From positions 1 through 36,487 of IMG/VR virus record IMGVR_UViG_3300044816_000209: a stretch of 36,487 bases of DNA; one strand, given 5' to 3'. The notes beneath the pieces were generated by a model. The model had not been told where the DNA came from and made no database searches. It saw nothing but the letters and a program-made list of their open reading frames with translations. The translations under genes and the position numbers were made by a program. This DNA comes from a virus. Of the stretch, positions 1 through 36,487 are shown one piece after another. How positions within the stretch are numbered: the stretch's first letter is position 1; the number at the start of each line of letters is the position of its first letter.

Positions 1-35
1 CCGCGAGACCTTAATCGCCGAACCCGTCAGTGGAG

Positions 36-54
36 CCAACGGCGATGCCGTTGG
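36..54. other. Short perfect hairpin near window start
   Basis: CCAACGGC (36-43) and GCCGTTGG (47-54) form a perfect 8-bp stem with a 3-base loop. It lies just beyond the 3' end of the minus-strand gene ending at 69. On the plus strand a T-rich stretch (GGTTTGTATT) follows, but there is no clean T-run on the minus strand, so a terminator role is only possible. Confidence 0.4.
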
Positions 55-68
55 AGGTTGGTTTGTAT

Positions 69-401
69 TCATAGCTTTTTTCCGGCATCGCCGTGACTCA
101 CTTCGTCGCTAGGCGAACAAGCGCGGCTCTTCGTCCGGGAGCACACCTCCCCACCGCCACCGCCCGCTTCGAGGAGCGCGCGTATCTCTGGCTTCCATTC
201 CAGCGTGTCGGCGGCCGGATCAGTGCAGTTGTCCACGAGCACCTGGTAGCCGAACACCACGCGGAATAAGCAGGGAGCGTTATTGATCCACTCTCTGAGT
301 TGCTCGTCGGTCTTCTCGGGATACTTGATTTCGTCCTCAAGCTCATTGGCGAACTTCATCACGGCTTTCCATTCTTCCTCTGACGCCTTTGCCATTTTCA
401 T
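69..401 (-). CDS. Hypothetical early protein, 110 aa
   Basis: I do not recognise this protein. The first about 75 residues are acidic and helix-prone (EEEWKAVMKF, EKTDEQLREW) and look like a small folded domain. The tail after a GGGGG run is basic and of low complexity and may be poorly conserved. The start is supported by one of the clearest ribosome-binding sites in the window (AAAGGA, about 7 bases before ATG). It is the most promoter-distal of the small early minus-strand genes in the window. No function can be assigned. Confidence 0.6.
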   Translation of the reverse strand: MKMAKASEEEWKAVMKFANELEDEIKYPEKTDEQLREWINNAPCLFRVVFGYQVLVDNCTDPAADTLEWKPEIRALLEAGGGGGEVCSRTKSRACSPSDEVSHGDAGKKL

Positions 402-482
402 ATTTGGTCCTTTCGTTGATCGGTTGAATCTCCGCCCACTCCGCTCCGCACCGCCGGTTTCTCTGCGTCCGGCGCTCGGCTC

Positions 483-692
483 TTATCCGGTTCGCCGAGC
501 CAGTCGTCGCAGCGAACCTGCGGTTCGCGCTGCTCCGACTCTCGGGTGCGGCCAGCGTTTTGCGCGAGCGGCGGACAGGCTATCCGCCCGGCGTTTGCGC
601 TCTGCCTTGCTGATCGTCTTCGGCGTGCCTTTGCCGCCAGCGTTCATCAGCTCGCCGAGATTCAGCTTTTTTCCGCAGTGAGGGCATTTCAT
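483..692 (-). CDS. Small zinc-ribbon-like protein, 69 aa
   Basis: The protein starts MKCPHCGKK, a single CxxC knuckle (C3, C6), followed by a very basic region rich in Lys and Arg (residues 25-69). This suggests a small nucleic-acid-binding protein, but only half of a four-cysteine zinc site is visible, so zinc binding would need dimerisation or may be absent. I chose the ATG at 692 because it overlaps the stop of the upstream gene by 4 bases (ATGA, 692-689), a sign of translational coupling. A start 18 bases upstream would add the unconvincing leader MEGGGG. Function unknown. Confidence 0.55.
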   Translation of the reverse strand: MKCPHCGKKLNLGELMNAGGKGTPKTISKAERKRRADSLSAARAKRWPHPRVGAARTAGSLRRLARRTG

Positions 693-934
693 GCCGCCGC
701 CGCCCTCCATTCGTGAGATCCGCGCCAGTAGTCGCCACCCTCCGACCTGTAGAGCGCCCCATCTTCCGACAGCGCGAGACAGCCAGGGCGATGGCTCGCC
801 GTGTCGGATAGGTCAGACATCCATCCGCAGGCTTTGCCGTTCCAGAATGAGACGAAGCCGCCTTTGCCTAGGAAGCCATGACGTTTGCGCCACGCGCGAG
901 CGAGGCGTTGAAGCTGTTCAAGAGTTTTGTTCAT
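689..934 (-). CDS. Hypothetical protein, 81 aa
   Basis: Unrecognised small protein. A basic helical N-terminus (about residues 1-22, LEQLQRLARAWRKR) is followed by a Gly/Trp/Ser-rich part with several Trp and Tyr residues (FVSFWNGKACGW, YRSEGGDYWRG) that resembles a small beta domain. It overlaps the next gene by ATGA. Its start codon lies only a few bases beyond a promoter-like sequence (940-968), so its mRNA may be leaderless. Confidence 0.55.
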   Translation of the reverse strand: MNKTLEQLQRLARAWRKRHGFLGKGGFVSFWNGKACGWMSDLSDTASHRPGCLALSEDGALYRSEGGDYWRGSHEWRAAAA

Positions 935-939
935 GCCTC

Positions 940-968
940 ACTGTATCAGTAAATCGTTTTGCTGTCAA
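940..968 (-). promoter_or_regulatory. Candidate sigma70-type promoter, near-leaderless
   Basis: On the minus strand TTGACA (968-963) is separated by exactly 17 bases from TACAGT (945-940), 4 of 6 matches to the -10 consensus. The expected start of transcription falls at about 933-934, on the ATG of the gene starting at 934, so the transcript would be leaderless. This is the best canonical promoter match I found on the minus strand. Confidence 0.5.
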
Positions 969-1006
969 GCGATGAAAGCGCAGACTCCGCCCACTCCCCG
1001 CCGGGT

Positions 1007-1285
1007 TCATGGCTTGCTCGAAGGGGACGCGCCCGGACCGCTTGTCGCTGAGCTTTGTTCGTTCGGCACCGGCGTCCACACGCCATGCTCGATCCGAACG
1101 GTCTTCGTCTTGCCCGGCCCCCACACTGCGCTGCGTCCCATTCCGCGCATCGTGCCGGAGAGCACTTCACAGTCGGCCCACGTTTCATTTACGCGCGTCA
1201 CCTTCACGGTTGCGCGCCCGAATCGGTAGTGGTTGAGCATGTATTTGCAGTCCACCAATGGTGTTGATGTCTCTAGTGTTTTCAT
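1007..1285 (-). CDS. Hypothetical early protein, 92 aa
   Basis: Unrecognised. The central part (about residues 15-70) alternates hydrophobic and charged residues (RATVKVTRVNETWADCEVLSG) and reads as a small beta-rich domain; the end is Ser/Pro-rich. It begins ATG AAA ACA, with only a weak purine stretch upstream. A 48-codon frame starting at 1331 overlaps its beginning in another phase and was judged the weaker candidate. It sits among small early genes whose products often modify host functions, but nothing here shows which. Confidence 0.5.
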   Translation of the reverse strand: MKTLETSTPLVDCKYMLNHYRFGRATVKVTRVNETWADCEVLSGTMRGMGRSAVWGPGKTKTVRIEHGVWTPVPNEQSSATSGPGASPSSKP

Positions 1286-1449
1286 AGGTTTTCTCCGCCC
1301 GCCTCGTGAGTGAGATTTGCGTTTCGGTCATAAGCCTAGCCTCCGTTGCTCAAGCCGACGATGGGCGGCGTCACTTCGTCCGGCGCCGGTGGAGGATTGA
1401 GCGGGCCGGCCCACAGATACCCTTTGCTTTTTATCCGCTTCCATCGTGC

Positions 1450-1713
1450 TCACGCCCCACCCCTTTCCATACGCAGCCCTGGCGACACATCCAGCCGGCG
1501 AGCCATCACGCGCACCGATAGAGCAGCGGTGGTTTTTTCCCAAAGACTCACCTGCAAGACACACGCCGAAATCTGCACTGGCTTGCCCTCATTGCGCGCG
1601 TCAAAGTCGAGCTGCGCAACCGCTGCCGCCTCGGGAACGCCCTCAGCCTCCACGTCCTTCGTGAAAGTCGCGTGTGTCTCTTCATCGAAGCCGATCACTT
1701 CCCAGGTCTTCAT
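1450..1713 (-). CDS. Hypothetical early protein, 87 aa
   Basis: Unrecognised. The N-terminal about 55 residues (MKTWEVIGFDEETHATF, then an Ala-rich helix and KPVQISACVLQ) have the pattern of a small alpha/beta domain resembling the short 'strand-helix-strand' proteins common in early phage regions. The start overlaps the upstream stop as ATGA (1713-1710). After the TGA at 1450-1452 the same frame stays open to a TAG at 1336-1338 and encodes protein-like sequence (KGYLWAGPLNPPPAPDEV), with no ATG start, which suggests either a stop read-through or a point mutation. Confidence 0.5.
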   Translation of the reverse strand: MKTWEVIGFDEETHATFTKDVEAEGVPEAAAVAQLDFDARNEGKPVQISACVLQVSLWEKTTAALSVRVMARRLDVSPGLRMERGGA

Positions 1714-2165
1714 CGCGCCGCTCCTTGTTGCAGCACGATCGGCGCGCCGATGCCGGGATCGAACGTGCGGGCTTTTTCGAGCAGAATCATCAGCGCCTCC
1801 GCCGCGCTCAGATCCGCGCGCGCGCGATCCGTCGCCAGCGCCACCCCCTCAAAGGTCCGCTCCACCACGATCCGCAAAGTCTGATTCTCCACCACCGCGA
1901 CGCCCATGCTCATCAACGGCACGATTGTTCCATCCGGCTGCGTCTCCGTCATTGGCGGATAATGCGCCTCGCTTTCCGGCATCCGCGTTTCATCCGCGTT
2001 AGTCCGCGGCTCGCTTTGATGGTTGATCACCGCCAGCGCCGCCTCAGCCATCGCGATATATTTCACATACAAATGCCCGCGCGCCGCGCGCACATTCTCC
2101 CACGAGTAGGATTGCGGATTAGCCCGCCACATCCACGCCGCCACCTTATCGAGGTCCGCGCTCAT
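1710..2165 (-). CDS. Hypothetical protein with repeat-encoded segment, 151 aa
   Basis: Unrecognised, helical N-terminus (MSADLDKVAAWMW) and a well-structured C-terminal half (about residues 75-151) with strand and helix patterns. Residues 51-62 (SEPRTNADETRM) are encoded by an in-frame half copy of the repeat found as an inverted pair at 31823-31936, so a mobile or spreading repeat appears to have entered this gene without breaking it. The ATG at 2165 was chosen because it overlaps the upstream stop as ATGA; longer starts run through the GTTGAGA repeat. Confidence 0.6.
   Translation of the reverse strand: MSADLDKVAAWMWRANPQSYSWENVRAARGHLYVKYIAMAEAALAVINHQSEPRTNADETRMPESEAHYPPMTETQPDGTIVPLMSMGVAVVENQTLRIVVERTFEGVALATDRARADLSAAEALMILLEKARTFDPGIGAPIVLQQGAAR
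1980..2012 (-). repeat. Family D repeat half, inside a coding sequence
   Basis: About 33 bases (ATCCGCGTTTCATCCGCG and onward on the plus strand) match the right arm at 31904-31936, with one or two differences. It lies in frame inside the gene at 1710-2165. Only one arm is present here. Confidence 0.8.
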
Positions 2166-2503
2166 TCGGCGGAAGGTTGAGAGTTGAGAGTTGAGAGTTG
2201 AGAGACCGGAACGACTAGGCCTTTCCGAGACCAATCGAATCCGCCGGTAAAACCTGTCGCAGGGTCGTATTCACCCCAGCTCTCACGCTGAAAAGCCTGC
2301 ACATTTTTTTCCCACCAAAAACGCACGACGCACAGGAAAATATCCAGCGACGATTGAGTGATGATGCCACCGCCCTCGGGATCTTCATCCCACGCGATCT
2401 CGCGCACCGCGTAGCCGCGGCGCTGTTCCGGCTCGAAAGGGATCACCAGCTTCGGACCCCGTACTATCTGCCCCCAAAGCACTGCGCAACGCAGCCGCTT
2501 CAT
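2162..2503 (-). CDS. Hypothetical protein with repeat-encoded C-terminus, 113 aa
   Basis: Unrecognised. Residues 1-95 look like a compact domain (LVIPFEPEQRRGYAVREIAWDE, then FLCVVRFWWEKN). The last about 13 residues (SQLSTLNSQPSAE) are the translation of a GTTGAGA-type repeat, so the tail is likely a repeat extension and not an original part of the fold. Its ATG overlaps the stop of a 25-codon leader reading frame (2500-2577), and its stop overlaps the next start (ATGA), which places it in a tightly coupled small operon. Confidence 0.55.
   Translation of the reverse strand: MKRLRCAVLWGQIVRGPKLVIPFEPEQRRGYAVREIAWDEDPEGGGIITQSSLDIFLCVVRFWWEKNVQAFQRESWGEYDPATGFTGGFDWSRKGLVVPVSQLSTLNSQPSAE
2175..2205. 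repeat. Family C repeat (GTTGAGA tandem)
   Basis: Four tandem copies of GAGAGTT-like heptamers (GTTGAGAGTTGAGAGTTGAG). The same tandem occurs at 6849, 7076, 28576/28661 (inverted pair) and 29742. Here it overlaps the end of the gene at 2162-2503. Confidence 0.8.
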
Positions 2504-2577
2504 GCGGCTCCCTTCAGCTCTGCGGAAATCTGCGCAATCTGCGGATAGCTCCTTGTTAGATTTGTGTTAGCATTCAT
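2500..2577 (-). CDS. 25-aa leader ORF made largely of repeat A
   Basis: ATG at 2577, stop TGA at 2502-2500 overlapping the ATG of the next gene (ATGA). Residues 10-21 (SYPQIAQISAEL) are encoded by a half copy of repeat family A (2517-2548). The exact 4-base overlap suggests translational coupling to the gene at 2162-2503, so this may act as a leader peptide. It may equally be an accident of the repeat being open in most frames. Confidence 0.35.
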   Translation of the reverse strand: MNANTNLTRSYPQIAQISAELKGAA

Positions 2578-2592
2578 CGTTGGTTCTTTCTT

Positions 2593-2626
2593 GCCCGCGC
2601 CGTTTCTTTGTCGGGATGGCGCGGGC
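2593..2626 (+). terminator. Intrinsic terminator-like hairpin, plus orientation
   Basis: GCCCGCGCC (2593-2601) pairs perfectly with GGCGCGGGC (2618-2626), loop 16 bases, followed by GATTTTTTG on the plus strand. In this orientation it would stop transcription moving rightward, against the direction of the local genes. It lies in a 140-bp gap that otherwise holds no gene. Confidence 0.5.
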
Positions 2627-2715
2627 GATTTTTTGTCTGAGTCTCTGCTGTCTCGCTAAAAGTTAGGTGGGAGTTTTATCCGCCGAGGCGGAGGAATGGG
2701 AAAAGCGGTGGCTGG

Positions 2716-3213
2716 TTATCGGGCGAGCCAGATTGCGCAGATTTTCGCAGAGGGTTCGGAGCCGTCTTCGGCCCCCGCTCCGTTCCTTTCATCTGCGGAA
2801 ATCTGCGTCATCTGCGGATCAACTTTGAAAGTCTTCAGCGCGCCGATCGCCGTGCCGTTGCGCGAAGGCTGCGTCGGCTCGAAACGTCCGCGCCGATCCT
2901 GCGCCGCCTCGATGTCCGCGATCAGAATGTAAGCCGCCTTCTTGCGGCCGGGATCTTTGCGAATCGGGATGCGCAGCCGTTGGCACTCCGGGCGCACATA
3001 GCGCACCGCCTTGCAGCCCAGAATCGGCGCTGCTTCCTCGAGTGTTATGCGCCCGACCCGCTCTTTCACTTCTTGTTTCCTGACCTTGGCGATTTCTTCA
3101 GGAGCCAGATGCGGCGCGCAACCCTCTTTGATTTCCGCCCGAATGCCCGCGATCATCCAAGCCACGAATTCGGCGCGGGTAAACGTAAAGAGCGGCTCGG
3201 CGGGGGAAGACAT
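2716..3213 (-). CDS. Hypothetical DNA-binding-like protein, 165 aa
   Basis: Residues 1-130 include charged helices (EFVAWMIAGIRAEIKEG; EEIAKVRKQEVKERVG) and then ITLEEAAPILGCKAVRYVRPECQR, which has the spacing of a MerR/excisionase-type helix-turn-helix (about residues 56-80), followed by a possible wing and QDRRGRF. It may therefore be an excisionase-like or small regulatory protein; this is inference from the helix pattern only. The last about 35 residues are encoded by repeat A (2731-2822) and are probably a late addition. It starts just downstream of the 58-aa first gene of the early operon. Confidence 0.6.
   Translation of the reverse strand: MSSPAEPLFTFTRAEFVAWMIAGIRAEIKEGCAPHLAPEEIAKVRKQEVKERVGRITLEEAAPILGCKAVRYVRPECQRLRIPIRKDPGRKKAAYILIADIEAAQDRRGRFEPTQPSRNGTAIGALKTFKVDPQMTQISADERNGAGAEDGSEPSAKICAIWLAR
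2731..2822. repeat. Family A repeat, copy 1 (type i)
   Basis: Left arm GATTGCGCAGATTTTCGCAG, right arm ATCTGCGGAAATCTGCGTCA and onward, as an imperfect inverted pair around a GGTTCGGAGC...CTCCGTT centre. It encodes the C-terminus of the gene at 2716-3213. Confidence 0.85.
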
Positions 3214-3216
3214 CGC

Positions 3217-3393
3217 TCAGGCGGCTTTCTGCTTCGGCGCGCTGCGCACCTTGTTCAGTTCGCGGTTGATCTTCTTCAGCCACACTTCCGCGGCGGCTTT
3301 GCGCTCCGGATTGCTGCTCATCATCATCGCCTCCGCGGTATGCACCAGCAGCGTGCCCGTGGATTCGAGTTGGGTCCGTGTGTTCTTTGGCAT
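3217..3393 (-). CDS. First gene of the early operon, 58 aa
   Basis: ATG at 3393, TGA at 3217-3219. The product (MPKNTRTQLESTGTLLVHTA..., ending KVRSAPKQKAA) is basic and helical, with a likely amphipathic helix over residues 25-48 (NPERKAAAEVWLKKINREL). It is the first minus-strand gene after the divergent control region, the position where cro-like or other immediate early regulators often lie in temperate phages. No helix-turn-helix can be made out, so no function is assigned. No Shine-Dalgarno site is visible. Confidence 0.5.
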   Translation of the reverse strand: MPKNTRTQLESTGTLLVHTAEAMMMSSNPERKAAAEVWLKKINRELNKVRSAPKQKAA

Positions 3394-3489
3394 ATTTTAT
3401 GTTTTATCAAACTGGACGGAACGTGCAAGACAAAAATGATATTTCTTTCATATTGACGAAATGTTAAAGACCTGAGAACCCTCCTAGCC
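3394..3489. promoter_or_regulatory. Divergent control region between repressor and early genes
   Basis: This AT-rich 96-bp gap separates the minus-strand early genes from the plus-strand repressor, so it must hold both promoters and probably the repressor operators. Visible: TTGTCT and TGATAA with an 18-base spacer on the minus strand (weak match), TAAAAT directly before the ATG at 3393, and imperfect symmetry ATTTC (3441-3445) / GAAAT (3458-3462). No strong operator palindrome could be defined by eye. Confidence 0.5.
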
Positions 3490-4320
3490 ATGAGCGCATT
3501 CGGCACTTTTCTCGAAAACGAACTCGAACGTCAGAAAAAATCCGGTGGCGAGTTGGCCGCCGCCATGGGCATTGATGGCTCTTTGCTCAGCGGTTTCATC
3601 AACAACCGGCGCCGAAGCTGCAACGTCGAGACGCTCATGAAGATGGTCCGCGGGATCAGCCCGGATGAGAACGTCCAGGCCGCGCTTCTCGAAGCCTATT
3701 TCCGGGACCAATGCCTCGAGAAATACAAGCCATGGATCAAAGTCGATCCCGAGTCGCCCTACGCTGCCACCGTCATCCAAGAGACGCCCAGGAGCAGCAA
3801 CGGCGACGGCGCGGCCGGCGATCCCATTGGCCAGCTCGCCGCCACTCTGCGCGCGCTGCGCCTGCCCAATCCCGTCGTGCGCAGCTTCGCCGACATCGCC
3901 CAGTACCTTCCCGGCAAACACAAGTTCCGCGTCGTCCTCGAAGATCTCGGCAAATTCGCCCGCGAAGAACTCCAGCGCGCGCCCGGCATTCTCCCGCCGC
4001 TCGAAGCCTTCCTCATCACCGACGGCCGGGGTCGTCTGATTTATTGCGAACCGGCCTTCACCGAGATCTGCGGCTACCGGATGGAGGACCTGCGCGGGCG
4101 GCCGCTCAGCCTGCTCCAGGGCGAAGCCACCGAGCCCGCCGTGCGCGACGCTCTGCGCGCTTCCGTCCTCGCCCACCGGCCCTTCACCGGCATCATCACC
4201 AATTACCGCCGCGACGGTTCACCCTACCGCGTCCATCTCGAAACCCACCCCGTTTCCGATCCCGATGGCCAGTTCCTCCACTTCGAAGGCCGCGTCCGGC
4301 TGGAACGCGAATTGAAATAA
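3490..4320 (+). CDS. HTH-PAS (LOV-like) repressor candidate, 276 aa
   Basis: Residues about 5-55 form an XRE-type helix-turn-helix (KSGGELAAAMGIDGSLLSGF, then INNRRRSCNVETLMKM). Residues 60-165 are a helical linker. Residues about 168-275 are a PAS domain of the LOV subtype: FLITDGRGRLIYCEPAFTEI, GYRMEDLRG, GRPLSLLQG (203-211), NYRRDGSPY (238-246), FEGRVRLERE. In light-sensing LOV domains the loop is GRNCRFLQG; here Leu206 stands where the flavin-binding Cys would be. The second flavin-contacting Asn and the final Gln are also replaced (Val248, about Val269). The gene is divergent from the early operon and next to the integrase, the position of a lysogeny repressor. It may therefore sense a non-light ligand or simply dimerise. 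The usual LexA/CI peptidase domain is absent. Confidence 0.75.
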   Translation: MSAFGTFLENELERQKKSGGELAAAMGIDGSLLSGFINNRRRSCNVETLMKMVRGISPDENVQAALLEAYFRDQCLEKYKPWIKVDPESPYAATVIQETPRSSNGDGAAGDPIGQLAATLRALRLPNPVVRSFADIAQYLPGKHKFRVVLEDLGKFAREELQRAPGILPPLEAFLITDGRGRLIYCEPAFTEICGYRMEDLRGRPLSLLQGEATEPAVRDALRASVLAHRPFTGIITNYRRDGSPYRVHLETHPVSDPDGQFLHFEGRVRLERELK

Positions 4321-4416
4321 TGTCAACTTTCGGCTCGACGCCCCGCATCTCGAAAGAGCAGACTCTGCGGCGAGGATTTGCACTCACGTCCAGCCGCCCG
4401 CATCCGCACCACCACC

Positions 4417-4677
4417 ATGAAGAACTTCTTTTTCACCATCGTGGCGATACTGCTCCTCGCGTTCATTGTTGGAATAACTCTTCCTATCTGGCAGGTCGGG
4501 CATCTCAAAAACGAAGTGATCAGAAATGCCGGGAACGCAACCTCGGCGGCGCAGGTGACGAAATATGAAGCCGACGCCTTTAAACGAAAATTCCTCGATT
4601 GTGACCGCGATCAAAAGGCGCTGGAAAGTGCGGCGGAATTAATGGATTCATTTTCTGGCGATCGATTCATGGCATGA
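4417..4677 (+). CDS. Small single-pass membrane protein, 86 aa
   Basis: The N-terminus MKNFFFTIVAILLLAFIVGI is a clear transmembrane segment (about residues 3-22), followed by a soluble helical part of about 60 residues that would face the periplasm or cytoplasm. The ATG at 4417 places the hydrophobic segment at the start; an upstream in-frame ATG at 4378 would add a basic, unlikely leader. Its stop overlaps the integrase ATG (ATGA at 4674-4677), so both are likely co-expressed in lysogeny. Lysogenic membrane proteins often act in superinfection exclusion, but that is only a positional guess. Confidence 0.6.
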   Translation: MKNFFFTIVAILLLAFIVGITLPIWQVGHLKNEVIRNAGNATSAAQVTKYEADAFKRKFLDCDRDQKALESAAELMDSFSGDRFMA

Positions 4678-6044
4678 GTTCACTGTCCACAAGTGGAGGT
4701 TTGAATTCTCGCGATTTTATGGCCAATCGTAAGATGAGCGAGCGCGGGAAACCCGTCTATCGCACCCCGCGCGGCGGCAACCGGATTCCCGTCTATCGCT
4801 ACGCCGACGGGCGGCACTGCGTCGCCTGGCGGGCCGTCGCGCGCGGCAAGCTCAAGCGCGAAACTTTTCCTACGTTCGAAGCCGCCAAAGCGCGCGCCAA
4901 CGAAATCGATCTCGCGATCAGCAACGGACGCGCTGAAGTCCTCGAACTCACCAACGCCGGCCGCGACAGCTACCTCCTCGCCGTCCGCGCCCTCGAGCCC
5001 TTCGGCGTTCCGCTGCATTCCGCGATCGAGGAATACGTCGCCGCCCGGCTCATCATCCCAGGCCATTCCCTCATCGAAGCCGCCAACGCCTTGCATCGCG
5101 GCAAAGTCACTTCGACAATCGCCCCGCCGACGGCGCAGGTCCTCGAAGAAATGCTCGCCCAGCTTAAGGACGGCCGGCCTTCGCCCAAGTACGAGCGCGA
5201 GCTGCGCTCCGATCTCACGCGCTTCGCCGACGCCTTTCCCGTGCTCACCGCCGCCGACGAAAAGGGCCTGCGCGAATACCTGCGCGAACTGCGCAATCGC
5301 CGCGGCGAACCCATCGGCCTGCGGCGGCGGGACAACGTCCGCGATGCCATCGTCTGCCTCTCGCGCTTCGCCCGCACGCGCAACTATTTGCCCGAGGACA
5401 AAATCAGCCCCGCGGAAAAAATAAAGCGCCTCTCCGATGGCGGCGAAATCGCCACCTTTTCTCCCGCCGAACTCGGCGTCTTCCTCGCGCACCTCTCGCG
5501 CGAATGGCTGCCATGGTTCGTCATCGGCGCCTTCGCCGGGCTGCGCACGAGCGAGATTTTCCGGCTCGAATGGGCGGACATCAAATGGCAACAGGACGTC
5601 ATCACCGTCCGGCGCGCCGTCGCCAAAAAAGTGCGCGTCGCGCGCATGGTCCCGCTCCTCCCCGCGCTCGCCGCCTGGCTCAAGCCATGGCGCCATGCGC
5701 GCGGCCCGCTCTACCTCAAACCCGACAAAGAGGGCGGGAAAATCATCTCTTGGCGCGCGCTCGAAAGCCGGCACGGCCGCGAAATCGCGCGCCTCAAAAC
5801 CGCCACCGGTCTGCCTTGGGAAACCAACGCCCTGCGGCACAGCTTCGGCAGCCACCGCCTCGCCATCGTCAAAAGCGTTTCGCAGGTCGCGCTCGAAATG
5901 GGCAACAGCCCCGCCATGGTCCGCGAGAATTACCACGACCCGAAAAGCGACGCCGAAGCAGCCGCCTACTTCGCGCTCATCCCGCCCGAAGAAATCAACA
6001 ACGTCGTGGAAATGACGCTCCCGCTCCGCTTCACCCAAGCCTGA
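4674..6044 (+). CDS. int: Tyrosine recombinase (phage integrase), 456 aa
   Basis: N-terminal DNA-binding region (about 25-90), core-binding domain (about 165-250), catalytic domain (260-435). Catalytic residues visible: Arg291 (AGLRTSE), Lys318/319 (AVAKKVRVARMVPL), Arg388 in TNALRHSF, and nucleophile Tyr420 in MVRENYHD. The usual first His of HxxR is Asn385, and the His/Trp of the LGH motif is Asn411 (MGNSP), a pattern I recall from integrases of Verrucomicrobiota and relatives, so the enzyme is probably active. It overlaps the membrane-protein gene by ATGA; Met16 at 4719 is an alternative start. Directly downstream lie the arm-like repeats and hairpin proposed as attP. It should catalyse insertion and, with an excisionase, excision of the phage. 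Confidence 0.92.
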   Translation: MSSLSTSGGLNSRDFMANRKMSERGKPVYRTPRGGNRIPVYRYADGRHCVAWRAVARGKLKRETFPTFEAAKARANEIDLAISNGRAEVLELTNAGRDSYLLAVRALEPFGVPLHSAIEEYVAARLIIPGHSLIEAANALHRGKVTSTIAPPTAQVLEEMLAQLKDGRPSPKYERELRSDLTRFADAFPVLTAADEKGLREYLRELRNRRGEPIGLRRRDNVRDAIVCLSRFARTRNYLPEDKISPAEKIKRLSDGGEIATFSPAELGVFLAHLSREWLPWFVIGAFAGLRTSEIFRLEWADIKWQQDVITVRRAVAKKVRVARMVPLLPALAAWLKPWRHARGPLYLKPDKEGGKIISWRALESRHGREIARLKTATGLPWETNALRHSFGSHRLAIVKSVSQVALEMGNSPAMVRENYHDPKSDAEAAAYFALIPPEEINNVVEMTLPLRFTQA

Positions 6045-6061
6045 GCCGGAAAGCCTCCGCG

Positions 6062-6256
6062 ATCTTTCACGAATCTTTCACGCCCTGTTCCCCATGGAAC
6101 GCTCAACAGAGTGCCGGCGGCGGGACTCGAACCCGCCGCCGGCATTCGGTCTAAATGCTTTCGACGGGCTGTTTCAGTGTAGAAACGGAATCGGAGAGTC
6201 TTACCGTCTTTGCAGATTACCGTTTCAAACCGTCGATCAGCTCCGAATCTTTCACG
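6062..6256. other. attP: Putative attP with integrase arm-type sites
   Basis: Three direct copies of ATCTTTCACG lie at 6062-6071, 6073-6082 (11-bp period, one helical turn) and 6247-6256, on both sides of a GC-rich hairpin (6112-6144). This is the layout of arm-type sites flanking a core-type site. The integrase gene ends only 18 bp upstream. The right half also has three ACCGTYT-like repeats (around 6204-6234). No gene is visible in this 217-bp gap. Confidence 0.65.
6112..6144 (-). other. tRNA acceptor/T-arm-like minihelix (attP core candidate)
   Basis: Perfect 13-bp stem (TGCCGGCGGCGGG / CCCGCCGCCGGCA) with a 7-base loop. Read on the minus strand the loop is TTCGAGT, the signature of a tRNA T-loop, and stem plus loop have exactly the size of a 7-bp acceptor stacked on a 5-bp T-stem with an unpaired A as discriminator. 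No D-arm or 5' acceptor half is found at the right distance, so it is not a tRNA gene. It fits an attachment core copied from the 3' end of a host tRNA. Confidence 0.6.
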
Positions 6257-6261
6257 AGTTG

Positions 6262-6807
6262 TCACGCCGCCGCACCGATCGCCGGCACGCGGATGAAGCT
6301 GCCGCAGAAGCTTAGGGCGCGGATTTTGGCGAAGACTCCGTCGCCTTCGGCACTGCCCGCGGAGTTGGTGTTGCCTTCGATCGTGGCGACCTGGCCGCTT
6401 TTGGGATTGCCGACGTAGTCCTCGGCGACGAGGCCGACGTGCGAGAGCTTGGGCAGGAAGACGACGATGTCGCCGGCGAGCGGGCGGTATTTGCCGAGGC
6501 TCACTTCGAGCGGGGTGAAGATGAGGCAGCCGGTCTCGTGGCGCTTGGCCCACGGGAGCCACTGCGCGACGGCGGGGAAGGTGGGCGGGATGCGGAGCCG
6601 CAGCTCGGGGCTGCGACGGTCGGCTTCGCGGACGCAGAAGGTGGCGAACGCGGAGCACCACGGCTGGCGATCAGTGGCGCCGTCTTCGTAGCTCGTGGCT
6701 TTCCAGAATTCCTCGAGATGCGGGCCGCGGTTGGCGGAGGTTTCGCGCGTGCCGAGATATTCGCGCGCGACTTGAGCGATGATCGCGCGGGGATTGCGAA
6801 GGCTCAT
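6262..6807 (-). CDS. CHAP/NlpC-like endolysin, 181 aa
   Basis: A cysteine peptidase/amidase-type lysin: Cys51 in QPWCSAFATFCV, His123 in LAGDIVVFLPKLSHVGLVAED (the GDIV...H motif of CHAP domains), and a polar residue in IEGNTNSAG (143-150) completing the site. Residues 1-40 (IAQVAREYLGTRETSANRGP) match the helix that precedes the catalytic Cys in this family. It should cleave peptidoglycan at the end of infection. There is no signal peptide, so it would need a holin; two holin-like genes lie just upstream in the operon. It is the last gene of the lytic unit. A TTGACA hexamer lies 13 bases before its ATG. Confidence 0.85.
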   Translation of the reverse strand: MSLRNPRAIIAQVAREYLGTRETSANRGPHLEEFWKATSYEDGATDRQPWCSAFATFCVREADRRSPELRLRIPPTFPAVAQWLPWAKRHETGCLIFTPLEVSLGKYRPLAGDIVVFLPKLSHVGLVAEDYVGNPKSGQVATIEGNTNSAGSAEGDGVFAKIRALSFCGSFIRVPAIGAAA

Positions 6808-7066
6808 GCGTGCGCGGAGCTGTCAAGGCACGGCCCGGCGCAGTTGATGGTTGAGAGTTGAGAGTTGAGGGAAGGACCGCGGGGCCTTTGCTGGACGGCT
6901 CCGCCGTTGGCTCGGAAGAACTCAGGCCGGCGAGGGCGAAGAATTCGGCGCAGGCTTCGAGGACGCGCAGGGTGGCGTCGAGCGTGGCGGGGGTGAACTC
7001 GGCCGCGGGCGCGACGCCCACGCGCTGCTGCAATCGGCGAAGCTTGGCGGGATCGAGGCTTGGCAT
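6671..7066 (-). CDS. Hypothetical protein with repeat-derived tail, up to 131 aa
   Basis: Residues 1-55 (LDPAKLRRLQQRVGV; TPATLDATLRVLEACAEFFALAGL) form a plausible helical domain. Residues about 66-75 (LPSTLNSQPS) are encoded by repeat family C, and the last about 45 residues overlap the start of the endolysin gene in another frame and look like translated antiframe. The original stop may have been lost when the repeat was inserted. Function unknown; it lies between the holin-like genes and the endolysin. Confidence 0.45.
   Translation of the reverse strand: MPSLDPAKLRRLQQRVGVAPAAEFTPATLDATLRVLEACAEFFALAGLSSSEPTAEPSSKGPAVLPSTLNSQPSTAPGRALTAPRTHEPSQSPRDHRSSRARISRHARNLRQPRPASRGILESHELRRRRH
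6849..6870. repeat. Family C repeat
   Basis: GGTTGAGAGTTGAGAGTTGAG tandem, between the endolysin start and the body of the preceding gene. Confidence 0.75.
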
Positions 7067-7075
7067 GCTAGGGAG

Positions 7076-7104
7076 GTTGATAGTTGAGAGTTGAGAGTTG
7101 AGAG
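7076..7104. repeat. Family C repeat
   Basis: GTTGATAGTTGAGAGTTGAG tandem just upstream of the start at 7066. Confidence 0.75.
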
Positions 7105-7121
7105 ATTGGAGGCAACGCAGA

Positions 7122-7147
7122 AAGGCCGCCGGTTTCCCGGCGGCCTT
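7122..7147 (-). terminator. Strong GNRA-capped hairpin in the lysis operon
   Basis: AAGGCCGCCGG (7122-7132) pairs perfectly with CCGGCGGCCTT (7137-7147); on the minus strand the loop is GAAA, a stable tetraloop. The following minus-strand sequence is TCTGCGTT, only a weak U-tract, so it may be a partial terminator or an RNA-stability element between the genes at 7193 and 7066. Confidence 0.5.
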
Positions 7148-7192
7148 CGTGACATATAGTCGGATTTTTCCTCCACAATTGAGGCGACAAAA

Positions 7193-7531
7193 TCAGACGA
7201 CGGGCTCGGGCTCGGCCGGGGGCTCGACGGTGGGCGCGGGGGTGACGATGTTGCTGACGCGCGCGGTGACGGCGCGGATGCGGGCGATGAGCTCGGGGGT
7301 GACGGCTTGCGCTTTGAGTTCCTCGATGATCGCTTCGACTTCCGCCGCTTCGACGGTGACGGCGGTTTCGAGTTCGGTGGTGGCGGTTTCGAGTTCGGTG
7401 GTGTTATCGGCCATAATGGTGCGGAGTTTTTGCAGGGCAGTTTTGATGCGCTTCAGAATGCCCGCCGGTTCGGAGGCGCAGTGGATGTGAACATCACCGA
7501 GGACGGTGATGTTGAAAACGGGCCGGCTCAT
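7193..7531 (-). CDS. Hypothetical lysis-region protein, 112 aa
   Basis: Starts MSRPVFNITVLGDVHIHC (a beta-hairpin-like start), then a long Glu/Thr/Ala-rich helix (about residues 22-90, with TTELETATTELETAVTVEAAEVEA likely coiled coil in character), and a Pro/Glu-rich tail. The start at 7531 was chosen because it overlaps the stop of the upstream holin-like gene as ATGA. No signal peptide. It could be a cytoplasmic partner or antiholin-like regulator, but nothing in the sequence proves this. Confidence 0.55.
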   Translation of the reverse strand: MSRPVFNITVLGDVHIHCASEPAGILKRIKTALQKLRTIMADNTTELETATTELETAVTVEAAEVEAIIEELKAQAVTPELIARIRAVTARVSNIVTPAPTVEPPAEPEPVV

Positions 7532-7818
7532 TGGCCGGGTTCGATGAGGCGGCTCGAATCGGTCTGCTTGTCGAGCACGCGGGTCGGGTCGTCGGCGCTG
7601 CCGTTGCCGCTGATCGAGCGGTCTTTGACGAGGTGCGCGAAGGTGCCGCCGCTGCCGATGGTGACGAGGCCGGCGAGGCCGACGACGGTGGGCTGCCAGC
7701 GATCGGGGAGAAAACTGACGATCTGCGGCTGCACGTAGATGGCGCCGGCGAGGATGGTGAGCCAGCCGCTGAGGCTCGTGCGCCAGTTGGCGCCGAAGAA
7801 GCGTTCGAGGAAGTTCAA
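7528..7818 (-). CDS. Holin-like small membrane protein, 96 aa
   Basis: Two hydrophobic segments (about residues 16-34, LSGWLTILAGAIYVQPQIV, and 43-62, TVVGLAGLVTIGSGGTFAH) separated by a short loop, then a charged soluble tail (KDRSISGNGS...). Length and topology suit a class II-type holin, and the gene is near the endolysin. The start appears to be TTG at 7818, since no ATG or GTG lies in a sensible position; this TTG sits at the edge of a family B repeat half (7817-7841). The start is therefore uncertain. Confidence 0.6.
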   Translation of the reverse strand: MNFLERFFGANWRTSLSGWLTILAGAIYVQPQIVSFLPDRWQPTVVGLAGLVTIGSGGTFAHLVKDRSISGNGSADDPTRVLDKQTDSSRLIEPGQ

Positions 7819-7860
7819 AGTTTAAGGTTTCTGGTTTAACGGCGCGGAGGCTCCGCGCTC
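7817..7860. repeat. Family B repeat, single arm plus small palindrome
   Basis: One arm AAGTTTAAGGTTTCTGGTTT is followed by the palindrome GCGCGGAGGCTCCGCGC (7842-7858); the opposite arm is missing. It fills the whole gap between two lysis genes. Confidence 0.7.
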
Positions 7861-8118
7861 TCAGTACTGGAAGTCGTCGTCGGGGAATTGGGCGCGGCGT
7901 TCGTGGAGTTCGTTTTGCCGGGCGCGCTCGCGCCAGCGCCGATAGACGAGGAAGAAGCTGAGCACGCCCGCGGCGGCGCCGGCGATCATGCCCACGTCGG
8001 CGGCGACTCCGGCGATGACGTGGAGCGCTTTGCACAGGGCGGCCGTGAGCGCGCCGATGGTCCCGTAGGCGCCGGTGGCGAGCGGGTGGCGATCGGCGAA
8101 TTGTTCGAGCAGGTTCAC
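7861..8118 (-). CDS. Second holin-like membrane protein, 85 aa
   Basis: Two likely membrane segments (about residues 14-36, TGAYGTIGALTAALCKALHVIAG in part, and 39-59, ADVGMIAGAAAGVLSFFLVY), then a strongly charged tail (RRWRERARQNELHERR). The small size, two spans and charged C-terminus fit a holin or antiholin, paired with the gene at 7528-7818. The start is GTG at 8118, with a TTGACT hexamer 17 bases upstream and a family B repeat beyond. Confidence 0.6.
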   Translation of the reverse strand: MNLLEQFADRHPLATGAYGTIGALTAALCKALHVIAGVAADVGMIAGAAAGVLSFFLVYRRWRERARQNELHERRAQFPDDDFQY

Positions 8119-8150
8119 GTCCGGTGCGGATGCGGAGTCAACGGGGGAGA

Positions 8151-8218
8151 AGGTTTAAGGTTTCTGGTTTCACGGACGCGGCCGACGAGCGCCAACCAGA
8201 AACCAGAAACGTGAAACC
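8151..8218. repeat. Family B repeat, paired arms
   Basis: AGGTTTAAGGTTTCTGGTTT and its inverse CAGAAACCAGAAAC surround a GC-rich core (GACGCGGCCGACGAGCGCC). Begins a few bases after the stop of the gene ending at 8225. Confidence 0.85.
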
Positions 8219-8224
8219 CCGCCT

Positions 8225-8878
8225 TCACGGCACTTCCGCATCGACCGGATCGAGCAGCGCGGCGCCGCTCGCGCTGTCCCAGACGGGATTGAGGCCGTCG
8301 GCGTCGCGGTACTCGAGGAAGAGGGTGCCTTCCATGAGCAGGTTGCAGGTCGTGGAAGGGTCCGTGCCGAAGATCGGCCGGGTGAAGCTGTGGAAGCCGC
8401 CGCCGCGCCACGCCGGGACGCGCACGGTGAGCGTGCCGATGACGTCCGTGGAGCCGAAAAGATCGGTGCTGAAACTCCCGGCGACGGTGGCACCGGTGCC
8501 GTCGATGCGGACGCTGATGAAACCCTCATTCCCATTGGCGATGAAGCCGATGGGGCCGAAAACGAAAGTCAGGATCGGTCCGCCGGCGGCGCCGCCGGGA
8601 GTGATGATGTTGGTGGTGTGAGTGGTGTCTTCGTCGAGGACGAGGTTGCTTTCATCGCCGAGGCTCGCGCGGGTGAAGGTGAGATTGATGGCGTCGCTAT
8701 TTGGCGCGAGGGAATACGAGCCGGTGACGCGCCACTCTGCGACGCGGAACATGCCGGCGATGGCCACGTCGAACTTGCGGTAGTCGGCGGCGGTCGTGAG
8801 ATCCGCGCAGACGACATAGCCGGTGGTGGGGCCGCTATATCCGACAGTCTCCGGCGAGAGCAGTGTTTCGATGCGCAT
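8225..8878 (-). CDS. Distal tail/structural protein, 217 aa
   Basis: A beta-rich protein with almost no charged helices (SYSLAPNSDAINLTFTR; IDGTGATVAGSFSTDLFGST), the composition of a tail structural or baseplate protein. It lies downstream of the tape measure, where distal tail genes are usual. The ATG at 8878 was chosen because it follows closely the stop at 8886; a longer frame upstream runs through other genes. No family recognised. Confidence 0.6.
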   Translation of the reverse strand: MRIETLLSPETVGYSGPTTGYVVCADLTTAADYRKFDVAIAGMFRVAEWRVTGSYSLAPNSDAINLTFTRASLGDESNLVLDEDTTHTTNIITPGGAAGGPILTFVFGPIGFIANGNEGFISVRIDGTGATVAGSFSTDLFGSTDVIGTLTVRVPAWRGGGFHSFTRPIFGTDPSTTCNLLMEGTLFLEYRDADGLNPVWDSASGAALLDPVDAEVP

Positions 8879-8885
8879 AAGGCGC

Positions 8886-9146
8886 TTAGATGACGATCGT
8901 CGCGGCGCTGGAGGCGTATTTGCGCTTGATGAGGGCGCTGTTGCGGATGCTGTAGAGCGGGTTGCCGCCCATCGTGATGAAGCGCCCGTTGTCGCCCTGC
9001 GTTTCGGTGAAGATGGTGTGATCGAACTTCGGGCGATCCTTGATGATCGCCTTGAGCAGCTTGCGCAGGAATTTTCCCGTACACCAGAGGCGGCCCTTGG
9101 TCTTGCCTTCGATCTTTTTTTGCAGCCCAGAAATGCTGTCGTCCAT
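8886..9146 (-). CDS. Hypothetical tail-region protein, 86 aa
   Basis: A basic N-terminal half (MDDSISGLQKKIEGKTKGRL, CTGKFLRKLLKAIIKDRPKF) followed by a short beta-like C-terminal part. Close spacing to both neighbours supports a real operon gene. No family recognised; position suggests tail assembly. Confidence 0.55.
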   Translation of the reverse strand: MDDSISGLQKKIEGKTKGRLWCTGKFLRKLLKAIIKDRPKFDHTIFTETQGDNGRFITMGGNPLYSIRNSALIKRKYASSAATIVI

Positions 9147-9155
9147 GAGTGGTCG

Positions 9156-9758
9156 CTACGGCGAGACGTTGTAGTTGAATGCGTAGTTTTCGGTGACTTC
9201 CCAAAGCGGCCCCGCATCGTTCCAGGTGCGGTTTTTGAGCACCCAGCCGGCGACGAGGTTGATCGTGACGCTGGGCAGACCCGTGATCGTGAAAGGGAAG
9301 TCCGGTGGAGGGGGAAGAAAGCGCGCGGTGGAGGCGCCGCCGACTCCGGCATGGTTGGGCGGGAAAGTGGTGAGGTAGATCCGCGTGAGGGTGGGGATGG
9401 GGATCTCGACGACGAAGGTGTTGCCGGTGAGCGCATCCGGCACGCTGAAGATCATGGCGTCCGCGGCGCCCGTGAATTTCTCGGGCTTGTTGGCGTCCAT
9501 CAAGCCGCGGTAATGGGCAGTGATTTCCACGAGCCCGCTTTCCAGCGTTTTCTGGCCCACTTCGACGACGTACATGAAGGGGAAATCCAGGTGCCGCGAG
9601 CCGCGCCGCGGGTAGCGGTTTTTATTCGTGCGCGGATGGGTCAGAAAGATGAGCGTGCCTTCGTCGAAACCGGCCTCTGTCTGATTGAAGCCGGGCGATT
9701 CCTGCGGAAACAAAACGCCCTCCGCGAGGCCGACAAGGATGCGGTTGCCGAGGGCCAT
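9156..9758 (-). CDS. Distal tail protein candidate, 200 aa
   Basis: Starts MALGNRILVGL and is rich in beta-strand patterns (LDFPFMYVVEVGQ; TFVVEIPIPTLTRIYLTTF), ending FNYNVSP. Its ATG directly follows the tape-measure stop (TAAATG), the usual place for distal tail proteins. It shares the MALGxxIL opening with the protein at 13455-13844, but I see no further similarity. Family not recognised. Confidence 0.6.
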   Translation of the reverse strand: MALGNRILVGLAEGVLFPQESPGFNQTEAGFDEGTLIFLTHPRTNKNRYPRRGSRHLDFPFMYVVEVGQKTLESGLVEITAHYRGLMDANKPEKFTGAADAMIFSVPDALTGNTFVVEIPIPTLTRIYLTTFPPNHAGVGGASTARFLPPPPDFPFTITGLPSVTINLVAGWVLKNRTWNDAGPLWEVTENYAFNYNVSP

Positions 9759-11192
9759 TTAGTCGGTGTCCTCTTTGGTGATCTCTTTGAGCGCATCCAC
9801 GATGTCCTTGAGCGTGGCGCCGCCGCTGAAATCGCTGCCTTCTTTCGCGGCGCCGCCGGGTCCCATTTTTCGCGGAAAGGCGTTTGGGCCGATGCCGGGC
9901 AGGACGCGCTGGCGGGTGAAAGGATCGATGCCGTCGAGGACCTGGCCATTCATGCCGCGATGCACGCTCATCAGTCCGCCGTCGGCTTCGAGCTTGTTGA
10001 AGAAGCGGCCGGAGCGGCGCGCGGAGTTGCGATCGTTGCGGAAGTCGCGCTGCACATCGGCCCAGCGGCGGCGGCGGCCATCGGGCTGCAGGTAACGCTC
10101 GGAGAGCATGTCCCGCCGCTCGTTTTTGTAACGGAGCTGGTTGAGTTGTTCGGTGCGGCGTTGCTGCGTATTGAGCAGGCCCGAAGTCAGAAGGCTCGAG
10201 GCTCTCTGCGTGTTGTAGCGATTGGCAGAGGCTCCTCTTTGAAATTTGCTGGCGTTGCTGCCTTCGATGCCGAGGAGCGAGGAAGCGTCGTTGTAATGCT
10301 TCTTCTCCATCTCCTCCTCCACGAGCAGAATGCTGCGCAGAGTGTTGTATCGTTCCTTGAGGTTTTTAAGGTCTTCCGGGCTCGCATCGGGTTCCGCCTT
10401 TTGCTTCACGATCGCGAGCTTGCGCTCGACTTCGAGTTCCTCCTTCTTCGCGTCCAGGGGGTTGTTGCCAGGGCCGTTGAGCTTGGCGATGCGGGCTTGA
10501 TCCGCGTAGGACTGGCTACGTTGATTGACGAATTCCTGCCGGCTTTTCCCGGCGACGAGTCCGCGTTGTTCCGAGCTATGCTGCTGATCTTCGTGCGTGG
10601 GCAGACCGAAGAAATCGCGCCCAGCTTGATAACCCTGAGCGAGACCGCGCCCCCACCTCATGTTGCCGAGACCGAAGTGCTCGTTCAACATCCGGTGCTG
10701 CGAGTCGCCAAGGAATTTGGCGGACGATTGCTGTTCCACCTCCGCCTTTTCCTGATCGAGCTTCTCCTGGATGCGCTTGCTAAGGCTCTCGGGACCTTCC
10801 GCGCTGCTCGAAAAACGATCCGCGCGGTTCGTCTTTTCAAACGTCGCCTGCAGCCGATCGTGCGCGGTATCGGTCTTGCCGACTTCCTCGCGGAACCAGC
10901 GCACCGCGGCGCCGGCGGCGCGGATTGCGGCCATGTAAACGACGAGCCGTCCGGCGGTCGCGCCGATGGCATGGCCGAAGCGTTGCATGGCATTTACGCC
11001 GCGGCCTTCCGCGAGATCGCGCATGCCCATGGCGAAGTTGCTGTCGCCGCCTTTGCCGTGCTTGCCGCCTTTCGCCTTGTCGGCGGCTTTGTCGATATTC
11101 TCGAGGAGCTTCTCGATGCGCTTGGCCGCTTTCTCCGCGTCCCCGGTTTCGAGGATGGTTTTGATCCGCAGGATTTCCGTGCGCTCGCTCAT
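9759..11192 (-). CDS. Tape measure protein, 477 aa
   Basis: A mostly helical protein: an early coiled coil (residues 12-45, TGDAEKAAKRIEKLLENIDK), a Gly/Lys linker, a hydrophobic stretch (about 82-100, GRLVVYMAAIRAAGAAVRWF) and long charged helices (135-160, 225-320) with a Gly-rich end. It follows the frameshifted tail chaperone after one intervening gene and precedes the distal tail genes, the fixed place of the tape measure. At about 0.15 nm per residue it would predict a tail near 70 nm, short for a siphovirus. The start overlaps the previous stop as ATGA (11192-11189). Confidence 0.75.
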   Translation of the reverse strand: MSERTEILRIKTILETGDAEKAAKRIEKLLENIDKAADKAKGGKHGKGGDSNFAMGMRDLAEGRGVNAMQRFGHAIGATAGRLVVYMAAIRAAGAAVRWFREEVGKTDTAHDRLQATFEKTNRADRFSSSAEGPESLSKRIQEKLDQEKAEVEQQSSAKFLGDSQHRMLNEHFGLGNMRWGRGLAQGYQAGRDFFGLPTHEDQQHSSEQRGLVAGKSRQEFVNQRSQSYADQARIAKLNGPGNNPLDAKKEELEVERKLAIVKQKAEPDASPEDLKNLKERYNTLRSILLVEEEMEKKHYNDASSLLGIEGSNASKFQRGASANRYNTQRASSLLTSGLLNTQQRRTEQLNQLRYKNERRDMLSERYLQPDGRRRRWADVQRDFRNDRNSARRSGRFFNKLEADGGLMSVHRGMNGQVLDGIDPFTRQRVLPGIGPNAFPRKMGPGGAAKEGSDFSGGATLKDIVDALKEITKEDTD

Positions 11193-11782
11193 GCCTGATG
11201 GGGGATGCCGGCCTCGCTGAGTTTGCGGGCGATGTAGCCGAGCATGTCGAGCCGGCGATTGCCCATCGCCTTGCCGGAGAAGTTCTTCTTGTTGTCCATC
11301 GTCACCACTCCATCCGACGCATTCCAGATGGTGATTTCGACCTGGCCTGGTGAGTGCGAAACCTCGATGCCACCGCGCTCAGGATCGACTTTCGAGCTGG
11401 TCTTGCCGCCCAGCGCGATGATCGCGCCGAGCCATCCGCTGGCGATGTATTTGGCGTGATTGGTGCGGATGCGAATGACCTTCGCCTCCATCTCTTCGAG
11501 CGTCTCTTTCTTGCCGGCCTTGGCCTTGCCGCGCCCGAAGCGCCAGCCGCGCTTGCCGCCTTTGTGAAACCATTTCGGGATTTTCCACCCGAGCGCTTTT
11601 ACGTCTGCAGCGATCTCCGCCTTGGTCGGCGCGATGAGCGCGGTCTGCGTGTAAAGCTCAGTCGCAAGCTTGCGGTTCTCTTCCACAAAAAGCGGCTCCA
11701 GTTCTCGCCCGTTGAGCTTCGCGTAATTCGCGAAAGTCCGGGCGAGTTCCTCGGCGTTGGAAGTGAAAGAGACGGCGCGCAT
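11189..11782 (-). CDS. Tail completion-like protein, 197 aa
   Basis: The first 50 residues (ELARTFANYAKLNGRELEPLFVEENRKLATELYTQTALIAP) resemble the N-terminal helix of HK97 gp10-type tail completion proteins, which pass through alternating helices and then strands (VEITIWNASDGVVTMDN). A very basic segment (WFHKGGKRGWRFGRGKAKAGKK, about 70-92) is inserted. It lies between the tail-assembly chaperone and the tape measure, an unusual place for a gp10 homologue, so the assignment is tentative. Confidence 0.5.
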   Translation of the reverse strand: MRAVSFTSNAEELARTFANYAKLNGRELEPLFVEENRKLATELYTQTALIAPTKAEIAADVKALGWKIPKWFHKGGKRGWRFGRGKAKAGKKETLEEMEAKVIRIRTNHAKYIASGWLGAIIALGGKTSSKVDPERGGIEVSHSPGQVEITIWNASDGVVTMDNKKNFSGKAMGNRRLDMLGYIARKLSEAGIPHQA

Positions 11783-11793
11783 GAGGTTAGGAG

Positions 11794-12434
11794 TCAGTGC
11801 CCGGCATATTGCTCGCGGAGTTTGTCAAAGCGGGCGCGTGCGGCGTTGTGGCGAGTGCCGGAACTGCGCCGGCAGCGATGGCCTTCGAGCCACAGCTCGG
11901 CGTGCCGGTAGCGCAGCACTTCGGCAAGGCTCAGCTCCCAGCGGATGAAGTCCGGCGTCCAGCCCGTTTGGCGCGCGATGCTCCAGACGAGGACGGCTTC
12001 CGCGTCGGGGACGGCGCCGCCTCCGCCACTACCGCCGAGCTTTTTTTTTCCACGAGCGCGACTTCGGCGGCGGCGACGATGCCGAGGATTTCATCGGCCA
12101 GGCGGCGCGCTTCGAGAAGGTCGCTGTCGGTGAAGTCTTCGGCGAGAATGCTGACCTCGGCGCGGAAGCCGGCGACGTCATCGGTGGCGAGGATGAGCTC
12201 GCGGCGCGCGGCGAGCTTCGCCTCGGGGGTTTCGCCATAAGCGCGGGCGAGGACTTCGAGCAGCAGGAGATCGAAGAAGGTGCCGGTATCGTCGGCGCGC
12301 GTGACTTTGCGGAAGACATCGCGCAGGCCCATGCTGAGCGGGGCGAGGGTGCGCTCGCGGAAGATGCGCGGGCCGGTGAGCGCTTCGCCGGCGAGCTGGC
12401 GCTGGAGGTCTTCTTCGGTGGGTTCGGCTTGCAT
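11794..12434 (-). CDS. Tail assembly chaperone, -1 frameshift product
   Basis: If ribosomes slip back one base in the A run at 12041-12049, translation leaves the 167-codon frame after ...ALVEKK and continues for about 80 more codons to a TGA at 11794-11796. The extension is convincing protein: a Gly linker, then WSIARQTGWTPDFIRWEL, SLAEVLRYRHAELWLEG and a basic helix ending KLREQYAGH. This is the arrangement of the lambda G/GT pair: a short form and a frameshifted long form made upstream of the tape measure and needed for tail assembly. The extension has no start codon of its own and fills what would otherwise be an unexplained gap. A sequencing error in the homopolymer is the main alternative. 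Confidence 0.7.
11931..12434 (-). CDS. Tail assembly chaperone, short (zero-frame) form, 167 aa
   Basis: Helical protein (residues 5-125: EEDLQRQLAGEAL, FRKVTRADDTGTFFDLLLLE, DEILGIVAAAEVAL) followed after KK by a low-complexity basic tail that looks like readout of the other frame. The helical part has the size of lambda gpG-like chaperones and lies two genes upstream of the tape measure. The zero frame crosses nine consecutive A residues at codons 129-131, the place of the proposed -1 frameshift. Confidence 0.65.
   Translation of the reverse strand: MQAEPTEEDLQRQLAGEALTGPRIFRERTLAPLSMGLRDVFRKVTRADDTGTFFDLLLLEVLARAYGETPEAKLAARRELILATDDVAGFRAEVSILAEDFTDSDLLEARRLADEILGIVAAAEVALVEKKSSAVVAEAAPSPTRKPSSSGASRAKRAGRRTSSAGS
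12041..12050 (-). promoter_or_regulatory. Slippery sequence for -1 frameshift
   Basis: Minus-strand codons GAA AAA AAA AGC contain the heptamer A AAA AAA in the correct phase for simultaneous -1 slippage. The new frame continues AAG CTC GGC and is open for about 80 codons. It is the longest A run in the late region. Confidence 0.7.
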
Positions 12435-12444
12435 AGGGATGTGG

Positions 12445-12534
12445 GGTTTCTGGTTTAAGGTTTCTGGTTCAAGGTTGGCGGTCGTCGGGCGGGTTCCGTG
12501 AAACCAGAAACCAGAAACCAGAAACCTTGAACCG
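12445..12534. repeat. Family B repeat, paired arms
   Basis: GGTTTCTGGTTTAAGGTTTC arms on the left and CAGAAACCAGAAACC copies on the right, ending CCTTGAACC, around a GC-rich core. Starts about 11 bases after the stop of the gene ending at 12546. Confidence 0.88.
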
Positions 12535-12545
12535 CGGCGGCGTGG

Positions 12546-13286
12546 TCAAAAATGGCGGCGGAATTTGTCGTGGGTGGCGTCGGTGGCGTCGGCGCGGAGG
12601 AGGAGGCTGGTCTCGCCGTCGCGCTCGCGGATGATGGGCGGGCTGCCGCGCGCGATCTTGAGCAGTTCGTCGTGATTCTTGAGGGCGCCGCACATCCACT
12701 GCGCGGGGCTCGCGCCTTCGACGCGATACGACATGTCGAGGATTTCCTGTGCGGCGGCGGCGCCTGGCTTGCCGACGATGAAGGCGCGGCCGGTGAAGGC
12801 GAGCGGGGCGAAGCCGCTGGTTTTCAGGATCGCCGCCTCGCGCAGGCTCGGCGTGGAAAAGGTGTTCTGCGCGCGCGTCTCGGCGGCGAGGGTGCGCGTG
12901 CCTTTGGTGACTTCGATCCACCACCGCCGGGCCTCGAGCGCGGCGCGCATGGCGACGAGCGGGTGCAGCGGGAACTCCGCCTCGAACCGGGTGCGATGTT
13001 CCCAAAAGCTGACGACGTGCTCGGTCTTGTATTGCGCGCAGATGGAAGTGTCGCCGACCCAGAAACACTTGCGCCGCGCACCGCTGGCGGCATCGACTTC
13101 ATCGGTGAATGGCGCGGGCTCGCGATACGGGATGCCGAGGGTGAGCAGGCACGCGGCGAGCGGTGTATCGAGGATGGGCCAGTGCGCGAGCTGGATGGGC
13201 GGGAGCTTCCCTTGATGGTTCGCGGCGCTGAGCTGCGCGTAAAGGCTCTGGGCCTGCGCGAAGATGCTGGTGCTTGGTTCGGACAT
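12546..13286 (-). CDS. Hypothetical tail-region protein, 246 aa
   Basis: A mixed alpha/beta protein: a helical start (TSIFAQAQSLYAQLSAANHQ), a hydrophobic middle (LAHWPILDTPLAACLLTLGI), a strand-rich part with CFWVGDTSICAQY, then a basic helix (ALEARRWWIEVTKGTR). No catalytic motif recognised. It sits just upstream of the tail chaperone and downstream of a putative tail tube gene, so a tail role is likely by position only. Confidence 0.6.
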   Translation of the reverse strand: MSEPSTSIFAQAQSLYAQLSAANHQGKLPPIQLAHWPILDTPLAACLLTLGIPYREPAPFTDEVDAASGARRKCFWVGDTSICAQYKTEHVVSFWEHRTRFEAEFPLHPLVAMRAALEARRWWIEVTKGTRTLAAETRAQNTFSTPSLREAAILKTSGFAPLAFTGRAFIVGKPGAAAAQEILDMSYRVEGASPAQWMCGALKNHDELLKIARGSPPIIRERDGETSLLLRADATDATHDKFRRHF

Positions 13287-13350
13287 TTGGGATTTGGTGA
13301 AAGTGAAAGGGCGGCGCTCGGGCCGCGCCGGCGAACTACCGCGGAGCTGT

Positions 13351-13453
13351 GATCCGCAGATTTCGCAGATGAGCGCAGATTTCCGGAAGGAGCTGAGGAA
13401 GGGTTTTTCTGCTGTGTTTCATCTGCGAAAATCTGCGCAATCTGCGGATAAAA
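13351..13453. repeat. Family A repeat, copy 2 (type ii)
   Basis: GATCCGCAGATTTCGCAGAT and its inverted partner ending AATCTGCGGATAAAAC, centre GGAAGGAGCTGAGGAAGG. The right end abuts the stop codon at 13455. Confidence 0.9.
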
Positions 13454-13454
13454 C

Positions 13455-13844
13455 TCAGGTGATCCCGATGCGCTGTTCGGCGTTGCCGCTGATCATCCGC
13501 AGATCCTCTTCGCCGTGGGAGCAGTCGAAGCTGGTCGTGTAGATGCCGCCGCTGTTCACGCCGTTCTTGTTCGTGCCGATGCCGAGATCGTTCGCGAGGG
13601 TGAGGACCACGCCGGGCGCGGCGATGGCGAGGCCGGTGCTGCCGTTGACGATCGCGCTCCACGAGTAGTTCGCGGAGAAGTCGTAGAAGACGTAGCCGAT
13701 CGTCGCGCTGGTCGTCATGTTGAAGACATCCTTCTTCTTGCTGGCCACGCCGCGATTGTGGCTCTGGATGATGGCCCCGGTCTCCGCGCTCAGCGCGAAG
13801 GTGCAGCCGGAGAGATTGATGAGGATGGGATCGCCGAGGGCCAT
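13455..13844 (-). CDS. Putative tail tube/structural protein, 129 aa
   Basis: Starts MALGDPILINLSGCTFALSA and continues as strand-rich, low-charge sequence (TSATIGYVFYDFSANYSWSA; GVVLTLANDLGIGTN). It is the first gene of the tail block read towards the chaperone and tape measure, where the major tail protein usually lies, but it is short for that role and I could not confirm a family. A TTGACA hexamer lies 16 bases before the ATG. Confidence 0.5.
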   Translation of the reverse strand: MALGDPILINLSGCTFALSAETGAIIQSHNRGVASKKKDVFNMTTSATIGYVFYDFSANYSWSAIVNGSTGLAIAAPGVVLTLANDLGIGTNKNGVNSGGIYTTSFDCSHGEEDLRMISGNAEQRIGIT

Positions 13845-13860
13845 ATCTCGGGCCGGGCGA

Positions 13861-13866
13861 TGTCAA
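13861..13866 (-). promoter_or_regulatory. YTGAC hexamer before start codon (example of ten)
   Basis: TTGACA lies 16 bases before the ATG at 13844 and 12 bases after a family B repeat. Equivalent hexamers lie at 6821-6826, 8136-8141, 14158-14163, 20022-20027, 20593-20598, 24764-24769, 28550-28555, 34039-34044 and 34553-34558, all 13-17 bases from a start codon. The spacing is too short for a promoter of these genes. Confidence 0.6.
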
Positions 13867-13878
13867 CACGCGGGGGGA

Positions 13879-13960
13879 GGTTTAAGGTTTCTGGTTTAAG
13901 GTTTAAGGTTGGCGCTCGCCGGCCGCGCCCGTGAAACCAGAAACCAGAAACCTTGAACCT
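13879..13960. repeat. Family B repeat, paired arms
   Basis: GGTTTAAGGTTTCTGGTTTA on the left, CAGAAACCAGAAACCTTGAA on the right, core GGCGCTCGCCGGCCGCGCCC. It fills the gap directly after the stop at 13961. Confidence 0.9.
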
Positions 13961-14143
13961 TCATTTCCCAAAGTGCGCGGAGGGCGGCGCGAGGCGCATG
14001 CTGCCGCCGAGCTGCTGGCCGTCCGGGCTGATGTATTGGAGCGAGTAGGTGCGGTCGTACTGCGCGAAGGGCGAACTCGCGCAGCCGCTGAAGAGCAGCG
14101 CGAGGAGGGCGAGGAGAAGAGCGAGGGCGAGGAGTGGCTTCAC
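13961..14143 (-). CDS. Small lipoprotein, o-spanin candidate, 60 aa
   Basis: GTG start at 14143. Residues 2-20 are a hydrophobic signal (KPLLALALLLALLALLFSG) ending in a lipobox LFSGC with Cys21, so the mature form would be a lipidated outer-membrane peptide of 40 residues (CASSPFAQYDRTYSLQ...). Size and architecture match Rz1-type outer spanins, and the preceding gene encodes a signal/coiled-coil protein. A TTGACG hexamer lies 14 bases before the start. The pair is 7 kb from the endolysin, which is unusual, so the role is an inference. Confidence 0.55.
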   Translation of the reverse strand: MKPLLALALLLALLALLFSGCASSPFAQYDRTYSLQYISPDGQQLGGSMRLAPPSAHFGK

Positions 14144-14169
14144 GCCACTGGCGCGCGCGTCAATGAGTT

Positions 14170-14271
14170 GATCCGCAGATTCCGCAGATTTGCGCAGATT
14201 TTCGGAACAGGCAGAGGGAACGTTTTTAGTACTAATCTTGATCTGCGCAAATCTGCGTAATCTGCGGATCA
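14170..14271. repeat. Family A repeat, copy 3 (type ii)
   Basis: GATCCGCAGATTCCGCAGAT and inverted partner CTGCGTAATCTGCGGATCA. The outermost TGA of the right arm, read on the minus strand, is the stop codon of the gene ending at 14269. Confidence 0.9.
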
Positions 14272-14685
14272 CTTCTTCGCAGCAGCTTCCGCCGCCTTGG
14301 CGGTGTCGAGCTTCGCGCGCTCTGCCTGAAGAGCGGAGATTTGCTTGTCGAGTTCGGCTTTCTTCGCGTCTTTCGCGGGCGTTTTGGCTTCCTCGATCTT
14401 TGCGAGCGCGTCGGCTTTCTTCGCATCGTCGGACGGCGCATCGAGCGCGGCTTTCGCGGCATCGGCAGCGGCTTGGTGCTTGGCGATCTCGGTGGCCTTC
14501 GCAGTCGCGTCGGCGTCGCGGGCAACGGTCAACGTCTGGAGCTGCGCGGCGCAATCACGCCGCACGTCGTTGAGCGCTTCATCGACGAGCAGCCGATCCT
14601 CTGGCGAGAGCTTGAGTCGGAAATCGTCGAAGGGTGTGGCGAAGGCGGCGGCGCTGAGCAGCAGGAGGATGACGAGAGTTTTCAT
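14269..14685 (-). CDS. Exported coiled-coil protein, i-spanin candidate, 138 aa
   Basis: Signal peptide or N-terminal anchor (MKTLVILLLLSAAAFA, likely cut before TPFDD), then about 120 residues of Ala/Lys/Glu/Asp-rich helix (ATEIAKHQAAADAAKAALD; AELDKQISALQAERAKLDT), strongly coiled-coil in character. This suits a periplasmic rod, like the inner-membrane spanin Rz, if the signal is uncleaved. It is followed by the small lipoprotein gene. An alternative is a fibre accessory protein, since it directly follows the fibre genes. Its stop codon lies inside a family A repeat. Confidence 0.55.
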   Translation of the reverse strand: MKTLVILLLLSAAAFATPFDDFRLKLSPEDRLLVDEALNDVRRDCAAQLQTLTVARDADATAKATEIAKHQAAADAAKAALDAPSDDAKKADALAKIEEAKTPAKDAKKAELDKQISALQAERAKLDTAKAAEAAAKK

Positions 14686-14689
14686 GGTG

Positions 14690-16117
14690 TTAATTGGTGA
14701 CGAGAAAGTTGACCCGAGTTTCGGCGGTCGGCGCGGCGTCGGGATAGATCGTGAAACTGCCGCTCGCCGCGACGACGTGCGCGTCCTTCATGGTGGTGTC
14801 GTTCGTTCCCACGGTCGCGTGGATGACGCTGCTCGTGGTGACGAGCGAATTGGTGACGACCAACGAGGTGGCGCTCGCTGCGAAGTTCACCGCACCGCTC
14901 GTTTTGTTGATCGTCTGCGCACCCGTTGTTCCCGCCGCCGTGATCGTCTTGCCTAGGCCCACGTCGCCGGTGACGGCGAGGGCATTGGCAATTGTCAGTC
15001 CGGTCGAATCCAATTGCATCCGGTTCGACGAACTCGCGTCGAGCCATCGGAAGGTGGTGTTGTTATTCCCAGAATTGTCGAAATACAGGCCGCCGGTGCT
15101 TGCCCCATCTCGATAAATCGCGCATCGCACCGCATTGGAGCCATCGGCCAGATACAGCTTTCCACCGGAGCGGACTATCAGCCCGTTGACTCCCACATTG
15201 AGGTCAAGGGAGCTTTGGGCATAGCTGCCCGCCATGCCAAGGGCTCCGATAAGGGACCCGCCGGCGGTGGTAAGAGCACCCGGTATGTTGATCGCCGTGG
15301 TATTCGGACCCACGCCGAGGCAGACCGTTCCCGAGCGGTTCATCAGGCTCACGTCGTTGGTCGTGCCGTAACCCATAATGGCGGCACCGCTGACCGTCGA
15401 AGCGAACGCGGTGTATTGAGTGGCCGAAAGTGCGGAGGGCGTGGCAAACGCGGTCGTCGATTTCAGGAAATCGGTGTAAGTCAGGCTCGTGGCCGTGGCC
15501 GCGCCGAGCGCGGGCGTGGTGAGCGTGGGCGAAGTCGCGAAGACGGCGAGGCCGCTGCCGGTTTCGTTCGTGATCGCAGTGGCGAGCTGCGCGCTGGTCA
15601 GGATTCCGCTCGCGCCGACATAGAAGATCGCGCCGGCATTCATCGTCCATGCGCCGGTCAGTTCGAGGTTTTCCCAGTCGAGGCTCTCCGCCGCGCCGCT
15701 CGTGAAAAGCTGGCCGGTGCTGATCTTCACTTCGCGCGCGCTGGCGGTCGCGAAAATGTCGTTGATCAGTGGGTTGGTGAGCGTCTTGTTCGTGAAAGAC
15801 TCCGTTCCGGCCAACGTGGCAATCGTCCCGTCAAAGTTAGGAGCAGTCAGAACGCGCGTCGTCCCCGTGGTGAAGCCGTCCACTTCGATCTTGAGCAGCT
15901 TCGTGGCATCGGCGCTTCCTTTTATAATGGCGGTCGAGTCAATAAACGGAGCGCTTCCCCCGCCGCTGGTCACGGTCAACACACCAGTATTCGACAATGT
16001 AGCGTCGCCTGAAATTGAGTAGGCGTGCTTCGCGCCGTCCACAGACGAGATAATTTCGATGAGCGCGCCATGTGAGACCCCGCACAATGCCATTAAGGTT
16101 ATCAGAATGCGCTTCAT
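14690..16117 (-). CDS. Tail fibre protein with signal peptide, 475 aa
   Basis: The ATG at 16117 overlaps the previous stop as ATGA and gives MKRILITLMALCGVSHGALI, a textbook signal peptide, odd for a phage structural protein. The mature part has classic fibre motifs: GTESFTNKTLTNP, SPTLTTPALGAATATSL, long runs of T/S/A/G with periodic hydrophobics and strand-rich repeats (GSLIGALGMAGSY; GLIVRSGGKLYLADGS), ending TAETRVNFLVTN. The likely role is host-surface binding. It lies before the tail tube and tape measure genes instead of after them. Confidence 0.72.
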   Translation of the reverse strand: MKRILITLMALCGVSHGALIEIISSVDGAKHAYSISGDATLSNTGVLTVTSGGGSAPFIDSTAIIKGSADATKLLKIEVDGFTTGTTRVLTAPNFDGTIATLAGTESFTNKTLTNPLINDIFATASAREVKISTGQLFTSGAAESLDWENLELTGAWTMNAGAIFYVGASGILTSAQLATAITNETGSGLAVFATSPTLTTPALGAATATSLTYTDFLKSTTAFATPSALSATQYTAFASTVSGAAIMGYGTTNDVSLMNRSGTVCLGVGPNTTAINIPGALTTAGGSLIGALGMAGSYAQSSLDLNVGVNGLIVRSGGKLYLADGSNAVRCAIYRDGASTGGLYFDNSGNNNTTFRWLDASSSNRMQLDSTGLTIANALAVTGDVGLGKTITAAGTTGAQTINKTSGAVNFAASATSLVVTNSLVTTSSVIHATVGTNDTTMKDAHVVAASGSFTIYPDAAPTAETRVNFLVTN

Positions 16118-18330
16118 AGTCTTGGCCCAAAGGCGTGATCGCGGCGAACCCAAAATGGGAAGTTATTTCCATTGGATGAACCTCCGGTCAGAGCCGCATC
16201 TCTTTCGCCCATCTGATCTGTCCAGCGTAGCGCCCGGTTTGTTTTCATCGAGTAAAGAGCGACACAGGACGCATCAGGAAGCCAATCCTTCTTTGGTGTG
16301 AAGGTAGCGCCATCATAGCGAATGATGTTCGAGATACGGATGGCGCCAATGTCGCAATCTGCCGCCGTAGTGGAACCGAATGCGAAATCATTGCCGATCA
16401 TCAGCCGGGTCGTTCCGGCGAGCGCTGTGACTGTTGCGGTGCCGACCGACACTCCATCTACCATCGTCCTGGCCGCGGTGCCATTAACCGTTACGGCGAC
16501 ATGATGCCATGCCTGATCGGCCAGCCCGGAGTTGGCGAGCGCCGCGGCATCTGTTCCGCGCACATAGGCATTCAAAGTTCCGTTCGTTCCCACGTTGGGC
16601 TGCATGCGGATAAAAACGCCTCCTCCCGTGGCCGTCGCATCATCCAATCCGAGCAAGGTGCATTGGGCTGCCGTATTGGCCATTCGGAACCAAAACTCGT
16701 AGGTCATTGTCGGCCCTAGGAATTCCGAGGTTGCAGTGGCCGTAAAGGCGCACGTAGAAGCTGTTCGACCTAACCGGAGACAAATAGGCATCTTCGATTG
16801 GAAGCCAAACGGTCCGATATGTTCAGCATCCGTAGAGTCCTCGAATTGTGTGGTATCGGTGGAGTTGAAGAACATGTATTGGTTCCCCAAAAGGCTGTTC
16901 ACAGAGTCATTTTGGACGGGGCAATTTGAAAACAGGCAATCCCCGACGGCTACCATTGCGGGATAGAGTGGATTGATAACGATGTTCACTCCCCCGAACT
17001 GTGAAGACGTTACCGTGTTGAAGGTTTCAACCGTAAGCGCGTAGCTTCCCAAAAGCTCGCCTCCGTTAAACTCAGAGTCATGCACGTCACTCCACATGCG
17101 ATCGCCATAGTAGAGGTTTCCCTGGCACCAGAACGTGCCGCGCAAGCCACAACCTGTGCCTGTTCCGTCGATCATCTTTGGTCCATAGATTCGGCAGCCA
17201 TTAAGGACCGTTCCAAACGCCTCGACGCGCGGAGCATCTGTCACGTCCAATGACCAATCCGTCGTGGTTCGGTCTCCAGTCTCGATAGAGTTAAGGCCGT
17301 TGATGACGATTCCATTGGGATCGCTGTTCGTCAGCAAGCACCCCTGAAAGCTGGCCGTCCGGCGATCCTTGTATTGAAGGTCAGGGAACGCGTTGTAGTC
17401 GTACGTCATGCACGACTGCGAGTTCTTCACCGCGTAGGTCACCGCGCCGGTCAGCGGATCGAATCCCACGCCATCGAGCGCCGGATCGTGGCCGGTGATG
17501 GTGCTTCCGTACCATTGGCCGCCGTAGTTCCAATCCACCGCAGTCATCCCCAACACGCGCACGTTGCGATGCTGCGCGTTGGTCGTTCCGATGGCCGTTC
17601 CGAGCAGGTTCTCAACGTAAACGTTATCAAAGTGGATGTCGTCTTTCCAAGTCGCCGCACTCGACATACTGACGGTGAGCACCGCCGCGGCGTTGCTCCC
17701 GCTGCGCACGAGCGCGAGATTGCTCACGGTGATGTGTTCCGTGGCCACGGTGAAGACCGCGCTGCCGGTGAGGCTCAGGATCGTCGAGCCCGAGCCTGAG
17801 CCGGCGATGGTGATGTAACCCGTGGACATCGTGAGGTTCGCGGAAAGCGTCGAAACGCCCGCGCCCAGCTCGATGACGATGGGATTGCTCGACGACGGCG
17901 AGGCAGCCACCGCGGCGGCATGGGCCAGGGCGAGCGTCGAATAGGCGGTCGCCGCGCCTGCGCCCGTGCGCACCACGATCGTCGCGGCGGGCATCGCGGT
18001 GAGCGTGCTGAGCGCGGCGGCGGCGGTGCTTTGGGTGAGGAGCGAGCGGCCAAAGGTGGCGGTGCTCAGCGCGGCGATGCTCGTGAGATCGCTGTCGTAG
18101 GGCTGGAGCAGGCTCAGGGTCGTGCCGATGGTCGTGGCGAAGTTCGCCAGGGTCATTTTCCGATCGCGGAAAGTGCCCGTGACATCGATCTGCAGGCCGA
18201 CGATGTCGGTGCTCGCGGCGGTCGTGGTCGCGGTGAGGTCCTTGAGCTGGACGTTGGCGGCGCGCGTCTCCACTCCTCCGTTGAGGAAGAGGATGAGGAT
18301 GAGGATGAGGCGGAGGAAAGAGCGGGACAT
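16114..18330 (-). CDS. Tail fibre / receptor-binding protein, beta-helix plus LamG, 738 aa
   Basis: Signal-like N-terminus MSRSFLRLILILILFLNG (1-18), then a fibre segment found in many phages (LLQPYDSDLTSIAALSTATF, about 75-94), a parallel beta-helix-like region (about 150-510: repeated short strands with VSNLALVR, FDNVYVENLLG, RNVRVLGM, NGCRIYGPK) and a LamG/concanavalin-like domain (about 535-700) with the hallmark QAWHHVAVTVNG. The combination points to a glycan-binding or glycan-cleaving receptor protein. The start follows the upstream stop as TGATG. Base composition in 16.1-17.4 kb is visibly less GC-rich than the neighbours, suggesting exchange of this part. Confidence 0.75.
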   Translation of the reverse strand: MSRSFLRLILILILFLNGGVETRAANVQLKDLTATTTAASTDIVGLQIDVTGTFRDRKMTLANFATTIGTTLSLLQPYDSDLTSIAALSTATFGRSLLTQSTAAAALSTLTAMPAATIVVRTGAGAATAYSTLALAHAAAVAASPSSSNPIVIELGAGVSTLSANLTMSTGYITIAGSGSGSTILSLTGSAVFTVATEHITVSNLALVRSGSNAAAVLTVSMSSAATWKDDIHFDNVYVENLLGTAIGTTNAQHRNVRVLGMTAVDWNYGGQWYGSTITGHDPALDGVGFDPLTGAVTYAVKNSQSCMTYDYNAFPDLQYKDRRTASFQGCLLTNSDPNGIVINGLNSIETGDRTTTDWSLDVTDAPRVEAFGTVLNGCRIYGPKMIDGTGTGCGLRGTFWCQGNLYYGDRMWSDVHDSEFNGGELLGSYALTVETFNTVTSSQFGGVNIVINPLYPAMVAVGDCLFSNCPVQNDSVNSLLGNQYMFFNSTDTTQFEDSTDAEHIGPFGFQSKMPICLRLGRTASTCAFTATATSEFLGPTMTYEFWFRMANTAAQCTLLGLDDATATGGGVFIRMQPNVGTNGTLNAYVRGTDAAALANSGLADQAWHHVAVTVNGTAARTMVDGVSVGTATVTALAGTTRLMIGNDFAFGSTTAADCDIGAIRISNIIRYDGATFTPKKDWLPDASCVALYSMKTNRALRWTDQMGERDAALTGGSSNGNNFPFWVRRDHAFGPRL

Positions 18331-18845
18331 CACAAGTTCACGACGATGGTGTCCCCCTCACTTGTCACCCGGCCGTCGCCGAGATCGGTGACGAGCGCGT
18401 CGCCGCCGGGCGGGGTGGTGGTGCTTTCCCCGGCGACGGCGCGCACATCGAAGGTGTAGCCGTGCTCGCGGATGAGGCCGCTCTGCGTCGTCACCGTGCC
18501 CTGGCGCGTGGCCATCATGCAGGTGATGGCGGCGGTGTCGTTGGTGAACGCGGTGAGGAGATTGCTCGAATCGCAGAGCAGTTCGAGCGCTTCGCAGAGC
18601 GCGTCGAAAGCCGCTTCGAGCCCGCTGTCCAGCTTGGCATTCGTGCGGATGGTGATGGTCAGCCGCAGGATGCGGATCGGTGTCGTCTTCACCCGGCCCT
18701 GATCCTCGGCCTTAAGGATGATCTTCGGCGCGCCGGTGGTGAAAAGCGCGTCGCCGAAACGATGCCGCAACTCGATCGGCGAAAGCGTCGAGTCGGTCGC
18801 GAGGAACTGCGCCGCGGCGTACTGGAGGCGTTTCTCGATGGTCAT
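18330..18845 (-). CDS. Head-tail joining / tail terminator-like protein, 171 aa
   Basis: Compact alpha/beta pattern: KRLQYAAAQFLATD, then TPIRILRLTITIRTNAKLDSG (strand), FDALCEALELLCDSSNLL (helix), TQSGLIREHGYTFDVRAVAG (strand). This matches the pattern of tail terminator proteins of the gpU type, which cap the tail and bind the head. It lies after the head genes and directly before the fibre genes. Family assignment is by pattern and place only. Confidence 0.5.
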   Translation of the reverse strand: MTIEKRLQYAAAQFLATDSTLSPIELRHRFGDALFTTGAPKIILKAEDQGRVKTTPIRILRLTITIRTNAKLDSGLEAAFDALCEALELLCDSSNLLTAFTNDTAAITCMMATRQGTVTTQSGLIREHGYTFDVRAVAGESTTTPPGGDALVTDLGDGRVTSEGDTIVVNL

Positions 18846-18851
18846 CGGGAA

Positions 18852-18941
18852 AGGTTTAAGGTTTCTGGTTTAAGGTTTCTGGTCGGTGCCAGACGCGCGC
18901 GCTCCGTGAAACCAGAAACCAGAAACCAGAAACATTGAACC
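18852..18941. repeat. Family B repeat, paired arms
   Basis: AAGGTTTAAGGTTTCTGGTT twice on the left, three CAGAAAC units on the right, core TCGGTGCCAGACGCGCGCGC. Ends 6 bases before the start at 18845. Confidence 0.9.
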
Positions 18942-18951
18942 CGGCGCGTCT

Positions 18952-19266
18952 TCATGCCGCGTCCGGGTCTCCGAAGTAGATGATGAGCTGCGGCGCGGTG
19001 CTTTTGTTCGCGCCGTCGATGCTCGTGATTTGGAAGGTGCCGCTGTCGATCAGGTCGCCGATCTGTGGAAAGCTGGCGGCGAAGGCGCTCTTCGGCACGA
19101 CGAGCGAGCCGCTGGCGTTGCTCAGAAAACCGCCATCCACGAGCGAATGCGCGTCCGCGAGGTTCCGCCGGACACAGGCGTAATTGCTGCCCGCCCATTC
19201 GAAGCTGTCTTCATAGTCGGCACAGGCCGCGACAAGGTCGGCATCCAGTTCGGTGCGAAGACTCAT
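18952..19266 (-). CDS. Head-tail connector-like protein, 104 aa
   Basis: Short protein with an acidic helical start (RTELDADLVAACADYEDSF) and a beta-rich end (GSLVVPKSAFAASFPQIGDLIDSGTFQITSID). The second part resembles the barrel of FII-type (gpFII-like) head-tail connectors, which act at the portal-tail interface. The place, downstream of capsid genes and upstream of the tail terminator-like gene, agrees. A family A repeat ends 4 bases before its ATG. Confidence 0.5.
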   Translation of the reverse strand: MSLRTELDADLVAACADYEDSFEWAGSNYACVRRNLADAHSLVDGGFLSNASGSLVVPKSAFAASFPQIGDLIDSGTFQITSIDGANKSTAPQLIIYFGDPDAA

Positions 19267-19270
19267 GAGG

Positions 19271-19374
19271 TTATCCGCAGATTACGCAGATGGGCGCAGA
19301 TTTTCGGAAGTGGGAGAGGGCGAGGTTTGGCGCTGCTTTTCATCTGCGAAAATCTGCGCAATCTGCGGATAAAA
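19271..19374. repeat. Family A repeat, copy 4 (type ii)
   Basis: TTATCCGCAGATTACGCAGA and inverted AATCTGCGCAATCTGCGGAT; centre GGAAGTGGGAGAGGGCGAGG. Fills the gap between the genes ending at 19379 and starting at 19266. Confidence 0.92.
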
Positions 19375-19378
19375 GTTC

Positions 19379-20008
19379 CTAGCCTTTGGAATCCGCGAGG
19401 AGCGACAGAGCGACGATCGCGGGCGTGACCGCCGTGGCTGTGGCCACATCGACGACCGCGAGCGTGACGCGCACATCGATCCAGTCGCCGGGGTTCAGCG
19501 TCGTGGCGGTGAGGTTGAAATCCTTGTTCGCGAAGGCCGTCAGATTGATGCTCTGCGCGGCCGTGCTCACGAGGTCCGAGCCGGTGATGAGGCCATTCGT
19601 GACATCGACTTTGTAAGCCTCGAAATCGACCGTGGCGCTGCCGCTCGCGACGGTCGTGAACATGCCGGCGACGGCGCGCAGCGCGACCGTTTCGCCGCCC
19701 ACGTATTCGTGTGGGAGCTGCACTTGAAAACGCGCGTAACGCGTCGCGCTGATGTTCTTGCAATCCCCGCCGGTGACGAAGGGCACACCCGTGGCGAAGG
19801 CGCCGGCGGTGATGCCGAGGTCGTCAGTCCCGGCGGTCGTGAGCGAAGTCTGGAAAGCGTCCCAGATGCGCAGATCGGCGAGCGGGATGGCGTTGGCGCT
19901 GTTGGAATCCTGCGCGAGTTCGGAGCGGAGATAGGGCGTTTTCGTCCCGCGAAAATCCGTGTTCCCGTAAACGGTGAGGTCGCCCTCGAAAATGGTATTG
20001 TCGGCCAT
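19379..20008 (-). CDS. Virion structural protein candidate, 209 aa
   Basis: Beta-rich protein with a fibre-like N-terminus (EGDLTVYGNTDFRGTKTPYL resembles the opening of head fibre or collar proteins) and a jelly-roll-like middle (YARFQVQLPHEYVGGETVALRAVAGMF; SATVDFEAYKVD). It may be a head fibre or decoration protein; I recognise no exact family. TTGACA lies 13 bases before the ATG. Confidence 0.55.
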   Translation of the reverse strand: MADNTIFEGDLTVYGNTDFRGTKTPYLRSELAQDSNSANAIPLADLRIWDAFQTSLTTAGTDDLGITAGAFATGVPFVTGGDCKNISATRYARFQVQLPHEYVGGETVALRAVAGMFTTVASGSATVDFEAYKVDVTNGLITGSDLVSTAAQSINLTAFANKDFNLTATTLNPGDWIDVRVTLAVVDVATATAVTPAIVALSLLADSKG

Positions 20009-20038
20009 GCGCGGGCGGCAGTGTCAAAGAGGGAGGGA

Positions 20039-20112
20039 AGGTTTCTGGTTTCTGGTTTAAGGTTTCGGCAGGCGCTCGGCTCCGTGAAACCAGAAACCAG
20101 AAACGTGAAACT
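20039..20112. repeat. Family B repeat, paired arms
   Basis: AGGTTTCTGGTTTCTGGTTT and CAGAAACCAGAAACGTGAAA around GGCAGGCGCTCGGCTCC. Lies 5 bases after the stop of the gene ending at 20115. Confidence 0.9.
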
Positions 20113-20114
20113 CT

Positions 20115-20579
20115 TTACTTCCAGCGCACGTAGGCGCGGCGGACGCCGGTGAGTTCGCCGGGGACGAGGCAGAAGGCGATGAGGTCGCGCGCTTTCGCGG
20201 GCGTGAGCAGGGCCTCCGCGCGGCCGTTGAAGCCATCGCGCGGGGTGTAGCTGACGTGCCTTTCGAAAAGGTTTTTGAATTCCTCGCCGGCCAGGGCGCG
20301 CGCGGGTTCTTCGCCCTCGTGCGGCAGCCGGAAAGTATCCGGCGCGATCGTGCCGGGGTTGCCCGCGACGACGAGGCAGGTGCGATCTTCCGCATCGCAA
20401 TAGCGGCCCGCGCCGAGGACGATGAGTTGCTCGTTGAGCGCGGCGAGTTGGGCGTCGAGTTCCTTCAACTCCGCGCCTTTCGCATCGCGCTCGGCTTTCT
20501 TGATCTCGATCCTCGCGATGAGCTCGAAGCCATCGGCGACGAGCGGGGTGAGGACGGCGGGGGCTTTGGGCGTGGCCAT
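20115..20579 (-). CDS. Hypothetical head-region protein, 154 aa
   Basis: Residues 20-57 are a strong coiled coil (ARIEIKKAERDAKGAELKEL, DAQLAALNEQL), followed by YCDAEDRTCLVVAGNPGTIA, a small beta unit with two cysteines, and a basic end (YVRWK). No family recognised. It lies between the glycosyltransferase gene and the structural genes. TTGACA lies 13 bases before the ATG. Confidence 0.55.
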   Translation of the reverse strand: MATPKAPAVLTPLVADGFELIARIEIKKAERDAKGAELKELDAQLAALNEQLIVLGAGRYCDAEDRTCLVVAGNPGTIAPDTFRLPHEGEEPARALAGEEFKNLFERHVSYTPRDGFNGRAEALLTPAKARDLIAFCLVPGELTGVRRAYVRWK

Positions 20580-20613
20580 GCTAGGGGCGCATTGTCAAAG
20601 CCGGGGAAGAAGC

Positions 20614-20716
20614 GATCCGCAGATTAACGCAGATGAGCGCAGATTTTCGGAAGAGGCAGAGGAAGGAGTTTGCCGCTGCTTTTCATCTGCGTAAATCTGC
20701 GCAATCTGCGGATAAA
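20614..20716. repeat. Family A repeat, copy 5 (type ii)
   Basis: GATCCGCAGATTAACGCAGA and inverted AATCTGCGCAATCTGCGGAT; centre GGAAGAGGCAGAGGAAGGAG. Begins 7 bases after the stop at 20724 in the direction of transcription. Confidence 0.92.
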
Positions 20717-20723
20717 TCCGGCC

Positions 20724-21977
20724 TCAGAGCTGCACGAACCAGCACCGGCCGATCACCTCGACCTTCGCTTCGTCGCACGCGAATTCCTCATCGACGGCCT
20801 GCTTTACCTCCTGCTCGTCATAATCGTGCCCGGCGATGATTCCGCCGACTTTCACCTTCGGAATCCACGCCGCGAGATCCGCGCGGACCGCTTCGAGGCG
20901 ATGATTTCCATCGATGAAGACCGCATCGAGCGAGCCGTCGCGGAAGGCTTCGGCGGCCTTGAGGCTCTCCATTTCGTAGATCTGCGCGGCGCCTCCGAAG
21001 GCTTTGAGATTCGCCTCGAAGACCGCGCGCAGGCTGCCGCCGTGCCGCTCCACTTCCGCCGCTTGAATGCTTTTGCACGGCTCGCTCTGCGTTCCCTTGA
21101 AAGTGTCGATCGCATGCAGGCCGGCGCCTTTGCCGAGCTCGTGCAGGAACTCGACGAGCGCGCAGAGGCTGCGGCCCATCCAGCAGCCGATCTCCGCGAA
21201 TTGCCCGCCTTCCGGGAGCGCGTGCGCGATGCGCCGATAGGTCTCCGCGTCCGCTTCGCTGAACCAGCCCGGCACGTTCTGCCAGTCGCGCCGCACCACG
21301 CCTTCGCTCCCGAAGCGATAGACCTTGCTGCCTTCGTGCCCGAGGGCGATGCGCGTATCCACGAGGGTCGGCACGCCGAGCCCGCGCGCGCGTTCGCAGA
21401 ACATCCAGTCCTCGGAAATCCACTCGCGCAGCGGCCAGCCGTCCGCGTCGTGCGCGCCGGGCGGATAGACCGAAGCGGCGCCCATGACCGGCCCGCTCTC
21501 GAAGAAGTTCCATTCGACTTCGCCGTGATTGTGATAGCGCAGCGCCGGCCCGCCGTATTCCTCTTTCATCGCGAGGAGCAGCGAGCGGCGCACGAGCATG
21601 AAGCCGCGCCCACAGCGGCGCAGGGTGGCGAGGTTATTCGCCACGGGCACGGTCTCGAAAGTGCCGACGCAGGGCGGAGTGTCGTCCTGCTTTTTCGGAT
21701 AGACGCCATAGACCAGCGGCACCTCGTGGGAGAGCAGATTTTCCACATCCGCACGCGTGAAATGAATGTCCGCGTCGAGGTTGATCCAGACGTCGCAATC
21801 CGATTTGAGGAAGGCGTTGGCGATCTTGTTCATGCCGCGATCGGCGTGCGAATCGCTGGCCCGTTCGCTGACGACTTCATAGCCTTTGAAAGCCGCCTCG
21901 CGGCAAAGCAGGAAGTTCGCCTTCACGTCGCCGTTGCCGTTGTCGAGGAGCGGCAGGTAGATTTTGGGTGTGGTCAT
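20724..21977 (-). CDS. Glycosyltransferase-methyltransferase fusion, 417 aa
   Basis: Two domains. Residues 1-225 are a GT-A type glycosyltransferase: DVWINLDADIHF with the metal-binding DAD at 68-70, LVYGVYPKK, the acceptor region ISEDWMFCERA (187-197) and GHEG (213-216), a pattern of the Anp1/Mnn9-like family. Residues 235-417 are a class I SAM-dependent methyltransferase of the Methyltransf_24 type: FAEIGCWMGRS (260-270), HAIDTFKG (288-294), FIDGNHRLEAVRADL (354-368), GGIIAGHDYD (378-387). A sugar may thus be added and then methylated on a capsid or tail protein or on the host surface. It stands inside the head-gene block, so a virion protein is a likely target. Confidence 0.82.
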   Translation of the reverse strand: MTTPKIYLPLLDNGNGDVKANFLLCREAAFKGYEVVSERASDSHADRGMNKIANAFLKSDCDVWINLDADIHFTRADVENLLSHEVPLVYGVYPKKQDDTPPCVGTFETVPVANNLATLRRCGRGFMLVRRSLLLAMKEEYGGPALRYHNHGEVEWNFFESGPVMGAASVYPPGAHDADGWPLREWISEDWMFCERARGLGVPTLVDTRIALGHEGSKVYRFGSEGVVRRDWQNVPGWFSEADAETYRRIAHALPEGGQFAEIGCWMGRSLCALVEFLHELGKGAGLHAIDTFKGTQSEPCKSIQAAEVERHGGSLRAVFEANLKAFGGAAQIYEMESLKAAEAFRDGSLDAVFIDGNHRLEAVRADLAAWIPKVKVGGIIAGHDYDEQEVKQAVDEEFACDEAKVEVIGRCWFVQL

Positions 21978-22066
21978 TTGGATGCTTTGGATTTGGGAAA
22001 CGGAAAGCCCGGCCGGGATTCACCGGCTCGGGCTGGAAAATGGGAACGCGCGCCTGGCGCGGGAAG

Positions 22067-22150
22067 GGTTTCTGGTTTCTCGTTTAAGGTTTCAGGTGAA
22101 GCTCTCGTCGAGCGGCCTCCGTGAAACCAGAAACCAGAAACCTTGAACCT
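22067..22150. repeat. Family B repeat, paired arms
   Basis: GGTTTCTGGTTTCTCGTTTA and CAGAAACCAGAAACCTTGAA around a GAAGCTCTCGTCGAGCGGCC core. Lies 6 bases after the stop of the gene ending at 22156. Confidence 0.9.
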
Positions 22151-22155
22151 TGGTT

Positions 22156-22548
22156 TTACTGGTTCTGCTTCACGCCGATCGCTTCGATGGAAGTCGGGTA
22201 GGCGGGCGAGTTCGTGCCGGAGATGATGTGACGCGCGAAGAGGTAGCGCAGGGTCGCGCGGGTATCGACGGCCAGGGTGCCGCTCGCAGCGGTGTTGTTG
22301 GTCGTGGCGACGTTGCCGACGGCGAGGTTCGTCGCCTCGCTCGCGGTGTTGTTCGCGGCGTGCTGCAGGATGACGGTGATCGCGCCATCGTTGTCGCCCG
22401 CGGTCTTCACGCCGAGCGCGACGCGCACGGCGACGACGCCTTCATATTGCTGGAGATCGAAGCCGCCGGTCGCGGCGTTGTTCGTCGCGCGGCTGAGCGG
22501 CGCGCCGATGGTGGTGTGAGTCAGGGCGTTCTTGAGGTCGGTGGTCAT
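22156..22548 (-). CDS. Virion structural protein candidate, 130 aa
   Basis: Thr/Ala/Asn-rich, beta-patterned protein with few charges (YEGVVAVRVALGVKTAGDND; GAITVILQHAANNTASEATN). The place right after the capsid and the composition fit a minor head or decoration protein. Starts one codon after the previous stop. Family not recognised. Confidence 0.55.
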   Translation of the reverse strand: MTTDLKNALTHTTIGAPLSRATNNAATGGFDLQQYEGVVAVRVALGVKTAGDNDGAITVILQHAANNTASEATNLAVGNVATTNNTAASGTLAVDTRATLRYLFARHIISGTNSPAYPTSIEAIGVKQNQ

Positions 22549-22551
22549 GGC

Positions 22552-22776
22552 TTAGGAGGCGGCGGGTGAGTCGGAGGGCTTCGGAGACGGCGAGGAGATT
22601 TTCTTGACCTTGGGCTTGGGCGGCTCGGGCGGCGGCTCGCTGGCCGGTGCTTCGATGACCGCGCCCTTGTTCGTCCGCACGAGGGTGCGGGCGGTGTGCT
22701 CGTCCACCTCGTAGGTTTCCCCGGCGAAAGCGGGAGCGCCGGAAAGGAAGGTGTCTCGCGTGATTTTGACGAACAT
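22552..22776 (-). CDS. Hypothetical head-region protein, 74 aa
   Basis: The first 43 residues (MFVKITRDTFLSGAPAFAGE, TYEVDEHTARTLVRTNKGAV) form a small domain common beside capsid genes in phages; the rest is Pro/Ser/Lys-rich and disordered. It is immediately downstream of the capsid gene. Function unknown. Confidence 0.55.
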   Translation of the reverse strand: MFVKITRDTFLSGAPAFAGETYEVDEHTARTLVRTNKGAVIEAPASEPPPEPPKPKVKKISSPSPKPSDSPAAS

Positions 22777-22784
22777 CGGGAAGA

Positions 22785-22802
22785 AGGTTTCTGGTTCCTT
22801 GT
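22785..22802. repeat. Family B repeat fragment
   Basis: AAGGTTTCTGGTTCCTTG, one arm only, in the 36-bp gap after the capsid stop. Confidence 0.6.
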
Positions 22803-22812
22803 TGCTGGCGGA

Positions 22813-24747
22813 TTACTGAGCGCCGGAATCGGTGCTGACGCAGAAGCTGACGACGTGGCGCGTGCCGATGTCGGTCCAGAGCGTGATGGTGATGGTCACG
22901 ACGCCGGTGGCGTCGTTCGTGTAAGGATTCACGACCACGTCGATGCCCGCCCAATCTGCGAGGATCAGGTCGTTCCAGTTGCCATAGATGACCTTGTCGC
23001 TCGGCACCTGGTTCGTGGTGTAAGCGGGACGGCCCACGACGGTGCCCTGATCGATGTTGCCGTCCCACAGGAACTTCGTGGAGTAGGTCGTCTCCGGGAT
23101 GTTCATCTGCTTCGCGGCGCTGGCCGGCGTGGTGAGGTAGGCGAGCGCGCCGCGGGAGGCGTTGTCGGCGGCGACTTGCGCCTGGAAATCGATGAGCTTC
23201 GCGCGGGTCGCGGCGCCAGAGAAAGTTACGCTGTTCAGCCCGGACGGCTGATTGATGATGCCGAGCGGTTCCGCGCCGCCGGCGCCGTTGATCGCCGCGA
23301 GGTCCTTGGCGATGGCGAGGACGGTCGTGAGATCGTTGCGGACGAGCGCTTCGACGGAGAGGTCCGTCTGGTTCATCAGCTCCTTCGTATAGCCGGTGCG
23401 GCCGACGAGGCGCTTCGGCACGAGGCCGAGCTGCTCGAAAGCCTGGTCCGCGGCGGTGGCAGTGCCCTGCTCGTTGAGCCAGTAGGCCGTCGCGCCGCCG
23501 CTCATGCGCGGGATCGCGATATTGCCGACGAGGCCGGAAAGGGTCATCGCGCCCATCTGGGCGACGAGCGGTTTGTTGCGCAGGAGCTCGATCATCGAGC
23601 CCGTGAGAAGATTCGTGCCGACGAGCGCGCCGCCGCTGGCGAAGGTCGTCTGGTTCATGTTCTTGATCGCGGCGGTGAGCGCCTTGACCGATTGCACGCC
23701 GAGATCGTTGCTCTCCGCGAGGCTTGCCATGAGCACATCGTGCGGAATGAAAAAGCCGTTCGGGTTTTTGCCGATCGCCTTGGCCGTGGCCTGGCTGGCT
23801 TCGAGTTCGAGGCCGGAAAGGGTGCGGCTATGCGCTTCGCGGATCGCCTTGAGGAAAGACCAATTCTTCACGTCGCCTTTCGGCATGCCGAGCACCGGCG
23901 AGGTGACCACGGGCGAAACCGGCGCCTTGTTTTCGAGAATCCAGCTCTTGAACTCGTTCGCCGATTTGTCCTCGGCGATGAACTCCTGAGCTTCCTTGCC
24001 GCAGTTGAACTTCGCGCCGATCGCGAGGATTTCCCGGTCCTCCGCCCGGCGCGCAGTGGTCGCGGACTTGATGGCTTCGGATTGCTGGGCGGGCGTGAGA
24101 GTTTCAGGCATAACGGTGATGGTGGGAATGGTCTTGGTAGGCGGCGTTTCGCGTTCGCCCGCTTTTGCCGTGTCAACGCCAAACGCCTCGGCGATGTCCG
24201 CGGTCAGTTCCTGCGCGAGCGATTTCAGCGGGCGGATGGCCGGCAGCCGCGGCTCCGCGGCTTTCGGCGTGAAAGAGAATTCGATGGGGTGCCAGCGCGT
24301 GATTTCGCCGGCCGCCGATTTGCGCGCGAGATGCGCGCTGCTGCCACTCGACCACTTGAGTTTTCCCGCCGCGCAGAGATCCGCGATGGCCTTCTCGTAC
24401 TGGTTCGCCACGTCCAGCGTGGTCTCGGCGAAAATGCCCACGTCATCGCGCGTCGTCTTCACCGGCCCGAACATCATTTCCGCCACCTCCGCCAGCGCCT
24501 TCACTCCCTTCACCAGCGGCAGCCCGTGATTGAACATCGTCGCGACGCCATTGCCGGCGCTCGGTCCGAAGTCCGTGCTCTTCGTGAAATACTCGCCCGT
24601 CAGGTCCGGCTCATCCGCGCCGGAAAAGCGGATCGCATAAGCCCCAACGCGCACCTTGCCATCGACGGCCTCGCCGAGCGATTTGAGCGGTTCGCTGCCC
24701 TCGATGGTGAGGGTATCGGTGGCGAGAAAGTCGGGAGCGTCGGGCAT
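22813..24747 (-). CDS. Prohead protease-major capsid protein fusion, 644 aa
   Basis: N-terminal about 190 residues are an HK97-type prohead protease: VGAYAIRFSGADEPDLTGEY, catalytic His74 in MFNHGLPLVKG, Ser in KWSSGSSAHLARK (131-143), and ITRWHPIEFSFTPKAAEP (149-166). After a Thr/Pro linker (190-212) the capsid part begins with a helical scaffold region (ETLTPAQQSEAIKSATTARR) and continues as an HK97-fold capsid (WSFLKAIREAHSR; LVGTNLLTGSMIELLRNK; GLVGNIAIPRMSGG; EALVRNDLTTVLA; VIYGNWNDLILADWAGIDVVV). The protease should cut itself and the scaffold part from the shell. TTGACT lies 16 bases before the ATG. Confidence 0.9.
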   Translation of the reverse strand: MPDAPDFLATDTLTIEGSEPLKSLGEAVDGKVRVGAYAIRFSGADEPDLTGEYFTKSTDFGPSAGNGVATMFNHGLPLVKGVKALAEVAEMMFGPVKTTRDDVGIFAETTLDVANQYEKAIADLCAAGKLKWSSGSSAHLARKSAAGEITRWHPIEFSFTPKAAEPRLPAIRPLKSLAQELTADIAEAFGVDTAKAGERETPPTKTIPTITVMPETLTPAQQSEAIKSATTARRAEDREILAIGAKFNCGKEAQEFIAEDKSANEFKSWILENKAPVSPVVTSPVLGMPKGDVKNWSFLKAIREAHSRTLSGLELEASQATAKAIGKNPNGFFIPHDVLMASLAESNDLGVQSVKALTAAIKNMNQTTFASGGALVGTNLLTGSMIELLRNKPLVAQMGAMTLSGLVGNIAIPRMSGGATAYWLNEQGTATAADQAFEQLGLVPKRLVGRTGYTKELMNQTDLSVEALVRNDLTTVLAIAKDLAAINGAGGAEPLGIINQPSGLNSVTFSGAATRAKLIDFQAQVAADNASRGALAYLTTPASAAKQMNIPETTYSTKFLWDGNIDQGTVVGRPAYTTNQVPSDKVIYGNWNDLILADWAGIDVVVNPYTNDATGVVTITITLWTDIGTRHVVSFCVSTDSGAQ

Positions 24748-24781
24748 GACGCTCGACGGCCTGAGTCAACAGAGAAGGAGG

Positions 24782-24884
24782 TTATCCGCAGATTGCGCAG
24801 ATTTTCGCAGAGGGGTTCGGAGCGGGCTTTCCCCGCTTTTTTCCCTTCCGTTCATCTGCGCAAATCTGCGTAATCTGCGGATCA
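24782..24884. repeat. Family A repeat, copy 6 (type i)
   Basis: TTATCCGCAGATTGCGCAGA and inverted AATCTGCGTAATCTGCGGAT; centre GGTTCGGAGCGGGCTTTCCC. Confidence 0.92.
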
Positions 24885-24887
24885 ACG

Positions 24888-24956
24888 ATGACTGATTACG
24901 AGATGAAGACCGAACTCAGCGCGCTCGTCGAAAAGCAAGGCGGCCAGCTCTTTTAA
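24888..24956 (+). CDS. 22-aa plus-strand ORF, doubtful
   Basis: MTDYEMKTELSALVEKQ... ending at TAA 24954-24956. The sequence looks protein-like, and a small hairpin (GACC/GGTC) with GGTTTTT follows, but it runs against the operon. The rest of the 356-bp gap between portal and capsid genes (24957-25103) shows nothing I can name. Confidence 0.15.
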   Translation: MTDYEMKTELSALVEKQGGQLF

Positions 24957-25103
24957 CGACCTGGGTCCGGTCGGTTTTTGGTGAATGTCCCGAGTCTTTC
25001 AGAGACGATGGAATCATCTCAAAATGCCTCGAAAGAGGCGAGGGAATTAAGTGCTTTTGCGCAACTTTCCGAAGGGCGCGTGGCACGCTTTTTCGGCCCG
25101 AAA

Positions 25104-27848
25104 TCACGCCGCGAGCTGGGTGTGGAGGGCCGAATGCAGACCGCTGCCGGGTTCGGCGTGCTGGACGAGCACGTCGATGGGGACGATGCGGCCCTTTTTG
25201 TCCTTCTTGAAATTGTCCGGCTTCACGTCCGCCACGACGTGGTTGCTCTTCGGATGAAACCAGACCTTGTCGGCGATGTAATCGTTGTCGAACGCCTTGG
25301 GCTTCACCTTCACGAAGCCGTTGCTCTTCATGAATTTCTCCATCTCTGCCGCGCTCGGCTCGGTGCCCTGGATGGCGCGTTGCGACACGGCCAGGCCGAT
25401 GCGGTCAGCATCTCCGCCGATTTTCGTGATGCCTTCGATCCGCGTGTCGTCGCCGAAGAGATGATTCTGCGCGTCGATCCGCGCGATATATTCCTGGGGC
25501 GTCGCCTGGCGCAGGCCGGCGTAGGCGCCGAAGGGCGCTTCCTGCGCACTCAGCGTCACGCCGAAACCATCGTAGGTGTGCTTCATCACCCGCGTGGCGT
25601 CCGCGTGATGCTGCTCGACGTGATGCTCCGCGCCTTCCGCGATCTTGCGTTCCTGCGACGGTTCGTGCGCCAGCTCGGGCGACTTTTCGCGGAGCGCTTT
25701 TAGCGCTTCGACTTGCCGATCGTAAGAGCCTTTGAGTCCACCTTCGGCGTTTGCGCCCGCAGCTCTTCCAAGCTCATCGCGGGTTGCTCGCTCCGCGCCT
25801 GCGCGAGTTGCGCCGCTTGTTGTTGCTGTTCCGGGCTGAGCGGCGGGAGTGTTTGCGGAGTCGGCATGGGCGGTATTCAGGGTAGGTTTTTCGGTCGTGG
25901 AAGTCGAGGAAATAGGCGGCTTTTTCCCGGTTTTTTTTGGGGTTTCCGGGGCCGCATCTTCCACCGCCTGGCGAGCCCGGCCGGTGAGCGTGTTGCGGCG
26001 GTTCAGATGTTCGACGAGCGCGGCGGGGCCTTTGCTCACCGTGCCGTCGTCGCCGATGAGCACGTGCGCGCCGTTGATCGTCACCCAGCCTTTCAGGGCC
26101 TTCGCCACGTGCAGAAAATCGACCGCCGCGGCGAGCGCTTCGACGCCGGCGACCAGCGTCTTGATGGTGACCTCCCAGACTTCCTCACCGTCGGGTGGCT
26201 CGACTTCGTTCCAAGACTTGGTCTGCTCCTTCTTCCAATGCTGGCGGCGTTGCGTGACGACGTCGGTTTTCGGATCGAAGCCGGGCGCCTGCTCTTCCAC
26301 TTCGCCGATGCCCGCGGCTTCGCGCATTTCCTTTTCGCGGCCGAGGGTGGCGGTGACTTCCTCGAAATCCTTGCCGGCTTCGGCGGCGAATTCGGTGCGC
26401 GTGCCGACGCCCAGCTCGATCGCTTCCCTGGCCGCCTGGATGTCTTTCACCGGGTCGATCCAGGGGAAGCTGCGGCCGTGGAAGTTCACGGCTTCTTCGT
26501 CGGTGAATTCGTCGAACCGGCTGAAGGGCAGATCGACGAGGCCGCGCATCATCGCGGCTTCGAGGAAGTCCGGGAAAATCTCGCGCAGGACGTGGTTCTC
26601 GAAGGTGCTTTGCCCGCCGCGATAACCTTCGCGCTCTTCGAGCATGCCGATGCGCGTGGCGGAAAAGTTCGCGTCGCTCGGGTCGTTCGCGAGGCTGGAA
26701 TAGCTGACGCCGAGTCCGGCGGCGGCGGCGCGTTTCTGCGCTTTGGTGAATGGTTCGTAGGCTTCGGTCGGGTTGTTCCAGTCGATCGACTTGATGTCGA
26801 AGCCCATCGGCAGCTCGAGGAATTCCCCGGGCGCGCCGTCGATCGTCCGGCCATTGAGCGCGCCGGGATCGAAGTCCGCGGCCATCTCTTCGGGCACGTC
26901 CTTGGTGATGACGCCCATTTTTTGCGCACCGGCGCGCGCGGCGACGAGCGCGGCTTCATCGTAGCCGCCGAGCATTTGCAGCCGGAGCATGGAGGCGACC
27001 ATCGCCGGGATGCCGCGGGTCTGCTCGATGCGCTTGTAAACGAAGGGATGAATCATGTCCTCGACGGGCACGCGGATGCGGCGCGGGGAGATGTTGTTCC
27101 CGAAAAAGTAGTCGCCGGGATGGTTGGCGAGGAGCCAGTAGCCGACGGGGAATTTCCAATCGCCATGCAGCTCGACGCCCATGCGGACTTCGTGCAGCCC
27201 GCGCTGGCAGCGCGGAAACGGCGCGCCATTCGGCAGCCGCCGCTCGTTCGGGCAATTGCACTCGACGCCGCGGAAATCGAGATACTGGTCGTCGAGATAA
27301 TCGGCTTCGAGGAGCTGGAGCGAAAAGCCGAACTCGTTCGGATAACCGCGCACCTTGCGGATGAGCAGATCGCCGTCGCGGTTCATGGTGCGCTCGATGA
27401 GCTTGCACGCTTCGATGGCGTGCATCGTTTTGGTGACGAGGAAATTCTTGCGCTGGCAGAACCGTTTCCAGCCTGCCTCGATCGCGCGCCCGGCGGCGGT
27501 GTCGTACTTCGTCACCATCTCGCCGGTGCCCGGATCGAGCGCTTCGGAAAGCTTCACCTTCATCTGCAAGGTGAAGCCGTCGTGCCCGACGACGTTGTTC
27601 TCGCGCAGCTTCAGGAATGCTTCGGCGTGCGGGTCGTTCTGCTCGAGATCGCGCGAACGGCTGCGGATGATCGGCAGCCGGCCCTGCAGCTCGGCATCCG
27701 CGCTGAGGCGCGAAACGGTCCAGTCGCTGGTCAGCCGGTTTTGCAGCGCGGCGTCGAAGCTTTTGCGCGGGGCGAGCGGGCGAAAGGTGCCATCGGCGCC
27801 CGGCTTGAAAACGATGCCAGCCTTGCTGACGGCGCGGACGAGTTTCAT
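25104..27848 (-). CDS. Portal protein fused to a polyvalent-protein kinase-like domain, 914 aa
   Basis: Residues 1-500 are a lambda-type portal: ENNVVGHDGFTLQMKV (83-98), RDGDLLIRKVRGYP (157-170), LQLLEADYLDD (177-187), VPVEDMIHPFVYKRIEQTRGIP (259-281), LGVSYSSLANDPSDANFSATR (379-399), and the PFSRF...PWIDPVKD end. A loop with C198, C200 and C214 could bind metal. After a helical part and a GWVTINGAHVLIG strand (587-599) comes a Pro/Thr/Ala linker (635-700). Residues 735-897 resemble the kinase-like domain of polyvalent proteins: VMKHTY (Lys756), NHLFGDDTRIEGI (795-807), VVADVKPDNF (catalytic-loop Asp874 and Asn879) and RIVPIDVLV (metal Asp892). The portal lets DNA into the capsid; the extra domain could act during delivery or in the host. 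Confidence 0.82.
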   Translation of the reverse strand: MKLVRAVSKAGIVFKPGADGTFRPLAPRKSFDAALQNRLTSDWTVSRLSADAELQGRLPIIRSRSRDLEQNDPHAEAFLKLRENNVVGHDGFTLQMKVKLSEALDPGTGEMVTKYDTAAGRAIEAGWKRFCQRKNFLVTKTMHAIEACKLIERTMNRDGDLLIRKVRGYPNEFGFSLQLLEADYLDDQYLDFRGVECNCPNERRLPNGAPFPRCQRGLHEVRMGVELHGDWKFPVGYWLLANHPGDYFFGNNISPRRIRVPVEDMIHPFVYKRIEQTRGIPAMVASMLRLQMLGGYDEAALVAARAGAQKMGVITKDVPEEMAADFDPGALNGRTIDGAPGEFLELPMGFDIKSIDWNNPTEAYEPFTKAQKRAAAAGLGVSYSSLANDPSDANFSATRIGMLEEREGYRGGQSTFENHVLREIFPDFLEAAMMRGLVDLPFSRFDEFTDEEAVNFHGRSFPWIDPVKDIQAAREAIELGVGTRTEFAAEAGKDFEEVTATLGREKEMREAAGIGEVEEQAPGFDPKTDVVTQRRQHWKKEQTKSWNEVEPPDGEEVWEVTIKTLVAGVEALAAAVDFLHVAKALKGWVTINGAHVLIGDDGTVSKGPAALVEHLNRRNTLTGRARQAVEDAAPETPKKTGKKPPISSTSTTEKPTLNTAHADSANTPAAQPGTATTSGATRAGAERATRDELGRAAGANAEGGLKGSYDRQVEALKALREKSPELAHEPSQERKIAEGAEHHVEQHHADATRVMKHTYDGFGVTLSAQEAPFGAYAGLRQATPQEYIARIDAQNHLFGDDTRIEGITKIGGDADRIGLAVSQRAIQGTEPSAAEMEKFMKSNGFVKVKPKAFDNDYIADKVWFHPKSNHVVADVKPDNFKKDKKGRIVPIDVLVQHAEPGSGLHSALHTQLAA

Positions 27849-27853
27849 GGGAT

Positions 27854-27961
27854 GAACCGCGAAGGAGCGAAGGAGCGAAGAGAGACGATCCGCGGCGCGC
27901 CCCGGTAAGCGGGGATTTCTCCGGCCCTTCTCCCTTCGCTGCTTTGCTTCTTCGCGGTAAA
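27854..27961. repeat. Family E inverted repeat pair
   Basis: Left arm GAACCGCGAAGGAGCGAAGG (27854-27880), right arm CTTCGCTGCTTTGCTTCTTC (27933-27961), imperfect inverses around a GATCCGCGGCGCGCCCCGG core. A single arm recurs at 29253-29280. It fills the gap between the gpW-like gene and the portal gene. Confidence 0.8.
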
Positions 27962-27969
27962 AAATCGGC

Positions 27970-28533
27970 TCATGCGCTCACGAACTTGATGCCGATGGTG
28001 CGGCGGACTTTCAGGCCGGCTTGCGCGAGGAGGGCCTGTTTTTCCATGAAGACTTCGCGGCGGTATTTGTCGCGCAGCCGGTGGAGATCGAGGATCGGGA
28101 TGCGGCTGAGCTGCTGGCCGTCGATGTCTGTGGTCTCAAGGCCGCGCGGGATGCGGCTGACGAGCGCGGCTTCGATGAGCGCGAGCACCTGCGACGCGTG
28201 GGTGCTGCCGAGGGCGGCGAGCGGGCTGGCGATGATCGTGGTCTGGCCGCGCGCGATCTCGTGCCGGATGATGGTGGAGCCGGTGCCCTGCTCGACATAC
28301 GACGTCCAGAGATAGACGCCCGCGGTGTAGACGGCGGAGACGGCGGCGGTGACGTTGACTGCGTAGCTGCTGCCGCTCGCCGTGGCGGTGATGGCAATAT
28401 TCGCGACGCCGATCGCCTGAAAAACGTACTTCAGCGTCCAGGCCGTGGCCGGGTAATCCGCGACCGTCTGCGTCCACGCCAGCGTCTCGCCCGCGGTGAT
28501 GGTGGTGGGCTCGGTGTTGGGGATCGCAGGCAT
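27970..28533 (-). CDS. gpW-like head-tail joining protein with Ig-like N-terminus, 187 aa
   Basis: Residues 1-90 are beta-rich (TLKYVFQAIGVANIAITATA; GVYLWTSYVEQG) and resemble an Ig-like or bacteriophage beta domain. Residues 110-187 are helical with GLETTDIDGQQLSRIPILDLHRLRDKY, where 'D-G-x-x-L-S-x-I-x-x-x-D-L' resembles gpW-like connectors that bind the portal. The place, directly before the portal gene in the operon, agrees. TTGACA lies 16 bases before the ATG. Confidence 0.6.
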   Translation of the reverse strand: MPAIPNTEPTTITAGETLAWTQTVADYPATAWTLKYVFQAIGVANIAITATASGSSYAVNVTAAVSAVYTAGVYLWTSYVEQGTGSTIIRHEIARGQTTIIASPLAALGSTHASQVLALIEAALVSRIPRGLETTDIDGQQLSRIPILDLHRLRDKYRREVFMEKQALLAQAGLKVRRTIGIKFVSA

Positions 28534-28575
28534 GCAGCCCGCGCCGCACTGTCAAAGCACAGAGCGGCGCGGCGC

Positions 28576-28683
28576 AGTTGAGGGTTGAGAGTTGAGAGTT
28601 GAGGGAAGGGCCACGCTTCCGTCTTTTGGCGCGCTCCGCGCGGAGGGTTCCGTTTCCGGTCTCTCAACTCTCAACTCTCAACC
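28576..28683. repeat. Family C inverted pair
   Basis: GTTGAGGGTTGAGAGTTGAG (28576-28605) and CTCTCAACTCTCAACTCTCA (28661-28683) flank a 55-bp centre. The outer part of the second arm codes the last residues and the TGA stop of the gene ending at 28664. Confidence 0.85.
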
Positions 28684-29245
28684 ATTCCGCGACTTCTTCG
28701 GCACCGAACATCTCGCGCAGGCCGGAGACGATTTGCTGGAATTGCGGTTTCACCACGCTGACGGGCGGTTTCGTGCCGTGGCCTTCGCGGATGCGCCGGT
28801 TCCAGAGCGCGAATTTGTTGCTCACGGTGTCGAAAGTGACGACGGGCGCGAGCTTGGTGTCGCCTGTCAGTTCGGGCCGTTCTTTCTCCGGCGCGAGGTG
28901 GAAAACGCAGCGCCGGATGCTGTCCGTGCTGAAATTACCCGAGCTCGGGTAATTTGGATTCGCCTCGAAAAACGCCTTGGCGTCGTTGGCGCGGTTGCAC
29001 CGGCTGCGTTCGTCGCCGCCGAGCATGGGAAAGTTCGCGGCGACGTAAAACATCCATTTCCCGTGCCCGATTTCCTCCTTCAGCGCGGCGAGCGTCTCGC
29101 CCAGCTCCCACAGCCGTTCGCAGAGCTTTTGCAGATCCTCGCGCACCGCGTTCTCGGCATCGATGAGCAGATCGCATTGCGCCCGCGCGGTGGCGAGCAG
29201 CGTGCGCGTGAGTTCCTGCGAAGCGGTGGCGAGTTCGGTGCTCAT
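28664..29245 (-). CDS. Hypothetical protein, 193 aa
   Basis: Residues 1-65 are a long helix (TASQELTRTLLATARAQCDL; LQKLCERLWELGETLAALKE), then a mixed region with FYVAANFPMLGGDERSRCNRA and TFDTVSNKFALWNRRIREGH. The early coiled coil and the central aromatic patch resemble terminase-associated or phage DNA-binding proteins but match no family I know. The ATG at 29245 was chosen as the longer frame upstream is antiframe of neighbours. The last residues (LRVES) and stop are supplied by repeat C. Confidence 0.6.
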   Translation of the reverse strand: MSTELATASQELTRTLLATARAQCDLLIDAENAVREDLQKLCERLWELGETLAALKEEIGHGKWMFYVAANFPMLGGDERSRCNRANDAKAFFEANPNYPSSGNFSTDSIRRCVFHLAPEKERPELTGDTKLAPVVTFDTVSNKFALWNRRIREGHGTKPPVSVVKPQFQQIVSGLREMFGAEEVAEWLRVES

Positions 29246-29252
29246 CGTTTGA

Positions 29253-29280
29253 AAAACCGCGAAGGAGCGAAGCAGCGAAG
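29253..29280. repeat. Family E repeat half
   Basis: GAAAAACCGCGAAGGAGCGA and following AGCAGCGAAG, matching the left arm at 27854-27880; no partner arm here. Confidence 0.7.
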
Positions 29281-29348
29281 GCATTCCCACGCGCGGCAGC
29301 AGAACGCGTAACAGAGGATGAGCGCGCGCACGCGCAGGCGGCGGTCGC

Positions 29349-29525
29349 TCATGCCGTGGGTTTGCGTGCGGCGTCGCGGAGTTGGCGCGCCTGCTCCAGA
29401 TCAACTTTGCAGTCCGCAGAGAGGAGCGCGAGCACCTCTGGCGCATCCTGATTGATGAGCTGCTCGCTGTATTCCTTTCCGCCTACACAGACCATGCCTC
29501 GAATGAAATTGCGCCTGGCTCTCAT
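29349..29525 (-). CDS. Hypothetical protein, 58 aa
   Basis: ATG at 29525 overlaps the upstream stop as ATGA. Product MRARRNFIRGMVCVGGKEYS, then a helical end (APEVLALLSADCKVDLEQAR). Too short to place in a family; real by coupling and composition. Confidence 0.5.
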   Translation of the reverse strand: MRARRNFIRGMVCVGGKEYSEQLINQDAPEVLALLSADCKVDLEQARQLRDAARKPTA

Positions 29526-29734
29526 GCGGCGGGTTCGGTCACGAAGTCGCGCGCTGGCATCGTGACGACGGCGGTGATTTGAAAGAAGGCGCGCAAGAGG
29601 AGGTCGTTTTGCTTGAGAATTTCCGCGTTCTGGCGCTGCACTTCGCGCGCGATGGCCAGAAGGTTTTCGTCTGGTCCAAAGCGCTCGCACTTCATCCCTG
29701 GCTCCAAAATGATTGTATCGCCCGGTGTGATCAT
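29522..29734 (-). CDS. Hypothetical protein, 70 aa
   Basis: MITPGDTIILEPGMKCERFG looks like a short beta unit, followed by a helix with heptad-like pattern (LLAIAREVQRQNAEILKQND). Coupled to the next gene by ATGA. Function unknown. Confidence 0.5.
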   Translation of the reverse strand: MITPGDTIILEPGMKCERFGPDENLLAIAREVQRQNAEILKQNDLLLRAFFQITAVVTMPARDFVTEPAA

Positions 29735-29741
29735 GGCTCAT

Positions 29742-29772
29742 TCTCTCAACACTCAACTTTCAACTCTCAACT
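29742..29772. repeat. Family C repeat, inverse orientation
   Basis: CTCTCAACACTCAACTTTCA and CTCTCAAC at the boundary of the genes at 29522-29734 and 29771-30799. Confidence 0.75.
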
Positions 29773-30799
29773 ACGCCGCCGCGGTGGTCTGCGCCTGGCG
29801 GCATTTGAGGCGCGTGTTTTCGCCGCGCATCGCGGGGGCTTGCAGGCCGCTGAAGGTGTCGCGGAATTCGCCGACGAGTTTGTTGATCGCCTGGCGCGTG
29901 GCGTTGGTCGGTTCGCCGAGCACGGTGTTCGTCGCGGCGTCGAGCAAATCCGGGCGGAGGACGTAGCCGATGACGTTGAGCCGCACGCCGAGCGCGCTGA
30001 AGGTCGAAGCCTGGCGGCACCAATCGAAGACGCGGCCGTAAATGATGCCGAGCTGGGCAGCATTTTCGATGAGCAGGAATTGCAGCTCGCCGAGCAGGCC
30101 GGCGGGGATCGGGCCGGCGGCGAGATCGGGCCGGCAATAGCCGATGAGCGCGGCCATGCGCTGGCCTTTTTTGACGAGATGCCCGGCTTTGAATGCCCAG
30201 ACCAGCGCGCGGGCGAAGGCTTCGTGGGCGTCGCGGATTTCCTCCGAGCCAAGGCAGAGGTTATCCGCAGATTGCGCCGATTTTCGCAGAGGTTCAGAAG
30301 CGTCGTCTCCGATCCCCTTCCCATCCGTAAATCTGCGCTCATCTGCGAAATCTGCGGATAAACCCTCTTCCCGTCGCAGGATGGGCCGTCCATTGTGCCG
30401 CCCGCATTCCGCGCCGTGGGGAACCGCATGATCTTCGCGAAAATCGAGATCGGGCTCGGCGGCGCCGGCCGGGCGGGAACGATCGGTGAGCGGGCGATCG
30501 ATGCCCTTGGCGCGGGCGAATTCCTGCTCCGCCGCGGTGAGCGCGTTGAACCAATCGCGATAGGTTCGCGTCCACGATTTGCGCGTGGCGATCTCACGGG
30601 CGTCGGCTTGGGATCGGTCGAGAAACTCGGCCTTCTTTTGCTTTTTGGAACGACCACCGAACGCGCCTTTCGCTTCGCCATTGTGTTTGCCGCTGCCGCC
30701 GATGCCTTGGTAACGATCCCGCGGAATTTCTACCGCGTGGAAATTGGAACCCATGCCCATAGAGGCGGCGGCAGCGAGGATCTGGAGAACGCTTCTCAT
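29771..30799 (-). CDS. Hypothetical protein interrupted in frame by repeat A, 342 aa
   Basis: Residues 1-145 (GRSKKQKKAEFLDRSQADAR; RTYRDWFNALTAAEQEFARA) and 182-342 (AFARALVWAFKAGHLVKKGQ; LNVIGYVLRPDLLDAATNTV) are globular and seem to form one protein. Residues 146-181 (GLSADFADERRFTDGKG... SAQSADNL) are the in-frame translation of a full family A repeat. No family recognised; the gene lies among the small genes between terminase and portal. Met15 and Met17 are alternative starts. Confidence 0.6.
   Translation of the reverse strand: MRSVLQILAAAASMGMGSNFHAVEIPRDRYQGIGGSGKHNGEAKGAFGGRSKKQKKAEFLDRSQADAREIATRKSWTRTYRDWFNALTAAEQEFARAKGIDRPLTDRSRPAGAAEPDLDFREDHAVPHGAECGRHNGRPILRREEGLSADFADERRFTDGKGIGDDASEPLRKSAQSADNLCLGSEEIRDAHEAFARALVWAFKAGHLVKKGQRMAALIGYCRPDLAAGPIPAGLLGELQFLLIENAAQLGIIYGRVFDWCRQASTFSALGVRLNVIGYVLRPDLLDAATNTVLGEPTNATRQAINKLVGEFRDTFSGLQAPAMRGENTRLKCRQAQTTAAA
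30261..30362. repeat. Family A repeat, copy 7 (type i), inside a gene
   Basis: TTATCCGCAGATTGCGCCGA and inverted ATCTGCGAAATCTGCGGATA, with about 40 bp between the arms. The whole element is 102 bp (34 codons) and keeps the reading frame of 29771-30799. Confidence 0.9.
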
Positions 30800-30834
30800 T
30801 CGGTCCGAGTCTTCGCCGCCTTCGCGCCGGGCGG

Positions 30835-31260
30835 CTACGCCGGAAGTGTTCCAAAATGTTCCAAAGAGAAGAGGCGATCCGCAGATTTCGCAGATTTTCG
30901 CAGAGGGTTCGGAACCTCGTTTCCGAGCCCATTCCCCTCCGATAATCTGCGCTCATCTGCGAAATCTCCGGATAAACCCGGTGGCGGATGCACGGGCGGG
31001 GCGCCGCGGCTCACGAGCGCGGCTTCGAGCAGGGCTTCGCGCTCGGGTTTGCTGTGCTTGAGGAATTCGCGCACCGGAATGCCGAGCGTCTTCGCGGCGT
31101 CGCGCTGCTCGAGCCACCAGAGGAGTTGAAACTCATCGACCCGGCCACCGACGAACGGGGCGCCTTCGAGCTCCCACCGCCAGACGGTGGTGCGGCCACG
31201 CTTGAAGTGGAAACAGACTTCTTTCCGGGTGAGTGTCGGACCCGACGGGGGGGGCTTCAC
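30835..31260 (-). CDS. HTH protein with repeat-encoded tail, 141 aa
   Basis: GTG start. Residues 10-35 (TRKEVCFHFKRGRTTVWRWE) have the pattern of a winged helix-turn-helix as in Nu1/excisionase-type DNA-binding proteins, followed by LLWWLEQRDAAKTLGIPVRE and a charged helix. A second terminase-associated DNA-binding role is possible. Residues 95-129 are encoded by family A copy 8, and the end (SLEHFGTLPA) lies beyond it, so the repeat again is inside the frame. Confidence 0.55.
   Translation of the reverse strand: MKPPPSGPTLTRKEVCFHFKRGRTTVWRWELEGAPFVGGRVDEFQLLWWLEQRDAAKTLGIPVREFLKHSKPEREALLEAALVSRGAPPVHPPPGLSGDFADERRLSEGNGLGNEVPNPLRKSAKSADRLFSLEHFGTLPA
30875..30976. repeat. Family A repeat, copy 8 (type i), inside a gene
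   Basis: GATCCGCAGATTTCGCAGAT and inverted ATCTGCGAAATCTCCGGATA; centre GGTTCGGAACCTCGTTTCCG. In frame in the 3' part of 30835-31260. Confidence 0.88.
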
Positions 31261-31445
31261 TTGCTGGGAAAGGAAACACGCATTGCGCGCAAAAGTAGAG
31301 CAAATTATGACCCACCGGCGACCGCGAGGAGGCCGGGGCGCGGCGCAGGGGCTATCGCCTCACATGGAGCGACGCGTGCGACGGCACCCCGAGCCTGCTC
31401 GGAGTTCGGTGACCACGCGCGCAGCGCGAGTCAATGGAACCGGAT

Positions 31446-31544
31446 TTATCCGCAGATTGCGCAGATTTTCGCAGAGGTTCGGAGCTTCAATTCCAAGCCC
31501 TTTCCCTTCCGTTAATCTGCGAAAATCTGCGTAATCTGCGGATC
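31446..31544. repeat. Family A repeat, copy 9 (type i)
   Basis: TTATCCGCAGATTGCGCAGA and inverted AATCTGCGTAATCTGCGGAT, about 28 bp per arm with one or two mismatches. Its end supplies the TGA stop of the gene ending at 31543. The rest of the gap 31261-31445 (185 bp) shows no gene. Confidence 0.92.
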
Positions 31545-31800
31545 ACTTCTCCTGAAAATGAGGTGGGCGCGGATCGCCGATCTGGAGCTGGCCGACGATC
31601 TCGCGGGAGAGTTCGCGGCCGGCGGCATCGAGGACGATGACGAGCCCGCCTTCCACGCGGCAATGCCACCTCGCGTATTCCACGGCCTGCGCGGAAACGA
31701 GGTACCAGAGCGCATGCGGAAGAGTCGGCCCGGTGAGCGTAAAGCCATCGCCCGCGGAACGCGGGGAAACGAGGTAAGGCGGCGGGTCGTGCTCAGGCAC
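31543..31800 (-). CDS. Hypothetical protein, 85 aa
   Basis: Product reads PEHDPPPYLVSPRSAGDG, then LWYLVSAQAVEYARWHCRVE and LVIVLDAAGRELSREIVGQL: a small alpha/beta protein without a family I can name. The GTG at 31800 is preferred; a TTG at 31836 would start inside a repeat arm. It follows the terminase gene. The stop codon TGA is the terminal TGA of repeat A copy 9. Confidence 0.5.
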   Translation of the reverse strand: MPEHDPPPYLVSPRSAGDGFTLTGPTLPHALWYLVSAQAVEYARWHCRVEGGLVIVLDAAGRELSREIVGQLQIGDPRPPHFQEK

Positions 31801-31822
31801 GGGCCGGACGGTATCACGAATT

Positions 31823-31936
31823 GAGCCGCGGACCAACGCTGATGAAACGCGGATGGGCGGAGGGGAAGAAAAGCGGTGGAAGCTGCGTCCGAACCCTTCT
31901 TCTCATCCGCGTTTCATCCGCGTTAATCCGCGGCTC
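31823..31936. repeat. Family D inverted repeat pair
   Basis: Left arm GAGCCGCGGACCAACGCTGA (31823-31855) and right arm CATCCGCGTTTCATCCGCGT (31904-31936) are 33 bp each with three mismatches. Centre GGGCGGAGGGGAAGAAAAGC. Lies 4 bases after the terminase stop at 31941. Confidence 0.9.
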
Positions 31937-31940
31937 TTCT

Positions 31941-34025
31941 TCATCGCTTCCACCCGCTGACGAAGCCGCGGCCGGGGCGGATGCTGGAACCTTTTTGCAC
32001 GAAGCTTCGGGGTGACGCGGGTTTTACGTTGCTGGTTTCTGGTTTCTGGTTGGATGACGTCTGGACGTCATTGGGGGACGCTTTACCCGGCTGGGGGGAC
32101 GGTTTACCCACTTCGAACTCGAGCGCCAGTTTGTCGTATCTCGGCTTGAGAATCTTTTCTGCGGCCAGGCAGCCGACGGCGCCGTCGAGCGCTTCGTTGC
32201 GGACGCCTTGCTCGCAGCCGAACCATTTGTGCCAGTCGCCATCGCGGCCCTGGCGGTCTTCGCTGGTCTCGGCGACGAGCATTTTGAAGTAGTGTTCGCT
32301 GAACTGGCCGAGGGCGGGCGTGTGCCGGTAGCCGGTGCTCGCGGGGTTGTCCTGATCGAGCCGCTGATAGATGATTTCCTTGGCGGCGTTGGTGCCGAGC
32401 ACCCAGACCTTGGTCTTGTGTTTGCCTTCCTTGCGCGGGCGATTCTCGACGATGGCGCGGCTCAGCTCCGTGTCGCCGCGGCTCGCCCAGATGCGCCGGC
32501 GCAGGCGCGTGCGCGTGAATTCAAAGACGTGGTCGCGCCAGTTGCCGGCATCGACGAGGCCGCCGCTGATGCGCATCGTGCGTCCGCTCGGGTGCGGGTA
32601 GGTGGTGGTGAGCAGGATGCGGTCGAGCTCCGCCCAGACGCCCTGGTCGGGCTTGACGAGCGGGGCGCCTTTGCCGCCGCGGATGACCTGATAGTCGAGA
32701 TCCCACTGCTGCTGATTTTGCCCGAAGCCCTGGATGAAAAGCTCGAGTCGATCGAGCTGCACATCGACGAAGAAGACGGTGAGCAGGACGCCCGCGGGGA
32801 GCATTTGCGCCGGGTCGAATTCTTCGCGCCGGAGGAAGAGCTTGGAATGCTCTGGCTTGGCGTCGCTGGCGCTGGCGTAGGTCTCGGCGTCGTCGGTGTT
32901 GACGAGGACGCGGCGCGCGCGCTCGGGGTTTTCGCTCTCCTCGATCTCGATTTCTTTGCGGGCGAGGATTTCGAGGAAGCCGCCGGGATATTTGACTGGA
33001 TCGACGGGGTGCGGCCAGAGCAGCGAATTCGCATGGAATCCGGCGCGGCCGGCGAAAGGCCTAGTGGGTTTCCAGAGATCGAATCTTGGCTTTTTCGGAT
33101 CTCCGCCCATCATCATCGCATGCCGCTGCGCGTCGTTCAGCAAGCCGCTACAGTGCGGACATTCGAGGCGAGCTTCTTCCGGCCGCTCAAGGTCGTACCG
33201 AAGCCGCGTGCGCGGCTTGCCGTCATTGAACGGATCAAGCCCCGTCCGAGACATTATCATCGGCGCGCCGCCGCACAGCAGGCAGGTGACGAACCACTGC
33301 CGGAGGTCGCTGGCGAGTAGCTTCGCCTCGATCCGGCTCTTGCCTTTCAAGCTCGGGTATGAGCAATAAATCTGGATGCAGTCGGGGTATTCGCTGCCGC
33401 GCTTGGCGAAGATTTTGAGCTGGTCGCCTTCGTCCGTCGTGATCTCGATGATCGCGTCGATCTCGTCCGCGTAGAGGACGCGCGCTTTCATCCGGCGCAT
33501 CCGGCCAGGGGCGTTCGCGCCGAGCGTGGTGAGCGAGCCGCCGGTGAAGCGCTTGTGCAAAATCGTGTTCGTCGATTTGCGCTGACCGAGCGAGTTGTCG
33601 ATGATCGCGGCGAGCTCCGGCGTGGGCTCGACAAGCTCGCCCATGAAGTCGTCTTTCACCCACAGCTTGCCGTCGCCTTCCACCGGCCACATCGCGCCGA
33701 TGCGGCACGGCTGCTCCTTGATGATGAAGCCGAGCGCGGTGAGGACGATGCGGCTTTTGCCGAGCCGCGAGGCCATCATCATGGCGACCTCGACGTTGCG
33801 CGGGTTGAAGATTTCGAGATACGGCTCGAGCTGGTAGGGCGCGAAGTCGAAGGTGAACGGCCGCGTGGCGCCGAACGCGTCCGGCATCTTCATGACGGTC
33901 TCGGCGAATTCTCGCGGGGTGACCGTGGAGAGCGGCGCGAGGCAGCGCGCGCGGATGGCGTCGAACTCCGCAAGCAGCGCCGCGCGCTCGAGGGCGTAGG
34001 GGTGGACGGATGTCGGCTTGATCAC
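31941..34025 (-). CDS. Terminase large subunit (GpA family), 694 aa
   Basis: ATPase: Walker A-like MASRLGKS (84-91), Walker B VLYADEID (183-190), coupling motif IYCSYPSLKGKS (219-230). A four-Cys zinc ribbon is likely (C248, C251, C289, C292). Nuclease domain from about 410: FFVDVQLDRLELFI with Asp421, GGLVDAGNWRD with Asp492, EALDGAVG with Asp614. It cuts and pumps DNA into the prohead, docking on the portal. Starts with GTG; CTGACA lies 13 bases upstream. Residues about 656-669 (TSSNQKPETSNVKP) are translated family B repeat, so the C-terminal tail has been extended. GpA-type terminases usually cut at cos sites. Confidence 0.92.
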   Translation of the reverse strand: MIKPTSVHPYALERAALLAEFDAIRARCLAPLSTVTPREFAETVMKMPDAFGATRPFTFDFAPYQLEPYLEIFNPRNVEVAMMMASRLGKSRIVLTALGFIIKEQPCRIGAMWPVEGDGKLWVKDDFMGELVEPTPELAAIIDNSLGQRKSTNTILHKRFTGGSLTTLGANAPGRMRRMKARVLYADEIDAIIEITTDEGDQLKIFAKRGSEYPDCIQIYCSYPSLKGKSRIEAKLLASDLRQWFVTCLLCGGAPMIMSRTGLDPFNDGKPRTRLRYDLERPEEARLECPHCSGLLNDAQRHAMMMGGDPKKPRFDLWKPTRPFAGRAGFHANSLLWPHPVDPVKYPGGFLEILARKEIEIEESENPERARRVLVNTDDAETYASASDAKPEHSKLFLRREEFDPAQMLPAGVLLTVFFVDVQLDRLELFIQGFGQNQQQWDLDYQVIRGGKGAPLVKPDQGVWAELDRILLTTTYPHPSGRTMRISGGLVDAGNWRDHVFEFTRTRLRRRIWASRGDTELSRAIVENRPRKEGKHKTKVWVLGTNAAKEIIYQRLDQDNPASTGYRHTPALGQFSEHYFKMLVAETSEDRQGRDGDWHKWFGCEQGVRNEALDGAVGCLAAEKILKPRYDKLALEFEVGKPSPQPGKASPNDVQTSSNQKPETSNVKPASPRSFVQKGSSIRPGRGFVSGWKR
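32020..32052. repeat. Family B repeat fragment inside the terminase gene
   Basis: TTTTACGTTGCTGGTTTCTG followed by GTTTCTGGTT, in frame near the 3' end of the terminase gene. Confidence 0.75.
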
Positions 34026-34157
34026 GCCGGGGCTGGCGTGTCAGAGTCGCGCATCACAAATCGGGAGGACTCGTAAAATCCGACCTGGTGTGGCCGCGCG
34101 CGGAGTTGATCGCCCGCAGACGCCACGCTGGCAGCCTAGGAGGCTACCTTCCGACCC

Positions 34158-34538
34158 TCACCACTTGAGCGGGAGTTTGGAGCTGCGGAGTTTGCCGATG
34201 AGTTCGTTGATCTTCGCGGCGGGGAGCTTCTTGCTTTTCACGTTCTTGAGCGTGGCGCCGAACGCCTGCAGCGCGGCTTCCCAAACCTCGGACACGACCG
34301 ACAGCGGGATACGCTCCCGGCGCTTGATCTCCATGTTCAGCGCGATGTCCTCGCACCGCCGCTTGTCGAGCTCGTCGCGCGCGTTGGTCGTCAGGTAAAT
34401 GGCCGCGAGCGCGGGCTCGGATTCGTAGAAGTGCTCGCGGTTCGCGCCCTCCTCGAAGTCGAGCGCCTGCAGCCGGTCAGTGACCGTGCGCCGGTCCTTG
34501 CCGGTCATCGCGGCGAGCTGGGAAATCGAATACTTCAC
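34158..34538 (-). CDS. Terminase small subunit (Nu1/DUF1441-like), 126 aa
   Basis: Residues 1-25 (KYSISQLAAMTGKDRRTVTD) are a helix-turn-helix, followed by RLQALDFEEG, a helical linker (ELDKRRCEDIALNMEIKRRE) and a helical end (AAKINELIGKLRSSKLP) that would assemble or bind the large subunit. It lies just before the large subunit gene, and close to a repeat-rich site proposed as its DNA target. The GTG at 34538 was chosen by the domain boundary; CTGACA lies 14 bases upstream. The 132-bp gap to the large subunit (34026-34157) holds no visible gene. Confidence 0.78.
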   Translation of the reverse strand: MKYSISQLAAMTGKDRRTVTDRLQALDFEEGANREHFYESEPALAAIYLTTNARDELDKRRCEDIALNMEIKRRERIPLSVVSEVWEAALQAFGATLKNVKSKKLPAAKINELIGKLRSSKLPLKW

Positions 34539-34686
34539 CCCGCCGCCCGCGCTGTCAGAGATGCACAACCAAACCCCGCCCACAAAAGAGGCAATCCCGC
34601 CCGGTGGTGGAGCATAGGGGCGTCCCAAATCTAGGCGAAAAAGGCGAGTCCGGAACCCGTCTGGGGTTTTTGGCCTGGGAGGACCC

Positions 34687-34761
34687 GTCGCATTTGTGCG
34701 AAGTCGCAACATTGAGATAGGCACATTATGCCTATCGCAGACGTGCGTCGCAGGCGTGCGA
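34687..34761. other. Candidate terminase binding (cos/pac) site
   Basis: Two 15-base units GTCGCAnnnGTGCGA lie at 34687-34701 and 34747-34761, with extra GTCGCA at 34703-34708. Between them is the perfect palindrome GATAGGCA-cattA-TGCCTATC (34716-34736). The site is about 150 bp upstream of the terminase small subunit gene and crosses the end of the gene at 34732-34941. A replication origin is the alternative. Confidence 0.55.
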
Positions 34762-34941
34762 CACACTCACGCGCCTTGCGCTTGCGATCTCGTCGTCATC
34801 TACGGGGACGGCGTTGCGCAGTACGTCGAAGCCTTCTCGCATCACGTCGGCGGGCATGCTCCATGGCTGCGGCTCGCATGGCAGCTCGTGCTCATCATCG
34901 AGCGCCCAACGCATCAGCCTGGCCAGTGCGCGCCACATCAT
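34732..34941 (-). CDS. Hypothetical protein, 69 aa
   Basis: Starts MMWRALARLMRWALDDEHEL with ATG at 34941 overlapping the stop of the previous gene (ATGA), followed by PADVMREGFDVLRNAVPVDD. A longer frame upstream is antiframe of that gene. Its end lies in the palindrome at 34716-34736. Function unknown. Confidence 0.5.
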   Translation of the reverse strand: MMWRALARLMRWALDDEHELPCEPQPWSMPADVMREGFDVLRNAVPVDDDEIASARRVSVSHACDARLR

Positions 34942-35783
34942 GCTCTTTGCTTCTCCGATCCGCCGTTGCGCTTGAACTCCCAAACGAACGCCGCGCCGAT
35001 GTTCTCCACCTTCGCGAACTCCGCCTCCGTCTTCGCCTTCAGCGCGCTCACCGCATGCGCGAACGCTCGACGCTGGCCCCTCAGCATGCACTGAAAGCGC
35101 GCGCCTCTCTCCACCAGCTCTTTCACACCCGTGTTGCGGCGTCTCATGAGCTTCACGAAATCCTGCCACACCTCATCATCACTCGAGTCTTCGTCCCGCG
35201 CGAAGCACCCCGACTCCCCACCGCTCGACAGAGCACGACTCCCCGAGTCATCGCCTCCAGGCGCTCTCGCCTTGGATTCGGATTCTTGATTCTCTTCTAT
35301 TCGGATTCGGCTTTTCGGCGGCGGCAAAACAGCCATCCCTCCATCAAGCTTGAGCGAGCCTTGCTCAGGCGGATCACTCGCGCTCGGCGGACTCTCCGCC
35401 TTCGCATATTTTTTCGTCAGCGGCACATGCTGCCAAGGCTCCACAATCTTCAGCCACTCCTTGCCAGACGCAGAATGCGGCATCAGGAAGCCACGCGAGT
35501 GCAACACTTGCAGCGCAGGGTCTATCCGTTGCGGGGTCCACGTCCGAAGAAGGAAGTCAGTCTTCCCGATTGCCAGCTTCACAGCATGCGTTGCGTCTCC
35601 GTTTTCGATCTCAAAAAAATAGTTAGGCTTCGCGCGATGCGATTCGGCCAGCACGATGTGAAAGACAAAGAACGCATCAGCCACAAGCGCCGGTCTCAGT
35701 TCGGGCAGGTCTTTACGGGTCAGAGCTGCATAAAGCTTCATGGGCACATCGCACGGCAGGCAATAGAAAGGCCGCTCACTCAT
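34938..35783 (-). CDS. Putative replication or regulatory protein, 281 aa
   Basis: Residues 1-115 (MKLYAALTRKDLPELRPALV; FFVFHIVLAESHRAKPNYFF; TWTPQRIDPALQVLHSRGFL) have the pattern of a winged-helix domain like those at the start of phage replication initiators. Residues 120-210 are low-complexity, Ser/Asp/Glu-rich and probably disordered. Residues 210-281 form a basic helical end (DFVKLMRRRNTGVKELVERG). It could start replication, as no helicase or primase is visible in the window, but this is inference. Coupled to both neighbours by ATGA. Confidence 0.5.
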   Translation of the reverse strand: MSERPFYCLPCDVPMKLYAALTRKDLPELRPALVADAFFVFHIVLAESHRAKPNYFFEIENGDATHAVKLAIGKTDFLLRTWTPQRIDPALQVLHSRGFLMPHSASGKEWLKIVEPWQHVPLTKKYAKAESPPSASDPPEQGSLKLDGGMAVLPPPKSRIRIEENQESESKARAPGGDDSGSRALSSGGESGCFARDEDSSDDEVWQDFVKLMRRRNTGVKELVERGARFQCMLRGQRRAFAHAVSALKAKTEAEFAKVENIGAAFVWEFKRNGGSEKQRA

Positions 35784-36340
35784 GAATTCGCGCCCTTCAT
35801 CTCCTCGTCGATCGACTCCAGAACGTACGGCGGCACATTGTAGCCAAGCGCGATCAATCCGATCACACGCTGCCGAAACGACTCCAAATCGGGATCATTA
35901 AATCTCGCGCCAGCGTGCGGCAGATTGATCGGCTCACGATCAGCCGTTTTTAGAAAATCCATCTGCGCTTTGTGGGCGCCAATCCAAAGATTCGGGCCGG
36001 CATCGATGCTCACGAGTTTCGGAACAACACCCACCACGCGCCGCGGTTCGCGCGGGAGCTGCGGCAGATCGAGATTCCCCGGATCGACTTCGAGCACGTG
36101 CTTGAACGCCCAAACGATCGCGCAAAGCATCTGCCGCCGCGACGAAATGCTGTAACGCTCGCGCTCCAGGCGATGCATCCACGCACTGAGATCGGCGCCG
36201 CGCCACTGCGCGGCCGGGCGTCCGACGAAGCGATGAAAGGCCATGAGATGCGCCCAATACTGCCGGCGGGAATTGCGGCTCAAAGGCGCCCGGCCAGCAC
36301 TTGCCTGCTGCTCAAACTTCGCGCGAATCCCCGTCTTCAT
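35780..36340 (-). CDS. Orphan recombinase core-binding domain protein, 186 aa
   Basis: Residues 18-105 match the SAM-like N-terminal domain of tyrosine recombinases, close to the integron-integrase type: SRNSRRQYWAHLMAFHRFVG, then LSAWMHRLERERYSISSRRQ, MLCAIVWAFKHVLEVDPGNL, DLPQLPREPR. In a recombinase a 170-180-residue catalytic domain with the R-H-R-Y residues would follow, but here only about 80 unrelated residues follow (INLPHAGARFNDPDLESFRQ; RQRVIGLIALGYNVPPYVLE) and no catalytic Arg or Tyr motif is present. It probably binds DNA without cutting, perhaps as a regulator or origin-binding factor. Coupled by ATGA to both neighbours. Confidence 0.6.
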   Translation of the reverse strand: MKTGIRAKFEQQASAGRAPLSRNSRRQYWAHLMAFHRFVGRPAAQWRGADLSAWMHRLERERYSISSRRQMLCAIVWAFKHVLEVDPGNLDLPQLPREPRRVVGVVPKLVSIDAGPNLWIGAHKAQMDFLKTADREPINLPHAGARFNDPDLESFRQRVIGLIALGYNVPPYVLESIDEEMKGANS

Positions 36341-36465
36341 TTATCCGACTCCGGTTCGCTCAATACACTGTTAGGAGCCTCGTCTTTTCTTCGCCCGACG
36401 TTTTGCGTCGCCCACCCCAGCCCCCGCCGCCCGCCCTGTCGCAGAGAGCCGAGCGAGAGCGCCAT
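36337..36465 (-). CDS. Small ORF at the right window end, 42 aa or longer
   Basis: MALSLGSLRQGGRRGLGWAT followed by a hydrophilic end (SVLSEPESDK), with its TGA overlapping the next ATG (ATGA at 36340-36337). The frame stays open upstream to the window edge, so it may be the end of a longer gene. Function unknown. Confidence 0.4.
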   Translation of the reverse strand: MALSLGSLRQGGRRGLGWATQNVGRRKDEAPNSVLSEPESDK

Positions 36466-36487
36466 CTTGCGCGACGGGTATTGGCAC

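Follow-up and report, generated by a model that had tools for sequence, protein, structure and literature searches.

VqmA has been described in the Vibrio phage VP882 and its relatives (PMC8284805, PMC12802170), and the VqmA DNA-binding domain without its PAS domain is monomeric and inactive (PMC8284805), which gives a precedent for PAS-mediated dimerisation of a DNA-binding protein that a phage encodes. For LOV domains, a filter for natural cysteine-less forms (LOV*) requires at least nine of the ten other conserved LOV residues, of which nine positions are named, in YtvA numbering, as G59, N61, R63, F64, L65, Q66, N94, N104, and Q123 (Yee et al. 2015, PMC4682037). Within the PAS cluster that includes the LOV domains, the cysteine is present in just 57%, which makes its absence alone unremarkable, and FAD-binding PAS domains are marked by a tryptophan in the F-alpha helix (PMC10468136). 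Phage regulation in Verrucomicrobiota, the presumed host phylum of the phage described here, is little studied, and a search of the open literature turned up no phage repressor described as a Cro/C1-PAS fusion.

The window analyzed here is the whole 36.5-kb viral record (36,487 nucleotides), and the features considered are collected in Table 1. The open-reading frame of interest, designated P0001, is a genuine gene with a codon-position GC content (0.67/0.45/0.79) like that of the integrase, portal, and terminase genes of the same record. Its C-terminal part matched the Pfam models PAS_9 (E 3.8e-11, 43.6 bits against a curated cut-off of 27) and PAS (41.7 bits against a cut-off of 22.6), and by this homology, which is far above chance, it is assigned as a clear PAS domain. 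The N-terminal region is tentatively assigned as a Cro/C1-type HTH of putative function, with scores below the Pfam cut-offs. When P0001 was searched by itself, HTH_3 gave an E-value of 0.01, and in the record translated in all six frames P0001 was the sole HTH_3 match (E 4.6e-4); the scores of 16.1–16.3 bits lie below the curated cut-off of 23. The phrog_1728 family, annotated as "transcriptional regulator", covers residues 3–72 (E 2.7e-4), and the NCBIfam AimR HTH model matched with an E-value of 1.5e-4. Identity to chromosomal HTH proteins was about 35%, and the weak matches from a search of 273 genomes with the HTH alone were to one HigA-like and one HTH-nuclease-like chromosomal protein. 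Both structure models placed five HTH helices in the right order with low confidence (pLDDT ~55), and a fold search with these models returned no meaningful match. The original prediction of an HTH and a PAS domain in one protein is supported by these searches, with a clear PAS and an HTH that is weak by sequence.

Table 1 Positions of the regulator locus and of other features in the window
Feature	Position	Strand	Remarks
165-aa ORF, second leftward early gene	2716-3213	-	without Pfam or PHROG match
58-aa ORF, divergent from regulator, presumed first leftward early gene	3217-3393	-	family: none found
Divergent intergenic region, presumed operator/promoters	3394-3489 (96 bp)	.	35% GC vs 62% for the window
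HTH-PAS regulator P0001	3490-4320	+	276 aa; HTH-like 1-82, linker helices 112-163, PAS 172-269
Small protein, hydrophobic N-terminus	4417-4677	+	stop overlaps integrase ORF start (ATGA)
Tyrosine integrase, 456 aa	4674-6044	+	42% identical to the L058 integrase
attP-like element, tRNA T-arm and acceptor 3' end, GCGGGTTCGAGTCCCGCCGCCGGCA	6112-6143	-	adjoins integrase 3' end
Portal protein, 914 aa	25104-27848		
186-aa ORF	35780-36340		
ATCTGCG..CAATCTGCGGAT repeat	2506-2828, 13344-14278, 19265-19379, 20608-20722, 24778-24891, 30255-30368, 30869-30982, 31440-31552		
GGTTTAAGGTTTCTGG / CCAGAAACCAGAAACC repeats	8129-8218, 12445-12533, 13856-13967, 18830-18941, 20017-20111, 22068-22156		

P0001 stands where a lysogeny repressor would be expected, as had been predicted: it is divergent from the early operon and upstream of the integrase, and the ATGA overlap between the two genes that follow it suggests that the regulator, the small protein, and the integrase form a single operon. 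No match to the S24 peptidase domain (PF00717), which characterizes S24/LexA-type CI repressors and their autocleavage, was found in P0001 or elsewhere in the record. The intergenic region lies inside positions 3356–3528, the sole stretch of at most 40% GC in the record, and within it we found neither palindromes beyond chance (23 of 100 shuffles were as good) nor a sigma-70 match. Judged by its position and by this base composition, it is plausible that P0001 is the lysogeny repressor; the record is classed as linear, and a further regulator could be missing from it.

The integrase, together with an attP that resembles a tRNA end, indicates a temperate phage, and since phage genes flank attP on both sides, with the lysis genes to the right, the contig represents the excised or virion form. 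The 25-base attP core is shared by 75 viral contigs, in which it most frequently takes the form of a partial tRNA-Leu-like end, and the same core lies directly downstream of the 42%-identical integrase in L058. That contig, the same as L160 and the nearest phage found, has what appear by eye to be divergent ribbon-helix-helix-like ORFs at the HTH-PAS position. Elsewhere in the window, the C-terminal part of the portal protein matched the polyvalent-protein kinase domain PF18762 with an E-value of 4e-6, just above the cut-off, and for the 186-aa ORF near the right end, the match to tyrosine integrases is limited to their N-terminal SAM-like domain, with phrog_13573 matching at the C-terminus of the ORF. 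Two families of dispersed repeats were also observed, one of about ten copies (ATCTGCG..CAATCTGCGGAT) that lie between phage genes and are frequently paired in inverted orientation, and the other consisting of GGTTTAAGGTTTCTGG / CCAGAAACCAGAAACC units that occupy spaces between the structural genes. An exact 30-mer of the first repeat was found in metagenome-assembled genomes labelled Verrucomicrobia, Lentisphaerae, Planctomycetota/Phycisphaerae, Caldilineaceae, and others, and the verrucomicrobial relatives of the integrase are at most 38% identical to it. Integrase relatives and shared intergenic repeats together point to a host that is probably an uncultured verrucomicrobial bacterium. No match to P0001 was present among the listed stretches at these integrase relatives, where the listed upstream ORFs looked chromosomal.

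Across 387 Verrucomicrobiota genomes, the top matches to P0001 were confined to its PAS domain, the closest short ones being proteins of about 190–200 aa that lack an HTH (46% and 42% identity), and no HTH-PAS protein was present in 273 genomes of one verrucomicrobial order. There were no relatives in 50,697 phage records, no homologue of the full protein or of either half in viral contigs and genome contigs, and no plasmid match extends over more than 71% of the query. When viral contigs were searched with a profile, the 13 PAS loci obtained encoded LOV histidine kinases, multi-PAS, or GGDEF proteins and none of them HTH-PAS; the IMG/VR contigs concerned (L135-L147), two of which exceed 400 kb, are possibly cellular DNA. 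Full-length homologues were thus absent from the collections sampled, the PAS-only relatives are chromosomal-type proteins, and the phage linkage of the HTH-PAS architecture is a single case, P0001. PAS domains as such are not unique among phages, since the viral-protein fold library that was searched contains PAS-domain phage proteins.

Taken together, we regard P0001 as a Cro/C1-type phage regulator and, most likely, a lysogeny repressor dimerised by its PAS domain and possibly responsive to a ligand, a reading that we hold with slightly more confidence than doubt. In the mechanism that we infer, which extends to the function of the HTH, repression rather than activation, the operator, dimerisation, and any ligand, the PAS domain would stand where a repressor normally has its C-terminal domain for oligomerisation or autocleavage. 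P0001 would dimerise through this domain and the helix preceding it, and the dimer would bind the AT-rich 96-bp region, holding off the leftward early operon and keeping on its own rightward operon of regulator, small membrane protein, and integrase. The PAS domain may also bind a small ligand, with DNA binding becoming looser or tighter as a result.

How much the PAS domain does beyond dimerisation divides this reading further. It could be a dimerisation module without any signal, which is possible although we lean against it: VqmA needs its PAS domain to dimerise (PMC8284805), and the PAS of EAG channels, which is derived from LOV and matches the model of P0001 at Z 17.9, has a changed pocket (PMC10468136), but sequence alone cannot separate such a role from sensing. 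Even then, a host signalling domain would have been recruited into a phage switch. We are more doubtful that the repressor is itself a ligand- or redox-gated receptor, with a PAS domain taken from the host, and that prophage induction would accordingly be set by a metabolite or the redox state of the host in place of DNA damage. Direct ligand sensing by the repressor would make it a one-protein alternative to two other arrangements, RecA-driven induction and the two-step circuit of VqmA and Qtip.

The main rival to a PAS-dimerised repressor is a module of the VqmA/Qtip or TF-smORF kind, in which P0001 would be a ligand-responsive activator of the 58-aa ORF, whose product would inactivate a separate repressor. 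In VP882, VqmA, a PAS-HTH protein, and the antirepressor gene qtip have a single intergenic promoter region in common (PMC8284805), other prophages contain counter-oriented TF-smORF modules (PMC10432266), and the 58-aa ORF stands divergently beside P0001. However, a second HTH_3 protein or an S24 repressor was not found in the record, the 58-aa ORF seems to open an operon, another leftward gene following within a few bases, and P0001 differs from VqmA in HTH type and in domain order, its sole HTH-like region being N-terminal where the VqmA family has PAS and then HTH. We consider such a module unlikely.

A further alternative is that the PAS domain binds flavin and acts as a redox or light sensor, as in Cys-less LOV* or NifL-type domains. 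This would accord with the nearest solved-structure sequences, which are LOV domains (9vf8, E 2.3e-15; EL222, E 2.4e-13), with NifL as the top NCBIfam match (E 3e-13; LOV kinase and YtvA models score alike), with the retention of Q210, R223, and N238, and with the finding that Cys-less LOVs can still signal through flavin reduction (PMC4682037). The original prediction described a LOV-like domain without its cysteine but with the rest of the pattern kept. As to the cysteine it was right, because the GRPLSLLQG loop begins at residue 203 and the alignment puts Leu206 in the cysteine column, leaving P0001 without the adduct-forming residue of LOV photoreceptors. The remainder of the claim did not stand. 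At the YtvA filter positions, P0001 reads G, P, S, L, L, Q, N, V and then no Q, so that only four of the nine named pocket residues remain (G203, L209, Q210, and N238), compared to the nine of ten or more that the published LOV* filter requires, and the equivalents of N61, R63, F64, N104, and Q123 are lost besides the cysteine. When 62 PAS/LOV sequences were aligned and counted at eight alignable positions (the ninth, the active-site glutamine, was unaligned in other rows), Cys-bearing LOVs kept five to eight, Cys-less PAS domains mostly four, and P0001 four. The pocket is thus mostly gone, and a LOV domain that has lost its cysteine alone was rejected on this count; Verrucomicrobiota commonly have such Cys-less PAS domains.

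Arg223 matches the F-alpha arginine of LOVs and is kept, but it occupies the column in which 10 of the 62 rows have tryptophan, the mark of FAD-binding PAS domains (PMC10468136) such as the NifL type. The predicted F-alpha helix (residues 216–227, PAVRDALRASVL) contains no histidine, the mark of haem-binding PAS domains of the FixL/DosP type, and His229 stands after it. By its pocket residues, the PAS domain of P0001 is no photoreceptor, the emphasis on a LOV domain without cysteine was mostly an over-reading, and the light-sensor angle should be dropped; a flavin-binding redox or light sensor appears quite improbable.

A distant kinship with LOV domains is nonetheless likely, since the closest solved structures are still LOV domains. 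In the AlphaFold2 model of P0001, the PAS blocks have a pLDDT of 88–95, and its fold matches were LOV and EAG PAS domains at Z 17.5–19.3 (LOV ~19, LOV-derived EAG channel PAS 17.9), a similarity that is partly built in, as the input alignment consisted of LOV-type proteins. A tree placed P0001 weakly with the Cys-less group, on a long branch. The test of a grouping with the Cys-bearing LOVs shifted with the set of rows held together, from rejection at a p-AU of 0.002 when three Cys-bearing rows were left out to 0.073 with two of them added, and with all 16 rows the grouping was not rejected (p-AU 0.395), so that a firm phylogenetic placement was discarded. Lastly, a role as a cargo regulator of host genes rather than as a lysogeny switch, although in keeping with PAS relatives that are host-type proteins, is very unlikely for a gene that adjoins the integrase and a divergent early operon in a record where other repressor candidates were not found.

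Compared to the known systems, the verrucomicrobial short PAS proteins (L103, L105, L110, L112, L114, and L117) are the closest to P0001 in the PAS domain itself, with 42–46% identity for the top two, the same pocket signature, and a similar RERKL-like C-terminal end, but they lack an HTH, have another N-terminal region, carry a loop one residue longer (GRKPGxLLQG), and are not in phages. The LOV-HTH photoreceptor EL222, which matched with 53 bits, likewise joins a PAS/LOV domain to an HTH in a DNA-binding protein; it is bacterial, has a true LOV domain with cysteine and pocket, and places the LOV first and the HTH after it. Cys-less LOV* domains such as BAT-LOV* share the LOV-like fold without the adduct-forming cysteine, whereas domains of that type keep at least nine of the ten other LOV residues and P0001 keeps four of nine. 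VqmA of Vibrio phage VP882 is the nearest precedent, a phage PAS and HTH protein at the lysis-lysogeny decision with a small divergent ORF beside its gene, as is the case for P0001. VqmA has an N-terminal PAS and a C-terminal HTH, in contrast to the N-terminal Cro/C1-like HTH and C-terminal PAS of P0001, and it is a DPO-binding activator of qtip, with repression carried out by a separate cI, whereas a separate repressor was not found in the record of P0001. The lambda-type CI repressor resembles P0001 in its N-terminal Cro/C1-type HTH, a tentative assignment in P0001, and in the repressor-like position of its gene, and the two differ in the C-terminal domain, which is an S24 peptidase in CI and a PAS domain in P0001.

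Follow-up and report, generated by a model that had tools for sequence, protein, structure and literature searches.

What the long palindromes of one prophage operon are, signals that act on the RNA of each gene or traces of a small mobile element, is the question raised by this locus. The window, i.e. the whole stretch of 36,487 nucleotides that was analyzed, is an entire virus record and represents a 36.5-kb lambda-like prophage that encodes terminase, portal and capsid proteins on the minus strand and the integrase on the plus strand. The arms of the palindromes match those flanking GxxExxY and S23 four-helix-bundle genes, two small bacterial genes whose role is not known. Our results therefore suggest that the palindromes most likely represent copies, lacking the gene, of a mobile element of a little-described kind, and not purpose-built regulators.

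The palindromes of the prophage

A hairpin scan of the window detected 16 paired inverted repeats with a score of at least 15, and 19 with a score of at least 13. Five first-order Markov copies of the window contained no hairpin scoring at least 15, and 40 second-order random copies gave a mean of 0.35 hairpins at a score of at least 13, with a maximum score of 15. The palindromes are real and far above the level expected by chance. The original prediction had distinguished at least five families, and five (A to E) were confirmed by arm sequence. As read from these sequences, the arms consist of short tandem units of about 9-10 nt in family A, 10-11 nt in D, 8 nt in E and 7 nt in B and C, and the elements are 65-115 bp in length (Table 1). 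Family A comprises nine paired copies plus a half at about 2507-2547, and family B six paired copies plus fragments near 7810, 22784 and 32025. Families C, D and E have one paired copy each, accompanied by halves in C, by a half at 1980-2012 in D and by one near 29260 in E. Dispersed copies have their loops as well as their arms in common, and family A is made up of two subfamilies. We also considered whether every element points the same way with respect to transcription, but rejected this, because B1 is inverted and the two subfamilies of A cannot be oriented against each other. No autonomous (gene-bearing) copy was found among the open frames scanned in the window.

Neither a DNA search of GenBank phages nor a terminase search of viral contigs returned relatives of the window phage, and a host search with the capsid protein gave distant matches only (22-36% identical). 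When 388 Verrucomicrobiota genomes were searched for family B arms, two tracts were found, neither of which was called as a paired palindrome. On the lysogeny side, the plus-strand gene at 3490-4320, beside the integrase, encodes a protein with an N-terminal helix-turn-helix-like region (by eye) and a C-terminal PAS domain, which is a candidate sensor-type lysogeny regulator; it contains a LOV-like stretch, GRPLSLLQG, that has no cysteine.

Table 1. Palindromic elements of the window, and the gene that contains A6
Feature	Positions	Strand	Remarks
A0 (family A)	2716-2830		degenerate outer arm; outside the range first proposed (6849-32052)
B1 (family B, period 7)	8150-8218		after stop 8225; inverted relative to B2-B6
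B2	12445-12526		after stop 12546
A1	13352-13449		after stop 13455
B3	13878-13960		after stop 13961; family-C-type palindrome at the corresponding junction of the related phage
A2	14169-14271		overlaps stop 14269
B4	18853-18941		after stop 18952; junction of the related phage 31 bp, without palindrome
A3	19271-19372		after stop 19379
B5	20041-20104		after stop 20115
A4	20613-20717		after stop 20724; GGAGTGGT period-8 palindrome at the junction of the related phage
B6	22067-22142		after stop 22156
A5	24784-24882		between portal and major capsid genes
E1 (period 8)	27856-27958		after stop 27970; junction of the related phage about 5 bp
C1 (GTTGAGA, period 7)	28583-28683		upstream stop (28664) inside its arm
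A6	30255-30368		114 nt, in frame in gene 29771-30799; segment missing from the orthologue in the related phage
A7	30869-30982		114 nt; close to the 3′ end of an open frame, which reads through it in frame
A8	31448-31543		family A
D1 (ATCCGCG, period 10-11)	31823-31936		after terminase stop 31941
Phage gene with A6 in frame	29771-30799	-	orthologue in the related phage

Gain and loss between phages, and position relative to genes

The window phage was compared with a related phage (L137-L139) whose capsid protein is 78% identical to its own. The junction that holds B4 measures 106 bp in the window phage versus 31 bp in the related phage, and the one that holds E1 measures 121 bp versus about 5 bp; in the related phage both are palindrome-free. 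At the B3 and A4 junctions the related phage carries palindromes of other sequence families, and the orthologue of the gene containing A6 lacks this segment, so A6 is an in-frame insertion. Gain, loss and family replacement at orthologous junctions and the insertion of A6, together with the filled and empty plasmid sites of four-helix elements described below, support the proposal that the elements are mobile. Small frames occupy positions 29246-29770 of the window, with half a C and half an E element at the borders. The related phage lacks this segment, its junction being about 5 bp, and the segment is possibly a gene cassette between element remnants. In the gap where the window phage has B6, the related phage carries an apparent tRNA gene (by reading; L137:17001-17254, with the end CCGACTCCCGCAACCA).

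The stops behind which palindromes had been placed (8225, 12546, 13455, 13961, 18952, 19379, 20115, 20724, 22156 and 31941) are all called gene ends. Two corrections concern A6 and A7, which are inside open frames, and the left end (1-3.4 kb), which also carries elements, e.g., A0. Most elements of the window are intergenic and just after a stop codon, in gaps that measure about 100-180 bp, and in 13 gaps their mean fractional distance from the stop was 0.28 (P = 0.003 versus uniform sliding). The intergenic gaps are short, and start-side motifs limit the other edge of the elements: in several gaps of both the window phage and the related phage, TTGACA precedes the ATG by 13-16 nt and the elements stop short of it. 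Such sites were found at 6826, 11828, 13866, 20027, 20598 and 28555 (minus strand) of the window, and at four places in the related phage. Altogether, TTGACA occurs nine times on the minus (sense) strand of the window and is absent from the plus strand.

Where family A palindromes occur in chromosomes, 10 of the 112 elements at these loci are intragenic, and the stop side is the nearer one (median 46 versus 75 bp), with a paired test in tandem gaps that was not significant. Across 400 kb of Thiosymbion sequence, the 48 tandem-unit palindromes located outside called genes were not enriched near stops. Hence, a strict stop-codon target is not general, and the stop proximity seen in the window probably reflects tolerance plus conserved start-side motifs. 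A search for empty sites between two Thiosymbion genomes gave no clean sites, the genomes being too diverged and too repeat-rich. One Thiosymbion stretch (L240:8092-8290), in which a family A palindrome is nested in another tandem-unit palindrome (GCCGCAAATGAACGC...), matches many places in T. oneisti.

Gene-bearing relatives and plasmid insertion sites

The whole family A palindrome was searched as a pattern with 40 fixed bases. The matches, mostly to MAGs, belong by record titles to about eleven phyla, the titles naming Verrucomicrobia, Planctomycetes (Gemmata, Phycisphaerae), Chloroflexi, Nitrospinota, Nitrospirae, Proteobacteria, Desulfobacter and other deltaproteobacteria, Acidobacteria, Spirochaetia, Latescibacterota and Hydrogenedentota. 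In one match (L021) the arms surround a GxxExxY gene. Genes of this type are present in 26 of 34 genomes with family A palindromes; among Verrucomicrobia they were found in 12 of the 14 family-A-bearing genomes versus 68 of 145 genomes sampled from the phylum (P = 0.005), a co-occurrence that is weaker evidence than flanking arms because GxxExxY is common in Verrucomicrobiota (47%).

Of the 25 GxxExxY genes that could be used, 21 are spanned by inverted tandem-unit arms, with a best period of 8-11 nt in 20 of the 21. Inverted arms also span S23/four-helix genes (13 of 22, with period 7 in all 13), and none of 20 PIN-domain control genes was spanned. Family A arms were found at seven GxxExxY loci and family C units, GTTGAGAG, at two four-helix loci; thus, among the five families of the window, A and C have arm sequence in common with gene-bearing elements. 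The D and ExK residues of PD-(D/E)XK nucleases are kept in all 21 aligned GxxExxY proteins, and the GxxExxY protein is predicted to be such a nuclease; a profile search of the PDB gave no match for it. The four-helix profile matched PDB entries 2rld and 2gsc, and the S23 protein of X. campestris is, according to PMC4990558, a pentamer built from four-helix bundles. Neither GxxExxY nor four-helix genes were found in GenBank phages.

Filled and empty sites were observed on cyanobacterial plasmids, where they concern gene-bearing elements and not gene-less palindromes; period-7 arms are present in 7 of 8 four-helix elements on these plasmids. In three Nostoc plasmids (L312, L316 and L317) a four-helix element lies between two genes, which in four homologous plasmids (L310, L318, L319 and L320) are separated by few bases and no insert. 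The insertion interrupts a stop codon (TA^G), which is restored by an A that the element brings. TTCTA is present on both sides of the element, which is suggestive of a 5-bp target duplication at this one site; the duplication is unproven because TTCTAG is likewise found at the end of a related element at another site. At the next Nostoc junction, L310 and L312 exchange their roles as empty and filled plasmid, and the element involved is a different one. One four-helix element is conserved, together with its arms, between unrelated flanks in different cyanobacteria. The Calothrix brevissima plasmids L307 and L308 both have an integrase gene and, after it, an S23 element bordered by identical period-7 arms.

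Origin of the palindromes and comparison with known systems

We consider it likely that the window palindromes are MITE-like, non-autonomous and gene-less relatives of GxxExxY and four-helix elements, which persist where they are least harmful. The hypothesis that the hairpins are instead kept by selection as RNA signals (for termination, stability or translation), one per gene of the lytic operon, would fit their location behind stop codons, at smaller distances than expected from uniform sliding, and the two orthologous junctions at which the two phages carry palindromes of different families, as if any hairpin served. However, the sense RNA was less stable than the antisense in 16 of 18 folded elements, and RNA folding shows no sign of sense-strand selection. 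Moreover, orthologous junctions of the related phage have no element, one element is in frame inside a gene, and there is no stop preference in Thiosymbion. We regard selection for RNA signals as unlikely, and the gene-by-gene tuning of RNA put forward in the original prediction is not supported, given the weaker folding of the sense RNA and the turnover of elements between related phages.

Palindromes could also be made in place, with no mobile element, if microsatellites of 7-11 nt expanded locally and fold-back synthesis followed. Arm sequences that vary widely between elements at a constant period are in keeping with this origin, and so are three non-palindromic heptad tracts of different sequence that lie side by side in intergenic Verrucomicrobiota DNA (L296:1490-1640), but it is quite unlikely given that loops are common to dispersed copies, that the same arms recur across phyla, and that the cyanobacterial four-helix element and its arms are conserved between unrelated flanks. 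Transposition of REP or REPIN elements by a RAYT (Y1) transposase, also suggested originally, is very unlikely. Although 28 of 32 genomes with family A palindromes contain Y1_Tnp genes, tandem-unit arms did not span any of 10 Y1 loci, five of which had short hairpins of the classical type on both sides or in the vicinity. The window elements have tandem-unit arms and are not 20-40-bp hairpins, no GTAG or CGTC tags were seen by eye at the hairpin feet of those folded, and no Y1 gene was found in the window. The RAYT/REP candidate was rejected because the Y1 transposase genes of the same genomes carry ordinary REP hairpins, not tandem-unit arms.

On this reading, the fuller relatives of the palindromes are built as arm, small gene and inverted arm, and are of two kinds. 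In one, the gene encodes a GxxExxY protein between arms of about three 8-11-nt units, and window families A, D and perhaps E would belong here; in the other, it encodes an S23 (23S-intervening-sequence) four-helix-bundle protein between arms of several 7-nt units, and families B and C would belong here. Proteins encoded elsewhere may mobilize the copies in trans, recognizing the structure of the hairpin rather more than the sequence. Copies presumably of host origin would have reached the prophage, and would persist between a stop codon and the start signals of the next gene, or in frame. Once transcribed, they could fold into 30-40-bp stems that RNase III would be likely to cut, which may soften their cost; cutting by RNase III has been reported for rRNA intervening sequences (PMC4990558) and for Correia elements (PMC10969869).

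The chances are even that all these elements form one unrecognized class of mobile palindromes, in which the arm unit length goes with the protein (7 nt with S23 four-helix proteins, 8-11 nt with GxxExxY nucleases). Such a class would connect rRNA intervening sequences, for whose protein no function is known (PMC4990558), with the unexplained heptameric arrays and the gene-less copies of phage operons, and would give a common cause to intervening sequences, over-represented intergenic heptamers and the predicted GxxExxY nucleases. Phage operons would then be a habitat for such elements, and mobility would become testable with short constructs. A search of titles and abstracts, with preprints and most subscription journals outside its scope, found GxxExxY mentioned in passing and no link of GxxExxY or four-helix/intervening-sequence proteins with palindromes.

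REP and REPIN sequences (PMC3733652, PMC3116915) are likewise dispersed palindromes of mostly intergenic DNA, but they are RAYT-associated hairpins of 20-40 bp with GTAG or CGTC tags, unlike the window elements. Correia and ERIC MITEs, according to the review PMC10969869, are short non-autonomous inverted-repeat elements present in mRNA, and ERIC insertion alters transcript levels. The window elements are also short and non-coding with inverted-repeat ends, and for families A and C there is a gene-bearing element with the same ends; they differ in belonging to other sequence families and in arms recognized by their unit period, with a small gene spanned in the fuller copies. The same review describes Rickettsia palindromic elements of about 150 bp in frame in protein genes, as is A6, of 114 bp (A7 is read in frame and has no orthologue for comparison, and the other elements are intergenic); these are families of Rickettsia, and neither tandem-unit arms nor a partner gene is described in the passages on them. 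The heptameric SSR arrays of Xanthomonas and Nostoc (PMC4692102) also consist of intergenic 7-nt units, often in convergent inverted pairs that can form stem-loops or cruciforms, but they were described as quadruplex-forming SSRs, in a text in which 'S23' is absent and no four-helix link is made. The 23S rRNA intervening sequences lie in rRNA helices, whereas the window copies lack a gene and are located in phage DNA, either intergenic or within a gene; neither the window nor any of 20 four-helix loci gave an Rfam match, so that no insertion in rRNA was seen. Intervening sequences with an S23/IVP gene (PMC4990558) are nevertheless small, horizontally spread elements whose complementary borders form a stem-loop, and their protein belongs to the same family as that of the four-helix relatives.
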